Part shown: piece by piece, positions 1 through 64,000 of the stretch
How positions within the stretch are numbered: position 1 is the first letter of the stretch
How the letters are laid out: every line of letters starts with the position of its first letter
Source of the DNA: Lysobacter alkalisoli
GTDB taxonomy: Bacteria; Pseudomonadota; Gammaproteobacteria; Xanthomonadales; Xanthomonadaceae
NCBI RefSeq assembly: GCF_006547045.1
Contig: NZ_CP041242.1
Span: 1,188,001-1,252,000 of the forward strand
Direction: 5' to 3'
Length of the DNA: 64,000 nt
Notes under the pieces: generated by a model
What the model was told of the DNA's origin: nothing
The model's input: the letters and a program-made list of their open reading frames with translations, nothing else
Database searches by the model: none
Made by a program: the position numbers and the translations under genes

Positions 1-305
1 CGGGCAATGGCTTCGTAGCTCTCGCCCTGCAGGCGCATCTCGAACTCGCGCGCGCGGTCTCCGGCGAACACCACATGGGTGTGGCAGTCGACCAGGCCCG
101 GGGTGATCCAGCCGCTGGCCTCGATTACCTGGTCGGCCAGCGTGTCCTCGGGCGCGGGCAGGTCGGCGCGCGGGCCCACATAGACGATCCGGCCGTTCTG
201 CCAGCCGAGCGCGGCGTCGGGGATTTCGCCGTAGCCGGCGCCGTCGAGGGTGGCCAGGGAGATGCCGGTGATGAGGCCATCCCAGCGGGGTGTTCCAGCG
301 CTCAT
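1..305 (-). CDS. hutI: Imidazolonepropionase, N-terminal part (gene runs off the left edge)
   Basis: This enzyme hydrolyses 4-imidazolone-5-propionate to N-formimino-L-glutamate, step three of histidine degradation, in the cytosol. Only the first 101 codons are in the window. They contain the amidohydrolase metal site in the family signature VDCHTHVVFAGDRAREFE (His75 and His77), after the usual N-terminal beta-sandwich segment. The ATG at 305 is the only sensible start before this domain. The gene points out of the window, so hutH may lie beyond the edge. A decayed transporter gene starts 133 bp away on the other strand. The family assignment is from the motif and is firm; activity of the unseen C-terminus cannot be judged. 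Confidence 0.93.
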   Translation of the reverse strand, partial: MSAGTPRWDGLITGISLATLDGAGYGEIPDAALGWQNGRIVYVGPRADLPAPEDTLADQVIEASGWITPGLVDCHTHVVFAGDRAREFEMRLQGESYEAIA

Positions 306-438
306 GTGCAGGCTTGGAATTGCGGAGCAGGCGCCATTGTAAGGGCGAGTCGCAACAGGAGTTGGCAACACGATGGTGGGGTGGGGCTTTTTTTTGCGAA
401 GTTGATCGGGCGAACCTTCCGTGTCCACGCTGAGCAAC

Positions 439-763
439 ATGGAAGCCATCGACCTGGCCCGGTTCAGCTTCAGCCCGACGGAGGGCCTCGCGGTTGCCGT
501 CATGGTGGGCTTTCTGGTCTTCGCCGTGGCGTTGGAGCTGACGTGGGACCAGTTCTATAGCGGACCGCCGCGCGGTGACGCTTGAGGTCGCGTTCCAGAA
601 CGTGGCCCTCGCCATCGGCATGGCGGTGGCGTTCTTTCCCGCGCTCGCGGGGGTGGCGGTTACCGCGATCCTGTGGGGTGTCGTCCGTCTCACGCTTGGA
701 TTTGCCCTCGCGGTGATATGGATGCGCGAGCCCGCCATCGACCGCTCGTCGGCGACAGGCTGA
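439..763 (+). pseudogene. Bile acid:sodium symporter (BASS) family gene with a large internal deletion
   Basis: Two pieces of one transporter are joined. The first frame, from ATG 439, encodes the BASS N-terminus (MEAIDLARFSFSPTEG, then one hydrophobic helix ending LELTWDQF) and stops at 585. The second frame, open from about 554 to 763, encodes the BASS C-terminus (ADRRAVTLEVAFQNVALAIG, then a last membrane helix). The junction lies near 550-557 and changes frame. BASS proteins are normally about 300-330 residues, and barely 110 codons remain, so about 200 codons (600 bp) are missing. Transport cannot be supported. Reading it as two tiny separate genes is less likely because both parts match the same family in order. 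Confidence 0.8.
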
Positions 764-805
764 CCGCGATTGTGGCGGGCACCGGCTCTCGTTAGTGTCG
801 GGCGC

Positions 806-1645
806 ATGGACGAGCGGGAATTCAAACAGGTCAGCCGCGCCGTCTGGGAGGCGATGGCGCCGGGTTGGGTAGCGCGCCATGCCTACTTCGAGGAGATCGC
901 GCGGCCGGTCACCGTGCGCATGCTCGAGCGACTCGATCCATCTCCGGGCGAGGAGATCCTCGACCTGGCGGCCGGGACCGGTATCGTCGGCTTCGCGGCA
1001 GCGGCGATGGTCGGGCCGGAGGGGAAGGTGATCGTCAGCGACTTCGCCGAGGCGATGGTCGCCGCCGCGACCCGTCGCGCCGGCGAGCTGCGTCTCGACA
1101 ACGTCGAGTGCCGGGTGCTCGATGCCGAGGCGCTGGACCTGCCCGACGGATGCGTCGACGGCGTGGCCTGCCGCTGGGGCTACATGTTGATGGCCGATCC
1201 GGGCGCGGCCCTGCGCGAAACCCGGCGCGTGCTTCGTGAGGGTGGGCGGGTCGCCTGCGCGGTTTTCTCGGGACCGGAACGGAACCCGTGGGCGGCGCTG
1301 CCGGCGCGCATCCTGGTCGAATGCGGGCACATGCCGCCGCCGAAACCCGGGGATCCCGGGATTCTCGCGCTGGCCGACCGTGATCGCCTGCGCGGGCTGT
1401 TCACCACGGCGGGCTTCGGCGGTCCGGTCATCGAAGAGGTCGATTTCGTTGTCCGTGCCGACGACGTTGACGACTACTGGAACCTCCTCAGCCATGCTGC
1501 CGGGGCAATCGCGATGGTGTTGAACCGGCTCGACGCCGATGAGCGTGACCGGGTGCGCACCCGGATCGCCGGTGCCATCGGCCGCTTCAGCAGGGACGGG
1601 CGGATCGCGATTCCGGCCCAGTCGCTGGTCGTGTCGGCGTCATAG
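806..1645 (+). CDS. Class I SAM-dependent methyltransferase (UbiE/Methyltransf_11 type)
   Basis: A 279-residue cytosolic protein with a Rossmann methyltransferase core. SAM-binding motif I is LDLAAGTGI at residues 52-60, followed by an acidic motif II (VSDF) and a post-I DAEALDLPD segment, the usual order for UbiE-like and small-molecule methyltransferases. The substrate cannot be read from the sequence. The start at 806 (MDEREFKQVSRAVW) is preferred over upstream GTG codons because the family begins here. It sits between the BASS pseudogene and hutF, 49 bp before the latter, on the same strand. Nothing ties it to histidine catabolism except position. Confidence 0.85.
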   Translation: MDEREFKQVSRAVWEAMAPGWVARHAYFEEIARPVTVRMLERLDPSPGEEILDLAAGTGIVGFAAAAMVGPEGKVIVSDFAEAMVAAATRRAGELRLDNVECRVLDAEALDLPDGCVDGVACRWGYMLMADPGAALRETRRVLREGGRVACAVFSGPERNPWAALPARILVECGHMPPPKPGDPGILALADRDRLRGLFTTAGFGGPVIEEVDFVVRADDVDDYWNLLSHAAGAIAMVLNRLDADERDRVRTRIAGAIGRFSRDGRIAIPAQSLVVSAS

Positions 1646-1694
1646 CCCTGCCCGCTGTCGCCAACGCCGTGCTCACCGCGCGACAATAGCGGCC

Positions 1695-3068
1695 ATGAAA
1701 GCGATCCCCCTTGGCAGTATCTGGACCCCCGGCGGTTGGCGGCACGACATCCGACCCGAGACCGATCCGCACGGCCGACTGGCCTTCGCGCCGCATGCGC
1801 GCAGCAGTGGCAAGCGTCTGCTGCCCGGCATCGCCAACCTGCATTCGCATGCGTTCCAGCGTGCCATGGCTGGCATGGCCGAGCGGCAGACCGATCCGTC
1901 CGATTCGTTCTGGACCTGGCGCGAGACGATGTATCGCTTCGCCACGCGCTTCTCGCCCGACACCCTCTACGCAGTGGCCGCGCAGCTGTACGCCGAGATG
2001 CTGGAGGCCGGCTATACCACCGTCTGTGAATTCCACTACCTGCACCACGCGCCCGACGGACGGCCATACTCCGACCCGTCGTCGATGTCGCAGGCGCTGG
2101 TCGCGGCGGCACGCGACACCGGCATCCGCCTGACCCTGCTGCCGGTGCTGTACATGACCGGCGGTTTCGATGGGCGCCCGCTGGGAGAGCGCCAGCGGCG
2201 GTTCGGGCATGACATCGAGGCCTACCTGCACCTGCTCGACCGCTTGTGCGAGGACGCCGGTGGCATGTCGGGCGATGGCAGGCGCCACGAGGGGACGCAC
2301 CACATCGGCTGCGCGCTGCACAGCCTGCGCGCGGTGCCGCCGGATGCGATGCGCGAGGTGCTGGCCGCATTGCCACCGGCGATGCCGGTGCACGTCCATA
2401 TCGCCGAGCAGGTGGCCGAGGTGGAGGACTGCCTCGCGGTGCGCGGCGCGCGCCCGGTCGAATGGCTGCTGGCGAATGCGGACGTCGATGCGCGCTGGAC
2501 GCTGGTCCATGCGACCCACCTCGACGATTCCGAAGTTGCCGGCATCGCCCGTAGCGGCGCGACGGTGGCGATCTGCCCGACCACCGAAGCCAATCTCGGC
2601 GACGGGCTGTTCCCGCTGCGCGACTTCCTGGATGCGGGCGGGCGCTGGGGTATCGGCTCGGATTCGCACATCTCGGTGTCGCCGGTCGAGGAGCTGCGCT
2701 GGCTCGAATACGGCCAACGGCTGGTCACCCGCCGCCGCAACATCGCCGTTGCTGCGGACGCGCCCAGCGTCGGCGAGACGTTGATGCGCGGCGTGGCTGC
2801 GAGCGCCGCGCGATCCAGCGGCTATGCGATCGGCCTTCTGGAGGAAGGTGCCGCGGCCGACGTGGTCGTGCTCGATGCCGAGGCCCCGCAACTGGCCGGC
2901 GCGACCGACGACGACGTGCTGGACCGCTGGATCTTCAGCGGCAACCGCAACCTGGTCGATGAGGTGTTCGTGGCCGGGACGCGTGTCGTCCACGACGGAT
3001 GTCACCGCGACCGCGATGCGATCGCGGCGCGCTACCGGGATGCCCTGGCGATGTTGATGGCCGGCTGA
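1695..3068 (+). CDS. hutF: Formimidoylglutamate deiminase
   Basis: HutF converts N-formimino-L-glutamate to N-formyl-L-glutamate and ammonia, the first half of the five-step histidine route; HutG, also in this window at 59.8 kb, does the second half. At 457 residues it has the usual family length. The amidohydrolase metal ligands are visible: NLHSHAFQRAMAG (His50 and His52), VHVHIAEQ, VHATHLDD and GIGSDSHISVSP. The start ATG at 1695 fits the family N-terminus and discards about 50 codons of upstream open frame overlapping the methyltransferase. It is 1.4 kb from hutI and transcribed away from it, so the two are not one operon. Confidence 0.94.
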   Translation: MKAIPLGSIWTPGGWRHDIRPETDPHGRLAFAPHARSSGKRLLPGIANLHSHAFQRAMAGMAERQTDPSDSFWTWRETMYRFATRFSPDTLYAVAAQLYAEMLEAGYTTVCEFHYLHHAPDGRPYSDPSSMSQALVAAARDTGIRLTLLPVLYMTGGFDGRPLGERQRRFGHDIEAYLHLLDRLCEDAGGMSGDGRRHEGTHHIGCALHSLRAVPPDAMREVLAALPPAMPVHVHIAEQVAEVEDCLAVRGARPVEWLLANADVDARWTLVHATHLDDSEVAGIARSGATVAICPTTEANLGDGLFPLRDFLDAGGRWGIGSDSHISVSPVEELRWLEYGQRLVTRRRNIAVAADAPSVGETLMRGVAASAARSSGYAIGLLEEGAAADVVVLDAEAPQLAGATDDDVLDRWIFSGNRNLVDEVFVAGTRVVHDGCHRDRDAIAARYRDALAMLMAG

Positions 3069-3207
3069 GTGCCTGCGGCGGTGCGGTGACATTCCGTCGC
3101 GCGAGGAGATGGGTTCGTCCGAGCCGTGACCGGTTTCGTCGCAAACCCCGGTAGTAGCGGAAGGCAGGCGCCAGGATGCAGCCGTCCCTGAACGAAAGGA
3201 GATCGAC

Positions 3208-4623
3208 ATGCGCCACCTCCGCATTGCTCCGCTCGCGGCCATCATGGCCGCGACCCTGGCCGCCAGTGCCATCGCCCGGGCAGGCTCCATTCCCGAACCC
3301 GAAACCCGCATCGATGCCGGGCTGCAGGCCACGGTCGAAAAGCGCCTGCTTGGCGACCGCACGGGTGCCTGCTTCGCGGTGGCGGTGGTCGAGGGTCGCG
3401 AATCGGGTGAAGGCTTCGATGTCCGTCGCAGCTATGCCTGCGCGGATGGCAGCGACACTCCGCGCATCGGCCGCAACAGCGCGTTCGAGATCGGCTCGGT
3501 CAGCAAGACCATGGCCGCCGCGCTGCTGGCCGGGCTGATCGAGAGCGGCCAGGCCGATCTCGACGATCCACTGGCCGACTACCTGCCCGAGGGCACGGCG
3601 GTGCCGGAGCACGAGGGCCAGCCGATCCTGTTGCGGCACGTGGTCACACATACCAGCGGCCTGCCGCGGCTGCCGCCCGGCGTGCCGATCACCGACCCGG
3701 CCGATCCGTATGCCGCGATGTCCCCCGAGGACCTGCTGCAAGCGCTCGGGCGAAGCGCCTTGTCGCATGCGCCGGGAGAACGGTTCGAGTACTCGAACTT
3801 CGCCTCGATGCTGCTTTCCCTTGCAGTTGCGCGGCGTGCCGGAATGGACTTCGAATCGCTGCTGGCCGACCGGCTGTTCGCTCCGCTTGGCATGGAGGGT
3901 GCCTACATCACCGATCCGCCGGCGGGGGTCGTCGCCGCGCGGGGGCATGCCACGGATGGGCAGGCGGCGCCGGCCTGGCATTTCGCCACCGACCTGGCCG
4001 GCGTCGGTGGCGTGCGCGCCACGCTCGACGACATGGTGCGGTACGTCGAGGCCCAGCTCGGCAATGCGCCCGGGTCGCTGGATGCGGCACTTGCGCTGAT
4101 CCGGCAACCGCTGGCGACCGGTATTGCGCAGCCGATGGCGATGAACTGGCTGCTGGTGCCGCTCGACGGCCGCGACGTGCACGCGCACGAAGGCGGAACG
4201 GGCGGCTTCGCCTCCTTCGTCGGACTGGACGTCGAACGCCGGCGCGGCGTGGTGGTGTTGTCGGACACTGAGCAATTCTCGCTTGGCGGCCTGGGGGATA
4301 TCGGCATGCACTTGATCGACCCCCGGCTGCCGCTGGGCGGACCGAAGCGGGCACCATCCACTTCCAGCGCCCCGGAACTGGATGCCTATGTCGGCGAGTA
4401 CCCATTGGCGCCATCGTTCGTGGTCACCGTGCGCGCACGTGATGGCGTGCTGCATGCGCAAGCCACCGGCCAGCAGGAGTTCGCACTGGGGCGGGCCGGC
4501 GAGGATGTGTTCGTGATCGACGCGGTAGGTGCGGAACTGCGCTTCCTGCGTGGCGGTGGCGATGAGGTCGTCGCGCTCGAACTGCACCAGGCCGGCCATG
4601 TCACCCGCGGCGAGAAGCGATAG
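3208..4623 (+). CDS. Exported serine hydrolase of the class C beta-lactamase/D-alanyl-D-alanine carboxypeptidase family
   Basis: A 471-residue protein with an N-terminal signal peptide (residues 1 to about 26, ending AIARAG), so it is likely periplasmic. The acyl-enzyme motifs are SVSK (Ser97 and Lys100), YSN (195-197) and HEGGTGG in place of KTG. These define the Beta-lactamase (PF00144) superfamily, which includes esterases, peptidases and AmpC; a C-terminal extension of about 90 residues is typical of the non-AmpC members. An AAAGGAG ribosome site precedes ATG 3208. It is followed on the same strand by a micropeptide gene and a sensor-regulator pair. Substrate unknown; antibiotic hydrolysis should not be assumed. 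Confidence 0.9.
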   Translation: MRHLRIAPLAAIMAATLAASAIARAGSIPEPETRIDAGLQATVEKRLLGDRTGACFAVAVVEGRESGEGFDVRRSYACADGSDTPRIGRNSAFEIGSVSKTMAAALLAGLIESGQADLDDPLADYLPEGTAVPEHEGQPILLRHVVTHTSGLPRLPPGVPITDPADPYAAMSPEDLLQALGRSALSHAPGERFEYSNFASMLLSLAVARRAGMDFESLLADRLFAPLGMEGAYITDPPAGVVAARGHATDGQAAPAWHFATDLAGVGGVRATLDDMVRYVEAQLGNAPGSLDAALALIRQPLATGIAQPMAMNWLLVPLDGRDVHAHEGGTGGFASFVGLDVERRRGVVVLSDTEQFSLGGLGDIGMHLIDPRLPLGGPKRAPSTSSAPELDAYVGEYPLAPSFVVTVRARDGVLHAQATGQQEFALGRAGEDVFVIDAVGAELRFLRGGGDEVVALELHQAGHVTRGEKR

Positions 4624-4677
4624 CGATTTGCATCCGTTCCGACGATCTGGTCCCGTTCCACTACGAGGAGAATCAAG

Positions 4678-4785
4678 ATGACCGATATCCTGATTGCCGC
4701 CATGTTCGTGATGCAGACGGTTATGTTTGCCGACTTCGCGACGCACTATTTCGAGAAACACTACTCCGCCAGGCCCAAACGCTGA
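4678..4785 (+). CDS. 35-residue predicted membrane micropeptide
   Basis: A short open frame between the serine hydrolase and the sensor kinase. It has a strong ribosome site (GAGGAG, 7 bp before the ATG) and ends 12 bp before the kinase start. The peptide begins MTDILIAAMFVMQTVMF, a hydrophobic stretch long enough to cross the membrane, and ends with a basic tail (HYSARPKR), which suggests a single-pass inner-membrane peptide with its C-terminus inside. I do not recognise a family. Position and ribosome site argue for translation; a role as modulator of the neighbouring kinase is inference only. Confidence 0.6.
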   Translation: MTDILIAAMFVMQTVMFADFATHYFEKHYSARPKR

Positions 4786-4797
4786 GCGGGACGCCAC

Positions 4798-6015
4798 ATG
4801 TCACGCACCCACGAGTACCCGCTGCAAAGCTCGTTGCCCGCCGACGTCCTGGTCGCGGGCAACGCCCTGTGGAGCCGATATCGCCACTATCCGGTGTTCA
4901 GCTGGCCGTGGTTCTCGCGCCGCACGCTGGTGTTCGCGGTGCCCATCGTGGCCTGGGGGCTGTTGTCGGTGCTCGGCGTGGCCGCCAGTGGCGATGGCTA
5001 TCTGCAGGGCCTGGTCGGTGCCGGTTACATGGTGGTGTCGTTCCTGCTGATGGCGACTGCCGGCCCCGGGCTGGCGACCTTGGTCCGCCACAGGCGTTGG
5101 CCATTGCGGCGGGAACAGGTCGCGGTGGTGGTGGCGTTGCTGTTCGGCATGGCCTGCAGTTTCGTCATCGATTCGTTCGCCAGCCGGCGGATCGCCGCGA
5201 TCCTGGCTGGAATGCCGGGACAACCGGAAACGGCCGAGGCCGTCGTTCAGTCGATGCAGCCGGGCTCGCCGCTGCTCCGCTTTGCCCTGCCCGTGCTGGT
5301 GTATTCCCTGTTTGGCGGTGGCCTGGCGCTGCGGGCCTATTTCAGTGAGCGCCGCCGCTGGCGGTCCAGCCTGGACAAGCGCGAGAAGGCCGAGCTGCGC
5401 GCGCAGAGGCATGACGCCGAAATGCGGCTGGGCGTGCTGCAGGCGCAGGTCGAGCCGCACTTCCTGTTCAACACTCTGGCCTCGGTGCGCGCGCTGGTAC
5501 GGCAGGATCCGGGCCGCGCCGAGGCTACCCTGGACGCCCTGGTGGAACACCTGCGGGTGACGATTCCGAAACTGCGCGAAGACGGCAAGCTGCTGTCTTC
5601 CACCCTCGGCCAGCAACTGGATGTCTGCAGCAGCTATCTGGCACTGATGCGGCTGAGGATCGGCGAGCGGCTGGAGTACGCGTTCGACGCACCCGACGGC
5701 CTGCGTGCCTGTCCGTATCCCCCCCTGCTGCTGATTACCTTGGTCGAGAATGCGATCAAGCATGGTGTCGAGCCCTGCCCGGGCTCGCGACGCATCGACG
5801 TGCGTGCCCGGCGCGAGCAGGGGACGCTGGTCGTGAGAGTCGAGGACGACGGCGCCGGCCTGCAGCCCGGAGTGGGTGGCGGGGTCGGGCTGGCCAATGT
5901 GCGTGAGCAATTGGCGATGCACTACGAAGGGCGCGCCGGTTTCCGTCTCGATGGCCGCGAGGGCGGGGGCGTGCGTGCCGAAATCCGCGTGCCGCTGGAG
6001 GAGCCCCGATCATGA
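4798..6015 (+). CDS. LytS/YpdA-type sensor histidine kinase
   Basis: A 405-residue inner-membrane kinase. The N-terminal half has about four hydrophobic segments (roughly residues 45-62, 70-90, 108-125 and 163-180). The His_kinase domain (PF06580) follows, with the phospho-acceptor in QVEPHFLFNTLASVRAL (His221), and the ATPase has the N-box LVENAIKHG and the G-box DDGAGL. This family phosphorylates LytTR-type regulators, and one overlaps its 3' end by 4 bp (ATGA), so the two are translationally coupled. No extracellular sensor domain is visible, so the signal is probably sensed in or at the membrane. Function beyond phosphotransfer is unknown. Confidence 0.93.
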   Translation: MSRTHEYPLQSSLPADVLVAGNALWSRYRHYPVFSWPWFSRRTLVFAVPIVAWGLLSVLGVAASGDGYLQGLVGAGYMVVSFLLMATAGPGLATLVRHRRWPLRREQVAVVVALLFGMACSFVIDSFASRRIAAILAGMPGQPETAEAVVQSMQPGSPLLRFALPVLVYSLFGGGLALRAYFSERRRWRSSLDKREKAELRAQRHDAEMRLGVLQAQVEPHFLFNTLASVRALVRQDPGRAEATLDALVEHLRVTIPKLREDGKLLSSTLGQQLDVCSSYLALMRLRIGERLEYAFDAPDGLRACPYPPLLLITLVENAIKHGVEPCPGSRRIDVRARREQGTLVVRVEDDGAGLQPGVGGGVGLANVREQLAMHYEGRAGFRLDGREGGGVRAEIRVPLEEPRS

Positions 6016-6791
6016 TCGGGCGCGTGAGCGGCGAACCGGTGAAAGTGCTGGTCGCCGAGGACGAAGCACCCCAGCGCGCCGCGCTGTTGTCGATGCTGGC
6101 CGAGGCCTGGCCCGACCTTGCCGACGTCACCGCCTGCGAGGACGGCGTGGCGGCCTTGCAGGCGGTGGCCGAACGGCGGCCCGATGTCGCCTTCCTCGAC
6201 ATCCGCATGCCCGGCGTCAGCGGCCTGGACGTGGCGCGAGCGGTGGTCGCGTCCGGCGGGTTGGTGGTGTTCACCACTGCCTATGACCAGTATGCGATCG
6301 GTGCGTTCGAGGCCGGCGCGGTCGATTACCTGCTCAAGCCGGTGCAACCGGCGCGCCTGGCGCGGGCGGTCGAACGCTTGCGCGAACGCCTTGCCCAGCC
6401 GTCCCAGGACGACCTGCAGTCGCGCGTGGATGAGCTGGAAGCGCGCCTGCGACCGCGTGGCGACCGCCTGATCCGCTGGATCAGTGCCAGCGCCGGCGAC
6501 AGCGTGCGCATGATCGGCATCGACGAAGTGCTGTTCTTCCAGGCCCGCGACAAGTACGTGCAGGTCGTCACTGTCGATGGAGAGGCGGTGATCCGCACCC
6601 CATTGAAAGAACTGCTGGCGGGGCTGGATCCGGAGGTGTTCTGGCAGGTGCATCGCGGCGTGATCGTGCGGGTGGCGGCGATCGAGCGCGTGTACAAGGA
6701 CGAACTCGGCAAATGGCGGCTGTGTCTGCGTGGACGCGGCGATGAGCTTCCGGTCAGCGCCGCGTTCCTGCACCGCTTCCGCGGTATGTAG
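6012..6791 (+). CDS. LytTR-family response regulator
   Basis: A 259-residue cytosolic regulator. The receiver domain (residues about 8-120) has the acidic pair ED (16-17), the phospho-acceptor Asp63 in FLDIRMPG and Lys in YLLKPVQP. A LytTR DNA-binding domain fills residues about 155-258 (DEVLFFQARDKYVQVV and FWQVHRGVIVRV). It overlaps the kinase gene by 4 bp. LytTR proteins bind paired short direct repeats upstream of targets; I did not find a convincing pair before the serine hydrolase gene. Related to AlgR/LytR, but no specific orthology is claimed. Confidence 0.93.
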   Translation: MIGRVSGEPVKVLVAEDEAPQRAALLSMLAEAWPDLADVTACEDGVAALQAVAERRPDVAFLDIRMPGVSGLDVARAVVASGGLVVFTTAYDQYAIGAFEAGAVDYLLKPVQPARLARAVERLRERLAQPSQDDLQSRVDELEARLRPRGDRLIRWISASAGDSVRMIGIDEVLFFQARDKYVQVVTVDGEAVIRTPLKELLAGLDPEVFWQVHRGVIVRVAAIERVYKDELGKWRLCLRGRGDELPVSAAFLHRFRGM

Positions 6792-6837
6792 GGCGATATG
6801 TAGGCGATCGATCTTGCGTGCTGCCTGATCCGTGTGC

Positions 6838-7665
6838 TCAGCCGGCGGCCGCAAACAGCTCGTTGAGCTCGCCGTAGGGCATGGCAGTGTCCAGCCCGCG
6901 CGCCATGTCGCCTGCCAGGAATTGCCGTGTCGCCTGCAGGCCGGCGGCGTAGGCGTGCTGGAACAGCGCCGGGCCGGCACTGATGCGGCGCACGCCCGCC
7001 AGCTGCAGTTCGGCCAGCGACGGCAGGCCGGGTACGGTCATCACGTTCAACGGCAACGTCGTGCCTGACGCGACCGTGGCGATCTCGTCCGCGGAGGCAA
7101 GGCCGGGTACGAAAGCGCCGTCCGCACCGGCTTCGGCATAGCGCGCCAGGCGCTCGACGGACATCTTCACCGCCGCCTCGCCCGAGGCCATGCCACGCAG
7201 GTAGACATCGGTGCGTGCGTTGATGAACAAGGGCGTGTCGCCGAGCGCGGTGCGGATGGCCTTGATCTTGGCGACCAGCAGGTCCGGGTCGCCGCTGCCG
7301 TCCTCCAGGTTGATGCCGACCGCGCCGGCCTCGGCGACTTCGCGTACCAGCGAAGCGACGATCTCCGGGGCGTCGCTGTATCCGTCCTCGACATCGATGC
7401 TGACCGGCACGGCGGCGACACGCACGATGTCGTGGACCTTCTGCAGCAGGGCCTCGCGCGGGAGCGCACCGCCATCGGCATGGCCGCAGGCCCAGGCCAG
7501 CGCGGCACTGCCGGTAACGAGCGCGGGGGCGCCGGCATGCTGCCACAACGCGGCGCTGGCGGCATCCCAGACGTTGGCGATCAGCAGGGGCGATTCGGCC
7601 CGGTGCAGGGCGAGGAAGCGGGCGTGCATGTCGGCGTGCATGGTGCTGGGCATCGTTCGATCCAT
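6838..7665 (-). CDS. Isocitrate lyase/phosphoenolpyruvate mutase family enzyme
   Basis: A 275-residue TIM-barrel protein of the ICL/PEPM superfamily, which breaks or rearranges C-C or C-P bonds of 2-oxo-acid-type substrates using Mg2+. Visible signatures are the N-terminal LLIANVWDAASA, the metal-site segment VSIDVEDGYSD, GINLEDG and FINARTDVY. It lacks the KKCGH catalytic loop of isocitrate lyase, like the many uncharacterised carboxy-PEP mutase-like members. Several Met codons lie near the start; 7665 gives the full frame, and a downstream Met in MPSTMHADMH is possible. It is downstream of ogt on the same strand, 69 bp away. Substrate unknown. Confidence 0.85.
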   Translation of the reverse strand: MDRTMPSTMHADMHARFLALHRAESPLLIANVWDAASAALWQHAGAPALVTGSAALAWACGHADGGALPREALLQKVHDIVRVAAVPVSIDVEDGYSDAPEIVASLVREVAEAGAVGINLEDGSGDPDLLVAKIKAIRTALGDTPLFINARTDVYLRGMASGEAAVKMSVERLARYAEAGADGAFVPGLASADEIATVASGTTLPLNVMTVPGLPSLAELQLAGVRRISAGPALFQHAYAAGLQATRQFLAGDMARGLDTAMPYGELNELFAAAG

Positions 7666-7706
7666 CGGGAAGGGAAGGGCATCATGACCGGGGCCGAGGC
7701 CGCCGG

Positions 7707-7727
7707 CTCGCCGTTTTCGGACATCAA
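7707..7727 (+). repeat. 21-bp direct repeat, copy 1 (downstream of ogt)
   Basis: An exact 21-bp match, starting CTCGCCGTTTTCGG, to 9875-9895. The two copies have the same orientation and bracket the ogt-ada/alkA operon at its 3' and 5' ends. No inverted termini or transposase accompany them. Confidence 0.7.
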
Positions 7728-7734
7728 CGTTCGC

Positions 7735-8307
7735 TCATGCGGCGAACAGATCGCCAGCTGCTTCATCCTTCGCCAGTGCGCCTTCCAGTTCCAGCAGGAA
7801 CTGCTTGGTCGGCAGCCCGCCGCCGAAGCCGGTCAGCGAGCCGTCGGCACCGATCACGCGATGGCAGGGCAGCACGATCGGGATCGGGTTGCGGCCGTTG
7901 GCGGCGCCGACCGCACGCACCGCGGCGGGTTTGCCGATCCGCGCCGCGAGTTGGGCGTAGCTGACGGTTTCGCCGAATGGAATCGCCGCCAGCGCGAACC
8001 ACACGGCGCGCTGGAATTCGGTTCCCTGCGGGGCGAGCGGGAGGTCGAACACGGTGCGCTGGTTGGAAAAGTATTCGTCCAGCTGCGTGGCCACCTGTTC
8101 GAGCAGGGGGTGGTCGCCTTCCTGCCAGCGGGCGTCGCGTGGCACCGGGTGGCGCTGGGCGTGGAATTCGATTGCGTGCACGCCAGCGTCGGAGGCGGCC
8201 AGCCGCAGCGGGCCGACCGGGCTGGGCAGGATGCGGTGGAAGATGAGGTGTTGCGTGCTTGTGGAGCGCGTGCCCCGGGATGGCGTGCTCATTGATGGCA
8301 TGTTCAT
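7735..8307 (-). CDS. ogt: Methylated-DNA--protein-cysteine S-methyltransferase
   Basis: A 190-residue suicide repair protein that removes alkyl groups from O6-alkylguanine and O4-alkylthymine. The active-site motif is IVLPCHRVIG with acceptor Cys148, and the helix-turn-helix segment before it (FGETVSYAQLAARIGKPAAVRAVG) is intact. An asparagine hinge (ANGRNP) is also present. Its ATG at 8307 overlaps the TGA of the ada/alkA gene by 4 bp, so the two are translationally coupled. The separate Ogt suits the layout here, because the upstream Ada protein lacks its own O6-methyltransferase domain and carries AlkA instead. Confidence 0.94.
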   Translation of the reverse strand: MNMPSMSTPSRGTRSTSTQHLIFHRILPSPVGPLRLAASDAGVHAIEFHAQRHPVPRDARWQEGDHPLLEQVATQLDEYFSNQRTVFDLPLAPQGTEFQRAVWFALAAIPFGETVSYAQLAARIGKPAAVRAVGAANGRNPIPIVLPCHRVIGADGSLTGFGGGLPTKQFLLELEGALAKDEAAGDLFAA

Positions 8308-9842
8308 GCGGCTTTGCTCCGTTTGGGCGTGGGCTGGCGCGAGGCAGAAGCCGCGGCTTCGCGCCATAGCTGGATCACGGCGTAGGCCCGCCAGGGACGC
8401 CAGGCTTCGGCACGGATGGTGAGGGCCTTCGCGGTCAGTCGACTGCCATCGGTGGGCAGGGTTTTCTGCAGTACCAAGTCGTCGGCCGGGAAGGCGTCGG
8501 GATGGGCCAGTGCACGCAGGGCGATGTAGTGCGCGGTCCATGGCCCGATACCGGGCAACGCGGTCCAGCGCGCAACGAAATCCTCGAGCGTGCGCTCCGC
8601 GGCGAAGTCGACCTGGCCGTCGAGCAGCGCCTGGGCGACGGTCCGGATGGTCGCGGCACGGGCACGGGTCAAGCCGACACTGGTGAGGTCGGCGTCGGCC
8701 AGCGCTTCCGGCGTCGGGAACAGATGTTCGAGGCCTTCGGCCAGCGGTGCCGCCAACGGCGTGCCGAAACGTTGTGCGACGCGTGCGGCGACGGTGCGGG
8801 CGGCGGTGACGCTGATCTGCTGGCCGATGATCGCGCGCACCGCGATCTCGAAACCATCCCAGCCACTGGGCAGGCGCAGGCCCGGGCGTTGCTTAAGCAA
8901 TGGGCGCAGGCGCCGGTCCACCGACAGCGTGTCTGCGATTACCTGTGGCTCGGCATCGAGATCGAACATGCGCCGGACCCGGTTCACCACCGGCTGCAAT
9001 TGCAGCGGCGCGATGCCGTGCAGTTCGAGTTTCAGGGCCGGCTCGTCGCCGGGCCAGGCGGACACACGCAGCCAGCCGGTCGGGCCATCGCCGGTGGCAG
9101 GCGCGATCACGCGCTGGTAGGCGCTGTCGCCCACCACTTCCACGCCGGGCAGCGCACGGCCGCGGAGGAAATCCAGCATCGCCGGCAGGTCGTAGGGCGG
9201 GCGGTAGCCGAGCCGCAATGCCAGTGTCTCGTGCTGCTGCGCCTTCGGGCGCAGGCGCAGGTCGCGCGGTGCCATCCGGTAGGCATCCTTGAAGGCGGTG
9301 TTGAAGCGGCGCAGGCTGCCGAAACCCGCCGCCATCGCCACGTCGGTGATCGACAGGTCGGTCTCGGTCAGCAACTGCTTGGCGAACAGCAACCGGCGGG
9401 TGCCGTGCACGCCGAGCGGGGCGGCGCCCAGACGCTCGACGAACAGCCGCCGCAACTGGCGCTCGCCGAGGTTGACCCGTTCGGCCAGGGCCGATACCGA
9501 CGCGTCGGCCAGCAGCCCTTCATTGATCAGCTTGATCGCACGCTCCACCGCCGCGTCGCCGCGCCGCCATGCACCATCGCCGGGCGACAGTTCGGGCCGG
9601 CAACGCAGGCAGGGACGGAAGCCGGCGGCCTCCGCTGCGGCAGCATTCGGGTAGTAGACGACGTTGCGCGGTTTTGGTGCCGGTGCCGGACAGACCGGGC
9701 GGCAGTAGATGCCGGTAGTGGTGACGGCAGTGAAGAACAGGCCGTCGAAGCGGACATCGCGGCTCAGCCGCGCCTGTTCGCAGACCTGGTGTGAAGGCAG
9801 GCCTTCGGGATGGGCGATCGCGGGGGCGGCATCGTTCGACAT
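8304..9842 (-). CDS. Ada metal-binding/AraC regulator fused to AlkA DNA-3-methyladenine glycosylase
   Basis: A 512-residue bifunctional protein. Residues 1 to about 85 form the Ada zinc domain with Cys47 (the likely methyl-phosphotriester acceptor), Cys51, Cys78 and Cys81 (YCRPVCPA and CLRC). An AraC-type helix-turn-helix region covers about 95-195 (SVSALAERVNLGERQLRRLF). From about 205 to 500 are the AlkA N-terminal domain and HhH-GPD glycosylase (FEIAVRAIIGQQISVTAAR and a catalytic Asp in GIGPWTAHYIALRAL-PDAFPADDL). It senses methylated phosphates, activates transcription and excises alkylated bases. It is first gene of the operon with ogt. The Ada-AlkA fusion is known in this bacterial group. 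Confidence 0.93.
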   Translation of the reverse strand: MSNDAAPAIAHPEGLPSHQVCEQARLSRDVRFDGLFFTAVTTTGIYCRPVCPAPAPKPRNVVYYPNAAAAEAAGFRPCLRCRPELSPGDGAWRRGDAAVERAIKLINEGLLADASVSALAERVNLGERQLRRLFVERLGAAPLGVHGTRRLLFAKQLLTETDLSITDVAMAAGFGSLRRFNTAFKDAYRMAPRDLRLRPKAQQHETLALRLGYRPPYDLPAMLDFLRGRALPGVEVVGDSAYQRVIAPATGDGPTGWLRVSAWPGDEPALKLELHGIAPLQLQPVVNRVRRMFDLDAEPQVIADTLSVDRRLRPLLKQRPGLRLPSGWDGFEIAVRAIIGQQISVTAARTVAARVAQRFGTPLAAPLAEGLEHLFPTPEALADADLTSVGLTRARAATIRTVAQALLDGQVDFAAERTLEDFVARWTALPGIGPWTAHYIALRALAHPDAFPADDLVLQKTLPTDGSRLTAKALTIRAEAWRPWRAYAVIQLWREAAASASRQPTPKRSKAA

Positions 9843-9874
9843 GGGAGCAGGCTAACACCGCCTGCCGCCATGGA

Positions 9875-9895
9875 CTCGCCGTTTTCGGACATCAA
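9875..9895 (+). repeat. 21-bp direct repeat, copy 2 (upstream of ada/alkA)
   Basis: Exact copy of 7707-7727, 33 bp upstream of the ada/alkA start codon. It might be part of the operon promoter region, but the copy downstream of ogt argues against a simple operator. Confidence 0.7.
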
Positions 9896-9902
9896 TATGG
9901 AC

Positions 9903-9987
9903 GAGTGGAGAGGGAAGAGGAGCGAGGAACGAGAGGAAGGCGGGGTTTGCGTCCGTTGCTTCTACTCGTTCTCACTCCTCTCCACTC
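9903..9987. repeat. Long purine/pyrimidine inverted repeat at the end of the phosphodiesterase gene
   Basis: The outer 10-bp arms GAGTGGAGAG (9903-9912) and CTCTCCACTC (9978-9987) are perfect complements. Pairing continues imperfectly inward through a GA-rich strand (9913-9935) and its CT-rich partner (9964-9977). The loop is about 30 bp and GC-rich. The right arm overlaps the stop codon of the minus-strand gene at 9986, so in that gene's transcript this is a strong 3' hairpin, but no T-tract follows. It may act as a terminator or as an mRNA 3' stabiliser. Confidence 0.55.
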
Positions 9988-11278
9988 ATTGTTCGCCTTC
10001 CAGTGCCGGCAACAGGGACGAGATGTCGCCATCGTTGTCGGCCGGTTCGATGCCAATCAGCCGCGCCAGCAGCGGGTACACATCGACGTTGTCGAATGCC
10101 GGGATTACTGCGCCGTTGCGGAATGCCGGGCCACGGGCGATGAAGATCGCGCGCATCGATGGCAGGTCGGGGTCGAAGCCATGCGAGCCACGTGAACCCG
10201 AAGCGCGGCGGCGCTCGATCCATTGGGCCGGAATCGCGTCGGAGCCTTCGTCCATCTGGCAGATGATTGACGGGATACGCGGGTTGCGGCCGTAATGCCA
10301 GCGCTTGGGCAGGTCCTGCCGGCGCCAGCACTGATAGCGGTCATGGCGGCCGAGCAGGTGGGCTTCCAGCGCTGCCTCGCGCCCTGGTACGGGTTCGATG
10401 CCGACCGATTGCCCGTGCGACACCACCTTGCCGTCGCTCGGTGACACGATGTCTTCGATCGCAACGGCCTGTTCCGCGGTGGTGGCGGCCATGCCGTGAT
10501 CGGATACGACGATCAGGTTGATCCGGTCGAGCAGGCCGCGGGCCTGCAGGCCATCGAGCAGGCGACCGATGGCGGCATCGGCCTCGCGGATGGCGGCCCG
10601 GGTCTCGGACGAATCCGGCCCATTTTCGTGGCCGTATTTGTCGACGTTCTCGAAATAGAGCGTGGCGATGCGTGGCCGGGTGGCTTCCGGTTCCGACAGC
10701 CAGCCCAGTACGGTGTCGACGCGCTCGTTGTACGGAAGGTCGCCGTCGTAGGGCATCCAGCGATCGGGGTGCATGCCCTGTATGGCGGCCTCGCTTCCTG
10801 GCCAGAACACGGTTGCGTTGGGCAGGCCGGCCTTGCTTGCGCCGACCCAGATCGGTTCGCCGCCCCACCAACGGCCATCGCCGACCGCGTCGCGGTTGCG
10901 CAGGCTGAAATCGCCCAGCTCAGGATCCTGCATGGTGTTGTGGACGATGCCATGGCGATCCGGACGCAGGCCGGTGACCAGGGTGTAGTGGTTGGGAAAG
11001 GTCAGCGACGGGTACGACGGGTTCATCCATTCGGCGCGCACGCCGGCGTCGACGACACGGGCGAGATTGGGAGTGATGCCGAGGTCGAGGTAACCGGGAT
11101 GAAACCCGTCGATCGACACCAGCAGTACCGGCGGCGATGGCGATGGCGTCGGTATCGAACCGCGTTGCGGACTGTGCGGGGATGAAACGCAGGCGGCAAG
11201 GGCAAGGGTGGCTGCGGCGAACAGGGCAGGGGACAGGGTGGCGCGCGCCGCACGCGCCAGGATACGGATCGGATGCAT
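9986..11278 (-). CDS. Ectonucleotide pyrophosphatase/phosphodiesterase-like lipoprotein
   Basis: A 430-residue member of the alkaline phosphatase superfamily, NPP branch. A signal peptide ends in the lipobox LALAAC (Cys30), so the mature protein is probably membrane-anchored in the periplasm. The catalytic core is visible: the metal-binding Asp in LLVSIDGFHPGYL, the nucleophile Thr in SLTFPNHYTLVTG, SDHGMAA, and a C-terminal HGFDP. NPP enzymes cleave phosphodiester or pyrophosphate bonds of nucleotides or phospholipid-like substrates. The start at 11278 is preferred to an alternative 10 codons upstream because it places the signal peptide correctly. The exact substrate is unknown. Confidence 0.9.
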   Translation of the reverse strand: MHPIRILARAARATLSPALFAAATLALAACVSSPHSPQRGSIPTPSPSPPVLLVSIDGFHPGYLDLGITPNLARVVDAGVRAEWMNPSYPSLTFPNHYTLVTGLRPDRHGIVHNTMQDPELGDFSLRNRDAVGDGRWWGGEPIWVGASKAGLPNATVFWPGSEAAIQGMHPDRWMPYDGDLPYNERVDTVLGWLSEPEATRPRIATLYFENVDKYGHENGPDSSETRAAIREADAAIGRLLDGLQARGLLDRINLIVVSDHGMAATTAEQAVAIEDIVSPSDGKVVSHGQSVGIEPVPGREAALEAHLLGRHDRYQCWRRQDLPKRWHYGRNPRIPSIICQMDEGSDAIPAQWIERRRASGSRGSHGFDPDLPSMRAIFIARGPAFRNGAVIPAFDNVDVYPLLARLIGIEPADNDGDISSLLPALEGEQ

Positions 11279-11356
11279 GCCGCCGATTTTAGCGGGTGGA
11301 TGTTGCAACTACGGGAGTCGGGGACAGCGCATCGCCCTGGACCTCGCCCCGGGCCA

Positions 11357-12130
11357 TCAACACTCCTCCGCCAGCCCCGCGGCGTAGCGCAGGCCGCGGG
11401 CCAGATGGCGTCGGTAGGTTGCGTCCGCGTACAGCGCGGGATCGTGGCCGAGACCGGTGTACCAGGCGCGACCACCGTTGCGTTCGTGGCACCAGGCGAT
11501 CGGGTGGTCGTCGCCCATCTCGCCGCCCTCGTACAGGCCCTCGTCCACGGAGGCGATCACGTGGACCCGGTCGCGGGGATTGTCGCGGTAGTTGTAGATC
11601 TCGTCAGTGACCGTCCAGTTGCGACCTTCGGGTGCGATGCCGTCGCGGTCGAACTCCACCCGCGTGGTCTGCAGCCCTGGCGGATGGCCCTTGAACCAGG
11701 CCCCGACCAGTTCACCGTACCAGGGCCAGTCGTACTCGGTATCGGCGGCCGAGTGGATGCCGATGAAGCCGCCACCCGCACTGACGAAGGCTTCCATCGC
11801 CACTCTGCCCGCCGGGTCGAGCACGTCGCCGGTGGTATTGGCGAATGCCACCAGTCGATAGCGTGCAAGGTTGTCCGGATTGAAGTCGGCGGGATCCTCG
11901 CTGACATCGACGGCAATCGAGTCCGCTCGCGCAAGCTGGCGCAGTGTTTCCACCGCATCGGGTATGGAGTCGTGGCGGTAGCCGGTGGTGCGGGTGAACA
12001 CCAGCATGCGCATTGCCGGGGAGGCTTCAGTTGCGGCAGGTGCAGGCGGTGGTGCGGGTTTGGCACAGGCGCACACAGCGGCGAGAAGGCTTGATGCCAG
12101 CAGGTATTTGATGGTCGGGTGCATGGTCAT
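11357..12130 (-). CDS. ThuA domain protein with signal sequence
   Basis: A 257-residue protein with an N-terminal export signal (lipobox-like end AVCAC) and a proline/alanine linker, followed by a ThuA/glutamine-amidotransferase-like fold over nearly its whole length. Typical segments are MLVFTRTTGYRHDSI, the GGGFIGIHSAAD turn, YDWPWYGELVGAWFKGHP and the end GHDPALYADATYRRHLARG. ThuA proteins are found with sugar utilisation genes, but their reaction is not established, and no sugar genes lie next to it here. The ATG at 12130 follows from the signal peptide; upstream open frame is non-coding in character. Confidence 0.85.
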   Translation of the reverse strand: MTMHPTIKYLLASSLLAAVCACAKPAPPPAPAATEASPAMRMLVFTRTTGYRHDSIPDAVETLRQLARADSIAVDVSEDPADFNPDNLARYRLVAFANTTGDVLDPAGRVAMEAFVSAGGGFIGIHSAADTEYDWPWYGELVGAWFKGHPPGLQTTRVEFDRDGIAPEGRNWTVTDEIYNYRDNPRDRVHVIASVDEGLYEGGEMGDDHPIAWCHERNGGRAWYTGLGHDPALYADATYRRHLARGLRYAAGLAEEC

Positions 12131-12170
12131 GGTCGGTGGCACAAAGGAAGCCGGAAATGAAGCTGGAAAC

Positions 12171-12285
12171 ATGATCGTCGCTCCAGCGAAGGCGGGGCTT
12201 TGGGGCCGTCCAGGGGCGGCGTGCGCGATGGACATTGGATCCATTGGAAGCAAGTCCATGGGCCCCGCTGTCACGAGGATGACTG
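12171..12285. repeat. Degenerate foldback repeat between the TetR gene and thuA-like gene
   Basis: The segment beginning ATCGTCGCTCCAGCGAAGGC and ending near CCCCGCTGTCACGAGGATGAC forms an imperfect palindrome of about 115 bp. The end motifs resemble the widespread proteobacterial intergenic repeat built on CCAGCGAAGGCGGGG and its complement. Substitutions in both arms suggest an old copy. No gene is visible in 12131-12327. Confidence 0.4.
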
Positions 12286-12327
12286 CCGTGCATCCGAGGG
12301 TGCCACAGATGGCGCTCCGGTATCGAT

Positions 12328-12918
12328 TCAGGTGCCGGTGCGCAGTCCGTCCAGCAATCGCTGCAGCGAGGCTTCGTAGAACGCGCGGAACGTGCCTTCG
12401 TCGTAGCTGAAGCGGCCGCTGCGGTACAGCGCCACCAGCCCGTGGGTATGTGCCCACAGCGTCATTGTCACGTCCCAGGCATCATCCTCACGCAACATGC
12501 CGGAGGTCATTGCATCGACGACTGCATCGGCGACCACGGTCAGGGTCGGCGAACGGCGGGCCTGGAAGTCCTCGGGATATCGGCGCGCATCGCGGCGTGG
12601 CATCGAGAATGCGAGGTCGAACAGATGCGGGTGGGCGAGGGCGTAGTCGAGGTAGAGCCGGTGTACCTCGATCAACCGGGTCAGCGGGTCCAGCCCGCGC
12701 GCGCGGGCCGACCAATGCCCGGCGATCGCCTCGAAGCTGTCGTCGCCGATCCGCGCCAGCAGCGCTTCGCGGTTGTCGAAATGGCGATAGATCGCCATCG
12801 GCGAGATGCCGGCCGTGGCGGCGACGCGGCGCATGGTTACCCCGGCGGCACCCTCACGCTCGAACAGGCGGCGGGCGGCCTTGAGGATGCGTTCGGCGGT
12901 GTTGGATGCGACTGGCAT
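12328..12918 (-). CDS. TetR/AcrR-family transcriptional regulator
   Basis: A 196-residue repressor-type protein. The N-terminal TetR helix-turn-helix occupies residues about 8-55 ([26 protein letters not shown], then [18 protein letters not shown]). The C-terminal ligand-binding half is all-helical with no recognisable specificity. A palindrome TGTGTAC-AGC-GTAAACA overlaps the start codon, which suggests autoregulation. It is divergent from hutU, with 146 bp between the starts, so control of hutU is possible but unproven; HutC-type GntR proteins are the usual hut regulators. Confidence 0.92.
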
Positions 12919-12934
12919 GTGTACAGCGTAAACA
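12918..12934. promoter_or_regulatory. Probable TetR operator
   Basis: Inverted repeat TGTGTAC-AGC-GTAAACA, six of seven arm positions complementary, AT-richer than its surroundings. It sits exactly at the start codon and leader of the TetR gene in the TetR-hutU divergent region. The form matches typical TetR-family operators. Confidence 0.5.
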
Positions 12935-13064
12935 AAACCGCGCCGGTCGGCGGATTTGGGATCGAAATTGGCCTTGTCGCACGTGTTTCGCCTCTGCGGC
13001 GACGGTGCCGCAACGAGCCCGGCGCGATAATGGGCGCCATACGAATGCCCAGATGGAGCCCGAG

Positions 13065-14738
13065 ATGAGCAGCACGCATACCCGCCACGACCCCTCCCGC
13101 ACGATCCGCGCCCCACGCGGCGGCGAACTGAGCTGCAAGTCCTGGCTGAGCGAGGCACCGTTCCGGATGATCCAGAACAACCTCGATCCCGAGGTCGCCG
13201 AGCGCCCGGAGGACCTGGTCGTCTACGGTGGCATCGGCCGCGCCGCGCGCGACTGGGAGAGTTACGACGCGATCCTCGAGTCGCTGAAGAAGCTTGACGA
13301 CAACGAAACCTTGCTGGTGCAGTCGGGCAAGCCGGTCGGCATCTTCCCGACCCATCCGGATGCGCCGCGCGTGTTGATCGCCAACTCCAACCTGGTGCCG
13401 GCCTGGGCCAACTGGGAGCACTTCAACGAGCTCGATCGCAAGGGCCTGATGATGTATGGCCAGATGACCGCCGGCAGCTGGATCTACATCGGCAGCCAGG
13501 GCATCGTGCAGGGCACCTACGAGACCTTCGTCGAAATGGGCCGCCAGCACTACGGCGGCGACCTCAAGGGCAAGTGGATCCTGACCGCCGGCCTCGGCGG
13601 CATGGGCGGCGCGCAGCCGCTGGCGGCGTCGCTGGCGGGTGCCTGCAGCCTCAATATCGAGTGCCAGCAGAGCCGCATCGACATGCGCCTGCGTACCCGC
13701 TACGTCGACGAGCAGGCCAGCGATATCGACGACGCGCTGGCCCGGATCGAGAAGTACTGCGAAGCCGGCGAGGCGAAGTCGATCGCGTTGCTCGGCAACG
13801 CCGCCGAGATCCTGCCGCAGCTGGTCGAGCGTGGCGTGCGCCCGGACGCGGTCACCGACCAGACCAGCGCCCACGACCCGGTACACGGTTACCTGCCGAT
13901 CGGCTGGACGGTCGAGCAGTGGGAACGCATGCAGCGCGAGGACCCGGTGCGCGTGCGCGACGCGGCCAAGAAGTCGATGCGCGTGCATGTGGAGGCGATG
14001 CTGAAGTTCGAGGACATGGGCATCCCGGTGTTCGACTACGGCAACAACATCCGCCAGATGGCCAAGGACGAGGGCTGCGCGAATGCGTTCGACTTCCCCG
14101 GCTTCGTCCCCGCCTACGTGCGTCCGCTGTTCTGCCGCGGCATCGGCCCGTTCCGCTGGGTCGCGCTGTCCGGCGATCCGGAGGACATTTACAAGACCGA
14201 CGCCAAGGTCAAGGAACTGATCCCTGACGACGCCCACCTGCACAACTGGCTGGACATGGCGAAGGAGCGGATCAGCTTCCAGGGCCTGCCTGCGCGCATC
14301 TGCTGGGTCGGCCTGGGCCTGCGCCACAAGCTCGGCCTCGCCTTCAACGAGATGGTCCGCAATGGCGAGCTGAAGGCACCGGTGGTGATCGGCCGCGACC
14401 ACCTCGACAGCGGTTCGGTCGCCTCGCCCAACCGCGAGACCGAGGCGATGCAGGACGGTTCCGATGCCGTGTCCGACTGGCCACTGCTCAACGCCATGCT
14501 CAATGTCGCCGGCGGCGCCACCTGGGTCAGCCTGCACCACGGCGGTGGCGTCGGCATGGGCTACAGCCAGCACAGCGGCGTGGTCATCGTCTGCGACGGC
14601 AGTGAGGAAGCGGACAAGCGCATCGCCCGCGTGCTGTGGAACGACCCCGGCACCGGTGTGATGCGTCACGCGGACGCGGGTTACGAGATCGCGAAGCAGT
14701 GCGCGGAAGAGCAGGGACTGAAGTTGCCGATGCTATAA
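13065..14738 (+). CDS. hutU: Urocanate hydratase
   Basis: Urocanase adds water to urocanate to give imidazolonepropionate, step two of histidine breakdown, using tightly bound NAD+. The protein is 557 residues, the family norm, and closely follows the conserved sequence: [20 protein letters not shown] at the N-terminus, [37 protein letters not shown] (NAD-binding loop) and [16 protein letters not shown] near the C-terminus. ATG 13065 is preferred; an in-frame ATG four codons upstream (13053) is possible, but GGAG lies ideally before 13065. It is not in an operon with hutI or hutF. Confidence 0.97.
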
Positions 14739-14771
14739 GCTGGAGCAGCCAACTTTGAACTTCGTTGCCGG

Positions 14772-15677
14772 ATGAGTCGCATGAGCCTGGATATGACTTC
14801 CCGCCGCCGTTTCCTGGCCGCATCGCTGGGTGCCGCAACGCTGGCGCTGCCATCTTCACGTGTGTTGGCGGGCATCCCGAAGGAGGGTCCGCTTGCGCAG
14901 CTGGCCGCGCTTGAACGCCGTCATGGCGGCCAGCTGGGCGTGGCGATCCTCGACGCGCATAGCGGCCGCCGCATCAATCACCGTGGCGAAGAACGCTTCG
15001 CCTTGCTGAGCACCTTCAAGTTCCTGGCCGCGGCACTGGTGTTGGCCCGGGTCGATCGGGGCGAGGAGCGGCTCGAACGCCGCGTCGTGTTCGAACGTGA
15101 GGCGTTGGTGCCGTACTCGCCGGTCACCGAGGGGCGCACGGGTGGGGCGGGCATGTCTCTGGCCGAGCTGTGTCATGCCACGGTCACGATCAGCGACAAC
15201 ACCGCCGGCAATCTGCTGCTGGAGAGCTTTGGCGGGCCGCCTGCACTGACCGCTTTCGCGCGCACGCTGGGGGACCGCCATACCCGGCTCGACCGGATCG
15301 AGCCGGAGCTCAACATCGTTCCGCCGGGCGAGGAGCGGGACACCACCACCCCTGCGGCGATGCTGACGAGCATGCGTGCGTTGTTGATCGACGAAACGCT
15401 GTCGGCCGCATCGCGACAACAGCTGGTCGACTGGCTGGTGGCGACCAGCACCGGCGATGCCCGTCTGCGTGCCGGCTTTCCGCAAGGCTGGCGCGTGGGC
15501 AACAAGACCGGCACCAATGGCAACGCCAGCAACGATATCGCCATCGCCTGGCCGCCGGGGCGCGCCCCGTTGCTGGTCAGTGCGTACTACGACAATGGCG
15601 AACTGCCCCCGGAGCAGCGCGATGCCGTGCTGGCGGAAGTGGGGCGGATTGTTGCCAGCCTGCCGGCCGGGGTATAG
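14772..15677 (+). CDS. Class A beta-lactamase with Tat signal
   Basis: A 301-residue periplasmic serine beta-lactamase. The twin-arginine leader SRRRFLAASLG (residues about 10-20) precedes a hydrophobic stretch, so export is probably by Tat as in several environmental class A enzymes. All class A motifs are present: STFK (Ser80 and Lys83), SDN (141-143), EPELN with general-base Glu177, and NKTGTNG. Nothing essential is missing, so it should hydrolyse beta-lactams; spectrum cannot be read. No ampR-type regulator is adjacent. It begins 33 bp after hutU on the same strand and is followed by a MATE pump after a structured 146-bp gap. Confidence 0.93.
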   Translation: MSRMSLDMTSRRRFLAASLGAATLALPSSRVLAGIPKEGPLAQLAALERRHGGQLGVAILDAHSGRRINHRGEERFALLSTFKFLAAALVLARVDRGEERLERRVVFEREALVPYSPVTEGRTGGAGMSLAELCHATVTISDNTAGNLLLESFGGPPALTAFARTLGDRHTRLDRIEPELNIVPPGEERDTTTPAAMLTSMRALLIDETLSAASRQQLVDWLVATSTGDARLRAGFPQGWRVGNKTGTNGNASNDIAIAWPPGRAPLLVSAYYDNGELPPEQRDAVLAEVGRIVASLPAGV

Positions 15678-15736
15678 TCTGGCCGCGCAATCGCGCCCCA
15701 CGAGAGGCATTGTCGATCCATGAAGAAGTGATTCGT

Positions 15737-15782
15737 CGCAATCAGTAGTGACGAACCGGCCAGATGCCGGTCCGTCGTTGCG
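15737..15782 (+). promoter_or_regulatory. Leader hairpin before the MATE gene
   Basis: Nested complements CGCAA/TTGCG (15737-15741 and 15778-15782), GACG/CGTC (15750-15753 and 15773-15776) and ACCGG/CCGGT (15755-15759 and 15767-15771) enclose a 7-base loop. It ends 41 bp before the MATE start codon and is followed by only TTT, so a leader structure or a weak terminator of the beta-lactamase gene are both possible. Confidence 0.4.
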
Positions 15783-15823
15783 TTTGCCGCTTCTGCGCGG
15801 CTCCCTCCTGCACGGATCTCTCC

Positions 15824-17281
15824 ATGAACGACGAATCCCGGTCCTCGACCGACCGACCCGCGGCCGGCGTTGCCGAAGCCGCGCTGCATGCGCCCCCGCA
15901 ATCCATCTGGTCCGCGTTGCGCGAGGCGGTCCGCGGCACCGGCGCGGATTACACCAGGATCCCGCTGCGCAAGGCGGTATTCCTGCTCGCGGTGCCGATG
16001 GTGCTGGAGTTGGTGCTCGAGTCCACTTTCGCGGTGGTCGACATCTACTTTGTCGGCAAGCTCGGCTCGTCGGCGGTGGCCACGGTCGGGCTGACCGAGA
16101 GCTACCTGTTCCTGCTCTATTCGATCGCGATGGGCCTGTCGATGGCAGTGACCGCGGTGGTCGCCCGGCGCATCGGCGAGCACAAGCCCGACGAGGCCGC
16201 GATCACCGCGGTGCAGGCGATCCTGATCGCAGTCCTGGCATCGGTACCGTTCGCGGTGGCCGGTATCGTCTATGCGAAGGAGCTGCTGCAGTTGATGGGC
16301 GCCGATCCCTGGACGCTCGAGCACGGCTACCGCTACATGCAATGGATGCTCGGCGGCAACGCGGTGATCATGCTGCTGTTCGTGATCAATGCGATCTATC
16401 GCGGTGCCGGCGATGCCGCCATCGCGATGCGGGTGCTGTGGGTGGCCAATGGCCTGAACATCGTGCTCGACCCGATCCTGATTTTCGGCCTGGGACCGAT
16501 CCCGGCAATGGGGATCGAAGGCGCGGCCATCGCCACCAACATCGGTCGTGGCGCCGGCGTGCTGATGCAGTTGTGGATCCTGTTCCGCGGCGGTCGGCAC
16601 ATCCGCGTGGGGCTTTCCCAGCTCAAGTGGCATGGCGCGACTGCGTTCAACATCGTGCGTACCTCGCTGGGCGGGATCGGCCAGATGATCGTGGCGACCA
16701 CTTCGTGGATCTTCCTGGTGCGGATCCTGGCCAGCTTCGGCAGCGACGCGGTGGCCGGGGCGACGATCGCGATCCGGGTCATGATGTTCACCCTGATGCC
16801 GGCCTGGGGCATGTCCAACGCCGCCGCGACCCTGGTCGGGCAGAACCTGGGCGCCGACCAGCCCGACCGCGCCGAGGCCTCGGTGTGGCGGATCGGCTGG
16901 TACAACATGGCCTTCACCCTTGCGGTGTCGGTGCTGTTCTTCTTCTTCCACGACCGTATCGTGGGATTGTTCAGCGACGACCCGAAGGTGATCGCGATCG
17001 GCGGCGAATGGCTGCGGATCCTGTCGTACTCGTACTTCGTCTACGGCTGGTGGATGGTGGCGGTACAGGCCTTCAACGGTGCCGGCGACACCGCCACGCC
17101 GACCTGGATCAACCTGGTGTTCTTCTGGCTGATCCAGATCCCGCTGTCGTATGCGCTCGCGATCAGCCTGGGCTGGGAGCACACGGGCGTGTTCTGGGGC
17201 GTGTTCGTGTCCGAGACCTCGGTCGGCCTGTTCACCCTGTGGCTGTTCTCGCGCGGGCGCTGGAAGACGATGCAGGTGTAG
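15824..17281 (+). CDS. MATE-family multidrug efflux transporter
   Basis: A 485-residue inner-membrane exporter with about twelve hydrophobic helices in two homologous halves, as expected for MATE/DinF/NorM proteins that swap Na+ or H+ for drugs or metabolites. Each half begins with the family pattern (LRKAVFLLAVPMVLELVLES in the first; LGGIGQMIVATTSWIFLVRI in the second), and MSNAAATLVGQNLGA is the conserved MATE loop. A 40-residue soluble N-terminal tail precedes helix one. The ATG at 15824 fits best. It follows the class A beta-lactamase on the same strand; a joint resistance role is conceivable but not shown. Confidence 0.92.
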   Translation: MNDESRSSTDRPAAGVAEAALHAPPQSIWSALREAVRGTGADYTRIPLRKAVFLLAVPMVLELVLESTFAVVDIYFVGKLGSSAVATVGLTESYLFLLYSIAMGLSMAVTAVVARRIGEHKPDEAAITAVQAILIAVLASVPFAVAGIVYAKELLQLMGADPWTLEHGYRYMQWMLGGNAVIMLLFVINAIYRGAGDAAIAMRVLWVANGLNIVLDPILIFGLGPIPAMGIEGAAIATNIGRGAGVLMQLWILFRGGRHIRVGLSQLKWHGATAFNIVRTSLGGIGQMIVATTSWIFLVRILASFGSDAVAGATIAIRVMMFTLMPAWGMSNAAATLVGQNLGADQPDRAEASVWRIGWYNMAFTLAVSVLFFFFHDRIVGLFSDDPKVIAIGGEWLRILSYSYFVYGWWMVAVQAFNGAGDTATPTWINLVFFWLIQIPLSYALAISLGWEHTGVFWGVFVSETSVGLFTLWLFSRGRWKTMQV

Positions 17282-17380
17282 GCGCCCAGGCGACAGCTGG
17301 CCGGAAACCGGCGGCGGCCACGTTCCCGACCATGCAGATGCATGGCCCGCCTGAACGTGGACGGGCCCATACCGGAGAGC

Positions 17381-18136
17381 ATGGCGATGATCGTGGGTGG
17401 CAGGCTCGGTTACTGGATCCTGAAGACGTTCTGGCCCGGAGGCTGCGGGCGTGAAGACGGCGCCATGCCGGCCGGGCTCGATGCCAGGCTGCGGCAGTAT
17501 TTTGGCGATGACTTCTTCGAGCAGATACGCGGCAAGACCGTTATCGACTTCGGTTGCGGCCCGGGCCACGAGACGGTGGAGATGGCCCGGCAGGGCGCTG
17601 CACGCGTCATCGGCATCGACATCCAGCAGCGGATGCTGGATGCCGGCGAGGCACATGCCCGCGAGCAGGGCGTGGCCGAACGCTGCAGTTTCGTCACTCA
17701 TACCGACGAGAAGGCCGATTTCGTGATCAGCAAGGATGCCTTCGAACATTTCGATGATCCGGAAGGCGTGCTGGCGCTCATGGCTGGCCTGCTCAAGCCC
17801 GGTGGCCGGGTGCTGGCGGCGTTCGGGCCGACCTGGTTCCATCCCTACGGCGGCCACCTGTTCTCGGTGTTTCCGTGGTCGCATCTGGTGTTCACCGAGA
17901 AGGCCCTGATCCGCTGGCGCTCGGACTTCAAATCCGATGGCGCGACCCGCTTCAACGAGGTCGAGGGTGGACTCAACGGCATGACCATCCACCGCTTCGA
18001 GCGACAGGTGGCGCATGGCCCGCTGCAACTCGAAGTGCTGGACACGCGGCCGATCCGAGGGCTGGGCCTGCTTCGGCATCGATGGCTGCGCGAGTTCGGC
18101 TCCTCTCTGGTGGTGTGCCGGATGGCGGCACGCTGA
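17381..18136 (+). CDS. Class I SAM-dependent methyltransferase
   Basis: A 251-residue protein. The SAM site is VIDFGCGPGHETVEMA (motif I), followed by VIGIDIQ and, later, ISKDAFEHFDDPEGVL and LLKPGGRVLAAFGP, a normal Methyltransf_11 order. A hydrophobic N-terminal stretch (IVGGRLGYWILKTFW) may associate with the membrane. The start at 17381 has a GGAG-type ribosome site; an in-frame ATG at 17342 is an alternative. Acceptor unknown; proteins of this shape often lie in surface-glycan clusters, but no such genes are here. Confidence 0.82.
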   Translation: MAMIVGGRLGYWILKTFWPGGCGREDGAMPAGLDARLRQYFGDDFFEQIRGKTVIDFGCGPGHETVEMARQGAARVIGIDIQQRMLDAGEAHAREQGVAERCSFVTHTDEKADFVISKDAFEHFDDPEGVLALMAGLLKPGGRVLAAFGPTWFHPYGGHLFSVFPWSHLVFTEKALIRWRSDFKSDGATRFNEVEGGLNGMTIHRFERQVAHGPLQLEVLDTRPIRGLGLLRHRWLREFGSSLVVCRMAAR

Positions 18137-18219
18137 CCTCGCACTGCAGCAGTCGGGCGCTTGCCGCCGACAGGCTGGCGGGGCACGATCGATTCCGGCT
18201 TGCCCGGAACGGAGTGCCC

Positions 18220-18729
18220 ATGAAAACCTGGATTTGCCTGCTGCGCGCGGTCAACGTCGGCGGCACCGGCAAACTACCGATGGCTGAGTTGCGCGCGCTG
18301 TGCGAACGGGCCGGTTTCAGCGACGTGCGTACCTACATCGCCAGCGGAAATGTCGTGCTGCGCGGCACGCTCCCGGCGCAAGAGGTGAAGACCGTGCTGG
18401 AGCGAGCCCTGGAAGCACGCATGGGCAAGCGCGTCGGCGTGATGGTGCGCACGCCCCAGGAAATGCAGGCGGTGCTGCAGGGCAACCCGTTTCCGGATGC
18501 TGCACCAAACCGGGTGTTGGCGGTGTTCCTCGACGCGCCACCGCCGGCTGATGCGCTCGATGCTGCCAGTGGTCGCAAGGACGAACGGCTGGCCTTGGGC
18601 CGACGCGAGATATACATCGACTACGGCAGCGGCATGGCCGATTCGAAGCTCAAGGTGCCCGCCGCCTCGGCCGGTACCGCGCGCAACATGAACACAGTGG
18701 CGAAGCTGGTGGAAATGGCGCGAGAGTAG
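18220..18729 (+). CDS. DUF1697 family protein
   Basis: A 169-residue cytosolic protein matching DUF1697 along its length: the N-terminus WICLLRAVNVGGTGKLPM, then FSDVRTYIASGNVVLRG, and the C-terminal KVPAASAGTARNMNTVAKL are the family's conserved blocks. The biochemical function of DUF1697 is not known. The ATG at 18220 has GGAG six bases upstream. It lies between a methyltransferase and a DUF3857 protein, all on the plus strand, with no overlap suggesting tight coupling. Confidence 0.88.
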   Translation: MKTWICLLRAVNVGGTGKLPMAELRALCERAGFSDVRTYIASGNVVLRGTLPAQEVKTVLERALEARMGKRVGVMVRTPQEMQAVLQGNPFPDAAPNRVLAVFLDAPPPADALDAASGRKDERLALGRREIYIDYGSGMADSKLKVPAASAGTARNMNTVAKLVEMARE

Positions 18730-18871
18730 ACGGCTGTCGTTGATCTTCGGCCATTGCGTCAGTGTAGGATGCGGGCGTTCGCTCCTGGGCGGGTGGCGTG
18801 TGATCCGGAAGCGTGGCTGCCCTGCCGCGACATCTGCAGGGATTGGAAACCATGAAAGGGAAGGGGGGATC

Positions 18872-20758
18872 GTGAATCTTGGACGATGGAAGGCTGGCCT
18901 GTTCGTCATGGCCATGGCGCTGGCCTGTGCCGCAAGCGCGAACGAAGCCGATGACCGGGTGTGGCAGGTCGAGTACGAGAACATCCACTATGTCGTCAAT
19001 ACGGACGGCAGCCATACCGAATCGCGCGAGACGGCGACGCGTGTGCTGAAGGAGTCGGTGCTCGAGTACGCGAAGAGGGCTTCCGTGGGCTACAGCAGCA
19101 GCATCCAGAAGGCCGACGTGCTGGAGGCCTACACGCTGAAGGCTGACGGCCGCAGGATCCCGGTGCCGCCTGGAAACTACCAGATCAGTGCGAGCTCGGG
19201 ACAGGATGGCGATTCCCCGGTCTACTCGGACCGCACCACACTGACTGTGGTGTTCCCCGACCTGGCGGTCGGCGACACCACCGTTTTCTCCTATCGGTTG
19301 ACCGCATCCACGCCGATGTTTGAGGGGCATTTTTCGGTCATCGAGAGCTTCAGCCCGGCGACCTACTACGGTGACGTGAAGGTGAGTATCGATGCGCCGG
19401 AGAGTCTCGAAGCCCGCCACTTGGCCTGGCAGATGCGCGAGTCGTCCGTGCAAAGAAAGGGGCGCAAACTCGTCGAGTGGCGTTGGCAGAACCGCAACCC
19501 GGTGGAGCAGGAGGACCTGCGCGACTCGGTTTTCAGCTTCGAGCGCTACCCGGGCTACGCGTTCTCGACATTCGACAGCTACGAGGCGATCGCGCAGGCC
19601 TACGGCGGCCCGGCCAATGCCAAGGCGGTGCCCACACCCCGTATCCGCAGCCTTGCCGACGAGATCGCAGGCGATGCACAGGAGCCGAGGGCTGTCGCCA
19701 AACGCTTGTACGAATGGGTGTCGCGCAACGTCACCTACGCGGGCAACTGCATCGGGCTGGGTGCCGTCGTTCCACGTGACCTGGATGTCGTGCTGGACAA
19801 CCGCATGGGCGACTGCAAGGACCATGCGACCCTGTTGCAGGCCCTGCTTGAGGCCAGGGGCATCGAAAGCACCCAGGCGCTTATCAACGCCGGAGGGACC
19901 TACACACTGCCGGACATCCCGGTGGCGTCGGTAGTCAACCACGTCATCAACTACATCCCGGGAATGGACCTGTACCTGGACTCGACAGCGGCGACCGTAC
20001 CGTTCGGCAGCCTGCCCGGCAGCGCCACCGGCAAGCCGGTGTTGCTGGTGGATGGTCATCATCCGGAAGCCAGGACGCCGACCCAGGACATTGGCCGGGA
20101 TGGCCAGAAGCTGATGACGACATTGCGGATCAAGCAGGATGGTTCCGTATCGGGAACCCAGCAGCTCGAGCTGAGTGGCCGCCTGGCGGCGCGCGCGCGC
20201 GACCAGTTTCGTGGCGTGTCGGCGACCGATGCCGGGCAACTGGTCAAGCGCTATTTCCAGCAAAGTGCACTGAAGGCCAGCGGCTCGGTAAGCTATCCCG
20301 ATCCGACGCCCTTGCTGGAGCAGTTCAGCATCGATGCCGAGTTCGAGGTGGAGCAGATGCTTCCCGTGCCGGGTGGCTTCCATGTCCAGCCGTGGTTCAT
20401 CACCTATGCGCCGGTCATGATGCTGGTCGCCGGCAACGTGGGAAGCGACGAGCTCCCGTCGGGGGAGAGCAATTGCGGTGGGATCTTCTCCGAGGAGGAG
20501 TACACCCTGGAGTTCCCGGACGAGCTGGAAGTCGTCGCATTGCCGCCGGATGTTTCGCTCGAGTCCGAAGATGTCACCTATACCGCGACCCATCGGCGGG
20601 ACGGCAACCGGATCCACGTCCGACGCCTTCTCAACGACCGCACGCCAGGCCCGGTCTGCTCGCCGGAATACAATGCCGGGTACTCGGACATGATGCGGAA
20701 GATTCTGCCCGGGCTGCGCTCGCAGATCGTTTACCTGCGGGATTCAGGGAAGTCATGA
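18872..20758 (+). CDS. Exported DUF3857/transglutaminase-like protein
   Basis: A 628-residue protein with a signal peptide (residues 1 to about 24, ending ACAASAN). A DUF3857 domain spans about 30-215 (SHTESRETATRVL, then VFPDLAVGDTTVFSY). A transglutaminase-like cysteine protease domain follows at about 260-400, with the catalytic Cys in RMGDCKDHATLLQALL and a likely His in VASVVNHVINYI. The C-terminal beta-rich region is characteristic of this family in Bacteroidetes and Xanthomonadaceae. The start is GTG 18872 behind a long purine-rich ribosome site (GGGAAGGGGGGATC); it gives the signal peptide. Likely periplasmic or outer-membrane-facing; substrate unknown. Confidence 0.85.
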   Translation: MNLGRWKAGLFVMAMALACAASANEADDRVWQVEYENIHYVVNTDGSHTESRETATRVLKESVLEYAKRASVGYSSSIQKADVLEAYTLKADGRRIPVPPGNYQISASSGQDGDSPVYSDRTTLTVVFPDLAVGDTTVFSYRLTASTPMFEGHFSVIESFSPATYYGDVKVSIDAPESLEARHLAWQMRESSVQRKGRKLVEWRWQNRNPVEQEDLRDSVFSFERYPGYAFSTFDSYEAIAQAYGGPANAKAVPTPRIRSLADEIAGDAQEPRAVAKRLYEWVSRNVTYAGNCIGLGAVVPRDLDVVLDNRMGDCKDHATLLQALLEARGIESTQALINAGGTYTLPDIPVASVVNHVINYIPGMDLYLDSTAATVPFGSLPGSATGKPVLLVDGHHPEARTPTQDIGRDGQKLMTTLRIKQDGSVSGTQQLELSGRLAARARDQFRGVSATDAGQLVKRYFQQSALKASGSVSYPDPTPLLEQFSIDAEFEVEQMLPVPGGFHVQPWFITYAPVMMLVAGNVGSDELPSGESNCGGIFSEEEYTLEFPDELEVVALPPDVSLESEDVTYTATHRRDGNRIHVRRLLNDRTPGPVCSPEYNAGYSDMMRKILPGLRSQIVYLRDSGKS

Positions 20759-20809
20759 AGGTGTGTTCATGATTCCGGGTGCGGCCGCCCTGGAATCGTG
20801 AACTGGCTT

Positions 20810-20832
20810 CGGGGGCAGCTCGCCTGCCCCCG
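20810..20832 (+). terminator. Stem-loop after the DUF3857 gene
   Basis: An 8-bp perfect stem CGGGGGCA/TGCCCCCG with a 7-base loop, 51 bp after the stop codon. A short AATTT follows about six bases later, so it is a plausible but weak intrinsic terminator. Confidence 0.55.
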
Positions 20833-20911
20833 ACCTGAATTTGACGATTGCTGAATGCTGTTGGTGACAGGATCCTGATACGCGTGTGTCGACCCGCATG
20901 GAGACAACACC

Positions 20912-21292
20912 ATGATCGAGATCCTGAAATCCGCGCCGCATGTGGCGGCGTTCCATTTCACCGGCACCTTGAGCGGCGAGGACTACGACACCTGTATCGC
21001 CGAGGTCGAAACCCGGCTGTCGCTCAACCCGCGCATCGCGGTCTATACCGATCTCACCGGGATGACCGGCATGAGCGCTGAAGCGATGGGCAAGGATGTC
21101 CGCTATGCCATCGGCAAGTTCGGCGAGTACAGCCGTTTCGCCCGTTCGGCGGTGGTTACCGAGCGTCACTGGCTGGCCAATGTGTCGACCTTCGTCGGCA
21201 AGCTGGTGCCGACGACGGAACTGAAGACGTTCGAACCCGATGAGCGCGAGGATGCGATGGCCTGGGCCTCGCAGCCGATTCCGCCCAAGTGA
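20912..21292 (+). CDS. SpoIIAA/STAS-like domain protein
   Basis: A 126-residue cytosolic protein of the SpoIIAA-like type (PF11964). The beta-alpha pattern and segments FHFTGTLSGEDYDT, VYTDLTGMTGMSAEA and ARSAVVTERHWLANV match the family. Members bind small molecules or membrane surfaces in characterised cases, but most, like this one, have no assigned role. ATG 20912 lies after a purine-rich GGAGACAAC site. It is monocistronic between a terminator and the convergent rluF gene. Confidence 0.75.
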   Translation: MIEILKSAPHVAAFHFTGTLSGEDYDTCIAEVETRLSLNPRIAVYTDLTGMTGMSAEAMGKDVRYAIGKFGEYSRFARSAVVTERHWLANVSTFVGKLVPTTELKTFEPDEREDAMAWASQPIPPK

Positions 21293-21312
21293 GGCGGCGC
21301 TACGCGCCACGA

Positions 21313-22026
21313 TCACCAGTTGGTGCGGTGCGGCAGCAAGCCATGCAGTTCGGCTTCGGTGAGATTGCGCCACTGGCCCGGCTTGAGGTGGGCCAGCTTC
21401 ACGTTGCCGATGCGAACGCGTACCAGCTGTTTGACGCGGTAACCGAAGTGCGTGGCCATCAACCGGATCTGCCGGTTGAGACCCTGTACCAGGATGATGC
21501 GGAACCCGAACCGGCCGAGCTTGCCGGTCCGGCAGGGCAGGGTCATCTGGCCGTGCACCGGCACGCCGCGGCTCATCCCGCGCAGGAATTCGTCGGTGAC
21601 TGCGCGGTTCACCGCGACCATGTATTCCTTTTCCAGTTTGTTTTCGGCGCGCAGGATCTCGTTGACGATGTCGCCGTTGCTGGTCAGCAGGATCAGGCCT
21701 TCGGAATCCTTGTCGAGGCGGCCGATCGGGAAGATGCGCTGCTGGTGGCCGATGAAGTCCACGATGTTGCCTTTCACGCCCGACTCGGTCGTGCAGGTCA
21801 CGCCCGCCGGTTTGTTCAGGGCGATATAGACATGCTGGCGTCTGCCCTTGGCGACACTGCGCACGCGCAGATCATCGCCGTCGACCTGGACCCTGTCGTC
21901 TTCGCCCACTTCGCTGCCGATACGGGCGCGGATGCCGTTGACGGTGATCCGGCCGGCGCTGATCAACCGGTCGGCCTCGCGTCGCGAACAGAAGCCGGTG
22001 TCGCTGATGAATTTGTTGAGGCGCAT
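21313..22026 (-). CDS. rluF: 23S rRNA pseudouridine synthase RluF
   Basis: A 237-residue RNA modification enzyme. The N-terminal S4 domain (residues 1 to about 60, RLNKFISDTGFCSRREAD) is followed by a RsuA-type catalytic domain with the active Asp in GRLDKDSEGLILLTSNGD and the terminal VQGLNRQIRLMATHFGY. The best family match is RluF, which isomerises U2604 of 23S rRNA; RluB/RluE are less similar. The protein lacks the basic C-terminal extension of the longer E. coli RluF. ATG 22026 starts directly at the S4 domain; longer upstream frame is not coding. Confidence 0.88.
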   Translation of the reverse strand: MRLNKFISDTGFCSRREADRLISAGRITVNGIRARIGSEVGEDDRVQVDGDDLRVRSVAKGRRQHVYIALNKPAGVTCTTESGVKGNIVDFIGHQQRIFPIGRLDKDSEGLILLTSNGDIVNEILRAENKLEKEYMVAVNRAVTDEFLRGMSRGVPVHGQMTLPCRTGKLGRFGFRIILVQGLNRQIRLMATHFGYRVKQLVRVRIGNVKLAHLKPGQWRNLTEAELHGLLPHRTNW

Positions 22027-22204
22027 GGGGCGGGGCGGTGGCAACCGGCGGCAGGTGGGCGCGCATGCTGTCATACCTTGTGTCCGCGCGCACGCTGGGC
22101 CCCTGTCCGCAGATGCGCGGGTTCCCCGGACCGGCGCCGGCGTCATCCCTCTCCGCCGGCAAAGCGCCGTATGCTCAAGGCTTCCTCCTGGCACCTGGTG
22201 CGCC

Positions 22205-23191
22205 ATGAAACACGCCCGCTACACCCACCGCGGCCCGGTGCCGCAGGATGTCATCGAAGCGACACCGTTCACCCTGCCGGCGCTGCAAGCGGGGCAGGTA
22301 CGGGTGGAAGTGCTGGCCGCGCCCATCAATCCGTCCGATGTGCTCACCCTGACCGGCGACTACGGGTCGTTGCCACCTTTGCCGGCGGTGGGTGGCAACG
22401 AGGGGGTGGGACGGGTGGCGGAGGTCGCGGCGGATGTCGCCGGTCTCAGTCCCGGCCAGACCGTGCTGCTGCCGATCGGTTGTGGCACCTGGAGCACCCA
22501 TCTCATCGTCGACGCCGAGGCCCTGGTTCCGCTGCCCAGGGGGGGCGACCCACATCAGCTCGCGATGCTCACCGTCAATCCGCCTACCGCGCGGCTGCTG
22601 TTGAGCGACATCGTCGATCTGCACCCTGGCGACTGGGTGATCCAGAACGCGGCCAACTCCGCGGTAGGCGGTTACTTGATCCAGCTGGCCCGGATCCGCG
22701 GCGTGCGCACGGTCAATATCGTCCGCCGGGAAGCTGCGGTGGCCGACGTGCAGGAACTGGGCGCGAACGTGGTGCTGGTTGATGGCGACGACCTCAGCCA
22801 GCGGGTCGCCGAGGCCACCGGCGGTGCCAGGCCGCGGCTGGGCATCGATGCCGTCGGAGGCATGGCGACCGAGCGCATGGCGCAGGCATTGGCGCCGGGC
22901 GCCACCCTTGTCAACTACGGCGCAATGGGCGGCGAACCCTGTGCGATATCACCCTCCGCACTGATATTCCGTGGTATCACCCTGCGCGGTTTCTGGCTGG
23001 CCCAATGGTTCAAGAACACCGATGCCGCCACCCGCAACACGCTGTTTGCCGAACTCGTCGGCCTGATCGCCGCCGGTCAGTTGAAGGCACGGATCCAGCA
23101 GACCTACGGCATCGATGAGATCAAGGCCGCCGTCGCGGCCGCCGCGGCCGGTGAGCGTTCCGGCAAGATCCTGCTGTTGCCGAACGGCTGA
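22205..23191 (+). CDS. MECR-like NADPH-dependent 2-enoyl thioester reductase (MDR superfamily)
   Basis: A 328-residue medium-chain dehydrogenase/reductase. It lacks the zinc ligands of alcohol dehydrogenases and carries the enoyl-thioester reductase signatures APINPSDVLTLTGDY, PAVGGNEGVGRV and the nucleotide loop QNAANSAVGGYLIQLA, followed by INIVRRE-type sequence (VNIVRREA). Such enzymes reduce trans-2-enoyl-CoA or -ACP with NADPH. It is commonly annotated as a zinc-dependent alcohol dehydrogenase, which the missing ligands argue against. The start ATG 22205 is divergent from rluF, with a 178-bp gap. Confidence 0.85.
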   Translation: MKHARYTHRGPVPQDVIEATPFTLPALQAGQVRVEVLAAPINPSDVLTLTGDYGSLPPLPAVGGNEGVGRVAEVAADVAGLSPGQTVLLPIGCGTWSTHLIVDAEALVPLPRGGDPHQLAMLTVNPPTARLLLSDIVDLHPGDWVIQNAANSAVGGYLIQLARIRGVRTVNIVRREAAVADVQELGANVVLVDGDDLSQRVAEATGGARPRLGIDAVGGMATERMAQALAPGATLVNYGAMGGEPCAISPSALIFRGITLRGFWLAQWFKNTDAATRNTLFAELVGLIAAGQLKARIQQTYGIDEIKAAVAAAAAGERSGKILLLPNG

Positions 23192-23196
23192 TGCCA

Positions 23197-24123
23197 TCAG
23201 CTACCGGTCCAGGTCCGGATGAACGGGGCCAGCTGCGGAATCAGGTCAACCAGACCGTGCAGTGGCACCAGCAGCCACAGCGAGCGAGTCCGCGCCCACA
23301 GCACGCCGAAGGCGATCCCGGCCGGCGCGATCATCACCACTGAATACGCCAGCGCCCAGGCGGGGGTGGCACTGGCGACGCCTTCCATCACATGGCCACC
23401 CCGCAGCCACAGTCCCGGTGCGTGCGCGCAGCCGAACAAAAGCGACGCCCAGGCCACCGCGGCCACCTGCGACCGGGTCGATCGTGCCAATCGCTCCTGC
23501 AGGATGCGGCGGAACAGCACTTCCTCCGCGAGCCCGGCTTCGATCGTCTGCCAGAGCCAGCACAGCGGGATGGCCCAGGCCAGCGTCGCTGCCGTCGGCG
23601 CCAGCTCGGCGAGCGTGGCCAGACCACGCCCGAACACCGCCTGCAGCCCGAGGTAGGCGGCGCCCATCACCGCGAACACGAGCCACAGGCGCCGCGAACC
23701 GAATGGCCCGGGTGCCGGACGCAGCGCGGCGAACAGCCACAGCGGCAGAACCACCATCGTGGCGAGCTTCACCAGGACCTGTACGATCGACTGCGCGGGT
23801 TCCCACGGGAAGGCGCCATTGATGGCGCTGAACCCCCACCCCAGGACCAGCACCGCGAACGCGGCGAGGTAGGCCAGCACTGCCGGCAGCCCCGGAGCGC
23901 GTGGAGCAGGGGCCTGCGCGGCCGCCATTGGAATGCGACTCCGGGTCAGCAGCCAGGCAAGCAGAGGGAAGGCCAGGCCCACTATTCCAAGCAGGAACAG
24001 TGGTTCCACGATGGAGAAATCCGGCTCGCGCGACAGGAACAGCAGCGCCGCGACGTAGGCGGCGGCTGCGACGACGAGTGCGATGGCCGCCTGGCGACCA
24101 GGGAAGTGCATTCGACGACGCAT
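23197..24123 (-). CDS. CPBP-family intramembrane glutamic protease
   Basis: A 308-residue membrane protein with about eight hydrophobic helices. The Abi/CPBP catalytic motif EEVLFRR is in the fourth quarter (AGLAEEVLFRRIL), followed by FGCAHAP and HGLVDLIPQ, which supply the conserved His residues. Relatives include CAAX prenyl proteases and bacteriocin self-immunity proteins; the substrate of free-standing members is rarely known. The start at 24123 (MRRRMHFPGRQ) gives positive residues before helix one; 24111 is also possible. It stands alone, 5 bp from the convergent reductase stop. Confidence 0.87.
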   Translation of the reverse strand: MRRRMHFPGRQAAIALVVAAAAYVAALLFLSREPDFSIVEPLFLLGIVGLAFPLLAWLLTRSRIPMAAAQAPAPRAPGLPAVLAYLAAFAVLVLGWGFSAINGAFPWEPAQSIVQVLVKLATMVVLPLWLFAALRPAPGPFGSRRLWLVFAVMGAAYLGLQAVFGRGLATLAELAPTAATLAWAIPLCWLWQTIEAGLAEEVLFRRILQERLARSTRSQVAAVAWASLLFGCAHAPGLWLRGGHVMEGVASATPAWALAYSVVMIAPAGIAFGVLWARTRSLWLLVPLHGLVDLIPQLAPFIRTWTGS

Positions 24124-24285
24124 GGCGGTTTGGCGTGATGATGATCGCGGCATCATGGGCCAGGCGTTCGCCGGAGGTATCCGACATTCGTGGCCCAACT
24201 CATGGCATGTGCCTGGTGGCCTGCCGGGTCCGAAGCGCCGCGGCCGGCGCAGGCAGGCGCCACCGGGCAGCGCCCCGGGGTTTGC

Positions 24286-24642
24286 TCAGAACTCCACCAG
24301 CGACTTGAACCCGCCCCAGATCATGCGCTTGCCGTCGAATGGCAGGGTCTTCGGGTCCATGCCGGCGAGGCGCGGATCGGCCATCACCTGCTTGTTGACC
24401 TTGTCACGGTGGGCGCGTGACTTGTAGATGATGTAGGCAAACACCACTACTTCGTCGTCCTTGAGCTTCATGCTGCGCGGGAACGACGTGGTCTTGCCGG
24501 GCTCTACGTCATCAGCGATGCATTAGTGGTAGGCGAGTGCGCCGTATTCCATCCAGATCTTGCCGGCTTTCCGGGCCAACCGGCGATAGTCGTCGAGGCG
24601 CTCCCTGGGGACGGGCACTATGAATCCATCTGCGTAGCTCAT
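24286..24642 (-). pseudogene. DUF1428 (YbaA-like) gene interrupted by one in-frame TAA
   Basis: The frame from ATG 24642 encodes MSYADGFIVPVPRERLDDY to YGALAYH, then meets TAA at 24525-24523. The same frame continues CIADDVEPGKTTSFPRSMKL to the end FDGKRMIWGGFKSLVEF at 24286 without further defects. Together the two parts make one standard DUF1428 protein of about 118 residues, where Glu normally sits at the stop. So a single nonsense codon, not a frameshift, breaks it, and conservation downstream suggests a recent change or a sequencing error. It is the last gene of the ECF42-type operon, 56 bp after the sigma factor. Confidence 0.85.
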
Positions 24643-24698
24643 TGCGTCACTCCTGTCGGGTGGGGGCGTATACGCCCACATGGGCATTTCGTTCCATG

Positions 24699-25979
24699 TC
24701 AGGTGTCCACATGGCACTGCGCCGCCCGGGCCAGCAGCAGCGCGCGTTCCCGGGAATTGCGGGTCAGCTCCGCGGCACGTTCGAACTCTTCGCGCGCTTC
24801 GTCGTGCCGTCCGAGCCGGAACAACAGGTCGCCACGCACGCTGGGCAGCAGGTGATAATGCTTGAGCACGGGTTCGTCGGCGATCTTGTTGGCATGGTCG
24901 AGGCCGGCTTCCGGCCCATCATGCATCGCGATCGCGACCGCGCGGTTGAGTTCGACCACCGGTGACGGTGCCTGCCGTGCGAGTTCGGCATACAGGGCCG
25001 AAATCGCAGCCCAGTCGGTGTCGTCGGCGGTGACCGCGCGGGCGTGGCAGGCGGCGATCGCTGCCTGCAGGGTGTAGGGTCCGCGTTCGATGTTGCGCGC
25101 GGTCGCGATCCGTTCCGCCTGCTCCAGTGCGGTCAGGCCGCGGCGGATCAACAATTGGTCCCAGCGTGCGCGGTCCTGGTCCATCAGCAGGATCGGTTCG
25201 CCGTCCGCGCTCGTGCGGGCCTGGCTCCGCGAGGCCTGGATTTCCATCAGCGCTACCAGACCGTGTACCTCGTCCTCGGCGGGCATCAGGCCGGCCAGGA
25301 TACGGCCCAGACGCAGGGCTTCCTCGCAGAGCGCCGGACGCAGCCAGTCGTCACCGGCGGTGGCCGAGTAGCCTTCGTTGAAGATCAGGTAGATGACCTC
25401 GAGCACCGAGGCCAGCCGCGCGTTGAGTTCCTCGTCACGAGGGACTTCGAACGCGACTTCGGCCTCCGACAGAGTGCGCTTGGCACGGACGATGCGCTGG
25501 GCGATGGTGGGTTCGGCGGCGAGGAAGGCGCGCGCGATCTCGGCGGTGGTCAGGCCACCAAGCAGGCGCAGGGTCAGCGCCACCCGTGCTTCGCGCGACA
25601 GCACCGGGTGGCAGGCGACGAACACCAGTCGCAGCAGGTCGTCGCCGATCGGGTCGTCGAGCGAGGCCTGCTCGGCCTCGTGTCTTTCTTGCTGTTCGTA
25701 CTCCAGTTCGTAGGCGATCTGCAGGTGCTTCTGGTCGGCCATGCGGCCGTGGCGGATGCGGTCGATCGCGCGGCGCCTTGCGGTCGTCACCAGCCAGGCG
25801 CCGGGATTGTCGGGAATGCCGTCGACCGGCCACTTCTCCAGCGCGGTGACCAAGGCGTCCTGGGCGATGTCCTCGGCCAGGCCGACGTCGCGCAGCATCC
25901 GGGCCAGGGTGGCGATCACCCGGGCCGACTCCATGCGCCAGATGGCGTCGATGCGGCGGTTGAGGTCATGGTCCGTCAT
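24699..25979 (-). CDS. ECF42-type RNA polymerase sigma factor with C-terminal extension
   Basis: A 426-residue sigma factor, about twice the length of a plain ECF. Region 2 is at residues about 10-80 (LRDVGLAEDIAQDALVTALE and RRRAIDRIRHGR), and region 4 at about 120-175 (ARVALTLRLLGGLTTAEIAR). The C-terminal half (DUF6596 and TPR-like) has IFNEGYSA, DRARWDQLLI and a run of helix pairs ending ELTRNSRERALLLARA. This architecture beside DGPF/YciI proteins defines the ECF42 group; no anti-sigma factor is present, and the C-terminal extension is thought to regulate activity. The start ATG 25979 is chosen over a GTG six codons upstream. Confidence 0.92.
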   Translation of the reverse strand: MTDHDLNRRIDAIWRMESARVIATLARMLRDVGLAEDIAQDALVTALEKWPVDGIPDNPGAWLVTTARRRAIDRIRHGRMADQKHLQIAYELEYEQQERHEAEQASLDDPIGDDLLRLVFVACHPVLSREARVALTLRLLGGLTTAEIARAFLAAEPTIAQRIVRAKRTLSEAEVAFEVPRDEELNARLASVLEVIYLIFNEGYSATAGDDWLRPALCEEALRLGRILAGLMPAEDEVHGLVALMEIQASRSQARTSADGEPILLMDQDRARWDQLLIRRGLTALEQAERIATARNIERGPYTLQAAIAACHARAVTADDTDWAAISALYAELARQAPSPVVELNRAVAIAMHDGPEAGLDHANKIADEPVLKHYHLLPSVRGDLLFRLGRHDEAREEFERAAELTRNSRERALLLARAAQCHVDT

Positions 25980-26024
25980 GCGTGGGAATGACAGCACTGG
26001 CCAATGATCGACGCAAGTGCCGAT

Positions 26025-26438
26025 TCATTCCTGCGGCGGTTCACCCGACATGTGGAACACCTCCCACACATGGCCGTCCAGATCCTCGAAGCCGTGCCCG
26101 TACATGAAGCCGTGGTCGATCGCCTCGCGCGGCGTTGTGCCGCCGGCGGCGACCGCCTTGGCGACGATCTCGTCGACCGCCTCGCGGCTTTCCATTGGCA
26201 GTGCGACCAGCACCTCCGTGCTCTTGCCGGCATCGCTGACTGGCTTGGTGGTGAAGGTCGCGAAGTATTTCTCGACCAGCAGCATCGCGAACAGGTTTTC
26301 GCCGAGGATCATGCAGGTGGCGTTCTCGTCGGTGAAGGCCGGGTTGAAGGCGTAACCGAGCGCGGTGAAGAACTTGACCGAGCGATCGAGGTCCTTGACC
26401 GGCAGGTTGACGAAGATCTGCGGGTGGGTGGTGGTCAT
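26025..26438 (-). CDS. VOC-family protein (glyoxalase/bleomycin-resistance fold)
   Basis: A 137-residue cytosolic protein with a paired beta-alpha-beta-beta-beta VOC fold. It begins PQIFVNLPVKDLDRSVKFF, has TDENATCMILGENLFAMLL in the middle and ends YGHGFEDLDGHVWEVFHM, where His and Glu of the C-terminal module are typical metal ligands. Substrate unknown. It has the ribosome site CAGGAGAA, nearly identical to those of the two genes before it, and lies 45 bp before the sigma factor start in the same operon. Confidence 0.88.
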   Translation of the reverse strand: MTTTHPQIFVNLPVKDLDRSVKFFTALGYAFNPAFTDENATCMILGENLFAMLLVEKYFATFTTKPVSDAGKSTEVLVALPMESREAVDEIVAKAVAAGGTTPREAIDHGFMYGHGFEDLDGHVWEVFHMSGEPPQE

Positions 26439-26478
26439 GGTTTTCTCCTGAATCGTGTTCTGGTTGTGGCGTGCCGGG

Positions 26479-26922
26479 TCAGGCCGCCTTGCCCGGGGTG
26501 GGGCAGTCCTCGCTGGGGCGCAGGCAGTTGATCATCCACGGCTTGCCGTAGCGGTCGGTGAACATGCCCCAGCGCAGCGCCCAGAAGGTTTCCTGCAGCG
26601 GCATCTTGATGTCGCCGCCTTCGATCATCGCGGCCCAGGCGCGCTCGGCCTCCTCGACGGTGTCGACGCTGATGTTGATGGTGGTGCTGTCGGTGCCGGC
26701 GCTTTCCGGCGGCGGACCGTCCGCGCCCATGATCACGGCATCGCCGACCATCAGGCAGCTGTGCATGACCAGGTTCTTCGAGTCGGGCGGCATCTGGTCG
26801 CACATCGGCGACTCGCCATAGGTCATGCGGCCGACGACTTCGCCTCCGAGGGCCTTGGCGTAGAAGTCGAAGGCCTCGCGACATTTGCCGCCGAAGTCGC
26901 ACATGTAGGGAATGAATTGCAT
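26479..26922 (-). CDS. PhnB-type VOC protein
   Basis: A 147-residue protein of the PhnB/3-demethylubiquinone methyltransferase-like VOC subgroup: MCDFGGKCREAFDFYAKALG at the N-terminus, MTYGESPM, SCLMVGDAVIMGADG, and the end FWALRWGMFTDRYGKPWMIN. Cytosolic; function not established for this subgroup, where a catalytic or metal role is often guessed. An AGGAG site lies 7 bp before the ATG. It is second gene of the ECF42-type operon, 25 bp after the DGPF gene, and is one of the protein types often found in such operons. Confidence 0.88.
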   Translation of the reverse strand: MQFIPYMCDFGGKCREAFDFYAKALGGEVVGRMTYGESPMCDQMPPDSKNLVMHSCLMVGDAVIMGADGPPPESAGTDSTTINISVDTVEEAERAWAAMIEGGDIKMPLQETFWALRWGMFTDRYGKPWMINCLRPSEDCPTPGKAA

Positions 26923-26947
26923 CGCGGTTCTCCTGTTGAATGGAATG

Positions 26948-27370
26948 TCAGCTTCGGGCGATCTGCTCGCGCAGGCGTTCTTCCTGTTCGCGCAGCTCGG
27001 GGGTGAATGCCTCGCCGAAGTCCTCGGCTTCGAACACCGGGCGGATCTCGATCACCGATTCGCCCGGCATCGGGTTCGGGCAGCGCTTGACCCATTCGAT
27101 GGCCTCGTCCATCGAGCGGACCTGCCAGAGCCAGAAGCCGGCGACCAGTTCCTTGGTCTCGGTGAACGGGCCGTCGGTGACGGTGCGCTCCTTGCCGTTG
27201 AAGGTGACCCGGGCACCGCGCGAGGACGGGTGCAGGCCCTCGCCGGCGAGCATGATGCCGGCCTTGACCAGTTCCTCGTTGTAGCGGCCCATGTCGGTGA
27301 GCAGCTGCTCGCTGGGCATGATCCCGGCCTCGGAGTCGGCGGTGGCCTTGACGATGACGATGACGCGCAT
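26948..27370 (-). CDS. YciI-related DGPF protein
   Basis: A 140-residue protein of the YCII-related family carrying the diagnostic motif TDGPFTETKELVAGFW at about residues 58-73, and the N-terminal MRVIVIVKATADSEAG. DGPF proteins are the constant partners of ECF42 sigma factors and are thought to be their regulon members or modulators; their chemistry is unknown. The ATG 27370 has AGGAG eight bases upstream and discards 16 upstream codons. First gene of the operon, about 50 bp downstream of a good ECF42-like promoter. Confidence 0.92.
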   Translation of the reverse strand: MRVIVIVKATADSEAGIMPSEQLLTDMGRYNEELVKAGIMLAGEGLHPSSRGARVTFNGKERTVTDGPFTETKELVAGFWLWQVRSMDEAIEWVKRCPNPMPGESVIEIRPVFEAEDFGEAFTPELREQEERLREQIARS

Positions 27371-27421
27371 GATGGTTTCTCCTGTTGGGGGTGGGCAGTT
27401 TTCGCCCGCTTTCGACATGTC

Positions 27422-27448
27422 GACGAGCGGGATCGTGTGGGATCGACA
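27422..27448 (-). promoter_or_regulatory. Predicted ECF42 promoter of the DGPF-VOC-VOC-sigma operon
   Basis: On the minus strand TGTCGA (27448-27443) is followed after exactly 17 bases by CGTC (27425-27422). As I recall the published ECF42 consensus, the -35 is TGTCGA and the -10 is CG(A/T)C. Transcription would start near 27415 and give a leader of about 45 bases before the DGPF start codon. A 12-bp perfect palindrome TCGACATGTCGA (27412-27423) overlaps the -10. This predicts autoregulation. Confidence 0.6.
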
Positions 27449-27466
27449 TGAGTCGTCGATTTTTTT

Positions 27467-27597
27467 TCTTCTCCCAAGTGAGGGGCACTCGTCTTCAGCG
27501 AAGGCGTCGACGCTGCCGGTTGCGTTCGATCGTCGGTTCTCGCCGCTATCTGGCTGTCCCGACGCGACCCGCCGGCCTTGACGACGAATGTCCCCCG
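27467..27597. repeat. Composite repeat, left flank copy
   Basis: About 130 bp, from TTCTTCTCCCAAGTGAGGGG through the arm GCCGGCCTTGACG to TGTCCCCCGG, closely matches the reverse complement of 50541-50668, at roughly 80-85 percent by eye. No coding potential is evident. Between the DGPF gene start (27370) and the MoaD-like gene (28020) there is no gene; the whole 27467-27913 stretch is repeat material, and 27914-28019 shows nothing I can name. Confidence 0.7.
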
Positions 27598-27648
27598 GCC
27601 GCCGCCCGTGGCGGCGGCCTCCTCCTTGATTTCGCCGTCAAGGCCGGC
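27571..27648. repeat. Family-2 hairpin element, module a
   Basis: Arms GCCGGCCTTGACGACGAA (27571-27588) and TTCGCCGTCAAGGCCGGC (27631-27648) are complementary with one mismatch. The 42-bp core between them reads, on the opposite strand, ATCAAGGAGGAGGC, then a small GC hairpin, then CCGGGGGACA. The same core, in the other orientation, is found in module b with different arms. Confidence 0.75.
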
Positions 27649-27733
27649 AGGCCACGTCGGGTCGCGCGGCCACGCTGGAACGCGAAGCGGGCTCTTCCGG
27701 GGATGCGCCTAGGACCACCAGCCATGTTGGAAC

Positions 27734-27830
27734 GCCGGGGGCGAAGGCCCTTGGGTGCGAAATCAAGGAGGAGGCGCCGGCCCTGGCCGGTGCCGGGGGA
27801 CATTCGCATCCAAGGGCCTTCGCCCCCGGC
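27734..27830. repeat. Family-2 hairpin element, module b
   Basis: The arms at 27734-27761 and 27803-27830 (28 bp, one mismatch, core of arm GGGCGAAGGCCCTTGG) are complementary to each other but unrelated to those of module a. The 41-bp core begins ATCAAGGAGGAGGC and ends CCGGGGGACA, like module a in inverse orientation; the inner GC hairpin differs in sequence but still pairs. Confidence 0.75.
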
Positions 27831-27884
27831 GCCCCGGTTATCCAACAGATGGCGCTTCCCCCTCGAATGGGCGAAGAACCTTCT
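27831..27884. repeat. Composite repeat, right flank copy
   Basis: This stretch (GCCCCGGTTATCCAACAGAT through GGGCGAAGAACC) matches the reverse complement of about 50479-50535. Together with 27467-27597 it forms the two ends of a repeat that is compact at 50.5 kb and interrupted here by about 230 bp. Confidence 0.65.
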
Positions 27885-27913
27885 GTCCCGCAGCCCCATG
27901 GCCACCGGCTTCC
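27885..27913. repeat. Solo right arm of a family-1 palindrome
   Basis: GTCCCGCAGCCCCATGGCCA and the following nine bases match the right arm of the family-1 element at 33006-33033 (about 25 of 28 positions), but no core or left arm is present here. Confidence 0.55.
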
Positions 27914-28019
27914 CAACAGGGATCCTGCTCATGGAGGATGAACCAGTTCTTTCGGGCGTCGCAGTGGCAAGACACGGACGACCGGCGTAGGCTCGGCCCC
28001 ACCCTGCAATGGAGGCGTC

Positions 28020-28313
28020 ATGGCCCGGGTCGTACTCGCATCGGCACTGGCACGCTGGCTGTCGCCGGACACCGGTTCGGCGACAGGGAGCGAGGCCGTG
28101 CTTGATGTCGACGGCTCGACTCTGCGCGAGGTGCTCGACGGCGTGTTCGCGCGCCATCCGGGCCTGCGCGGCTACGTGCTCGACGAGCAGGGCGCCGTCC
28201 GCCATCACGTCGCGCTGTTCGTCGACGGGCAAGCGGTGCGCGGCAAGGTGCTCGACCATCCGATGAGCGAAGGCGCCGAACTCTATGTGATGCAGGCGCT
28301 GTCAGGAGGCTGA
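28020..28313 (+). CDS. MoaD/ThiS-family ubiquitin-like protein
   Basis: A 97-residue beta-grasp protein. It has the MoaD/ThiS outline (VLASALARWLSP at the start, STLREVLDGVFARHPGLRGYV, HVALFVDGQAV, EGAELYVMQALSGG at the end) and finishes in the di-glycine that this fold uses as a C-terminal thiocarboxylate or adenylate. No moaE, moaA, thiF or thiG homologue is near, so a role in molybdopterin or thiamine synthesis is not supported. The ribosome site of the next gene overlaps its last codons, so it is tightly coupled to the BNR propeller gene. Confidence 0.85.
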   Translation: MARVVLASALARWLSPDTGSATGSEAVLDVDGSTLREVLDGVFARHPGLRGYVLDEQGAVRHHVALFVDGQAVRGKVLDHPMSEGAELYVMQALSGG

Positions 28314-28314
28314 C

Positions 28315-29424
28315 ATGTCCGATACGTTGCTGGTGTCCACCCGAAAGGGACTGTTCGTGCTCGAACGCGATGGCGCGACCGCATGGCGGATCGCACGCAC
28401 CGCCTTCCTTGGCGACAACGTCACCCTGACCGCGGTCGATCCGCGCGACGGGAGCTGGTACGCCTCGCTGAACCTGGGCCATTTCGGTACCAAGCTGCAC
28501 CGCTCCACCGACCGCGGCGAAACCTGGGAGGAGCGTGCGGTACCGATCTACGCTGAAGGACAGATGGCGCACACCGGCGACGGCAAGCCACCGACGCCGG
28601 CCACGCTGAAGCTGCTGTGGTCGCTGGTGCCGGGCGGGGCGGACGAGCCGGGCCGGTTGTGGGCAGGCACGATTCCGGGCGGACTGTTCCGCTCCGACGA
28701 TGCTGGCGCAAGCTGGCAACTGGTCGAATCGCTGTGGCAGTACCCGGGTCGTGGCGATTGGTTCGGGGGCGGCTACGACTGGCCGGGCATTCACTCCATC
28801 TGTGTCGACCCGCGCGACGCCCGCTGTCTGCGGATCGCGGTGTCGACTGGTGGCGTATGGCAGTCCGATGACAGCGGCGGCAACTGGCGCCAGTGTGCCG
28901 GAGGCATGCGTGCCGAATACATGCCGCCCGAACAGAGCCATGAGCCGGGCGTGCAGGACGTACACCGGATGGTGCAGTGCCGCTCGGCGCCGGACAGCCT
29001 GTGGGTGCAGCACCACAACGGCGTGTTCCGCAGCACCGGTGGCGGCGACAACGACTGGCAGGAAATTATCGATGTGCCGCCGTCGGTGTTCGGCTTCGCA
29101 GTCGCGGTGCATCCGGAGCAGCCCGAAACCGCCTGGTTCGTGCCGGCGGTCAAGGACGAGCGCCGCTATCCGGTCGATGGCCGCCTGGTGGTTGCGCGCA
29201 CCCGGGATGGGGGCAGCACATTCGACCTGCTCGACGATGGTCTGCCGCAGTTTCCGGCCTACGATCTGGTGTATCGCCATGGCCTGGCCATCGATGTCGG
29301 CGGCGACGGGCTCGCATTCGGCAGCACCACCGGTGGCCTGTGGACCAGCGATGACCAGGGTGACCGCTGGTCGCAGTTGGAGGCCCGCCTGCCGCCGATA
29401 CATGCCGTTGAGTTCGTGCCCTGA
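28315..29424 (+). CDS. BNR/Asp-box beta-propeller protein (exo-alpha-sialidase-like)
   Basis: A 369-residue protein without a signal peptide, so apparently cytosolic. It has at least four Asp-box (BNR) turns: STDRGETWEE, SDDAGASWQL, SDDSGGNWRQ, TRDGGSTFDL and SDDQGDRWSQ, which cap the blades of a six- or seven-blade propeller. Sialidase catalytic residues (Arg triad, RIP motif) are not recognisable, so the sialidase label is only structural. It begins 1 bp after the stop of the MoaD-like gene. This pair recurs in annotated genomes as far as I recall, but its function is not known. Confidence 0.85.
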   Translation: MSDTLLVSTRKGLFVLERDGATAWRIARTAFLGDNVTLTAVDPRDGSWYASLNLGHFGTKLHRSTDRGETWEERAVPIYAEGQMAHTGDGKPPTPATLKLLWSLVPGGADEPGRLWAGTIPGGLFRSDDAGASWQLVESLWQYPGRGDWFGGGYDWPGIHSICVDPRDARCLRIAVSTGGVWQSDDSGGNWRQCAGGMRAEYMPPEQSHEPGVQDVHRMVQCRSAPDSLWVQHHNGVFRSTGGGDNDWQEIIDVPPSVFGFAVAVHPEQPETAWFVPAVKDERRYPVDGRLVVARTRDGGSTFDLLDDGLPQFPAYDLVYRHGLAIDVGGDGLAFGSTTGGLWTSDDQGDRWSQLEARLPPIHAVEFVP

Positions 29425-29541
29425 CGGGCCCAGGTCGGCCGTGACCGTTTACCCGGCGTTGAACACGATGCACCGATTGCCGCCTAGACTGGGGGCGGCC
29501 CTCCCGATCCGGTGGAGGGCAGGCACCCTGTCCGGAGCCCG

Positions 29542-30588
29542 ATGCGATACCTGCCCCGAATCTGTGGATTACTGCTGATCAGCGCCGTCGTGGCGGCCTG
29601 TGCGCCGAAGGAGTCTGCTGAATCCACGGAAGCCACACCCGCGACCGCCATGGACAGTGCCGGCCGCGAGGACTTCGGCGCCACCGTGATCGAGGTGCCC
29701 AAGCCGCAGCCGCAATGGGACCCCTACGAGAACATCGCGGAAATCGACTGGACTCCGATGGAACTGTCTTCGGGACAGGCCTGGGTCAGCTGTGATCGGG
29801 ACTACGCGGTCAATGGCGATGGCGAGCCGCTTGCCGAACTCGGTTTCTCCAGCATCTGGAAGCGGATGCAACCATGCCGCGAGACCGGCATGGTGCGGTT
29901 GCGGTACCGCGGCAAGGTCGCCTCCGATTTCACTGCGCTGGTACACAGGGTGGCCGATATGGGCGACACCCTCGGCATCCACAAGCGCATCCTCGACATC
30001 GACTCCAGTGGCGGCCAGGTCGAGGAGGGCATCCGTGCTGGCGACGCGATCGCCGAGTCCGGCTGGATGGTCTGGGTTCGTGAGGGTGCGGTCTGCCACA
30101 GTTCCTGTGTGCTGATCCTGGCGGCCGGTGACATGCGCATGATTGCCGGTCCGGTCGGCATCCATCGCATGTTGCGGATCGGGTCCAAGGCGACCTCGCG
30201 CGCGGAGCTCAACCAGGAGCTGCGCGATATCCACGAACAGACCAGCCAGTACCTGCAGCGCAACGGCGCGGCGACCGCCATCGCCGACCTGATGATGACC
30301 GTACCCAATCGCAGCCTGCGACAGCTGACCGCGCAGGAGCTGGAACTGTTCGGGCTGTCCGGGCGCAATGCCGCGGCGGACGACCTGGACCGCATCCGCC
30401 TTGGCCGCAAATGCGGCGAGACCTTCGTCCGTCGTCAGGATGCGTTCTTCCGCGACTACAGCCTGCTGTGCACGGCACAGGGCGAGGAGGTCGCAGGGAT
30501 GGGCGAATGCAGCCGGGACCTGAAGAAACGCTACGGCTTCCCGGACCGGGATTGCCCGACCGAGAGCCCGTTGTCGGAGTACGACTGA
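29542..30588 (+). CDS. COG3904-like ClpP-fold lipoprotein
   Basis: A 348-residue protein with a lipoprotein signal (lipobox VVAAC, Cys20) and an acidic/threonine linker. The central region has a ClpP/crotonase-like core: LDIDSSGGQVEEG, then WMVWVREGAVCHSSCVLILAAG with a Ser in the position expected for the nucleophile, and GPVGIHRM with a His. This pattern belongs to the COG3904 group of predicted periplasmic proteins; protease activity is not proven for them. The C-terminus holds several Cys residues, possibly in disulphides. It stands between the BNR gene and a convergent S4 gene. Confidence 0.75.
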   Translation: MRYLPRICGLLLISAVVAACAPKESAESTEATPATAMDSAGREDFGATVIEVPKPQPQWDPYENIAEIDWTPMELSSGQAWVSCDRDYAVNGDGEPLAELGFSSIWKRMQPCRETGMVRLRYRGKVASDFTALVHRVADMGDTLGIHKRILDIDSSGGQVEEGIRAGDAIAESGWMVWVREGAVCHSSCVLILAAGDMRMIAGPVGIHRMLRIGSKATSRAELNQELRDIHEQTSQYLQRNGAATAIADLMMTVPNRSLRQLTAQELELFGLSGRNAAADDLDRIRLGRKCGETFVRRQDAFFRDYSLLCTAQGEEVAGMGECSRDLKKRYGFPDRDCPTESPLSEYD

Positions 30589-30647
30589 ACGGCCGGAGGT
30601 AACGGACTGGCAGATGCCTGCGTCGACGTCGCCGGAGTCGTTGACGG

Positions 30648-30869
30648 TCAGCCCGCTGCGACGACCTCGATTTCCAGATCATCCAACCGCACTGTCTGGC
30701 CTGCGCGGATCTTGCAAGTCTTGCGCAGCTCGACTTCGCCGTCGACGCAGACCGCGCCGCTGGCGACGATGGCCTTGCCCATGCCGCCGCTGTCGCACAG
30801 TCCCGCCAGCTTGAGCAACTGGTTGAGTTCGACATGGTCGCGATCGAGTTCGAAGCGGATGCGTTGCAT
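30648..30869 (-). CDS. Small S4-domain RNA-binding protein (YbcJ/RlbA-like)
   Basis: A 73-residue protein that is one S4 fold: FELDRDHVELNQLLKLAGLC, GGMGKAIVASGAVCVDGE and ELRKTCKIRAGQTVRL. YbcJ-type proteins bind structured RNA, but their target is not known. It begins 7 bp after the stop of the membrane protein upstream, so the two are likely cotranscribed. Full length for the family. Confidence 0.88.
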   Translation of the reverse strand: MQRIRFELDRDHVELNQLLKLAGLCDSGGMGKAIVASGAVCVDGEVELRKTCKIRAGQTVRLDDLEIEVVAAG

Positions 30870-30876
30870 CGGATTC

Positions 30877-31443
30877 TCAGAGATAGTCGTAGAGCCGGTA
30901 GATCCAGCTCAATTCGTGGAGCAGGGCGATCGCGACGAAGCCGAAGTGGAAGGCTTGTGAGCGCGTGCGGATCGCGACCAGGCATAGCGCGACATAGAGT
31001 GCGTTGCGGATCAGGTATTCGGTGCCGAGCTCTTCGAAATAGAACCGGCCCTTGAGCAGGGTATCGCCAAGGTCGAGTACGTAGGACAGGGCCATCAAGC
31101 CGAAGAACCACTTGCGACGCGACATGAAATAGTCGCGGTAGCCGCTGTATTCGCGCAGATCGTCCGGGAACAGAAGCGTGCAGAGCAGGAAGAACAGCAC
31201 GATGTAGAAGATCAGGAAGCCGTACTTGACGAAAGTCCATTCGTCGATGTGTACCAACCGGTACTCCCACCACCAGAAATGCACCAGCAGCACGAACATC
31301 ATGATCGCCCAGCCGATGTGCACCCAATACACCTTCTGTCGGCCCGGGTGCTGGACGAACTGCGCCAGCCCCTTGAGCAGGACGGTAATCGACAGGCCGA
31401 GCACCATGCCCATCAGGATCCGGATGTGGGGGTACTGCTCCAT
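30877..31443 (-). CDS. Predicted inner-membrane protein, unknown function
   Basis: A 188-residue protein with about five hydrophobic segments (roughly residues 5-25, 40-58, 72-92, 110-125 and 145-165) and a Trp/Tyr-rich character (VHFWWWEYRLVHIDEW). No catalytic or transport motif is visible, and I do not recognise the family. It lies between the DoxX-like gene and the S4 gene, all on the minus strand with short gaps (7 and 52 bp), suggesting an operon of small proteins. Confidence 0.75.
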   Translation of the reverse strand: MEQYPHIRILMGMVLGLSITVLLKGLAQFVQHPGRQKVYWVHIGWAIMMFVLLVHFWWWEYRLVHIDEWTFVKYGFLIFYIVLFFLLCTLLFPDDLREYSGYRDYFMSRRKWFFGLMALSYVLDLGDTLLKGRFYFEELGTEYLIRNALYVALCLVAIRTRSQAFHFGFVAIALLHELSWIYRLYDYL

Positions 31444-31495
31444 GCCATCCTCCCGGCGCGGGCGTGCCTGGATGCCTCCCTCCCGCGCTCTGGCT

Positions 31496-31891
31496 TCAGC
31501 GCTGGTTGGCGCTGAAGCGTCCGGGACCGAACAGAGCCAGCGCGATCGCGGAGAACAGGAACATGCCCTGCAGTTCCAGCGCCCAGCCGCCCTGGTTGTT
31601 GAATCTGCCCAGTTCGCCCATGTGCGCCAGTCCGATCGCGAACAGCATGTTCACCGCCACCAGGACCGCGCCGATACGCGCGTGATAACCGACGATCAAC
31701 ATCAGCGGGCCCAGCACCTCGCCGATCAGCACACCGTAGCCGATGAAGCCTGGCAGGCCGTGCGATTCGACCATGCCGACGATGCCGCCCATGCCCCCCT
31801 TGAGCTTGGCGATGCCGTGCAGCAGCACGAGCAGGCCGAGAGCCAGGCGCAGGATCAGTTTGCCGATGTCGTGTTGGGTTGCAGGGTTCAT
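31496..31891 (-). CDS. DoxX-family membrane protein
   Basis: A 131-residue protein with four hydrophobic helices. The N-terminal pattern LILRLALGLLVLLHGIAKL followed by GGIVGMVESHGLPGF and GEVLGPLMLIVGYHARIGA is typical of the DoxX/SURF4 group, which includes subunits linked to thiol or quinone redox processes; individual members are mostly uncharacterised. ATG 31891 fits the family N-terminus and drops 24 upstream codons. Confidence 0.88.
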   Translation of the reverse strand: MNPATQHDIGKLILRLALGLLVLLHGIAKLKGGMGGIVGMVESHGLPGFIGYGVLIGEVLGPLMLIVGYHARIGAVLVAVNMLFAIGLAHMGELGRFNNQGGWALELQGMFLFSAIALALFGPGRFSANQR

Positions 31892-31955
31892 GAGCGGGAC
31901 TCGGGTCGATGGTGGTCTGCGAGGGGAGGATAGCCGGTATCGGGCGCGGGCTGTA

Positions 31956-32897
31956 TCAGCCACCGATGTCCTTGATCTCGCCGGTGCCGAGGTTCTCCGG
32001 GTGTGCCGGTTGGCGTGGCCGGCTGATCAGCGGGTGCACCAGCACCGCCAGCAGGATGATTGCCACCCCGAAATAGAAGCGGGATGAGAGTTCATGCTGC
32101 TCGCCCAGGAGCACGATGGCCAGGGCGATCGCGTACACCGGCTCCAGGTTGACGGCCAGTTGCGCCGAGAACGCGCTCATGTGGCGTAGCGCCAGCAGCG
32201 ACAGCGCGAATGGAAACAGGGTGCAGACGAGGGCCAGCACGGCCAGCAGCACGCCGTCCTGCAGCGAAGGTGCGACCAGAAGCGGGCCGGCGAAGGCCGG
32301 GAACAACAGTGGCATCAGTGGCGCGAGCAGGGTCAGGGCGAGGGTCCCGGCACCCAGTTCCAGTGCGGTCACGGTCAGGGGGTCGGCTTGGTCGACCAGC
32401 CGTTTATTGAGCGAGCCGAACAGCGCCACGAACAGCGCCGACAGTGCCCCGACCGCGATGCCCAGGTGCATCCCGGCAGGCACGCCGCCGATCACCAGCA
32501 CGATGCCGGGCAGCACCGCAATGCCCAGGACCAGTTCGCGCCGGGAGAACGGCCGCCGTGCCAGCCACGGTTCGATCAGGGCAGTGAACACGGTCGCCAG
32601 TGCGATGCAGGTAGCCGCGACCGAGGCGTTGGCCAGCTTGATCGCGCCATAGAAGGTCAGCCAGTGCAGGGCGACCAGCACGCCGATGCCGGCATAGGAC
32701 CAGCGCAGACGGGGCGGCAGCGCCTTCAGGTTCCGCCAGACGCGCGGCACCAGTGCCAGTGCGACGGTCACCAGCAGCATGCGCCACCACACCAGTGGCA
32801 AGGCGGGCAGGGTGATCAGTTTGCCGAGGATGGCGGTGAAGCCCCACAGCAGGACGCAGAAGTGGATCTGGAGTTGGGCTTTGGTGGTGGGAGGCAT
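31956..32897 (-). CDS. DMT-superfamily (EamA) transporter
   Basis: A 313-residue inner-membrane protein with ten predicted helices formed by two EamA repeats (FCVLLWGFTAILGKLITLPA in the first; VALFGSLNKRLVDQADPLTV opening the second). Such proteins export metabolites or amino acids; substrate unknown. The C-terminal tail is polar. The start at 32897 matches the family N-terminus. Upstream, on the way to the lysR gene, lies a family-1 palindrome. Confidence 0.9.
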   Translation of the reverse strand: MPPTTKAQLQIHFCVLLWGFTAILGKLITLPALPLVWWRMLLVTVALALVPRVWRNLKALPPRLRWSYAGIGVLVALHWLTFYGAIKLANASVAATCIALATVFTALIEPWLARRPFSRRELVLGIAVLPGIVLVIGGVPAGMHLGIAVGALSALFVALFGSLNKRLVDQADPLTVTALELGAGTLALTLLAPLMPLLFPAFAGPLLVAPSLQDGVLLAVLALVCTLFPFALSLLALRHMSAFSAQLAVNLEPVYAIALAIVLLGEQHELSSRFYFGVAIILLAVLVHPLISRPRQPAHPENLGTGEIKDIGG

Positions 32898-32927
32898 GGT
32901 GATGTGCGATCGCGGATGATTCGACGG

Positions 32928-33033
32928 GAAGCCTGTAGCCATGGCGTTGCGGGACACGCGTGAACCCGTCCTTGGGGCTCTTCCGCGACATCCATGTCGC
33001 GGACGGTCCCGCAACGCCATGGCCACAGGCTTC
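32928..33033. repeat. Family-1 palindromic element, copy A
   Basis: The 28-bp arms 32928-32955 and 33006-33033 pair with one mismatch. The 50-bp core (reverse orientation) contains the inner hairpin CCGCGACAT/ATGTCGCGG and the conserved tail GAGCCCCAAGGACGGGTTCA. The core is shared with copies B, C and D; the arms differ from theirs. Confidence 0.8.
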
Positions 33034-33126
33034 TGGACATTTGGCTGGCGCAGTGGGACCGAGGTCCCGGGGGCTTGGGTTGGGGTAGGCAATGCGAGTC
33101 CCAACGCCATGAACTGACAATGATGC

Positions 33127-34011
33127 TCAATCGACGGGCTGCGACAACAGCCAGTCGACGAAGCGTCGCGCCGCCGGGCGCAGCCGCCGGTGCGCGGGGT
33201 AGACCACGTAGTAGCCCCAGCGCGCCTGCAGCTCCGGGCCGGGCAGCTGCACCAGCCGCCCGGCTTCGAGATAGGGGGCCACGATGCGCTGGCGTGCCAG
33301 CGCGGCACCATGACCGAACGCGGCTGCATTGAGCGCGTCGGTGGTGTCGCTGAAAGTGTGGCGCTCCTCGATGTGCGCGCCATGCACGTCGGCGGCGCGG
33401 AACCAGTCCAGCCACCCCTGCCGTGCATGGTCGGCGATCAGCGGCATACGGGCGATGTCCGCGGGGGTGGTCACCTTGTCGAGCCCGGGCAAATCGGGGG
33501 CGGCGACCGGGAACAGGGTTTCGTCCATCAGCAGGTGTGCGGTCAGGCCGGGCCAGTGGCCGGGGCCGTGGCGGATGCCGAGGTCGGGGCCGGCATCGTC
33601 GAAACGGGTCAGGGCTACTTCTGTGTCGAGGCTCAGCCGGATGTCGGGGTGCGCGGCGTGCAGGTCGCGCATGCGCGGGATCAGCCAGGTGTAGGTCAGC
33701 GAATGCAGGGTGGTGATGCGGACACGATTGTGCTCGGCGCGCGCCGCGCGAAGACCGCGTACCACGCTGTCGACGTCGGCCAAGGCGCTGCTGGCGGCAT
33801 CGGCCAGCTGGCGTCCCTCGGCGGTCAACGAGACACCGCGCGCGTGGCGCTGGAACAGGGTCACGCCAAGCCGGGATTCGAGTTTGCGCACGTGGTGGCT
33901 GACCGCGCTCGCGGTCAGGTGCAACTCCTCGGCGGCGTGGGTGAAGTTCTGGTGCCGGGCGGCGGATTCGAATGCCGCCAGGGCCGGCAGCAGGTCGGCT
34001 CTCAGGGCCAT
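33127..34011 (-). CDS. LysR-family transcriptional regulator (GcvA-like)
   Basis: A 294-residue regulator. The winged helix-turn-helix is at residues about 5-62 (ALAAFESAARHQNFTHAAEE, then SAVSHHVRKLESRLGVTLFQR), followed by a substrate-binding-like effector domain whose sequence (GIRHGPGHWPGL, then GHGAALARQRIVAPYLEAGRL) is of the GcvA type. It is divergent from an EamA transporter, with 103 bp between them, the usual arrangement of a LysR activator and its target. A start five codons upstream (34026) is also possible. Confidence 0.92.
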   Translation of the reverse strand: MALRADLLPALAAFESAARHQNFTHAAEELHLTASAVSHHVRKLESRLGVTLFQRHARGVSLTAEGRQLADAASSALADVDSVVRGLRAARAEHNRVRITTLHSLTYTWLIPRMRDLHAAHPDIRLSLDTEVALTRFDDAGPDLGIRHGPGHWPGLTAHLLMDETLFPVAAPDLPGLDKVTTPADIARMPLIADHARQGWLDWFRAADVHGAHIEERHTFSDTTDALNAAAFGHGAALARQRIVAPYLEAGRLVQLPGPELQARWGYYVVYPAHRRLRPAARRFVDWLLSQPVD

Positions 34012-34114
34012 GTAAGCCTCAAGCAATGTTTGTGGCTGATTGCGAAAGTATGCGCTTGTGGCACCTGATATGGTGCGGAAAATAGTCTCAAGTCACAAAC
34101 TGGATTCGTCGCTC

Positions 34115-35041
34115 ATGGCTCCCCCTGTCGCCGCTCCTGCCGTCGCCGTATCCCCCGTCGAGTCCGGCGTGCATGGAGCTGGCAGTCGCGCAGGGGACTG
34201 GATCACCCCTGTCGAACTGTGCGTACTGGGTGCGATCTGGGGTGCCTCGTTCCTGTTCATGCGCGTCGCCGCTCCCGACTTCGGTGCCCTCCCGCTGGTC
34301 GAGGTGCGGTTGGCGCTGGGCTCGCTGGTGCTGCTGCCGTTCCTGTGGCGTGCGCGTGCGCAGTTTCCGCTTTCGCTGTGGCCGAAGCTGGCCGGCATCA
34401 GCCTGATCAACTCGGCGATACCGTTCGTGCTGTTCGCGTGGGCTGCACAGCACGCCCCGGCCGGGATCGGTGCGATCACCAATGCGATGACGGTATTGTT
34501 CACCGCGTTGATCGGCTTCCTGTTCTTTGGCGAACGCATTGGTACCCGGCGTGCGGTTGCGCTGTTCGCGGGGTTTGCCGGCGTCGTGGTGCTGGCCAGC
34601 GGCAAGGTCGCCGGGGCCAGCATCGGCCTGGCCGCGACAGCGGGCGCCGCTGCGGCGTTCCTGTACGGAATCGGCATCAATCTGGTGCGCCGTCACCTGA
34701 CCGGTCTGCCGCCGGCCGCGGTTGCTGCCGCGACCCTTGGCTGCGCAGCCCTGCTGGTGGCGCCGCTCGCCATCGCCCGCTGGCCGGCGCAGGAGATCGG
34801 GCTGTTGTCATGGACCTGTGCGGCCCTGCTCGGTGTGCTCTGCACCGGGATCGCGTTCGTCATGTACTACCGCCTGATCGCTCGCGTCGGGGCGAACCGT
34901 GCCTCGACCGTGACCTACCTGGTGCCGGTGTTCGGAGTCGCCTGGGCCTGGTGGCTGCTCGACGAGCCGCTGACCATGACGATGGGCGTCGCCGGCGCGA
35001 TCATCCTGGCCAGCGTGGCCTTCAGCCAGCGAGCGAAGTGA
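34115..35041 (+). CDS. DMT-superfamily (EamA) transporter, probable LysR target
   Basis: A 308-residue inner-membrane protein with about ten helices and two EamA domains (LCVLGAIWGASFLFMRVAAP and GIGINLVRRHLTGLPPAAVA). Export of an amino acid-like or other small metabolite is the usual role. It is only distantly similar to the other DMT gene at 32 kb, so this is not a recent duplication. Start 34115 is preferred; 34070 is an in-frame ATG within the region that should hold the LysR site. The next gene starts 8 bp after its stop, implying cotranscription. Confidence 0.9.
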   Translation: MAPPVAAPAVAVSPVESGVHGAGSRAGDWITPVELCVLGAIWGASFLFMRVAAPDFGALPLVEVRLALGSLVLLPFLWRARAQFPLSLWPKLAGISLINSAIPFVLFAWAAQHAPAGIGAITNAMTVLFTALIGFLFFGERIGTRRAVALFAGFAGVVVLASGKVAGASIGLAATAGAAAAFLYGIGINLVRRHLTGLPPAAVAAATLGCAALLVAPLAIARWPAQEIGLLSWTCAALLGVLCTGIAFVMYYRLIARVGANRASTVTYLVPVFGVAWAWWLLDEPLTMTMGVAGAIILASVAFSQRAK

Positions 35042-35049
35042 TTCCAGAG

Positions 35050-35724
35050 ATGGCCCAGCACCGTGTCGTGTTCGATTTCCAGATCGACTTCAGCAATGGC
35101 GGCGGCCTGAAAGGCCACGACTTCCGCCTCGACATCGACGGCGACGACATCGATGACGCGGGACTTGCCGACTACATCGTCCGCGACATGCGCCTGCTGA
35201 TGGTCGGCGCGGTGCGGATCCTCGACAAACGGATCATTGTCGAGCCGCACAAGCGGCCGCGGATCGCACCGGTCGAGATCGACGCGGAGGCCGAGGCGTT
35301 GCTTGCCTCCGCCGGCCTGCCGACCACGGACCTGGCGCTTTCGCCATTGCGCCTGTTCGGCAGCCGCCGCAACGGCGTGCTGCAGGGTGTCGTGGGCATC
35401 GAGGGCTACGGGAGCGATGCGCTGCTGCGTTCGTTGGCGGTCGCTGCAGATTCGCGCGGGCAGGGCATCGGCCGCGAGCTCGTGGAGCATGTCGAAAGCA
35501 TCGCCCAGGATGCGGGTGTGCGTCGATTGTTCCTGCTGACGACCGATGCAACGGCCTATTTCAACCGGCACGGCTACGTGGAAACGCCGCGTGGGTCCGC
35601 GCCGCCGGCAGTGGTGGCGACGGCGCAGTTCGCCTCGCTGTGCCCGGCCTCGGCAACGCTCATGTCCAAGGCGCTGGTGTTGCCGAAGGACGCGCCGTCC
35701 ATTCCGGCCGACGCCACGTCCTGA
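35050..35724 (+). CDS. Two-domain protein: small N-terminal domain plus ArsN2-like GNAT acetyltransferase
   Basis: A 224-residue protein. Residues about 75-215 are a GNAT domain of the ArsN2 type, with the acetyl-CoA loop LAVAADSRGQGIGRELVEHV and the hallmark end YFNRHGYVETPR then ATAQFASLCPASATLMSK; ArsN2-like proteins acetylate small molecules such as arsenical amino acids. Residues 1 to about 72 (VVFDFQIDFSNGGGLKGHDF and VRDMRLLMVGAVRILDKRII) form a separate compact domain that I know as a free-standing small protein of unknown function. The fusion is intact, with no stop or frameshift at the boundary. It follows an EamA exporter by 8 bp. Confidence 0.8.
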   Translation: MAQHRVVFDFQIDFSNGGGLKGHDFRLDIDGDDIDDAGLADYIVRDMRLLMVGAVRILDKRIIVEPHKRPRIAPVEIDAEAEALLASAGLPTTDLALSPLRLFGSRRNGVLQGVVGIEGYGSDALLRSLAVAADSRGQGIGRELVEHVESIAQDAGVRRLFLLTTDATAYFNRHGYVETPRGSAPPAVVATAQFASLCPASATLMSKALVLPKDAPSIPADATS

Positions 35725-35731
35725 GGTGGGT

Positions 35732-36598
35732 TCAGCCGTCCCGCGAGCCTTCTTCCTGCAGGCAGCGGATCAGGGCGGTCGCGGCGGCAGGGTTGCGTGC
35801 CTTCGCCGCGCTGATGAAATAGATGAACACTTCGCGCGCATGTCCAGCCGGCGCTCGTGGTGTCTCCACATGCGGCAGGTCGTCGGGGTCCCCGCCACGC
35901 GCCCATTGCCGCGCGCGTCGCACCCAGAGCTGCAATGCCTGCTCCGGATAGCCGGTGGTGACCGGGTCCTGCGAACGCATCAGCCGTGCATATACGAACG
36001 GGCCGGTGATGTCGGCCAGCGACGGGTGCTGGTTGGAGTCGGTGAACACGGTGGCGATACCGCGTTCGCGAGCCAGTCGCAGGTAGGCGGGGTCGCGGAA
36101 ACTGTCGTGGCGGACTTCGAGCACATGCCGGAGTGTCCGGCCATCGAGCGTATCCGGCAGCGCATCGAGAAAGGCGGCGAGGTCGTCGCGGTCGAACACG
36201 CGCTGCGGCGAGAGCTGCCACAGGATTGGCCCTAGCCGCTCGCCGAACTCGGCCAGTCCGCCGTCGATGAACGCGCGGGCCTGGCCGCCGGCACGGGCGA
36301 GCGCACCGCCGTGCGTGACGCGCTTGGGCGCTTTGAGCGAGAACATGAAATGCGCTGGCGTTTCCGCCGCCCATCTGGCGTAGGTCGCGGGCTTCTGCGC
36401 GCCGTAGAAGGTGCCGTTGATCTCGATGCTGCTGAGCTGGCGGCTGGCGTATTCCAGCTCACGGCGCTGCACCAGCCCCCTGGGGTAGAAATTGTCGCGC
36501 CACGGGGCGAAGGTCCAGCCGCCGATGCCGACACGGATGCCGTCGATGGCATCGACGCCGGATGTGTCCTCGTCGCCGGGCGCGAACAGGTCGCTCAT
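35732..36598 (-). CDS. DUF72 family protein
   Basis: A 288-residue TIM-barrel-like protein of the DUF72 (YecE) family. Signatures are RVGIGGWTFAPWRDNFYP, SSIEINGTFYG, FMFSLKAPKRVTH, LRHVLEVRHDSF and FVYARLMRS. The function of DUF72 is not known, although structure relates it to nucleases/isomerases with a barrel. The ATG overlaps the stop of the DUF885 gene by one base (TGATG), so translation is probably coupled. It lacks a signal peptide, unlike its upstream partner. Confidence 0.88.
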   Translation of the reverse strand: MSDLFAPGDEDTSGVDAIDGIRVGIGGWTFAPWRDNFYPRGLVQRRELEYASRQLSSIEINGTFYGAQKPATYARWAAETPAHFMFSLKAPKRVTHGGALARAGGQARAFIDGGLAEFGERLGPILWQLSPQRVFDRDDLAAFLDALPDTLDGRTLRHVLEVRHDSFRDPAYLRLARERGIATVFTDSNQHPSLADITGPFVYARLMRSQDPVTTGYPEQALQLWVRRARQWARGGDPDDLPHVETPRAPAGHAREVFIYFISAAKARNPAAATALIRCLQEEGSRDG

Positions 36599-38427
36599 CA
36601 GCGGATCGGTTCGTCCAGCATCAGCTGGCGCACGAACCGCACCGGCGGCGAGCCGTACGAAAGTACCTGGTCGTGGTAGCTCTTTAGGTCGAAGTTCTTG
36701 CTCTCGCGCTGCTCGATCTCGGCGCGCAGGTCCAGGTGCTCGCTGTAGCCGACGTAGTAGGTCGGCAACTGGGCCGAGGTCAGCTGGGCGCGCACCCATT
36801 TGCCGGCGGCCTCGCTCTCCTGCTGGAAGGCGGTCACCGTCATCAGTTTCATCGCCTCTTCGCGGCTCATGTCGTCGACGTGGATGGCCTGGTCGAGCAA
36901 TGCATTGGCCATCGCGCGCAGGTTCCACTTGCGGTTGATCAGCTGCATCAGCGGATCGTTGTCCATGTAGCCGGCGTCGGCCATAACCTTCTCGGCGTAC
37001 ATCGCCCAACCTTCGACGAAGGGGCCGGAATAGAGCACCGCGCGCAGGATCGACGGGTGCTTGTTGGCATGTGCGAGCTGCAGGAAGTGGCCCGGCATCG
37101 CCTCGTGGATGCTCAGTTCGTGGATCGAGCGGGTGTTGTATTCGCGCAGGAACGAATCGACCTGGTCGTCGTTCCAGTCGTCGGGGATCGGCGAGACCGC
37201 GTAGAACGTCTCCAGGCCCTTGTCGAGCGGCCCGGGCGGGTCGCAATAGGCGACCGCGACGCCGCGCTGGAACTCCGGCATCAGGATGATCTTCACCGGC
37301 TCGTCGGGAACGGTGACCAGATCCTTCTCGCGCACGAACGCGGTCGCCTCCTCGGTGCTGCGGGTGGCGAGCTCGACCACCTCTTCGCGCGCCGGGCGGT
37401 CGGCGTAGGCCAGCTCCAGTGCGGCCTCGATCACCGCCTGCTGCTGTTCCGGCGAAGGCCTGTCGGGCATCTTCGCGGGAGCATCGTCCCGATCGCGAAG
37501 CACGCTTCGTGCGATTTCATACATTTCTTCACGAGTACGCCGGATGTCGGCCTCGACCCGACTGCGGATCTCCTGCCGCGACAGCGGCGAGTCGAGCGCG
37601 AAAGCCAGCTTCTCGTCGTACAGCGTTTCGCCGATGCGGAAGTCGCCGCGGGCATCCGGCACCAGGGTTTCGTCCAGCCACTTCTGGTGCTCGTCCACCG
37701 CTTCGCGCAGGACGGCGACGGCGGCGTCGAGCTGCCTGCGCTCCTGCCCCTGCAACAGCCCGGCGTTGGGCAGGATCAGCTCATCGACCAGCGACAGCAC
37801 GCCGGCGTTCTGGCGGGAGACGGTTTCGGCATGGATCTTCGGTACCCGTGCGGAGTCCAGGTTCTGGCGCATCTGCGCGAACAGCGTCGGGATCTGCTGC
37901 ATGCGCGCGGTGGCGGATCTCAGCCGTTCCGGCATCGGCGCGAAATCGCGCGCCATCAGCCCGTACAGGGCGCTGCCGGCAAGCTGGCTGTAAACCTGCG
38001 GATCCCACGCCCAGCTTTGCAGGGTCTCGCTGGTCCAGATGTCGTAGCGCAACTTGTTGCGCAGGATGCGGGCGTCGACTTGGTTCTCGCGCGACAGCGA
38101 CGGGATCTCGATCGCATCGAGTTCCGCCAGCATCTTGCGGTTGAATTCGAGCGCACGATTGCGACCGCCCTGGCTCAGGTCGTCGATATGGCTGTCGAAG
38201 CGATGGTCGCCGACCTGGGTCGCGGCGATCGGCGACAACTCCAGCGACTTGTCCAGCCAGCGTTGGGCCAGGTCGAGGAAGTGGGCATCGGCTTCAGCGG
38301 TGGTCGACGCGCCTGTCGCCACCGCAGGAGTTTCGGGCGCGGCCGGTGGTGATGGCTGGCATGCGGCCAGGACCAGGGCGAACAGGACCGATGGGATCAG
38401 GGCAGGCGGGATCAGGGCTGGGCGCAT
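36598..38427 (-). CDS. DUF885 family lipoprotein, probable metallopeptidase-like
   Basis: A 609-residue protein with a lipoprotein signal (lipobox LVLAAC, Cys23), so it faces the periplasm or outer membrane. The DUF885 domain spans most of the rest, with the zinc-protease-like motif LSIHEAMPGHFLQL near residue 460, AVSPIPDDW, and VEGWAMYAEKVM. DUF885 proteins resemble M32/oligopeptidase folds and are thought to be peptidases; activity for this one is inferred. It is the upstream gene of a coupled pair with DUF72. Confidence 0.88.
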   Translation of the reverse strand: MRPALIPPALIPSVLFALVLAACQPSPPAAPETPAVATGASTTAEADAHFLDLAQRWLDKSLELSPIAATQVGDHRFDSHIDDLSQGGRNRALEFNRKMLAELDAIEIPSLSRENQVDARILRNKLRYDIWTSETLQSWAWDPQVYSQLAGSALYGLMARDFAPMPERLRSATARMQQIPTLFAQMRQNLDSARVPKIHAETVSRQNAGVLSLVDELILPNAGLLQGQERRQLDAAVAVLREAVDEHQKWLDETLVPDARGDFRIGETLYDEKLAFALDSPLSRQEIRSRVEADIRRTREEMYEIARSVLRDRDDAPAKMPDRPSPEQQQAVIEAALELAYADRPAREEVVELATRSTEEATAFVREKDLVTVPDEPVKIILMPEFQRGVAVAYCDPPGPLDKGLETFYAVSPIPDDWNDDQVDSFLREYNTRSIHELSIHEAMPGHFLQLAHANKHPSILRAVLYSGPFVEGWAMYAEKVMADAGYMDNDPLMQLINRKWNLRAMANALLDQAIHVDDMSREEAMKLMTVTAFQQESEAAGKWVRAQLTSAQLPTYYVGYSEHLDLRAEIEQRESKNFDLKSYHDQVLSYGSPPVRFVRQLMLDEPIR

Positions 38428-38557
38428 GGCGGGCTCCGGCAGGGGCGCGAATGGCAAGCATAACCGCGGCGGGCGCGATCGCCACTGCACGCGCCGGGTG
38501 TGCCGTTGGCTGCTGCCCGATCCCACCGCGGATCCCGGCCGCTGCGCCGGGTTCTGA

Positions 38558-38830
38558 CCGTGCTCGCCCGGCTGGCACCGCTTGCAGCAGGGAGACGACA
38601 GCTGGGCATTCTTCGTGCGCACTCCGGACGATGCCCCCGGCCGGCGTGCGATGGAACTGCGCGAGGCCACCCTGAAGTTGGCCGGCGATGCCGCACGCAC
38701 GCCGACGTGGGTCGATGCATCCGCTGCACCGCGTCGCGGACCGTCCTGGCCGTGGCTCATCGCGTGGCTCGCGTCGATCGCCGTCCTGTGGTGGCTGGAA
38801 CGTTGGCGCCGGGGAGTGGGGCTCGCCTGA
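38558..38830 (+). pseudogene. C-terminal remnant of a membrane-anchored protein
   Basis: An open frame with no convincing start (a stop lies at 38555-38557, and the first possible starts are TTG or an internal ATG). It encodes GWHRLQQGDDSWAFFVRTP, a linker, and a C-terminal helix WPWLIAWLASIAVLWWLERW with positive residues after it. This looks like the tail of a larger periplasmic-domain protein anchored at its C-terminus. Another frame just upstream (RPLRRVLTVLARLA, from about 38545) seems to be its continuation, so both a frameshift and 5' loss are likely. No other gene is seen in 38428-38864. The family is not identified. Confidence 0.4.
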
Positions 38831-38864
38831 GCGCGATGGCCGGGGATAAGCGGATGCTCCCGGC

Positions 38865-39161
38865 TCAGCGCTCCTCTTCGACCTCGAACTCCACCATCAC
38901 CTCAAGTTCGAACGCCAGTTGCTCCACCGCGCGGCGGAGCCGGTTGGCCGAGTACGCGTTGGACACTTCCACTTCCAGTTCGTGGACGCCCGGCCCCTGG
39001 TCGTCGGGCAGCCCGGCAGAGCTCGAATCGGCATCGTCCATGTGCGACATCAGGTCGGCGACTTCCTCGATGTGATCCACGCCTTCCAGACTGGACAGCA
39101 GGTTGGCGATCGCTCGGGCGCTGTCCTCGTCGCCGGTGACGCGCATTCGCAACAGGGGCAT
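38865..39161 (-). CDS. Small acidic hypothetical protein
   Basis: A 98-residue cytosolic protein, strongly acidic at its end (VMVEFEVEEER). The N-terminus MPLLRMRVTGDEDSARAIAN and ELEVEVSNAYSANRLRRAVE suggest a small alpha/beta fold with two ferredoxin-like strands. I do not recognise a named family, though the sequence has the look of a conserved protein rather than noise: the frame is free of stops and ends cleanly. A standalone gene between the remnant at 38.6 kb and the DUF2867 gene. Confidence 0.65.
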   Translation of the reverse strand: MPLLRMRVTGDEDSARAIANLLSSLEGVDHIEEVADLMSHMDDADSSSAGLPDDQGPGVHELEVEVSNAYSANRLRRAVEQLAFELEVMVEFEVEEER

Positions 39162-39239
39162 GGCAGAACTCCGGGGGCTGGCCTGCGCTCAGGCTAGGCG
39201 GCGAATGGCTAAGTGCGCGTGATGGCCGGAACGGACGAT

Positions 39240-40655
39240 TCAGGCGGGTAGCTGCGCGCCAGTCTCCGCTCCTGCCGGGACCGGCAGCGCATGCATGACG
39301 GCCATCCTCAACATCGCCGGTGAAATGTAGTGCCTGTGAACGCCGTTGATCAGCGCCATGTACAAGCGCCCGAACAGGTTCCGGCAGCGGACCCGGGTGC
39401 CCAGTGAGACGTGGATGCGGCCATCGTCGCCGATCTCCACGCCGACACACGAGCGGAATACCAGATGCCGGTCGTCCGCACCGAGAATGACCTGCGCGCG
39501 ACGACCGTCGAGGTCCATGCGCTGGGCAAGTACCGGAAACCGGCCCACGAACAGTTGTGTGCGGTCGTTCGACAGCAGGGACGATGCGGGGCATCCCAGC
39601 GGCGAGGTGCGCAGGCGCAGGGGGCGCACAAGAATATTGCGCAGCCGCATCAGTCCGGTCACGCCTGCCGGACGGTTGGTTAGGAAGCCTTCGAGCACGC
39701 GCGCGAGCAGGTCGGTGGCGCCTGCCGATGGGGCAGGGACCCCATCCACGGCCAGCGTGAAGGTGTCATCGTGATCGAAACGTTCCGTCAATTGCCCGGC
39801 AAGCAGCGAATCGCCCGGAGCATGCGCGAGATGGGTGACGAGATGCCGATGTGGCAGCCGGGCGAGAAATCCGGTCGAGCGCCGCCAGCCGGCTGCCATG
39901 CGCCGAACCATGCCGATGCCACACCTGACAGTGGCGCACATGCGGTCGTGCCAGCTGCCGGAAGGTGCATGCAAGGACAGGCGAACGGTCGGAATTGTGC
40001 CGGCCTGCGGCGGATGAGCGGCAAGATGGTCTGCAACCCGGTCGGGAAGCAGCTCGGTCAGGCACGGGATGTCCGCACCGCCTGCGATCACGCGTTCGCG
40101 CACGATCGGATCGTCGATGCCGCCGAGTTCGTCGGTATGGCAGGAAAGTGCGAACAGCGTCGGGTGCAGGCCGTTCTCACGCAGCGGCGCGAACTGGTGC
40201 CAGGTGCCGCCACCGAAGCGGACGGTGAACATCGCATCGGGCGGGATGTCGACCTGGCGCAGCGTGCGCGCGAAATTCGACGGATCCGAATGGAGGTCCC
40301 GGTCATCGATGGTCGAAAAGCGCAGCCGCGCGCCACCGCTGCCGGCTATGGCGGTGAAGATGCGATGACCTGCATGACGATGGAATGGATGCCCCTTGCC
40401 GTCGACAGCGAACGAGTACAGCGAGGTGGCGTCGCCTTTGCCGAGATCGGTTCCGGCGAGCTTCGCCGAGGGCTCGTCCAGCGCGTCGACGAAAGTATCG
40501 TGCCTGCGCTGGCGTGCACTCGCGTCGGCGAACAACCGGTTGCCGGCACCGTGCCCGAGCTGGGTGATCAGAGAGACCTCGACGGGCAGACCGCCATGCC
40601 TGGCGGGAATGCGGACCGTCGGGAATCCTTCGATGTGACTTGCTTGCGCTGGCAT
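39240..40655 (-). CDS. Cupin-like domain fused to DUF2867
   Basis: A 471-residue protein of two parts. Residues about 30-240 contain a cupin-like beta-barrel (VDGKGHPFHRHAGHRIF, with metal-ligand-type His residues, and VRFGGGTWHQFAP as second motif). Residues about 315-460 are DUF2867 (VTGLMRLRNILVRPLRL, then ADDRHLVFRSCVGVEI and RLYMALINGVHRHYI). No signal peptide. The fusion joins a likely small-molecule-binding barrel to a lipid/ligand-binding-like domain; function unknown. It is 48 bp downstream of an ArsR-type regulator on the same strand and probably under its control. Confidence 0.75.
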   Translation of the reverse strand: MPAQASHIEGFPTVRIPARHGGLPVEVSLITQLGHGAGNRLFADASARQRRHDTFVDALDEPSAKLAGTDLGKGDATSLYSFAVDGKGHPFHRHAGHRIFTAIAGSGGARLRFSTIDDRDLHSDPSNFARTLRQVDIPPDAMFTVRFGGGTWHQFAPLRENGLHPTLFALSCHTDELGGIDDPIVRERVIAGGADIPCLTELLPDRVADHLAAHPPQAGTIPTVRLSLHAPSGSWHDRMCATVRCGIGMVRRMAAGWRRSTGFLARLPHRHLVTHLAHAPGDSLLAGQLTERFDHDDTFTLAVDGVPAPSAGATDLLARVLEGFLTNRPAGVTGLMRLRNILVRPLRLRTSPLGCPASSLLSNDRTQLFVGRFPVLAQRMDLDGRRAQVILGADDRHLVFRSCVGVEIGDDGRIHVSLGTRVRCRNLFGRLYMALINGVHRHYISPAMLRMAVMHALPVPAGAETGAQLPA

Positions 40656-40703
40656 CGGCTTGCTCCGTCGTCGCGATGTCGGGTTTGTCGGGCAGGTGGC
40701 GCT

Positions 40704-41027
40704 TCAGCGCCCTGAGCCGCCTTTGGCGAGCTTGCGCGATTCTCGTTTCAGCGGTCCCGCAGTTGGACAGAGTTCGAATGCGAAGCCTGTAAGCGAATTG
40801 ACCAGGTTGTCGGACTTGAGCCGGTAGTGGACGAACTGGCCGCGCCGTTCGCTGGATACCAGCCCCGCGGCTTCGAGGATCGACAGATGCCGCGAGATGG
40901 CGGGCGCGCTCATCTTGAACCGCGCCGCGATCTCGCCGGCCGTGAGTTCCTGCGCCGAGAGATAGGCGAGGATCTCGCGCCTTGGCTGTGAGGCAAGTGC
41001 TTCGAAGACGGGACCGATGCTGGCCAT
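40704..41027 (-). CDS. ArsR-family transcriptional regulator
   Basis: A 107-residue winged-helix regulator (VFEALASQPRREILAYLSAQ, ELTAGEIAARFKMSAPAISR, HLSILEAAGLVSSERRGQFV). The metal-binding CVC motif of arsenic/zinc sensors is absent, so it belongs to the SdpR/ArsR-like proteins that respond to other signals. A perfect 9-bp-arm palindrome lies 9 bp upstream of its ATG. It is the first gene of a two-gene operon with the cupin-DUF2867 protein. Confidence 0.92.
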   Translation of the reverse strand: MASIGPVFEALASQPRREILAYLSAQELTAGEIAARFKMSAPAISRHLSILEAAGLVSSERRGQFVHYRLKSDNLVNSLTGFAFELCPTAGPLKRESRKLAKGGSGR

Positions 41028-41035
41028 GACAGGAC

Positions 41036-41059
41036 TTAACTAATTAACTTATTAGTTAA
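41036..41059. promoter_or_regulatory. ArsR operator
   Basis: Perfect inverted repeat TTAACTAAT-N6-ATTAGTTAA, an AT-rich island in about 70 percent GC sequence, placed between 9 and 32 bp upstream of the ArsR start codon. Size, symmetry and place fit autorepression by the ArsR protein. Confidence 0.7.
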
Positions 41060-41120
41060 ATTATTGGGTTGGGCGTCTCCTGTCAACTCCGCTGTGCAGG
41101 CTCTTTCCCTTGGCCGTGCC

Positions 41121-42071
41121 CTATAGGGCTTGCGGATTCCCCTGCCGTGTCGGGATCGGCACGTTGCACAGGTCGATGTGGCCGGCCGGGCGCTTGTAGA
41201 AGTCGTCGCGGCGGTTGCGGCGGGCCTCGACCAGTTCGTCGAACAGCGCGGTGTCGGTACGCATCACCTGCAGCAGGCTGCGTTCGGCTTCCGGGACTTC
41301 GGAGGCGAGGCGGATCGACCTGATTGGCACGTATTGCGCCGGGTCCTCGTAGAAGCCGAGCGGGCCGCTGCCGCGCGGCAGTACCGACAGCAGCTCCATG
41401 CCCTCGATTACCCGGCCGACCACGGTGATGTTGCGGTCGAGCTGGCGCGGCGACTGGCCGATCACCACGTACAGTTCGCTGCCGTCGCTGGAGTCGGCCT
41501 CGATGTTGCGGCCGGCGCCCACCGTGCCGTAGCAGTGCGCCATCCAGGCCAGGCCTTCGCCGGTGTCGCGGCCGGCCGGGAAGCCGGCCGCGAAGCCGAC
41601 TTCGGCTGCCCAGCCGTCCGGATCGGGCAGGGCGTGGAAATCGAGTCCTTTGCTCGCACGGCTGAATTCGGCTGGCAGTTTCGCCTTGGCCGAGCCGAGT
41701 GGTTTGCCTTCCTCGTCCTCGCCGCGCGGGTCGCCCCACTGCACGACGAAGTTGTCCTGCGAGCGCTTGATCGCCATCCCGTCCCAGTAGCCTTCGCGGG
41801 CGAAGGTGCGGACGTTGCCGACGTGCTCCGGCGCGAACGTGGGCGCGAGCTCGATGATCACTCGGCCGCTGTCGGGGGCGGCGCTGTCAATCTCCATGTA
41901 CAGCGTGTTGTCCGGATCCGGGGTGCGCCAGTCGCTCTCGGCTGCGGCTTCGATGATCTCCTGCATGGTGCGCGGCTTGGCCGGCTTGTCGTCGGCGAGT
42001 GCGCTGCCCGCGGCAAGCAGGCAGGCCAGGGTGAGGGCGGTCGGGGCGCGGAGGTTTCGGGATACGGGCAC
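41121..42071 (-). CDS. Exported cyclophilin-type peptidyl-prolyl isomerase
   Basis: A 316-residue protein with a signal peptide (about residues 1-26, ending AGSALAD), so it is periplasmic. The cyclophilin domain runs from about 50 to 245: [57 protein letters not shown] and the end [15 protein letters not shown]. The C-terminal 70 residues are an extension seen in this exported subgroup. The GTG at 42071, preceded by GGGAG, is the best start because it gives the signal peptide; no ATG is in a suitable place. It folds exported proteins by prolyl isomerisation. Confidence 0.9.
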
Positions 42072-42173
42072 GGCGGGACTCCCTGCGTTCGGATATCGAA
42101 GTGCCCGATTCTGACCGATATGCCCTGCCAGATGAGTACCACCGGATGGGCTCGGCCGGGGCGCCACGGATTG

Positions 42174-42227
42174 CTATATCGAAGTAATGACTAGTGGCAC
42201 ATCCACTATATCGAAGTCATCAGTAGT
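42174..42227 (+). promoter_or_regulatory. Tandem direct repeat upstream of the PadR gene
   Basis: Two 22-bp units starting CTATATCGAAGT (42174-42195 and 42206-42227) share 19 of 22 positions with a 32-bp period, 40 bp before the PadR start. TATATCGA-type sequences are typical PadR sites, so autoregulation is likely. Confidence 0.6.
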
Positions 42228-42266
42228 ATTTGCATCAAGCTGGCTGCAAATCTGTGGAGACGCCCG

Positions 42267-42632
42267 ATGACCGACCTCGAACTGCAGTTGCGCAAGTTCC
42301 AGAAGGAGCTCAGTGCGGGCACCGTTTCGCTGAGCCTGCTCGCGGTTCTGGCCGCTGCCGGAGAGCCGATGTATGGCTACCAGATCGCCAAGCGGCTCGA
42401 GCGCGAGGGCGAGGGCGTGCTCAGCGGCAAGCAGAGTGCGCTGTATCCGGTGCTGCGCAACCTGAGTGCGGCCGGCCTGCTCGACAGCCATGTCGAGCCG
42501 TCCGCCTCCGGCCCGCCGCGACGCTACTACCGCATCACCGAAGCGGGGCGCGAGGCCCTGCGCGATTGGGTCGCCGCCTGGCGCGCGACCCGCGATTCCG
42601 TCGATTCCATCCTGGGGGAACAGTCCACATGA
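42267..42632 (+). CDS. PadR-family transcriptional regulator
   Basis: A 121-residue PadR protein with the winged helix-turn-helix VSLSLLAVLAAAGEPMYGYQ, LEREGEGVLSGKQSALYPVL and LLDSHVEPSASGPPRRYYRI, plus a short C-terminal helix for dimerisation. PadR proteins repress nearby genes and are relieved by ligands. Its stop overlaps the next ATG by 4 bp, so it is coupled to the membrane protein it probably controls. The direct repeats upstream suggest autoregulation. Confidence 0.94.
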   Translation: MTDLELQLRKFQKELSAGTVSLSLLAVLAAAGEPMYGYQIAKRLEREGEGVLSGKQSALYPVLRNLSAAGLLDSHVEPSASGPPRRYYRITEAGREALRDWVAAWRATRDSVDSILGEQST

Positions 42633-43528
42633 ACACGACCACTTTGCCGACCACCATCCCCGAGTACCTCGACCAGTTGCGGATGGCGCTGAGGGGCGCC
42701 GACCCGGCGATGATCCAGGACGCGCTCTACGATGCCGAGGAATACCTGCGCTCGGAAATGGCCGAGCAGCCGGGCAAGCGGGAAGCCGAGGTGATCGCCG
42801 CGGTCGCCGGCAGCTACGGCGCGCCGGAGGAGGTCGCCGATATCTACCGCGACACCGAGGTCAAGGTGCAGACCGCGCTGCGGTCGCCCAAGCCGCCGGT
42901 GCGCAAGTCGCTGGCCGGCCGCTTCTTCGGCGTCGCCGCCGATCCGCGCGCATACGCGTCGCTGTTCTACATGGTGCTGGCGCTGGCCACCGGTATCTTC
43001 TACTTCACCTGGGTGGTAACGGGGTTCTCGGTGTCGCTGGGCCTGTCGATCACCATCATCGGCATCCCGCTGCTGATCATGTTCTTCGGCTCGGTGCGCG
43101 TGCTGTCGCTGGTCGAAGGGCGGATCGTGGAAGTGATGCTGGGCGAGCGCATGCCGCGTCGGCCGCTGTACAGCGCGCAGGGGCGCAGCATCTGGCAGCG
43201 GATCGGCGACATGTTCACCGACCCGCGCACCTGGAGCACCCTGTTGTACATGTTGCTGATGCTGCCGCTGGGCATCGCCTATTTCACATTGGCGATAGCC
43301 ATGGTCAGCGTCGGATTGACGCTGCTGGCCAGTCCGCTGGCGCTGCTGCCCGGGGTGGAGTTGAACGTGTGGATGTTGGGCATCGACCTGGCGATCGAGG
43401 CGCCGTGGCTGCTGCCGCTGCTCAGCGTGTTCGGCGTGCTGCTGCTGTTCGTCACCCTGCATGTCGCACGCGGTATCGGTTACCTGCACGGTCAGTTCGC
43501 CAAGCACCTGCTGGTGAAGAGCGCGTAG
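42629..43528 (+). CDS. HAAS/DUF1700-like plus Sensor-domain membrane protein
   Basis: A 299-residue inner-membrane protein. The N-terminal helical segment (residues about 8-65, IPEYLDQLRMALRGADPAMI and AEVIAAVAGSYGAPEEVADI) is the HAAS/DUF1700 type that usually sits next to PadR. It is followed by a Sensor domain (PF13796-like) with four helices in two pairs (SLFYMVLALATGIFYFTWVV and TLLYMLLMLPLGIAYFTLAI show the internal repeat). No kinase domain follows. The PadR/HAAS pair is a known association; the signal is unknown. Confidence 0.85.
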   Translation: MNTTTLPTTIPEYLDQLRMALRGADPAMIQDALYDAEEYLRSEMAEQPGKREAEVIAAVAGSYGAPEEVADIYRDTEVKVQTALRSPKPPVRKSLAGRFFGVAADPRAYASLFYMVLALATGIFYFTWVVTGFSVSLGLSITIIGIPLLIMFFGSVRVLSLVEGRIVEVMLGERMPRRPLYSAQGRSIWQRIGDMFTDPRTWSTLLYMLLMLPLGIAYFTLAIAMVSVGLTLLASPLALLPGVELNVWMLGIDLAIEAPWLLPLLSVFGVLLLFVTLHVARGIGYLHGQFAKHLLVKSA

Positions 43529-43691
43529 TACGCGTGAGCGGTTGTCCGTTCGCGAGGTGATCGATGTCGCTATCCAGGAAAGCGAATGGCAGCAGCTCTC
43601 CCGCACTGTGGCCGGGTTAACAGAACCCGTTTCGATCCTGCACACGATGGCGACGCGGACGGAATGCCGCGCCAATCAAGGAGAACAGAAG

Positions 43692-43910
43692 ATGCGTCGC
43701 ATCAAGGTCGTTGCTGCTGCAATGGTTGTGGGACTGCTTGCCGCCTATTCGCTGACCGCACTCGCGAGTTGGCAGGGAACATGGAACTACTACGATGAGG
43801 AGGGCGTGCTGGTCGGCCAGTGGACCGCGGGCTGTGGTGACGCGGATGGCCGCTGGGGCATGGAAACCTCGAACAAGTGGTTTTCACAGGGCTGCGCCGT
43901 CGACATGTGA
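43692..43910 (+). CDS. Small exported protein, DUF6289-like
   Basis: A 72-residue precursor. A signal peptide (MRRIKVVAAAMVVGLLAAYS, cleaved near LASW) leads to a mature peptide of about 45 residues rich in Trp, Tyr and Gly with two Cys that could form a disulphide (QGTWNYYDEEGVLVGQW, GCGDADGRWG, QGCAVDM). This matches the small DUF6289 proteins of Xanthomonadaceae, of unknown role. AGGAGAA precedes the ATG by 8 bp, and a good terminator follows, so it is an independent short gene. Confidence 0.75.
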   Translation: MRRIKVVAAAMVVGLLAAYSLTALASWQGTWNYYDEEGVLVGQWTAGCGDADGRWGMETSNKWFSQGCAVDM

Positions 43911-43923
43911 TTCCTTCCGGAGT

Positions 43924-43951
43924 AAAAAAGCCCCGCTTGTTGCGGGGCTTT
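43924..43951. terminator. Bidirectional intrinsic terminator
   Basis: AAAGCCCCGC-TTGTT-GCGGGGCTTT, a perfect 10-bp stem with A-run before and T-run after, between the convergent DUF6289-like gene and phaZ. It can serve both strands. Confidence 0.9.
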
Positions 43952-43971
43952 CCGGTCCTGTTGCGGGGTAG

Positions 43972-45219
43972 TCAGCCGGCGTAGCGGGCGATGAAGTCGC
44001 GCACCTTCGGATAGACCTGAGTGCGCCAGCGACGGCCGCTGAAGATGCCGTAATGGCCAGCGCCTTTCACCTCGAGGTGCTGTTTGTTCTTCTTCGCGAT
44101 GCCGTCACACAGTTCGTGCGCGGCGCGGGTCTGGCCTTGGCCGGAGATGTCGTCGAGCTCGCCTTCGATGGTCAGCAAGGCGGTGCCCTTGATCGCCGAC
44201 GGGTCGACGCGTTCGCCGGCCACGTCCCACAAGCCGCGCGGCAGCAGGTGTTCCTGGAACACGATGCGGACGGTATCGAGGTAGTACTCGGCCGGCATGT
44301 CGAGCACGGCGTTGTATTCGTCGTAGAAGCGGCGATGCGATTCGGCGTCTTCGAGATCGCCCTTCAGCAGGTCCTGGTAGAAGTCCCAATGCGACTGTGC
44401 GTGGCGCTCCGGATTCATCGCCATGAACCCCATGTGCTGCAGGAAGCCGGGGTAGACGCGGCGACCGTGGCCCGGGTAGTTGGCCGGTACCGGGTGGATC
44501 ACCGAGCTCTCGAACCACCAGTGCGGCTTTTCGGTGGCGAGGTTGTTGACCGCGGTCGGACTCTGGCGGGTGTCGATCGGGCCGCCCATCATCACCATCG
44601 AGCGCGGCGTCTTCTCGCCGCGCGCAGCCATCAGCGAGATCGCCGCCAGTACCGGGACGGTCGGCTGGCACACGCTGATGACGTGCAGATCGTCAACGCC
44701 GATCTGGCGGATGAAGTCCTGCACGTAGGCGACGTAGTCGTCGAGGGTGAACTCGCCTTCTTCGAGCGGCACCATGCGCGCGTCGATCCAGTCGGTGATG
44801 TAGACCTTGTGGTCGCGCAGCAGGGTACGCACGGTGTCGCGCAACAGGGTGGAGTGGTGGCCGGACAGCGGTGCGACCACCAGAACCGGCGGGTCGTCCT
44901 TGAGGTCGCGCAACTGGCCGGCGTCGTCGGTGTAGCGTTTGAAGCGCAACAGCCGGCAGAAAGGCTTGCGGGCAACCTCGCGTTCGACCACCGGGTAGGA
45001 AACGCCGTCGATGTCGATGGCATGGATGCCGAACTCGGGCTTTTCATAGTCCTTGCCGATCCGGTACAGCAGTTCGTAGCCGGCAGCCAGGCGGGTGGCG
45101 CCGGGCATGTTGGACAGCCAGCTGCCCGGGTTGCCGAACATCTTGGAGTTGGCGTCGGCCCAGTAGGTGATCGGTGCCATCCATGCGCGGCCGAGTTCGT
45201 GCATCTGGTAGAGCATCAT
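43972..45219 (-). CDS. phaZ: Intracellular polyhydroxyalkanoate depolymerase
   Basis: A 415-residue cytosolic alpha/beta hydrolase of the intracellular PHB depolymerase family, which releases monomers from stored polyester. The nucleophile elbow is HVISVCQPTVPVLA, with the Cys-type box of this family; the last-strand Asp region is LTIEGELDDISGQGQT and the His is in VKGAGHYGIFSGRRW. The N-terminus MMLYQMHELGRAW is typical. Two adjacent ATG codons (45219 and 45216) are possible starts. No PHA synthase gene is in the window. Confidence 0.9.
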   Translation of the reverse strand: MMLYQMHELGRAWMAPITYWADANSKMFGNPGSWLSNMPGATRLAAGYELLYRIGKDYEKPEFGIHAIDIDGVSYPVVEREVARKPFCRLLRFKRYTDDAGQLRDLKDDPPVLVVAPLSGHHSTLLRDTVRTLLRDHKVYITDWIDARMVPLEEGEFTLDDYVAYVQDFIRQIGVDDLHVISVCQPTVPVLAAISLMAARGEKTPRSMVMMGGPIDTRQSPTAVNNLATEKPHWWFESSVIHPVPANYPGHGRRVYPGFLQHMGFMAMNPERHAQSHWDFYQDLLKGDLEDAESHRRFYDEYNAVLDMPAEYYLDTVRIVFQEHLLPRGLWDVAGERVDPSAIKGTALLTIEGELDDISGQGQTRAAHELCDGIAKKNKQHLEVKGAGHYGIFSGRRWRTQVYPKVRDFIARYAG

Positions 45220-45342
45220 GGATTGCAGTCTCCGGTCGACGTGCCGCGCGAATGCTTCGGCGCAGGCGGGTCTGTTGCGTTGCAGCATACCTGATCGGGA
45301 TTGCGGGAGGGTTAACGGGCTTGTTTCTCGGGTTCGCGGGGC

Positions 45343-45446
45343 CGCAGGCGGATACGGGTGTGCAGGACACGCCGCAAGTACGTCCGTGTAGGCTCATCCG
45401 CGGCATCCATGCCGCGGAAGGTCCTGCAAACCCATATCCGCCTGCG
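45343..45446. repeat. Family-1 palindromic element, copy D
   Basis: The 26-bp arms 45343-45368 and 45421-45446 pair with two mismatches. The 52-bp core (reverse orientation) has the inner hairpin CCGCGGCAT/ATGCCGCGG, which differs from the other copies but remains paired, and the conserved GATGAGCC block. The rest of 45220-45483 shows no gene. Confidence 0.75.
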
Positions 45447-45483
45447 TCTGGACAGTGAGCCGGCGGTTTCGGAGAAGCCCGAT

Positions 45484-46094
45484 TCAGGTTCGCATGTGTT
45501 CGAGCGCAGCCAGGCCATCACCGAGCGATGGCGACAGCCACAGGTGCGAACCCAGCGGGATGAAACCGGCGGCCTCGAAGCGTTGGCGATAGAACTTGGC
45601 CGGGCGGCGCTTGAAGCCGTGGGTGTCGCCGTCGATACCGTCCTCGCGGCAGAAGGTTTCGAGGAAGGCGACGCCGCCGCACAGCTCGGCCAGGCCGGGC
45701 AGGCCGCGGTTGAGTTCGCGTGCTTCGAGGTAGTGCATCACGTCGCTGCACACCAGCAGGTCGGCGGGCGGGCAGGGCGCAGGTGTTCGAAGTCGCCGAA
45801 GCGGGCGAAGTGCAGGTTGCGGCGGCGGCCGTGCCGCGTGATCGCGTATTCGCTGCTGTCGAAGCCGAGGTAGTCCGCCTTCGGTCGGAGCTTGAGCAGC
45901 GGCGCGCGCCAGGTGCCCTCGCCGCAGCCGATGTCGAGCACGCTGCGGAGCGGACGTTCGAGGTGGTACTCGGTGGTGGCGACGGCCATCGCGACCTTGC
46001 GGGCGAGGCGGGCGCGGCCGCCGATGGCCGAATCCTTCAATGCCGGATCACGGTACCAGCGGTTGAAGTAGGCGCGGTCGTATTGCTTGTTCAT
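45484..46094 (-). pseudogene. SAM-dependent methyltransferase gene with a -1 frameshift
   Basis: The frame from ATG 46094 encodes MNKQYDRAYFNRWYRDPAL and motif I SVLDIGCGEGTWRAPLL, up to FGDFEHLRP; it then runs out of frame to a stop near 45738. The next frame carries on at once with DLLVCSDVMHYLEARELNRG and LETFCREDG and ends normally at 45484. One missing base in the GC-run around 45757-45773 explains it. Repaired, the protein would be a usual class I methyltransferase of about 203 residues. A sequencing error in the GC-run is possible. Family-1 palindromes lie on both sides of this gene. Confidence 0.8.
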
Positions 46095-46113
46095 GTGGTT
46101 GCATTCCTGCTGT

Positions 46114-46308
46114 CATCCCAAGCCCTGTGAGGGGCTGCTTTCCGACGGACCATCCAGACGCGAGCGGACACGGCATTGCAGGACCTTCCGCAACATGGAT
46201 GTTGCGGATGAGCCCCCATGGACGGGTTCACGGCGTGTCCTGCAATGCCGTGTCCGCTCGCGTCCCCATGGACAGACTCAAAGCAGCCCCCTCACAGGGC
46301 TTGGGATG
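46114..46308. repeat. Family-1 palindromic element, copy B, inside a larger nested palindrome
   Basis: Inner arms 46157-46184 and 46237-46264 are perfect 28-bp complements around a 52-bp core with the hairpin CCGCAACAT/ATGTTGCGG. A second outer arm pair (46114-46141 and 46280-46308, one extra C) encloses it with 15-bp spacers, so the full foldback is about 195 bp. Confidence 0.8.
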
Positions 46309-46342
46309 TCATTTTCATGGATAGCACGGCATCCTAGTGCAC

Positions 46343-46765
46343 ATGATTGCCTATCTCATCACCAAGACCGCCCACCTCGTGTTCGTCATCGCGTGGATGG
46401 CGTCGGTGTTCTACCTGCCGCGCATCCTCGTCAACCTTGCCGAGGCCGGCGACTCGCCGGAGGTGAAGGCACGGCTGGTACTGATGGGGCGTCGGCTGTA
46501 CCGCTTCGGCCACGTGATGTTCGGCCTGGCCTTCGTGTTCGGGCTGGTGCTGTGGCTGTATTTCCACGTCACCGGCGGCTGGCTGCATGCCAAGTTGCTG
46601 CTGGTCGTGCTGATCCTGGTCCACTACATCGTCGCCGGGCGCTGGCTCAAGGGCGTCGATGCCGGCCACGCGCTGCCGTCTTCACGTGCGCTGCGCTGGT
46701 TCAACGAGCTGCCGGTGCTGCTGCTGGTCGCGGTGATCTGGATGGTGCTGGCCAAGCCGTTCTGA
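46343..46765 (+). CDS. HemJ/CopD-family membrane protein
   Basis: A 140-residue inner-membrane protein with four helices. The conserved opening KTAHLVFVIAWMASVFYLPR and LYRFGHVMFGLAF, GGWLHAKLLLVVLILVHY are the HemJ/UPF0093 pattern, with the His residues that in HemJ bind haem and serve protoporphyrinogen oxidation; such proteins are also listed as CopD-family. The gene is shorter than some HemJ proteins but complete. A GTG two codons upstream (46337) could also be the start. Confidence 0.8.
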   Translation: MIAYLITKTAHLVFVIAWMASVFYLPRILVNLAEAGDSPEVKARLVLMGRRLYRFGHVMFGLAFVFGLVLWLYFHVTGGWLHAKLLLVVLILVHYIVAGRWLKGVDAGHALPSSRALRWFNELPVLLLVAVIWMVLAKPF

Positions 46766-46793
46766 GCGGCATCAAGATGATGGTGGCTACCTT

Positions 46794-46868
46794 GTAGCCC
46801 GGGTAAGCGGAGCGCACCCGGGATCCGCTGCGTCAAATCCCCGGGTGCGCTCCGCTTACCCGGGCTAC
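46794..46868. repeat. GTAG-type REP doublet
   Basis: Two inverted 29-bp units (GTAGCCCGGGTAAGCGGAGC and its complement), 46794-46822 and 46840-46868, separated by 17 bp. This is the REP/SMAG-like arrangement common in Pseudomonas and Stenotrophomonas. It ends 3 bp from the alkaline phosphatase stop codon and so may end transcripts from both sides. No RAYT transposase is in the window. Confidence 0.85.
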
Positions 46869-46871
46869 GGG

Positions 46872-48572
46872 TCATTGCTTCCGGTTTTCGGCCTGGAACG
46901 TTTCGAAATCCGGCAACTCCACCGGCACGCCATTCGCATCGCAGCCGCCGCGCGTGCACAACGCAGCACGCAGCTTTGGTGTCGCCTGCAACATGAAGTG
47001 GAAGATCGCGTTCTGTTCGACGCTGCCGCGTACCGCTTCGCTGCCCGGCCCCTGTGCCCAGATGCCGACATCGTCGCCGCCATGGGTTTCGGCGGCGATC
47101 GGCACCAGTGCGTCCTGCAGGTAGTCGGGGTGTTCGGTGTCGACATGGCTCAGGTCCGGGCGCCCATGTACGGCGGCCTCGAAGCGATCGGGTTCGTGCG
47201 GGTGCGACTTCGGCCCTTCGGGCTGTTGATCGCTGGCGCCGGCATAGCCGGGACCGTTGGCGTAGCTGAGGGTGGTGTAGGGCAGGCCAAGCGCATCCTT
47301 CGCCGGCCCGGTCGCGCCGGGAGAGACCACCTTGCCGAGGATCGGGTTGCCGCGCGCCGGGTAGCCGACGAAGTTCAGCGTGTGCGAGTGATCGGCGGTC
47401 ACCAGGATCAGGGTGTCGTCGGCCGAGGTCAGCTCGAGTGCGGCCTGTACCGCCTCGCTCATCGCGACGGTGTCGGTCAGTGCGCGGTAGGCGTTGCCCA
47501 GATGGTGGGCGTGGTCGATGCGGCCGCCCTCGACCAGCAGTACGTAGCCCTCCGGATTGCGCGACAGGCGTGCGATCGCGGCGCGGGTCATTTCGGCCAG
47601 GCTGGGTTCGCCGGCGCCATCATCTGCCCGGTCGTGCTCGTACTGCATGTGGCTGGGCTCGAACAGGCCCAGCAGTGGTGCGTCGGTCGGTGCCGCCTCG
47701 AGCTGGGCGGCGTTCCAGACATAGGTGCCGCGGGGGTGGCGCCGTTGCCAGTCGGCGATCAGGTCGCGGCCGTCGGCACGCCTGCCGGTCTTGTCGGGGT
47801 ATTCGGGGTCGGCCTGGTCGTCGCGCATGAACATCGCGCGGCCACCGCCCATCAGCACGTCCGGTCCGTTGCCGAACGGGGTTTCGACCAGTTGCCGGGC
47901 GATGTCGATGCAGCCGGCGGCACGGGCCTCTTCCGGCATCGCCGAATCGGCTTCCCAGTTGCGGTCGGCCGAATGGCTGAAGGTCGCGCCCGGGGTGGCG
48001 TGGGTGACCCGGGTGGTGGTGACCACGCCGGTGGCCAGGCCGCTGGCGGCGGCCAGTTCCCACAGGCTCAGTATTGGCGCCTGCAGCGCGCCGGCGCAGT
48101 CCTTGCGGGCGGCCCCCTGGCCGATGCCGAGCACGCCGGCACGGGTTTTCACGCCGGTGGCCATCGCACTCATGGTGCCGGCCGAGTCGGGGGTCTGCGA
48201 ATCGGTGTTGTAGGTCTTGCTCAGCGCCGTCGCCGGGAACCGTTCCCACGCGAGGTGGTTTTCCTCGCCCGGCACGCCCTTGCGCTGGCCGTCGAGGATG
48301 CGCGCGGCAGCCACCGTGGGCAGGCTCATGCCGTCGCCGACGAACAGGATCACGTTTCGCGCCTGGCCTGCCATCGCCCCGCGTGCGGCGGCCTGGGCGG
48401 CGCCGTCGCGGAACCACCAGGCAGGCGTTTCGCCGTCCGGGCGCTGGATCGTCGGTACCGCGATCTCCACCATCGCGTCCCCCAGCGGAGGGCGTGGCTG
48501 GGACGTGCCGGCGCAGGCGCCGCACAGCGCGGTCATGGCGAAGGCGAGGGCGGTGTGTCGGAGGTGGTTCAT
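46872..48572 (-). CDS. Alkaline phosphatase lipoprotein (PhoA superfamily)
   Basis: A 566-residue exported phosphomonoesterase with a lipoprotein-like signal (lipobox LCGAC). The catalytic Ser is in VILFVGDGMSLPTVAAARI, and the metal sites are visible in TDSQTPDSAGTMSAMATGVK, LVEGGRIDHAHHLGN, LVTADHSHTLNF and ETHGGDDVGIWAQGPGS. It is longer than E. coli PhoA by about 95 residues, as usual for this branch. Start 48572 gives the signal peptide; the much longer upstream open frame overlaps the symporter gene and is not coding. No Pho box was found by eye. Confidence 0.93.
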   Translation of the reverse strand: MNHLRHTALAFAMTALCGACAGTSQPRPPLGDAMVEIAVPTIQRPDGETPAWWFRDGAAQAAARGAMAGQARNVILFVGDGMSLPTVAAARILDGQRKGVPGEENHLAWERFPATALSKTYNTDSQTPDSAGTMSAMATGVKTRAGVLGIGQGAARKDCAGALQAPILSLWELAAASGLATGVVTTTRVTHATPGATFSHSADRNWEADSAMPEEARAAGCIDIARQLVETPFGNGPDVLMGGGRAMFMRDDQADPEYPDKTGRRADGRDLIADWQRRHPRGTYVWNAAQLEAAPTDAPLLGLFEPSHMQYEHDRADDGAGEPSLAEMTRAAIARLSRNPEGYVLLVEGGRIDHAHHLGNAYRALTDTVAMSEAVQAALELTSADDTLILVTADHSHTLNFVGYPARGNPILGKVVSPGATGPAKDALGLPYTTLSYANGPGYAGASDQQPEGPKSHPHEPDRFEAAVHGRPDLSHVDTEHPDYLQDALVPIAAETHGGDDVGIWAQGPGSEAVRGSVEQNAIFHFMLQATPKLRAALCTRGGCDANGVPVELPDFETFQAENRKQ

Positions 48573-48755
48573 GGCATGTAGGCGGTGGACTGAACCCGTG
48601 ATTATGCCCGCGCGATCATCGTCGCCCATTGTCGGAATCCGGCCTCGTCGGGCGGGAGGTTGCTGCAATGCATGGAATGCCGGCGTTCCGGCCATGGTCT
48701 CGTTGGTAGGTGCCGACTCGGCTACTGTGGCGCGATCTTTCCATTGGATTTGCCG

Positions 48756-50042
48756 ATGAAGCTGATGGCCGCCTGGTTCCGCATCCCGTTCTGGCAGCGT
48801 GTGCTGGCCGGTTTCGTGCTGGGCGCCTTCGCCGGCTGGCTGATGGGGCCGGCCGCGGAGACCTGGTTCGGTCCGTTGGGCAAGGCTTACGTGACTTTGA
48901 TCCGGATGATCGCGGTGCCGCTGGTGCTGTTCGCGGTGATGAACGCGGTCGCCTCGCTGCACGGGCAGAAGTCGGTGGCGGCGCTGGGCGGAAGGACCTT
49001 TGCCTGGTTCGCGATCACCGCCGCGCTGGCGGTCTGCGTCGGCCTGGGCGTGGGCTGGGTGCTGAAGCCGGGCGAGGGCGTGACCGGCCTGAGCATGGCC
49101 GCCGACTACAGCGTGCGCGAGATTCCGTCGCCGGTGCAGGTACTGCTCGACGTGGTGCCCGGCAACCCGTTCAAGGCGCTGGCCGAAGGGAAGATCCTGC
49201 AGGTGATCGTGTTCGCCGGCCTGGTCGGCTTCGCCCTGGTCAAGCTGGGCGACAGGGTCGCGGGCGTGCGCAAGCTGGTCGGCGAGGCCAGCGAGGTGAT
49301 GATCCAGGTCACCCGCTTCGTGCTGGAAACCACCCCGATCGGCACCTTCGGCCTGATCGCCGGCCTGGTCGGCAGCTACGGTTTCGAGAAGCTGCTGCCG
49401 CTGGGCAACTACGTATTCGCGCTGTACCTGGCCTGCGCGCTGCATATCGTGTTCGTCTATGGCGGTCTGGTGGCCGCACACGGGCTGAGTCCGCTGAAGT
49501 TCTTCCGTGGCGCCGCGCCGGGCATGCAGGTCGCCTTCGTCAGTTCGTCGAGCTTCGCCTCGATGCCGGCGGCGATCCGCTCGGTCACCCATAATCTCGG
49601 CGTCGACAAGGACTATGCGTCGTTCGCGGTGCCGCTGGGTGCGAGCATCAAGATGGACGGCTGCGGGGCGATCTACCCGGCGCTGACCGCGATCTTCGTA
49701 TCCCAGTATTTCGGCCTCGATCTGTCGCTGGCGCAGTACTTCACCATCCTCGTCGCTTCGGTGCTGGGCAGCTTCGGCACCGCCGGGGTGCCGGGCACGG
49801 CGATCGTGATGGTGACCCTGGTGCTGTCGGCGGCCGGGCTGCCGCTGGAGGGAATCGGCTTCGTGGTCGCGATCGACCGGGTGCTCGACATGATGCGGAC
49901 GATGACGAATGTCACCGGGCAGATGCTGGTGCCGGTACTGGTCGCGCGAGAGACCGGGCTGTTGGACAAACAGGTCTACGATGCCGCATCGAGCAATGTC
50001 GGCATGGTTGAAGGCGAGGCGGCCGAGCGCGAGGCGGCTTGA
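48756..50042 (+). CDS. Dicarboxylate/amino acid:cation symporter (DAACS/SLC1)
   Basis: A 428-residue inner-membrane transporter. Hallmarks are LGKAYVTLIRMIAVPLVLFA, the serine-rich loop FVSSSSFASMPAAI, GASIKMDGCGAIYPALTAIF (substrate/cation site) and GTAGVPGTAIVMVTLVL. It imports glutamate, aspartate or C4-dicarboxylates with Na+ or H+. It is divergent from alkaline phosphatase. The start is 48756, since the open frame upstream of it has no transporter features. Confidence 0.93.
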   Translation: MKLMAAWFRIPFWQRVLAGFVLGAFAGWLMGPAAETWFGPLGKAYVTLIRMIAVPLVLFAVMNAVASLHGQKSVAALGGRTFAWFAITAALAVCVGLGVGWVLKPGEGVTGLSMAADYSVREIPSPVQVLLDVVPGNPFKALAEGKILQVIVFAGLVGFALVKLGDRVAGVRKLVGEASEVMIQVTRFVLETTPIGTFGLIAGLVGSYGFEKLLPLGNYVFALYLACALHIVFVYGGLVAAHGLSPLKFFRGAAPGMQVAFVSSSSFASMPAAIRSVTHNLGVDKDYASFAVPLGASIKMDGCGAIYPALTAIFVSQYFGLDLSLAQYFTILVASVLGSFGTAGVPGTAIVMVTLVLSAAGLPLEGIGFVVAIDRVLDMMRTMTNVTGQMLVPVLVARETGLLDKQVYDAASSNVGMVEGEAAEREAA

Positions 50043-50114
50043 CCACGATGTCCTTGAAGCAGGGCCGCCGGAACCACATATCATTCCGGTGAGGACAGGA
50101 CCCGGGAGGACGAC

Positions 50115-50381
50115 ATGGCCGGTGGTTGGACCAGCGACACTTCGGTTCAGGACCAGATCGACGCAACTGTCGAAGACGCGATCAAGCGTGCGCGCAGCCA
50201 GCTCGCGCGTGGCCCGGGCCTGAGCCATTGCGAGGAGTGCGACGCGCCGATTCCCGAGGCACGGCGCAAGGCCGTGCCCGGCGTGCGGCTGTGTGTCGCC
50301 TGCCAGGAGGCCGAGGACGAGGCCGGACGGGCCGCCTCCGGTTTCAACCGTCGCGGCAGCAAGGACAGTCAGCTCAGATAG
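50115..50381 (+). CDS. DksA/TraR-type C4 zinc finger protein
   Basis: An 88-residue cytosolic protein (YbiI-like). The four cysteines CEECDAPIPEARRKAV and LCVACQ bind zinc in the TraR/DksA manner, but the coiled-coil of DksA is nearly absent, so binding in the RNA polymerase channel is not assured. The basic and small N-terminus has DQIDATVEDAIKRARSQL. It follows the symporter gene on the same strand after 72 bp. A repeat-filled 304-bp gap follows. Confidence 0.88.
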   Translation: MAGGWTSDTSVQDQIDATVEDAIKRARSQLARGPGLSHCEECDAPIPEARRKAVPGVRLCVACQEAEDEAGRAASGFNRRGSKDSQLR

Positions 50382-50478
50382 ATCGCAGGTCCGCGTGGGA
50401 GCAACTCGACTTCAGGGGCGCCTTGGGCGCGAGGCTTTTCCCGTGTTCGTTCATCGCGGCCAAAGCCATTCCTGCCAG

Positions 50479-50668
50479 ACATTTGGTTCTTCGCCCGATC
50501 TCGGGGAAAGCGCCGGGTCTGTTGGATGACCGGGGCGCCGGGGGACATTCGCCGTCAAGGCCGGCAGGTCGCTTCGGGACAGCCAGGTAGCGACGAAACC
50601 CGGCGATCGAACGCAAGCGGCAGCGTCCATGCCTTTGAAGGCGAGTTCCCCCTCACCTGGGAGAAGAA
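50479..50668. repeat. Composite repeat, compact copy (inverse of the 27.5-27.9 kb repeat)
   Basis: Reverse complement of the flanks found at 27467-27597 and 27831-27884, but here joined directly through GCCGGGGGACATTCGCCGTC. No second core or large insert is present. The 50382-50685 gap holds no gene; apart from this repeat I see nothing in it. Confidence 0.7.
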
Positions 50669-50685
50669 CCAAGCATTTCCGTGGT

Positions 50686-51173
50686 TCAGATCCGGGAGTA
50701 GTTCCACGACTGCATGCGCCCGTCGCGATACGGCATCACGCCGTGGAACGGGCGTGGGTCGTCGTCGAACACCATCGGCAGGAAGTGGCGGTCGCCTTCC
50801 CACATCGGCAGTCCGTTCAGGCGGTCCAGCGGCACCCACTCCAGCGTGCCCTCCGGGTTGCGCTCGAACGGGGTACCGGTGAACGCGGTGATCAGGAACA
50901 CGAAGCCGAGCCAGTCCTCTCCGTGCTTGCCGAAGCCGGGCCAGCTGATCGTGCCGCGCAGTTGCAGCGCGGTGCAGTCGATACCGGCCTCCTCGTGGAT
51001 CTCGCGGCGCATGCCGGCGAGCACGTTCTCTTCCGGCTCAAGCTTGCCGCCCAGGCCGTTGTACTTGCCGAGCTGATGGTCCTCGGGCCGCGCGTTGCGG
51101 TGGACCATCAACACTTCGCGGCCGTCGGGCGAGAGCACGTAGCCGAGGGTGGCGACGATCGGGGTGTAGGGCA

Positions 51174-51174
<1 letters not shown>
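50686..51174 (-). CDS. NUDIX hydrolase (8-oxo-dGTP diphosphatase-like)
   Basis: A 162-residue enzyme with an intact NUDIX box, GKLEPEENVLAGMRREIHEE (then AGI), in a MutT-like fold (VLMVHRNARPEDHQLGKYNG). Such proteins hydrolyse oxidised or other nucleoside diphosphate derivatives; the LGKYNGLGGK start of the box is the 8-oxo-dGTP/ADP type. The ATG 51174 overlaps the stop of the metallo-beta-lactamase gene by one base (TGATG), so the two are one translationally coupled operon. A TTG one codon earlier is unlikely. Confidence 0.92.
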
Positions 51175-53319
<2,145 letters not shown>

Positions 53320-53339
53320 ATCGCGTGCTGCGAATGAAA

Positions 53340-53360
53340 AAGGCCGCTCCGGGCGGCCTT
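53340..53360. terminator. Intrinsic terminator, bidirectional
   Basis: AAGGCCGC-TCCGG-GCGGCCTT, an 8-bp perfect stem preceded by an A-run, between the convergent thioesterase and NlpC/P60 genes. The A-run makes it a better terminator for the minus-strand gene. Confidence 0.8.
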
Positions 53361-53367
53361 CACTGAT

Positions 53368-54087
53368 TCAGATGCCTTCGACTTCGACCCGTCGTGCCTG
53401 CATGAAGCGGTTGCTCCAGTAGCCGCTGTCGAGGCGGGACACGCTCACCGACTTGCCGCGACTGGGGGCATGCACGAAACGGCCTTCACCGAGGTAGATG
53501 CCGACATGGTCGACACGGCCCCGGCGGCCGAAGAACACCAGGTCGCCGGCGGCCATCTCTTTGCGATTCTTGACGGCCTGGCCGTTACGGGCCTGATCGC
53601 GGGAAACGCGTGGCAGCTCGATGCCAAGTGCATGGCTGAAAACGTACTTGACCAGACCGCTGCAATCGAAGCCGCGCTCGGGGCTGGTGCCTCCCCAGCG
53701 GTACGGCGTGCCGAGCAGGGCAAGGGCCTTCTGCAGCACGGTGCGGGTGGGGCTTTCGTTCTTTCCGTCCAGCGTCTGTTCGGGCTCATCGGCCTCTTCG
53801 TCGGCCATATCGGTGGCGAGCAGGCGGTTGAGATCGGTGGCCAGCAGCAGGGCCCGGTCGGACATGCCCATCGCCTCAGGCAGCATCGGGCGGGTGATCG
53901 CCGAAGGCAGGTCGGCCGAATCGGCCGCCAACGAGGACATGGGCAGCTGCTGCGCCAGCACCGGTGCCGCCAGCAGGGCCAGCAGGGCGGTCAGGAAGAG
54001 GCGGGTAAGGGGCCGCGTGAGGCGGTGGGCGAACTGGCCGGGGCGGGCGATGGGGCCGGGGCCATGTCGAGGTACGTCGGATTTCAC
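53368..54087 (-). CDS. C40/NlpC-P60 peptidoglycan endopeptidase (larger)
   Basis: A 239-residue exported protein with a signal segment (about residues 25-45, LFLTALLALLAAPVLAQQ) after an unusually long, basic N-terminus. Catalytic residues are in YRWGGTSPERGFDCSGLVKY (Cys) and DHVGIYLGEGRFVHAPS (His). It cuts peptide stems in the cell wall. A variable acidic linker (about 90-110) precedes the domain. It shares the domain and orientation with the next NlpC/P60 gene; the region upstream is AT-rich (54088-54215). Confidence 0.9.
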   Translation of the reverse strand: MKSDVPRHGPGPIARPGQFAHRLTRPLTRLFLTALLALLAAPVLAQQLPMSSLAADSADLPSAITRPMLPEAMGMSDRALLLATDLNRLLATDMADEEADEPEQTLDGKNESPTRTVLQKALALLGTPYRWGGTSPERGFDCSGLVKYVFSHALGIELPRVSRDQARNGQAVKNRKEMAAGDLVFFGRRGRVDHVGIYLGEGRFVHAPSRGKSVSVSRLDSGYWSNRFMQARRVEVEGI

Positions 54088-54215
54088 GCGGCGATCACTA
54101 AGTTGCGACCGCGCGATAATGCCTGTCCGTCACAACTTGAATGTTTACTATTCGTTAAATAATAGTTAATTTAATGGATGAGCGTCACGTTTCCTGCGGT
54201 CTGGCCTTTTTCCAG

Positions 54216-54788
54216 TCATTGCAGCACACGCCTGGCACCGGAGTAATGGCTGCGCCAGTAGTTGCCATCTAGATGGTCGAGCCGGACCGTGCCGCCGGTG
54301 CTCGGCGCATGCACGAAGCGACCTTCACCGACGTAAATGCCGACATGGGTGACTTTGCCGCGGCTGCCGAAAAACACCAGGTCGCCGGCCGTCAGCTTCG
54401 ACGGCGCGATCTTTGGCCCCTGGTAGCCGGCCAGCTGGCTGGCAGTACGCGGCAGGCGCAGGTCCAGCATGTCGCGGTAGACGTAGTTGACCAGCCCGCT
54501 GCAATCGAAGCCGCCTTCGGGCGTGTTGCCGCCATAGCGATACGGCGTGCCGACCAGGCTGATCGCCCGCATCAGCACGGCGTTGGCGGCGGCCGGGTCG
54601 GAAGGGGGCACCACGGCCCAGGTCCGGGTGGAGTCGGCGGGTACCGGCGCACGCGTGCGCTTGCTGCCACAGCCGGCGAGCAGGCCCATGCACAGCACGG
54701 AAGCCAGCAGCACGGCGACGGGGAAAGGGCGGCGCGTACTCGCTGGCGCCGGATCGATGTTGCCGGGATAATGCGCGGTCCTGTCCAC
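54216..54788 (-). CDS. C40/NlpC-P60 peptidoglycan endopeptidase (lipoprotein)
   Basis: A 190-residue lipoprotein: a hydrophobic signal VAVLLASVLCMGLLAGC (lipobox LLAGC) leads to a proline-rich linker and the NlpC/P60 domain, with Cys in YRYGGNTPEGGFDCSGLVNY and His in THVGIYVGEGRFVHAPS. The start is uncertain: GTG 54788 gives a sensible lipoprotein but lacks a clear ribosome site, and other candidates lie up to 43 codons upstream in the slyD promoter region. Its domain resembles the neighbour's, so the pair is probably an old tandem duplication. Confidence 0.82.
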   Translation of the reverse strand: MDRTAHYPGNIDPAPASTRRPFPVAVLLASVLCMGLLAGCGSKRTRAPVPADSTRTWAVVPPSDPAAANAVLMRAISLVGTPYRYGGNTPEGGFDCSGLVNYVYRDMLDLRLPRTASQLAGYQGPKIAPSKLTAGDLVFFGSRGKVTHVGIYVGEGRFVHAPSTGGTVRLDHLDGNYWRSHYSGARRVLQ

Positions 54789-54946
54789 GGGCCATAGCTT
54801 GGCTGCTGGACGGCGTGGCGACAAGTTTCGCTGCAACAATCCACCCACCCCGTGCTGCTGATGGCAACTGCTGCCGATGGCAAGCCGGGCATCCATTTCA
54901 TTCCGGTCCGCCGCCATGCGGTGGCCATGCCAGAGTCGCCATTGCC

Positions 54947-55426
54947 ATGAAGATCGAGAAAGACCGCGTCGTCCACTTCCACTACACCGTTTCCGAGCAG
55001 GGCCAGGAGCCGCTGGAAAGTTCGGAGGGGCGCGATCCGCTGGTGATCCTGATCGGCCACAACAACATCATCCCGGGCCTGGAGCAGGCGATGGACGGCC
55101 GTGAAGCCGGCGACAAGTTCGAGGTCGACGTGTCTGCCGCCGACGCCTACGGCGAGATCAAGGAAGGCCTGACCCAGCGGGTGCCGAAGAAATACTTCAA
55201 GGGCCAGAAGATCGCCCCGGGCATGCAGGCGATCCTGCAGACCAACTTCGGCCCGCGTGCGGTAACCGTTTCCAAGGTCGGCATGAGCGTGGTCGACGTC
55301 GACCTCAACCACCCGATGGCGGGCAAGGACCTGCACTTCGCGGTCGAAATCGTCGACGTGCGTGAGGCGAGCGCCGAGGAGATCGAGCACGGCCACGTGC
55401 ACGGCGAGGGCGGCGTGGAGCACTGA
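54947..55426 (+). CDS. slyD: SlyD-type FKBP peptidyl-prolyl isomerase
   Basis: A 159-residue cytosolic FKBP: VVHFHYTVSEQGQEPLESSE, LIGHNNIIPGLEQAMDGREA, the inserted-in-flap chaperone domain with AYGEIKEGLTQRVPKKYF, and a short His-rich tail (EHGHVHGEGGVEH) instead of the long metal-binding tail of E. coli SlyD. It helps proline-limited folding and may bind nickel weakly. The start ATG 54947 gives the family N-terminus; upstream open frame is the divergent lipoprotein's region. A terminator follows at 55453. Confidence 0.92.
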   Translation: MKIEKDRVVHFHYTVSEQGQEPLESSEGRDPLVILIGHNNIIPGLEQAMDGREAGDKFEVDVSAADAYGEIKEGLTQRVPKKYFKGQKIAPGMQAILQTNFGPRAVTVSKVGMSVVDVDLNHPMAGKDLHFAVEIVDVREASAEEIEHGHVHGEGGVEH

Positions 55427-55452
55427 CCGGCACTCGAACTGATGATCGGAAA

Positions 55453-55481
55453 CGGCCCGCTTCGAGCGGGCCGCTTCTTTT
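55453..55481 (+). terminator. Intrinsic terminator of slyD
   Basis: CGGCCCGC-TTCGA-GCGGGCCG followed by CTTCTTTT. An 8-bp perfect stem and a near-T tract, 26 bp after the stop codon. Confidence 0.9.
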
Positions 55482-55526
55482 GGTTCTTCTCTTGATGGTT
55501 CTGTTGCCAGGAGCGGGGCGTCCAGT

Positions 55527-55556
55527 GGAAGCCTGTGGCCGCGGCGATGCGGGATC
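55527..55556. repeat. Solo left arm of a family-1 palindrome
   Basis: GGAAGCCTGTGGCCGCGGCG and the next ten bases match the left arm of copy A (32928-32955) at about 23 of 28 positions, but no core or right arm follows. Confidence 0.45.
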
Positions 55557-55662
55557 CCATGCCGGACGCTGCCTGTGCCCGAAGCTGCCTCCCCGGCAGG
55601 CCGGATAACCGCCTCTCCCGCATACACTTCCCGCTCATTCGATAATTTACGGGCAGGGGGAA

Positions 55663-56928
55663 ATGGAAGCAGGACTGAAAATGGGGGCGCCGCCACAACA
55701 AAGAATGCTGCAACCCACCGGCGCAAACGAACGTCTGGGGTCGCTGGACGTCCTGCGTGGCTTTGCCCTGTTCGGCATTGCGTTGATGAACGTCGAGTTC
55801 TTCACCTCGCCGCTGGTCGCGCGGGGCGACGGCATCGATCCGGCGGCCAGCGGCCTCGACTGGCTGGCCGACGCCTTCGTCTACGTGTTCGTCACCGGCA
55901 AGTTCTGGGCGCTGTTCGCGCTGCTGTTCGGGATGGGGTTCGCGGTAATGCAGCAGCGGGCGGAAGCGGCCGGGCGGCCATTCGCGCCGGTCTACCTGCG
56001 CCGCAGCCTGGGCCTGCTGGCGATCGGGTTCGGCCATGCCTGGCTGCTCTGGGCCGGCGACATCCTGCTCGCCTATTCGTTGGCAGCGCTGTTGTTGCTG
56101 GCCTGCTTCGCCCGCGCGCCGACGCGTGGTCTGTGGGCCTGGGGAGGCGGCCTGTACTACGGCATCGTCGGGATGGTGGCGGCTTCGGCATTGCTGCTGG
56201 GTGCGATGGAGGCACTGGGGGTGGCGATGGACGAGCAGGTCGTGGACGCCGGCAGGTTGGCGTTCCGTGAGGAAGAAATCGCCACCTACAGCGCTGGCAG
56301 TTATGCGGCTGCGACAGCGTTCCGCTTGCGTTTCCTGCTGGATGTGTTTGGCGAAATGCTGTTTTTCCTGCCGATGGCGCTGGGGGTGTTCGCATTCGGC
56401 GCCTGGCTGGTGCGCTGCGGGGTGATGGCCGATCCGGAGGCGCACCGGCGGTTGTTTCGCGGGTTTGCTTTCATCGCCTGGCCGACGGGGTTGATGCTGA
56501 CGCTGATTTCGGTGGCGATCGATCCTGCGCCCGACCTGTTGTCCGAAGCGCTGGCCCGGCCGATGTGGGCATCGACGTTGCAGATGGCGGGGGCGCCGCT
56601 GATGATGCTCGGCTACTTCGGGGCGTTCATGTTGTTCCTGCAGCGCGGGGCACGCTGGCCCGGCGTGCTGGCGCCGGCAGGGCGCATGGCGCTGACCCTG
56701 TACCTGATGCAGTCGGTCATCGGGACACTGGTGTTCTACGGCTACGGTCTGGGCCTGTGGGGACAGGTCGGCCGCACAACGCAGATACTTGGCGTGGTCG
56801 TGGTCTTCGCCGTGCAGGTAGCGTTGGCCCATGCATGGATGGCACGCTTCCGCTTCGGGCCGGTCGAGTGGCTGTGGCGTGGCCTGACCTACCTGCGACT
56901 GCCGCCGATGTGGCGACAGCCCAACTGA
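55663..56928 (+). CDS. DUF418 family membrane protein
   Basis: A 421-residue inner-membrane protein with about nine hydrophobic helices. The opening ERLGSLDVLRGFALFGIALM is the DUF418/acyltransferase-3-like start, and the DUF418 block is at the C-terminus (LAPAGRMALTLYLMQSVIGT, FRFGPVEWLWRGLTY). The function of DUF418 proteins is unknown; some are linked to acyl modification of surface molecules because of the shared N-terminal helices. Good GGGGGA ribosome site before ATG 55663. Confidence 0.88.
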   Translation: MEAGLKMGAPPQQRMLQPTGANERLGSLDVLRGFALFGIALMNVEFFTSPLVARGDGIDPAASGLDWLADAFVYVFVTGKFWALFALLFGMGFAVMQQRAEAAGRPFAPVYLRRSLGLLAIGFGHAWLLWAGDILLAYSLAALLLLACFARAPTRGLWAWGGGLYYGIVGMVAASALLLGAMEALGVAMDEQVVDAGRLAFREEEIATYSAGSYAAATAFRLRFLLDVFGEMLFFLPMALGVFAFGAWLVRCGVMADPEAHRRLFRGFAFIAWPTGLMLTLISVAIDPAPDLLSEALARPMWASTLQMAGAPLMMLGYFGAFMLFLQRGARWPGVLAPAGRMALTLYLMQSVIGTLVFYGYGLGLWGQVGRTTQILGVVVVFAVQVALAHAWMARFRFGPVEWLWRGLTYLRLPPMWRQPN

Positions 56929-56940
56929 GTTCTCCTCTGC

Positions 56941-58200
56941 ATGGCACAACACGAAGACGTGGTGATCGTGGGCGCGGGCGTGATCGGCCTGGCCTCGGCG
57001 TTGGCGTTGCTCGAATCCGGGCGCGGAGTGAAGGTGATCGACGCCGGACGCATCGGTGGCGGCACCTCGCATGGCAACTGCGGCACCATCACCCCCAGCC
57101 ATGCGCCCCCGCTGGCCGCACCCGGCATGGTGGCCACCGCGATCAGGTGGATGTTCACCCCGGATGCACCGTTGTACGTCAAGCCCCGCTTCGACCCCAC
57201 CCTGTGGCGTTGGATGCTGCATTTCGCCGCGCGCTGCAACGAGCGCGACTGGCGTGCCAGCGCGATCGCCAAGGGGGCGCTGCTGAACGATTCGAGGACC
57301 CGCCTGGAAGAATGGACGGACCGTTTCGGGTTGCAGTGCGAGTTCCGGGCCTCGGGCGAGGACTACGTGTTCCGCGACCCGCGCGAGCTGGAACATGGCC
57401 TTAAGGAAGTCGCGCTGTTGCGCGAGCTCGGGGTGCCGGTCGAGGTCGTCGACGGTGCCGCCTACGAGGCAATGGAGCCGGCGCTCAAGCCCGGCGTGGC
57501 CGGCGCGATCCGCTTCGACGGCGATGCCTCGTTGCGCCCGGATCGCTATGTCGCCGAGCTGGCCCGGGCGGTGCGTGAGCGCGGCGGAGTGATCGTCGAG
57601 CATTGTGACGTGACGGCGGTCGATGCCGCCGCGTCCGGCTTGCGCGTCGATACCGTGCAGGGGCGGCTGCAGGCGCGTGATGTGGTGCTCGCGATCGGCG
57701 CCTGGTCGCCGCAGCGTGCCGATGCATTCGGCGTGCCGGTGCTGAAGCGGGTGCTGCAGCCGGGCAAGGGGTATTCGATCACCTACAGCCGGCCTGCACT
57801 CGTACCAAGGCGCCCGCTGGTGCTTCACGAGCGCTCGGTCTGCGTGACGGTATGGGAGCAGGGTTTCCGTCTCGGCAGCACCATGGAGTTTTCCGGCCAC
57901 GACACCACCCTCAACCCGCGCCGGCTGGCCGCGCTGGAAAAAGGCGCGGCGGAGTACCTGCACGAACCGGTTGGCCCGGAAGTCGTCGAGCGCTGGTACG
58001 GCTGGCGTCCGATGAGTCGCGATGATGTGCCGGTGATCGGTGCGGTGCCCGGCCGCGCCGGCCTGTGGGTCGCTACCGGCCACGGCATGATGGGGGTGAG
58101 CATGAGTGCCGGTACCGGCCAGCTGCTGGCCGATCTGATGATGCAGCGGACACCGGCGGTCGACCCGGTGCCGTTCCGGATGGAACGCTTCGTCCGCTGA
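56941..58200 (+). CDS. DadA-like D-amino acid dehydrogenase/FAD-dependent oxidoreductase
   Basis: A 419-residue DAO-family flavoenzyme: VVIVGAGVIGLASALALLES (FAD-binding), ISTAGTCSHGNC-type loop seen here as RIGGGTSHGNCGTITPSHAP, and the end RPMSRDDVPVIGAV then GHGMMGVSMSAGTGQLLADL. It resembles DadA, which oxidises D-amino acids at the inner membrane, but DadA-like proteins also include hydroxyproline dehydrogenases, so the substrate is open. It starts 12 bp after DUF418 and is on the same strand as gor. Confidence 0.88.
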   Translation: MAQHEDVVIVGAGVIGLASALALLESGRGVKVIDAGRIGGGTSHGNCGTITPSHAPPLAAPGMVATAIRWMFTPDAPLYVKPRFDPTLWRWMLHFAARCNERDWRASAIAKGALLNDSRTRLEEWTDRFGLQCEFRASGEDYVFRDPRELEHGLKEVALLRELGVPVEVVDGAAYEAMEPALKPGVAGAIRFDGDASLRPDRYVAELARAVRERGGVIVEHCDVTAVDAAASGLRVDTVQGRLQARDVVLAIGAWSPQRADAFGVPVLKRVLQPGKGYSITYSRPALVPRRPLVLHERSVCVTVWEQGFRLGSTMEFSGHDTTLNPRRLAALEKGAAEYLHEPVGPEVVERWYGWRPMSRDDVPVIGAVPGRAGLWVATGHGMMGVSMSAGTGQLLADLMMQRTPAVDPVPFRMERFVR

Positions 58201-58265
58201 TGCGGGTACACGAGGCAATCCCGGGCTGGTAGAAAGTAGGTCGACCCCATGCCCGCGAGGCCGCC

Positions 58266-59660
58266 GTGTCCCAGCCCTCTGCCGCCACCTCCTGTGCCAT
58301 TGGTGACTTCGACCTGATCGTGATCGGTGGAGGCTCAGGTGGCCTGGCCGGCGCCTTCCGTGCCGCCGAACATGGTGCTCGTGTCGCCCTGCTGGAACCG
58401 TCTGCACTGGGGGGCACCTGCGTCAACGCGGGATGCGTGCCGAAGAAGGCGATGTGGCTGGCGGCCGAGGCCGGTCGCCGGCTGGGCATGGCGGAGGCGT
58501 TGGGTTTCCCGATGCCGGCCCGCCCGCTCGACTGGCCGGCCTTCATTACCCACCGCGAGCGCTACATCCACAACATCCACCAGAGCTACCGGCGACGCCT
58601 GGACGCGGCCGGTATCGTGCATGTCGTCAGTCGCGGACGTCTGGTCGCACGCGATGCATCCGGCAGGAGCGTGGTCGAATGCGACGACGGCCTGCGCATG
58701 CAGGCGCCGCGGCTCCTGATCGCGACCGGTGGGCATGCGCTGCGTCCCGACATCCCGGGAAGCGGACTGGGGAGCGTGTCGGACGACTTCTTCCAATGGC
58801 GTGCAGCGCCGGAGCGGGTGGCGATCGTCGGAGGTGGCTACATAGGAGTGGAGCTGGCCGGTGTGCTGCAGCAGCTCGGCAGCCATGTCGACATGCTGGT
58901 GCGTGGGGAACGGTTGCTGCGCGGCTTCGACGGGGTGGTTACCGACCAGCTGGCCGACGACTACCGCCTGTCCGGCGTGCGGCTGCACTTCGGCCGCGAG
59001 GCTGTGGAGGTGGCAAAGGCCGAAGGCGGCCTGCGCGTGCGGGATGGCAACGGCGACTGGCATGGGCCGTATGACAAGGTGCTGTTTGCCACGGGGCGCG
59101 CCCCGAACACGGCCGGACTTGGACTGGAGACGGCGGGCTTGGCCACCGATGCAGGCGGTCACATCAAGGTCGATGCAGGCCATGCAACGAATGTCCCGGG
59201 CATCTACGCGGTCGGCGACGTGACGTCCGGCCTTGCGTTGACCCCGGTCGCGATCGCCGCCGCACGCCGTCTGATGTCCCACCTGTTTGGCGGCGCCCCC
59301 GATCCCACGCTCGACCAGACCGATGTGCCGACCGTGGTGTTCTCGCATCCGCCACTTGCCACCGTCGGCCTGACCGAGGCGCAGGCCCGAGAACGCCACG
59401 GCGACGACGTGCACGTGTACACAGCCGCTTTCCGGCCGATGCTGGAAGCGCTGGTCGACGGTTCGCAACGCAGCCTGTTCAAGCTGGTCTGCGTCGGCGA
59501 CGAACGCCGCGTGATCGGCCTGCATCTGCTCGGCGACTCCGCCGACGAGATCCTGCAGGGCTTCGCGGTCGCGCTGAAAAAGGGTGTCACCCTGCAGGAC
59601 CTGCAGGACACCGTCGCGATCCACCCGACCAGTGCGGAAGAGGTCGTCTTGATGCGGTAA
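58266..59660 (+). CDS. gor: Glutathione-disulfide reductase
   Basis: A 464-residue homodimeric FAD/NADPH enzyme that reduces glutathione disulphide. It has the FAD motif LIVIGGGSGGLAGAFRAA, the redox-active disulphide GGTCVNAGCVPKK, the NADPH-binding GGGYIGVELAGVLQQLG, and the C-terminal catalytic HPTSAEE. These favour glutathione reductase over dihydrolipoyl dehydrogenase. The start is GTG 58266. No transcription factor gene is beside it. Confidence 0.9.
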   Translation: MSQPSAATSCAIGDFDLIVIGGGSGGLAGAFRAAEHGARVALLEPSALGGTCVNAGCVPKKAMWLAAEAGRRLGMAEALGFPMPARPLDWPAFITHRERYIHNIHQSYRRRLDAAGIVHVVSRGRLVARDASGRSVVECDDGLRMQAPRLLIATGGHALRPDIPGSGLGSVSDDFFQWRAAPERVAIVGGGYIGVELAGVLQQLGSHVDMLVRGERLLRGFDGVVTDQLADDYRLSGVRLHFGREAVEVAKAEGGLRVRDGNGDWHGPYDKVLFATGRAPNTAGLGLETAGLATDAGGHIKVDAGHATNVPGIYAVGDVTSGLALTPVAIAAARRLMSHLFGGAPDPTLDQTDVPTVVFSHPPLATVGLTEAQARERHGDDVHVYTAAFRPMLEALVDGSQRSLFKLVCVGDERRVIGLHLLGDSADEILQGFAVALKKGVTLQDLQDTVAIHPTSAEEVVLMR

Positions 59661-59693
59661 GCCAGCTTCTTCCCGTGTCCCAGCAGACTTTCC

Positions 59694-59803
59694 GGAAGCC
59701 GGTGGCCGTGGGTTTGCGTGACCTTCCGCAACATGGATGTTGCGGAAGAGCCCCCATGGACGGGTTCACGGCGTGTCACGCAAACCCATGGCCATCGGCT
59801 TCC
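59694..59803. repeat. Family-1 palindromic element, copy C
   Basis: The 29-bp arms 59694-59722 and 59775-59803 pair with two mismatches, both G-T type on the plus strand. The 52-bp core has the hairpin CCGCAACAT/ATGTTGCGG and then GAAGAGCCCCCATGGACGGG. Located between gor and hutG. Confidence 0.8.
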
Positions 59804-59847
59804 ATGCAGACCATCCTGGTTTCGGGTGAAGAAACTAGAATGTCCGC

Positions 59848-60630
59848 ATGAAAGCCGAAACCTACACCCTCCACTGCGGCACCGCGCCGCTGCTGATCAG
59901 TCTTCCGCATGACGGCAGCCTGATCCCGGATGACATCGCCGTGCGCATGGTTCCACCGGCCCGTCGCGCACCGGATACGGACTGGCACGTCGCGAAACTC
60001 TACGATTTCGCCCGCGAACTCGGCGCCTCCATCCTCGTCCCGCGCTACTCGCGCTACGTCGTCGACCTCAACCGCCCGCAGGATGACGTCTCCCTGTACC
60101 CCGGCCAGAACACCACCGGCCTGTGTCCCACCGTGCAGTTCAGCGGCGAACCGGTCTACCTCGACGGCCAGGCCCCGGACGAGGTCGAGGTTGTCGCCCG
60201 TGTCGAGACGTATTGGCGTCCGTACCACGACGCCCTGCGAACCGAACTCGACCGCCTGCGCGCCGAGCACGGCCGCGCGGTGCTGTGGGAAGGCCACTCG
60301 ATCCGCAGTGTCGTCCCGTTCCTGTTCGAGGGCCGATTGCCCGATCTCAACCTGGGTACCGCCGCCGGCACCAGCTGCTCGCCCGCGCTGCAGGCGAAAC
60401 TGGAGGCGGTGATGGCAGCGCAGCCCGACTACACCCACGTCAGCAACGGCCGCTTCAAGGGCGGCCACATCACCCGCCACTACGGCGACCCGGCCCACGG
60501 CATCGATGCGGTGCAGCTGGAACTGGCCCAGCTCAACTACATGGACGAGGACAGTTTCGAGTACCTCCCCGAACGCGCCATGCGTCTGCAATCCCTGTTG
60601 CGCCGGCTGCTGGAAAGCACGCTCCCGTAG
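59848..60630 (+). CDS. hutG: N-formylglutamate deformylase
   Basis: A 260-residue metal hydrolase that completes the HutF/HutG branch by turning N-formylglutamate into glutamate and formate. The family motif LLISLPHDGSLIPDDIA opens the protein, followed by DTDWHVAKLYDFA, YSRYVVDLNRPQDDVSLYPG and VLWEGHSIRSVVPFLFEGRL, and the end HITRHYGDP and VQLELAQLNYMDE. It lies 57 kb from hutF and stands alone, next to a palindrome, suggesting the hut genes are dispersed. Full length. Confidence 0.94.
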   Translation: MKAETYTLHCGTAPLLISLPHDGSLIPDDIAVRMVPPARRAPDTDWHVAKLYDFARELGASILVPRYSRYVVDLNRPQDDVSLYPGQNTTGLCPTVQFSGEPVYLDGQAPDEVEVVARVETYWRPYHDALRTELDRLRAEHGRAVLWEGHSIRSVVPFLFEGRLPDLNLGTAAGTSCSPALQAKLEAVMAAQPDYTHVSNGRFKGGHITRHYGDPAHGIDAVQLELAQLNYMDEDSFEYLPERAMRLQSLLRRLLESTLP

Positions 60631-60774
60631 GGCATGGTTTGAGCCGGACGATCCCGGCATGGAGGCCGACGCCGATGGGTGTGCTCCTGGTCGGTCGGTG
60701 CTGAGACCGCGACCGGTTCTCGCATCTGTCATGGCATGCTTACGCAGTCAGTGGAGAAGCGCTCGGGAGGGGGT

Positions 60775-61806
60775 ATGCAGTTGTTCCTGCAGGTCGTGGG
60801 TGCGGTGGTGGTGTTCGTGGTGCTCCTGTTGGTGCTGGGGTACTTCGCGTTCCGATTCTGGATCCGCTGGAAGCTCGGTCCCCAGGCCGCTGCGCTGATG
60901 AAACTTGGGGTGCAACCGATAGCCGCACGGGTCAGTCTGGTCCGGAGCGAAGATGAGCATCAGCAGGATGGAACGGCGTCGCTGATCGCCGATTTCAAGG
61001 CGGCAGGATATGTCGCGGTGGACACGTTCGACGTTCCTGAAATGGAAGGCATGCGGCTCTGGGCCGGCTTCCATCCGGCAGAAGGTTTTGCCGTGGCGGT
61101 GTATGACCATGCCGTGCTTCCGCCATGGTTCGACTTGGTCCGCGTCTACGAAAGCCTAGACACCGACACGGTGACATCGACCGACAAACACGACCCCCGG
61201 CATACGCCGCCGGCATGCACCACGACGGCCGATCCGGAACTGGAGCCCGCGCAGGCGCATGCGTTGCTGAATTCCATGCCAGTGCGCGCGCCGGTGGTGC
61301 GGGTCGACCACCGCAATTGGGTCAAATGTTTCACCGATGCCTATGCGCGCGTCATGGACCATATCCTGGCATCGGGCGGGCCAGACATGGAGGCACTGGA
61401 TCGCAACGTCGAGATGTTCGGCGGCCCGCGCGACCTGGATGAGGAGCAGAAACAGCAGGCACTGGAAATGAGCCGGGCCAGCCATATCGCTGCACTCGAA
61501 TCGGCGCTGATCGACCGCTTCCTGGAAACCGGTACGGTTACCGCCCACGAATGGCGGAATCTGGAACCGCGAGTCGTCGTCGTGCACGAGCGGATGGATG
61601 CGGAGGGCGCGGTCGAACTGGCGCTGGACTTCAGCAACTGGCCGGATGCACATCCGCCGGTTGCGGACCTTGTTTCCCGCCTGGCCGATACACCAATCGA
61701 GCTGTTCGAGGCCATCGGCGAGATATTGCCGATGGCGGCACGCTATCGGCTGCTTGGCGAGGTGGATAGACCGGTCCGCGGACGGGTCTACCTGGCGCCG
61801 GGCTGA
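60775..61806 (+). CDS. Membrane-anchored protein of unknown function
   Basis: A 343-residue protein. One hydrophobic segment (residues about 3-30, LFLQVVGAVVVFVVLLLVLG) is followed by a soluble domain without recognised motifs, so it is probably an inner-membrane protein with a large cytosolic part. The C-terminal third has an acidic helical stretch (DLDEEQKQQALEMSRASH). The ATG 60775 follows GGGAGGGGGT. It is not part of an obvious operon, lying between hutG and the convergent parE. I cannot assign a family. Confidence 0.7.
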   Translation: MQLFLQVVGAVVVFVVLLLVLGYFAFRFWIRWKLGPQAAALMKLGVQPIAARVSLVRSEDEHQQDGTASLIADFKAAGYVAVDTFDVPEMEGMRLWAGFHPAEGFAVAVYDHAVLPPWFDLVRVYESLDTDTVTSTDKHDPRHTPPACTTTADPELEPAQAHALLNSMPVRAPVVRVDHRNWVKCFTDAYARVMDHILASGGPDMEALDRNVEMFGGPRDLDEEQKQQALEMSRASHIAALESALIDRFLETGTVTAHEWRNLEPRVVVVHERMDAEGAVELALDFSNWPDAHPPVADLVSRLADTPIELFEAIGEILPMAARYRLLGEVDRPVRGRVYLAPG

Positions 61807-61836
61807 GCCGAGTGCTGCTGCCGGAGCGCTGAGGCT

Positions 61837-63744
<1,908 letters not shown>

Positions 63745-63875
63745 CAAGGTGAACTCATCGGGATGGGCGATCTCGGGATGCGGCGAGGCGTGGGTGGATG
63801 GTCGGGGGGGCGGGCCGGAAATTCAACCGCGCCAAACCGGCTGCCCTGTGCTAGGCGCGAAGGCGGGGTATCCGC

Positions 63876-63889
63876 TTGATCGCGGTCAA
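63876..63889 (+). promoter_or_regulatory. FNR/Anr-type binding site
   Basis: TTGAT-CGCG-GTCAA, one mismatch from the consensus TTGAT-N4-ATCAA, 55 bp before the start codon of the partial plus-strand gene at the right edge. It fits activation by an FNR-family oxygen or NO sensor. Confidence 0.5.
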
Positions 63890-63944
63890 GCGCCGGCTGC
63901 CCCGCTTCCGGCACTCTGCCGGCGTTTTCCACAGGGGGACGCCC

Positions 63945-64000
63945 ATGACCGATACATTCAACGACCTGCAACGCAGCTATGGCCGCTGTCTGGCCGGACG
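63945..64000 (+). CDS. Probable globin-like protein, N-terminal fragment
   Basis: The gene continues beyond the window. Eighteen codons (MTDTFNDLQRSYGRCLAG) are seen after a strong CAGGGGGA ribosome site. I think the opening resembles bacterial globin/heme-sensor proteins (a pattern of NDLQRSYGRCL), but that rests on memory of similar sequences and on the FNR-type box upstream, not on any haem residue, which lies past the edge. Another family is possible. Confidence 0.4.
   Translation, partial: MTDTFNDLQRSYGRCLAG

Follow-up and report, generated by a model that had tools for sequence, protein, structure and literature searches.

The question raised by this locus is what keeps the two arms of a hairpin matched when the arms themselves differ from one copy to the next. 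In a window of 64,000 nucleotides from Lysobacter alkalisoli, which is the whole stretch of DNA analysed here, an earlier note had reported four such elements, and all four were recovered with covariance model coordinates that agree within a few bases (Table 1). The arms were described as matching within each copy with zero to two mismatches, some of them wobble pairs, and we counted one in copy A, two in D, none in B and two in C, all G-U except one in D. Copy B, at least, extends further than the note gave, as a palindrome of 201 bp whose fold reaches -147.8 kcal/mol (z -17.7). Copy A represents a short variant, with the P3 stem one base shorter on each side. Copy D was absent from the BLAST list of copies.

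Table 1. Coordinates, strand and supporting evidence of the four copies and of the parts of copy B (window positions)
Feature	Position	Strand	Evidence
Copy A: P1 stem and two capping hairpins	32928-33033	-	covariance model, 111.7 bits
Copy D: P1 and two hairpins, P4 of TAC/GTA type	45341-45448	-	covariance model, 108.7 bits
Copy B: P1 perfectly paired	46157-46264	+	covariance model, 125.9 bits
Copy B with outer stem (outer arms, internal loop, then P1)	46111-46311	+	inverted repeats
Copy B, P2 terminal loop AUGGAU, first ANGGAY loop	46195-46200	+	sequence
Copy B, P4 terminal loop AUGGAC, second ANGGAY loop	46218-46223	+	sequence
Copy C: P1 and two hairpins	59695-59802	+	covariance model, 123.4 bits

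A dispersed family with a conserved fold

The family proved larger than four: 61 confident and two weaker copies were detected in the 3.86-Mb genome of this organism, copies A to D being four of them, and they are placed between genes across the chromosome. In one fixed orientation, the element folds into a long stem that ends in two hairpins, each with an A-N-GGA-Y loop; its folding strand reads TTCCG..CATGGATG..CGGA(A/T)GAGCC, P1 measures about 28 bp, and some copies carry a further outer stem. The inner stem covaries as described earlier. The CCATGGACGGG unit forms a small hairpin of its own, whose sides also covary (CCC..GGG, TAC..GTA or TCC..GGA), and it is nested in a GCC/GGC stem that is one base shorter per side in copy A and four other copies. 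Across 40 aligned copies of this genome (the alignment leaves out L040), 99.2% of the pair cells hold a pair, and both sides change in 30 of the 43 pairs. Since none of 500 shuffles reached either the observed paired fraction or the count of both-side changes, the pairing is not due to chance. It is thus the pairing and not the sequence that is conserved over many copies, as had been proposed, and genome-wide the arms neither fail to pair nor are identical in all copies.

Pairing on one strand and the rule in the loops

In 40 copies of this genome, again with L040 left out, the stem mismatches comprise 25 G-U, one A-C and four others. In other genomes G-U and A-C stand at 149:12 in 136 elements, out of 170 selected by pattern, the others falling short of 18 paired positions out of 22 or of flanking sequence. 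The copies of this genome lie on both chromosome strands, with 11 G-U on plus and 14 on minus and A-C once and not at all, respectively. Such an excess of G-U over A-C points to folding of a single strand, either RNA or single-stranded DNA, which agrees with the single-stranded action suggested at the outset; the earlier note saw neither this asymmetry between the strands nor the rule in the loops, and it missed the outer stem. Decay does not differ between sense and antisense copies, and the bias is equal in both contexts (a comparison that omitted six copies of this genome with a deviating first loop and two weak copies). Because of this equal conservation, and because there is no general sense orientation to the neighbouring genes (+E+ in 36 and -E- in 35 of 111 copies elsewhere, 26 and 12 of 63 in this genome), read-through transcription is not what keeps the copies. 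A control palindrome of the same genome, a GTAG-type repeat, gave two G-U, three A-C and three other mismatches in a small sample of only 13 copies.

GGA is present in both loops in all 63 aligned rows of this genome, and the N of the P4 loop is T in 44, G in 11, A in six and C in two. Elsewhere, 94 loci were searched by model, 150 of the 177 matches were aligned and 42 rows were used for the loops; with one antisense row set aside and two intact copies read by eye, the first GGA occurs in 41 of 41 copies and both GGAs in 36, P4 having none in the other five. Among 86 copies taken from stretches around about 40 top-scoring places of one Xanthomonas genome, the N and Y columns depart 60 times and the A and GGA columns twice. 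The Xanthomonas counts and those of the 41 copies come from model matches, and picking these by score gives an advantage to the common letters. One of the searches kept matches to E 1e-14. Since the search pattern itself demands GGA, the loop claims draw only on the rows of this genome, the Xanthomonas copies and the model matches. The CsrA rule given in extracts of PMC3791407 and PMC7652899 comprises ANGGAN loops, the SELEX consensus RUACARGGAUGU and bridging of sites 10-63 nt apart. The element possesses both ANGGA in hairpin loops and two sites within this range, the GGA starts being 23 nt apart in copy B. Counting GGA alone is no proof, because a Xanthomonas RNA was reported to be bound by RsmA even after its four predicted GGAs had been replaced (extract of PMC7694677).

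With reference to the regulator itself, one csrA was found in this genome and csrA is present in all 30 element genomes of a first set. In the class draw it was seen in 23 of 26 element genomes; at a completeness of at least 90%, it occurs in 20 of 20 element genomes versus 40 of 48 element-free ones. The three element genomes without visible csrA are all less than 90% complete, and one of them, G131, gives 15 matches at a completeness of 88%. From the letters of the loops, which suit CsrA/RsmA sites, we infer CsrA as the putative ligand. The reading that we favour, and regard as rather probable, is an interspersed repeat whose RNA would carry paired CsrA/RsmA sites.

Distribution, gene context and alternative explanations

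The element was found in 26 of 142 other gammaproteobacteria sampled in the class draw and is absent from four of six genomes of the same genus; the family is therefore dispensable. All 15 orthologous gaps read in same-genus relatives are without the element. Xanthomonas harbors near-identical young copies and arrays of alternating orientation, and inverted pairs also occur. Neither copy B with its flanks nor a Xanthomonas pair, used as queries, matched any of 50,697 phage or 72,556 plasmid records. The element pattern was seen in two IMG/VR contigs, scored with the model only. No target-site duplication was read at the empty and occupied sites, the flanks being too diverged, and no mobilizing or recurring partner gene was found beside the copies. 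The earlier suggestion of a mobile element is supported by the patchy distribution and the empty sites, but neither a duplication nor a mobilizing gene came to light. As for the features of a classical MITE, outer stems occur in some copies and empty sites are seen, no partner gene was seen, and divergence of the flanks hides any duplication.

The patchy distribution, the empty sites and the young copies and arrays of Xanthomonas would also suit a selfish non-autonomous element, in which the folded single strand (DNA or RNA), bearing the two GGA loops, would be the target of a transposase or reverse transcriptase, CsrA would play no part and the structure would be selected solely at each copying round. 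The strand bias shared by sense and antisense contexts and the avoidance of divergent gaps (below) also favour it, whereas no partner gene recurs, RAYT is not linked, the phage and plasmid records gave no match with either query, and free N and Y beside fixed A and GGA are the CsrA rule, with no obvious reason under a transposase; we consider it rather unlikely. That the element is a REP/BIME-type repeat mobilized by a RAYT transposase is hardly credible. REPs, as extracts of PMC2817692 and PMC3733652 describe them, are palindromes of 20-40 bp with a GTRG head, and the present elements resemble them as intergenic high-copy palindromes with inverted pairs and, in Xanthomonas, arrays of alternating orientation. 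Unlike them, they are 108 to about 200 bp long with a different head, the alignment of the copies of this genome shows no GTRG at the head, and no rayt gene flanked by copies was found in the genome, its RAYT gene (2272942) lying about 35 kb from the nearest copy. We rejected mobilization by RAYT, as the gene is unlinked and Y1_Tnp does not track the elements: G004 has elements but gave no match to Y1_Tnp, which in turn occurs in genomes free of the element.

Gene contexts were taken from a purpose-made gene finder and not from annotation. Downstream of each of the four window copies a gene on the same strand begins, at distances of 30 nt (copy A), 45, 78 and 121 nt, and Rfam types TwoAYGGAY as Cis-reg, both of which would agree with a cis-regulatory leader controlling the gene just downstream on its strand. 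Yet the next gene downstream lies on the same strand for only 34 of 63 copies of this genome and 42 of 111 elsewhere, and divergent, promoter-bearing gaps hold six of 111 copies versus 100 of 447 background gaps. No gene family recurs beyond apparent orthologous loci. One recurring neighbour family occurs in six loci, presumably an acyl-CoA dehydrogenase; such neighbours look like orthologous loci, and a gene-partner family was discarded. The leader is largely refuted as a general rule, and we hold it to be improbable. Template switching alone, with no RNA role and self-complementarity as a mutational by-product, is more improbable still. The idea that one arm is re-copied from the other did gain support from near-identical copies that differ at one pair changed on both sides: six tree edges are of this kind, three of them double transversions (L057/L058 in this genome, L243/L244 and L252/L253 in G059), and nearest-neighbour pairs of this genome show 192 both-side and 45 one-side changes. 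Template-switch mutation maintaining RNA hairpins is described in an extract of PMC8794818, and the likeness lies in both-side changes as apparent single events. As a mutational process, it alone cannot give the loop rule or the strand bias, in which G-U outnumbers A-C on a single strand whether the copies lie on plus or on minus, and among young Xanthomonas copies one-side changes exceed both-side changes by 23 to 3 on edges of one or two differences. Arm rewriting probably adds to the covariation, alongside selection on pairing.

Relation to known RNAs and biological meaning

The earlier note knew of no named family, which proved incorrect, as the layout is that of RF01731, TwoAYGGAY, with loops that fit CsrA/RsmA sites. 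Copy B aligns on the plus strand end to end (model 1-168 of 168) at 35.5 bits against a cut-off of 43, copy A scores 28.4 bits, and two of the 61 copies exceed the cut-off with 46 and 44.1 bits. At the cut-off, there was no match in the window or in 18 element-holding loci of other genomes, and none above it in 14 control genomes. The long stem and the two neighbouring AYGGAY-type loops on the same strand are shared, and two adjacent hairpins inside a long closing stem are seen in the model alignment of copy B and in all 40 aligned copies. The second loop letter is not always Y, unlike in AYGGAY, the loops being wider (ANGGAY, some AGGAY), and the family comprises dozens to more than 100 dispersed copies per genome, which differs from TwoAYGGAY as far as the available descriptions go. 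Because the layout matches but most scores fall under 43 bits, we file the family as a relative or variant of TwoAYGGAY and not a plain member. TwoAYGGAY was listed in 2010 from gammaproteobacteria (extract of PMC2864571), CsrA binding has been proposed for it (extract of PMC4333381), and a part of a 2025 preprint calls it relatively unexplored. Literature searches by core sequence, TwoAYGGAY and related terms gave no title on high-copy repeats, and no paper was recognised, by title and abstract opening, as describing the family. Sub-cut-off Rfam matches (miRNAs, Ysr224) were put down to chance resemblance to long hairpins. A match of RF02598, an Epstein-Barr virus RNA model, exceeds its cut-off (43.7 bits versus 41.8; L015 2115-2185) but lies on another palindrome outside the element, and it too is taken as chance.

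The sponges CsrB, CsrC and RsmX/Y/Z are single genes with many sites each. The present element shares their A-N-GGA hairpin loops but has two sites per unit and many units, and none of them gave an Rfam match at the gathering threshold in the window. RsmU of Xanthomonas, as portrayed in part of PMC7694677, is likewise a GGA-motif RNA from an intergenic or 3' region with proposed RsmA sequestration; it differs as a single locus with three or four GGA motifs and no Rfam homologue reported, and the likeness is one of description.

Beyond what this study shows, namely the copies and their structure, the rules for one-strand pairing and for the loops, the position between genes, the patchy occurrence and the empty sites, we infer transcription of the copies and a net titration effect. 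P1 displays two neighbouring A-N-GGA-Y hairpins, spaced as one CsrA/RsmA dimer can bridge, and a transcribed copy would bind the regulator, acting as a decoy where expression extends to many copies or, alternatively, docking the regulator locally on the transcript in which it lies; the covariation between copies would reflect selection on pairing, probably aided by single events that rewrite one arm from its partner. More tentatively, the family may form a genome-wide, spreadable CsrA/RsmA sponge, a repeat of the chromosome that would multiply in the shape of an RNA, in which dozens to more than 100 copies jointly set the free regulator level, replace CsrB/RsmZ-type RNAs where no homologue is reported, for example in Xanthomonas, and have their arms continually rewritten in concert. 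The high-copy form offers, in each genome, dozens to more than 100 natural variants, on which the CsrA hypothesis can be tested by sequence; the loop rule passes this test here. For Xanthomonas, where BLAST found no CsrB, CsrC or RsmV/W/X/Y/Z homologue according to an extract of PMC7694677, the copies are candidate decoys. If true, this would connect global post-transcriptional control with interspersed repeats, a class commonly examined as DNA.

Copies, anatomy and pairing of the element

The window is a portion of a single contig of 3,857,091 bases, on which a BLAST search with copy C as query gave 40 places with at least 58 of 84 bases matched, copy D not being among them. A covariance model of the element (R1) was built from 40 own-genome copies and used to place copies A to D. 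With R1 we obtained 118 matches at E<=1 in the own genome, including antisense rows of the same places, and 61 places scored at least 83 bits on one strand; weaker places were two at 44.2 and 35.9 bits and two more below 25 bits. The observation of four hairpins in the earlier note is borne out, and it reaches further than was claimed.

The element, oriented as TTCCG..CATGGATG..CGGA(A/T)GAGCC, consists of four pairing parts, of which P3 is one base short on each side in 5 of 40 copies. Some copies are extended outward, one class having arms like GTCATCCCGAGCGCAGCGAGGGATCTGCTTT, and there seems to be a second such class, read by eye, with GGTTCTTCTCCC / GGGAGAAGAACC farther out.

Positions of the features and parts of the element
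Feature	DNA	Position	Description
P1			stem, ~28 bp
P2			hairpin, loop AUGGAU
P3			stem GCC/GGC
P4			nested within P3, loop ANGGAY
Copy A	window	32928-33033 (-)	
Copy D	window	45341-45448 (-)	
Copy B	window	46157-46264 (+)	extended class, 46111-46311
Copy C	window	59695-59802 (+)	
REP-like repeat	window	46794-46868	perfect 29-bp inverted repeat GTAGCCCGGGTAAGCGGAGCGCACCCGGG, resembling GTAG-headed REP
Different repeat family	window	50482-50673	portion; ~30 or more further own-genome places (BLAST)
D1 direct repeats	window	53409-53558, 54248-54397	150 nt, 73% alike
D8	window	55527-55554	28 bases, 86% like left arm of copy A, rest of element absent
Element	L202 (IMG/VR contig)	1593-1697	
Two elements	L203 (IMG/VR contig)	10628-10727, 13019-13126	
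Element	L110 (called Alteromonas)	1294-1401	
Element	L176	near 4680	

Across the 40 copies, 99.2% of pair cells were paired, against 34-41% when the partner was shifted by 1-3 columns as a control, and both sides had changed at 30 of 43 pairs; none of 500 shuffles attained either value. Arms differ at 34% of positions between copies and at 3.2% within one copy, in agreement with the previous claim that pairing, and not sequence, is conserved.

Among the other repeats of the window, the D1 repeats are perhaps related adjacent genes, and the REP-like repeat has 13 copies in the own-genome DNA examined.

One-strand bias and concerted change of the arms

Mismatches in P1 were mainly of one type, with GU 25, AC 1 and other 4 in the 40 own copies. 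The corresponding counts for 136 elements from other genomes were GU 149, AC 12 and other 61; because copies are related, the binomial p of 3e-31 obtained for this second set overstates the certainty. Since every G-U read on one strand would be an A-C on its complement, a strand-blind process would not yield such an excess. By chromosome strand, the own GU cases were 11 plus and 14 minus, and a small control set of 13 GTAG-type repeats gave GU 2, AC 3 and other 3. The GU:AC counts were 14:0 (own) and 35:2 (other genomes) in sense copies, and similar in antisense copies (6:1 and 32:4).

Between own nearest neighbours, 192 both-side changes (108 of them double transversions), 45 one-side, 22 broken and 128 unpaired were counted, and own tree edges with at most four differences gave 5, 2, 1 and 2, respectively. 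On six edges the sole difference was one base pair changed on both sides, three of these being double transversions, which slow stepwise compensation would hardly produce. These edges favor the template switching formerly suggested for the arms, a process described in PMC8794818, but not as the sole process: edges of 1-2 differences in the Xanthomonas genome G059 gave 3 both-side, 23 one-side, 7 broken and 13 unpaired changes, and the dominance of one-side G-U changes in this young set speaks for a further contribution of selection on pairing. Template switching or between-copy conversion may add to selection.

Known family, distribution and placement

No Rfam family matched the window at the gathering threshold, though RF01731 (TwoAYGGAY) aligns end to end with copy B on the plus strand, scoring 35.5 bits where the cut-off is 43 (cmscan). 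Over the whole own genome it gave nine places at E<=1, two of them over the cut-off, with no places in 14 control genomes and none at the cut-off among 18 element-bearing loci of other genomes. In the literature, PMC2864571 has TwoAYGGAY as one row of a table; a passage of PMC4333381 proposes that the motif binds CsrA, one of PMC11661157 terms it relatively unexplored, and PMC11701678 lists a structure update for it.

Matches were found in 8 of 39 relatives, with G001 and G004 positive and G002, G003, G005 and G006 negative in the same genus, and in 26 of 142 other genomes of an even draw from the class under stricter filters, with matches per genome capped at 27. The core pattern occurs in at least 120 stretches of named genomes, the matches listed including Xanthomonas, Stenotrophomonas, Marinobacter, Shewanella, Alteromonas, Microbulbifer, Cellvibrio, Halopseudomonas, Oceanisphaera and others; the 80 listed titles read as Gammaproteobacteria, and for one of them the label given is just Pseudomonadota. 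With both strands counted, 24 pattern-positive genomes held from 8 to at least 150 R1 matches each. In four Xanthomonas loci (L133, L147, L114, L149), two types of element form arrays of alternating orientation at spacings of ~100-350 nt. No plasmid or phage matches were obtained with two query sequences.

The occupied and empty sites were compared as formerly proposed, and the element was absent from all 15 orthologous gaps of same-genus genomes (A, B and C in G001-G004; D in G001, G003 and G004), the G001 gap at C having a poor left anchor (33/70 bases). R1 gave no match in these gaps, whose flanks are too diverged for reading joints, and its only match in the 16 loci was weak (24.4 bits) and ~3 kb from the A site. 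Some gaps carry unrelated sequence in place of the element.

According to a home-made gene finder, with the element (E) read in plus orientation, none of 63 own copies lies inside a gene, and the contexts were +E+ 26, +E- 17, -E- 12 and -E+ 8. Among 120 loci of other genomes, 111 classed copies gave 36, 34, 35 and 6, with 11 further copies at edges and one within a gene. Background gaps of at least 60 nt were divergent in 100 of 447 cases, so the few copies in divergent gaps indicate that the elements avoid promoter gaps. There is no general sense preference, and own copies lean sense (26 vs 12). Neither a RAYT link nor a recurring partner gene was seen beside the element. The L110 and L176 elements lie between the same two flanking gene families, in opposite orientation relative to the genes and with different P1 arms, pointing to more than one insertion, or to inversion, at a single site.

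Loops and the CsrA/RsmA rule

GGA is present in both loops of all 63 aligned own rows (61 distinct). ATGGAT forms the P2 loop of 55 rows, and a five-base AGGAY loop is seen in six. At the second position of the P4 loop, T occurs in 44 rows, G in 11, A in 6 and C in 2. Copies found by the model in five other genomes have the first GGA in 41/41 and both in 36/41. In 86 copies of G059, 60 departures from the subfamily consensus fall in the four N/Y columns and two in the eight A/GGA columns, another 77 lying outside the loops, in linker and junction columns; unpaired changes on tree edges of 1-2 differences were at N or Y of P4 in 13/13 cases. This pattern agrees with the CsrA/RsmA rule as excerpted from PMC3791407 and PMC7652899, namely ANGGAN loops, the SELEX sequence RUACARGGAUGU, and two sites bridged at 10-63 nt.

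One csrA is found in the own genome, and csrA occurs in 30/30 element genomes of the first set. In the class draw it was found in 23/26 element genomes (20/20 at completeness >=90%) and in 44/54 genomes without the element (40/48 at completeness >=90%); in G131, 88% complete with 15 element matches, no csrA was found. This co-occurrence is consistent with a CsrA link, though weakly. G059, with at least 150 R1 matches, has two additional csrA-like genes off the chromosome, on contigs C4 and C5.

The steps leading from sequence through structure to the loop rule are demonstrated here. The best-supported mechanism is an interspersed RNA element bearing paired candidate CsrA/RsmA sites, and we infer that it may be transcribed, bound by CsrA/RsmA and have an effect in the cell.
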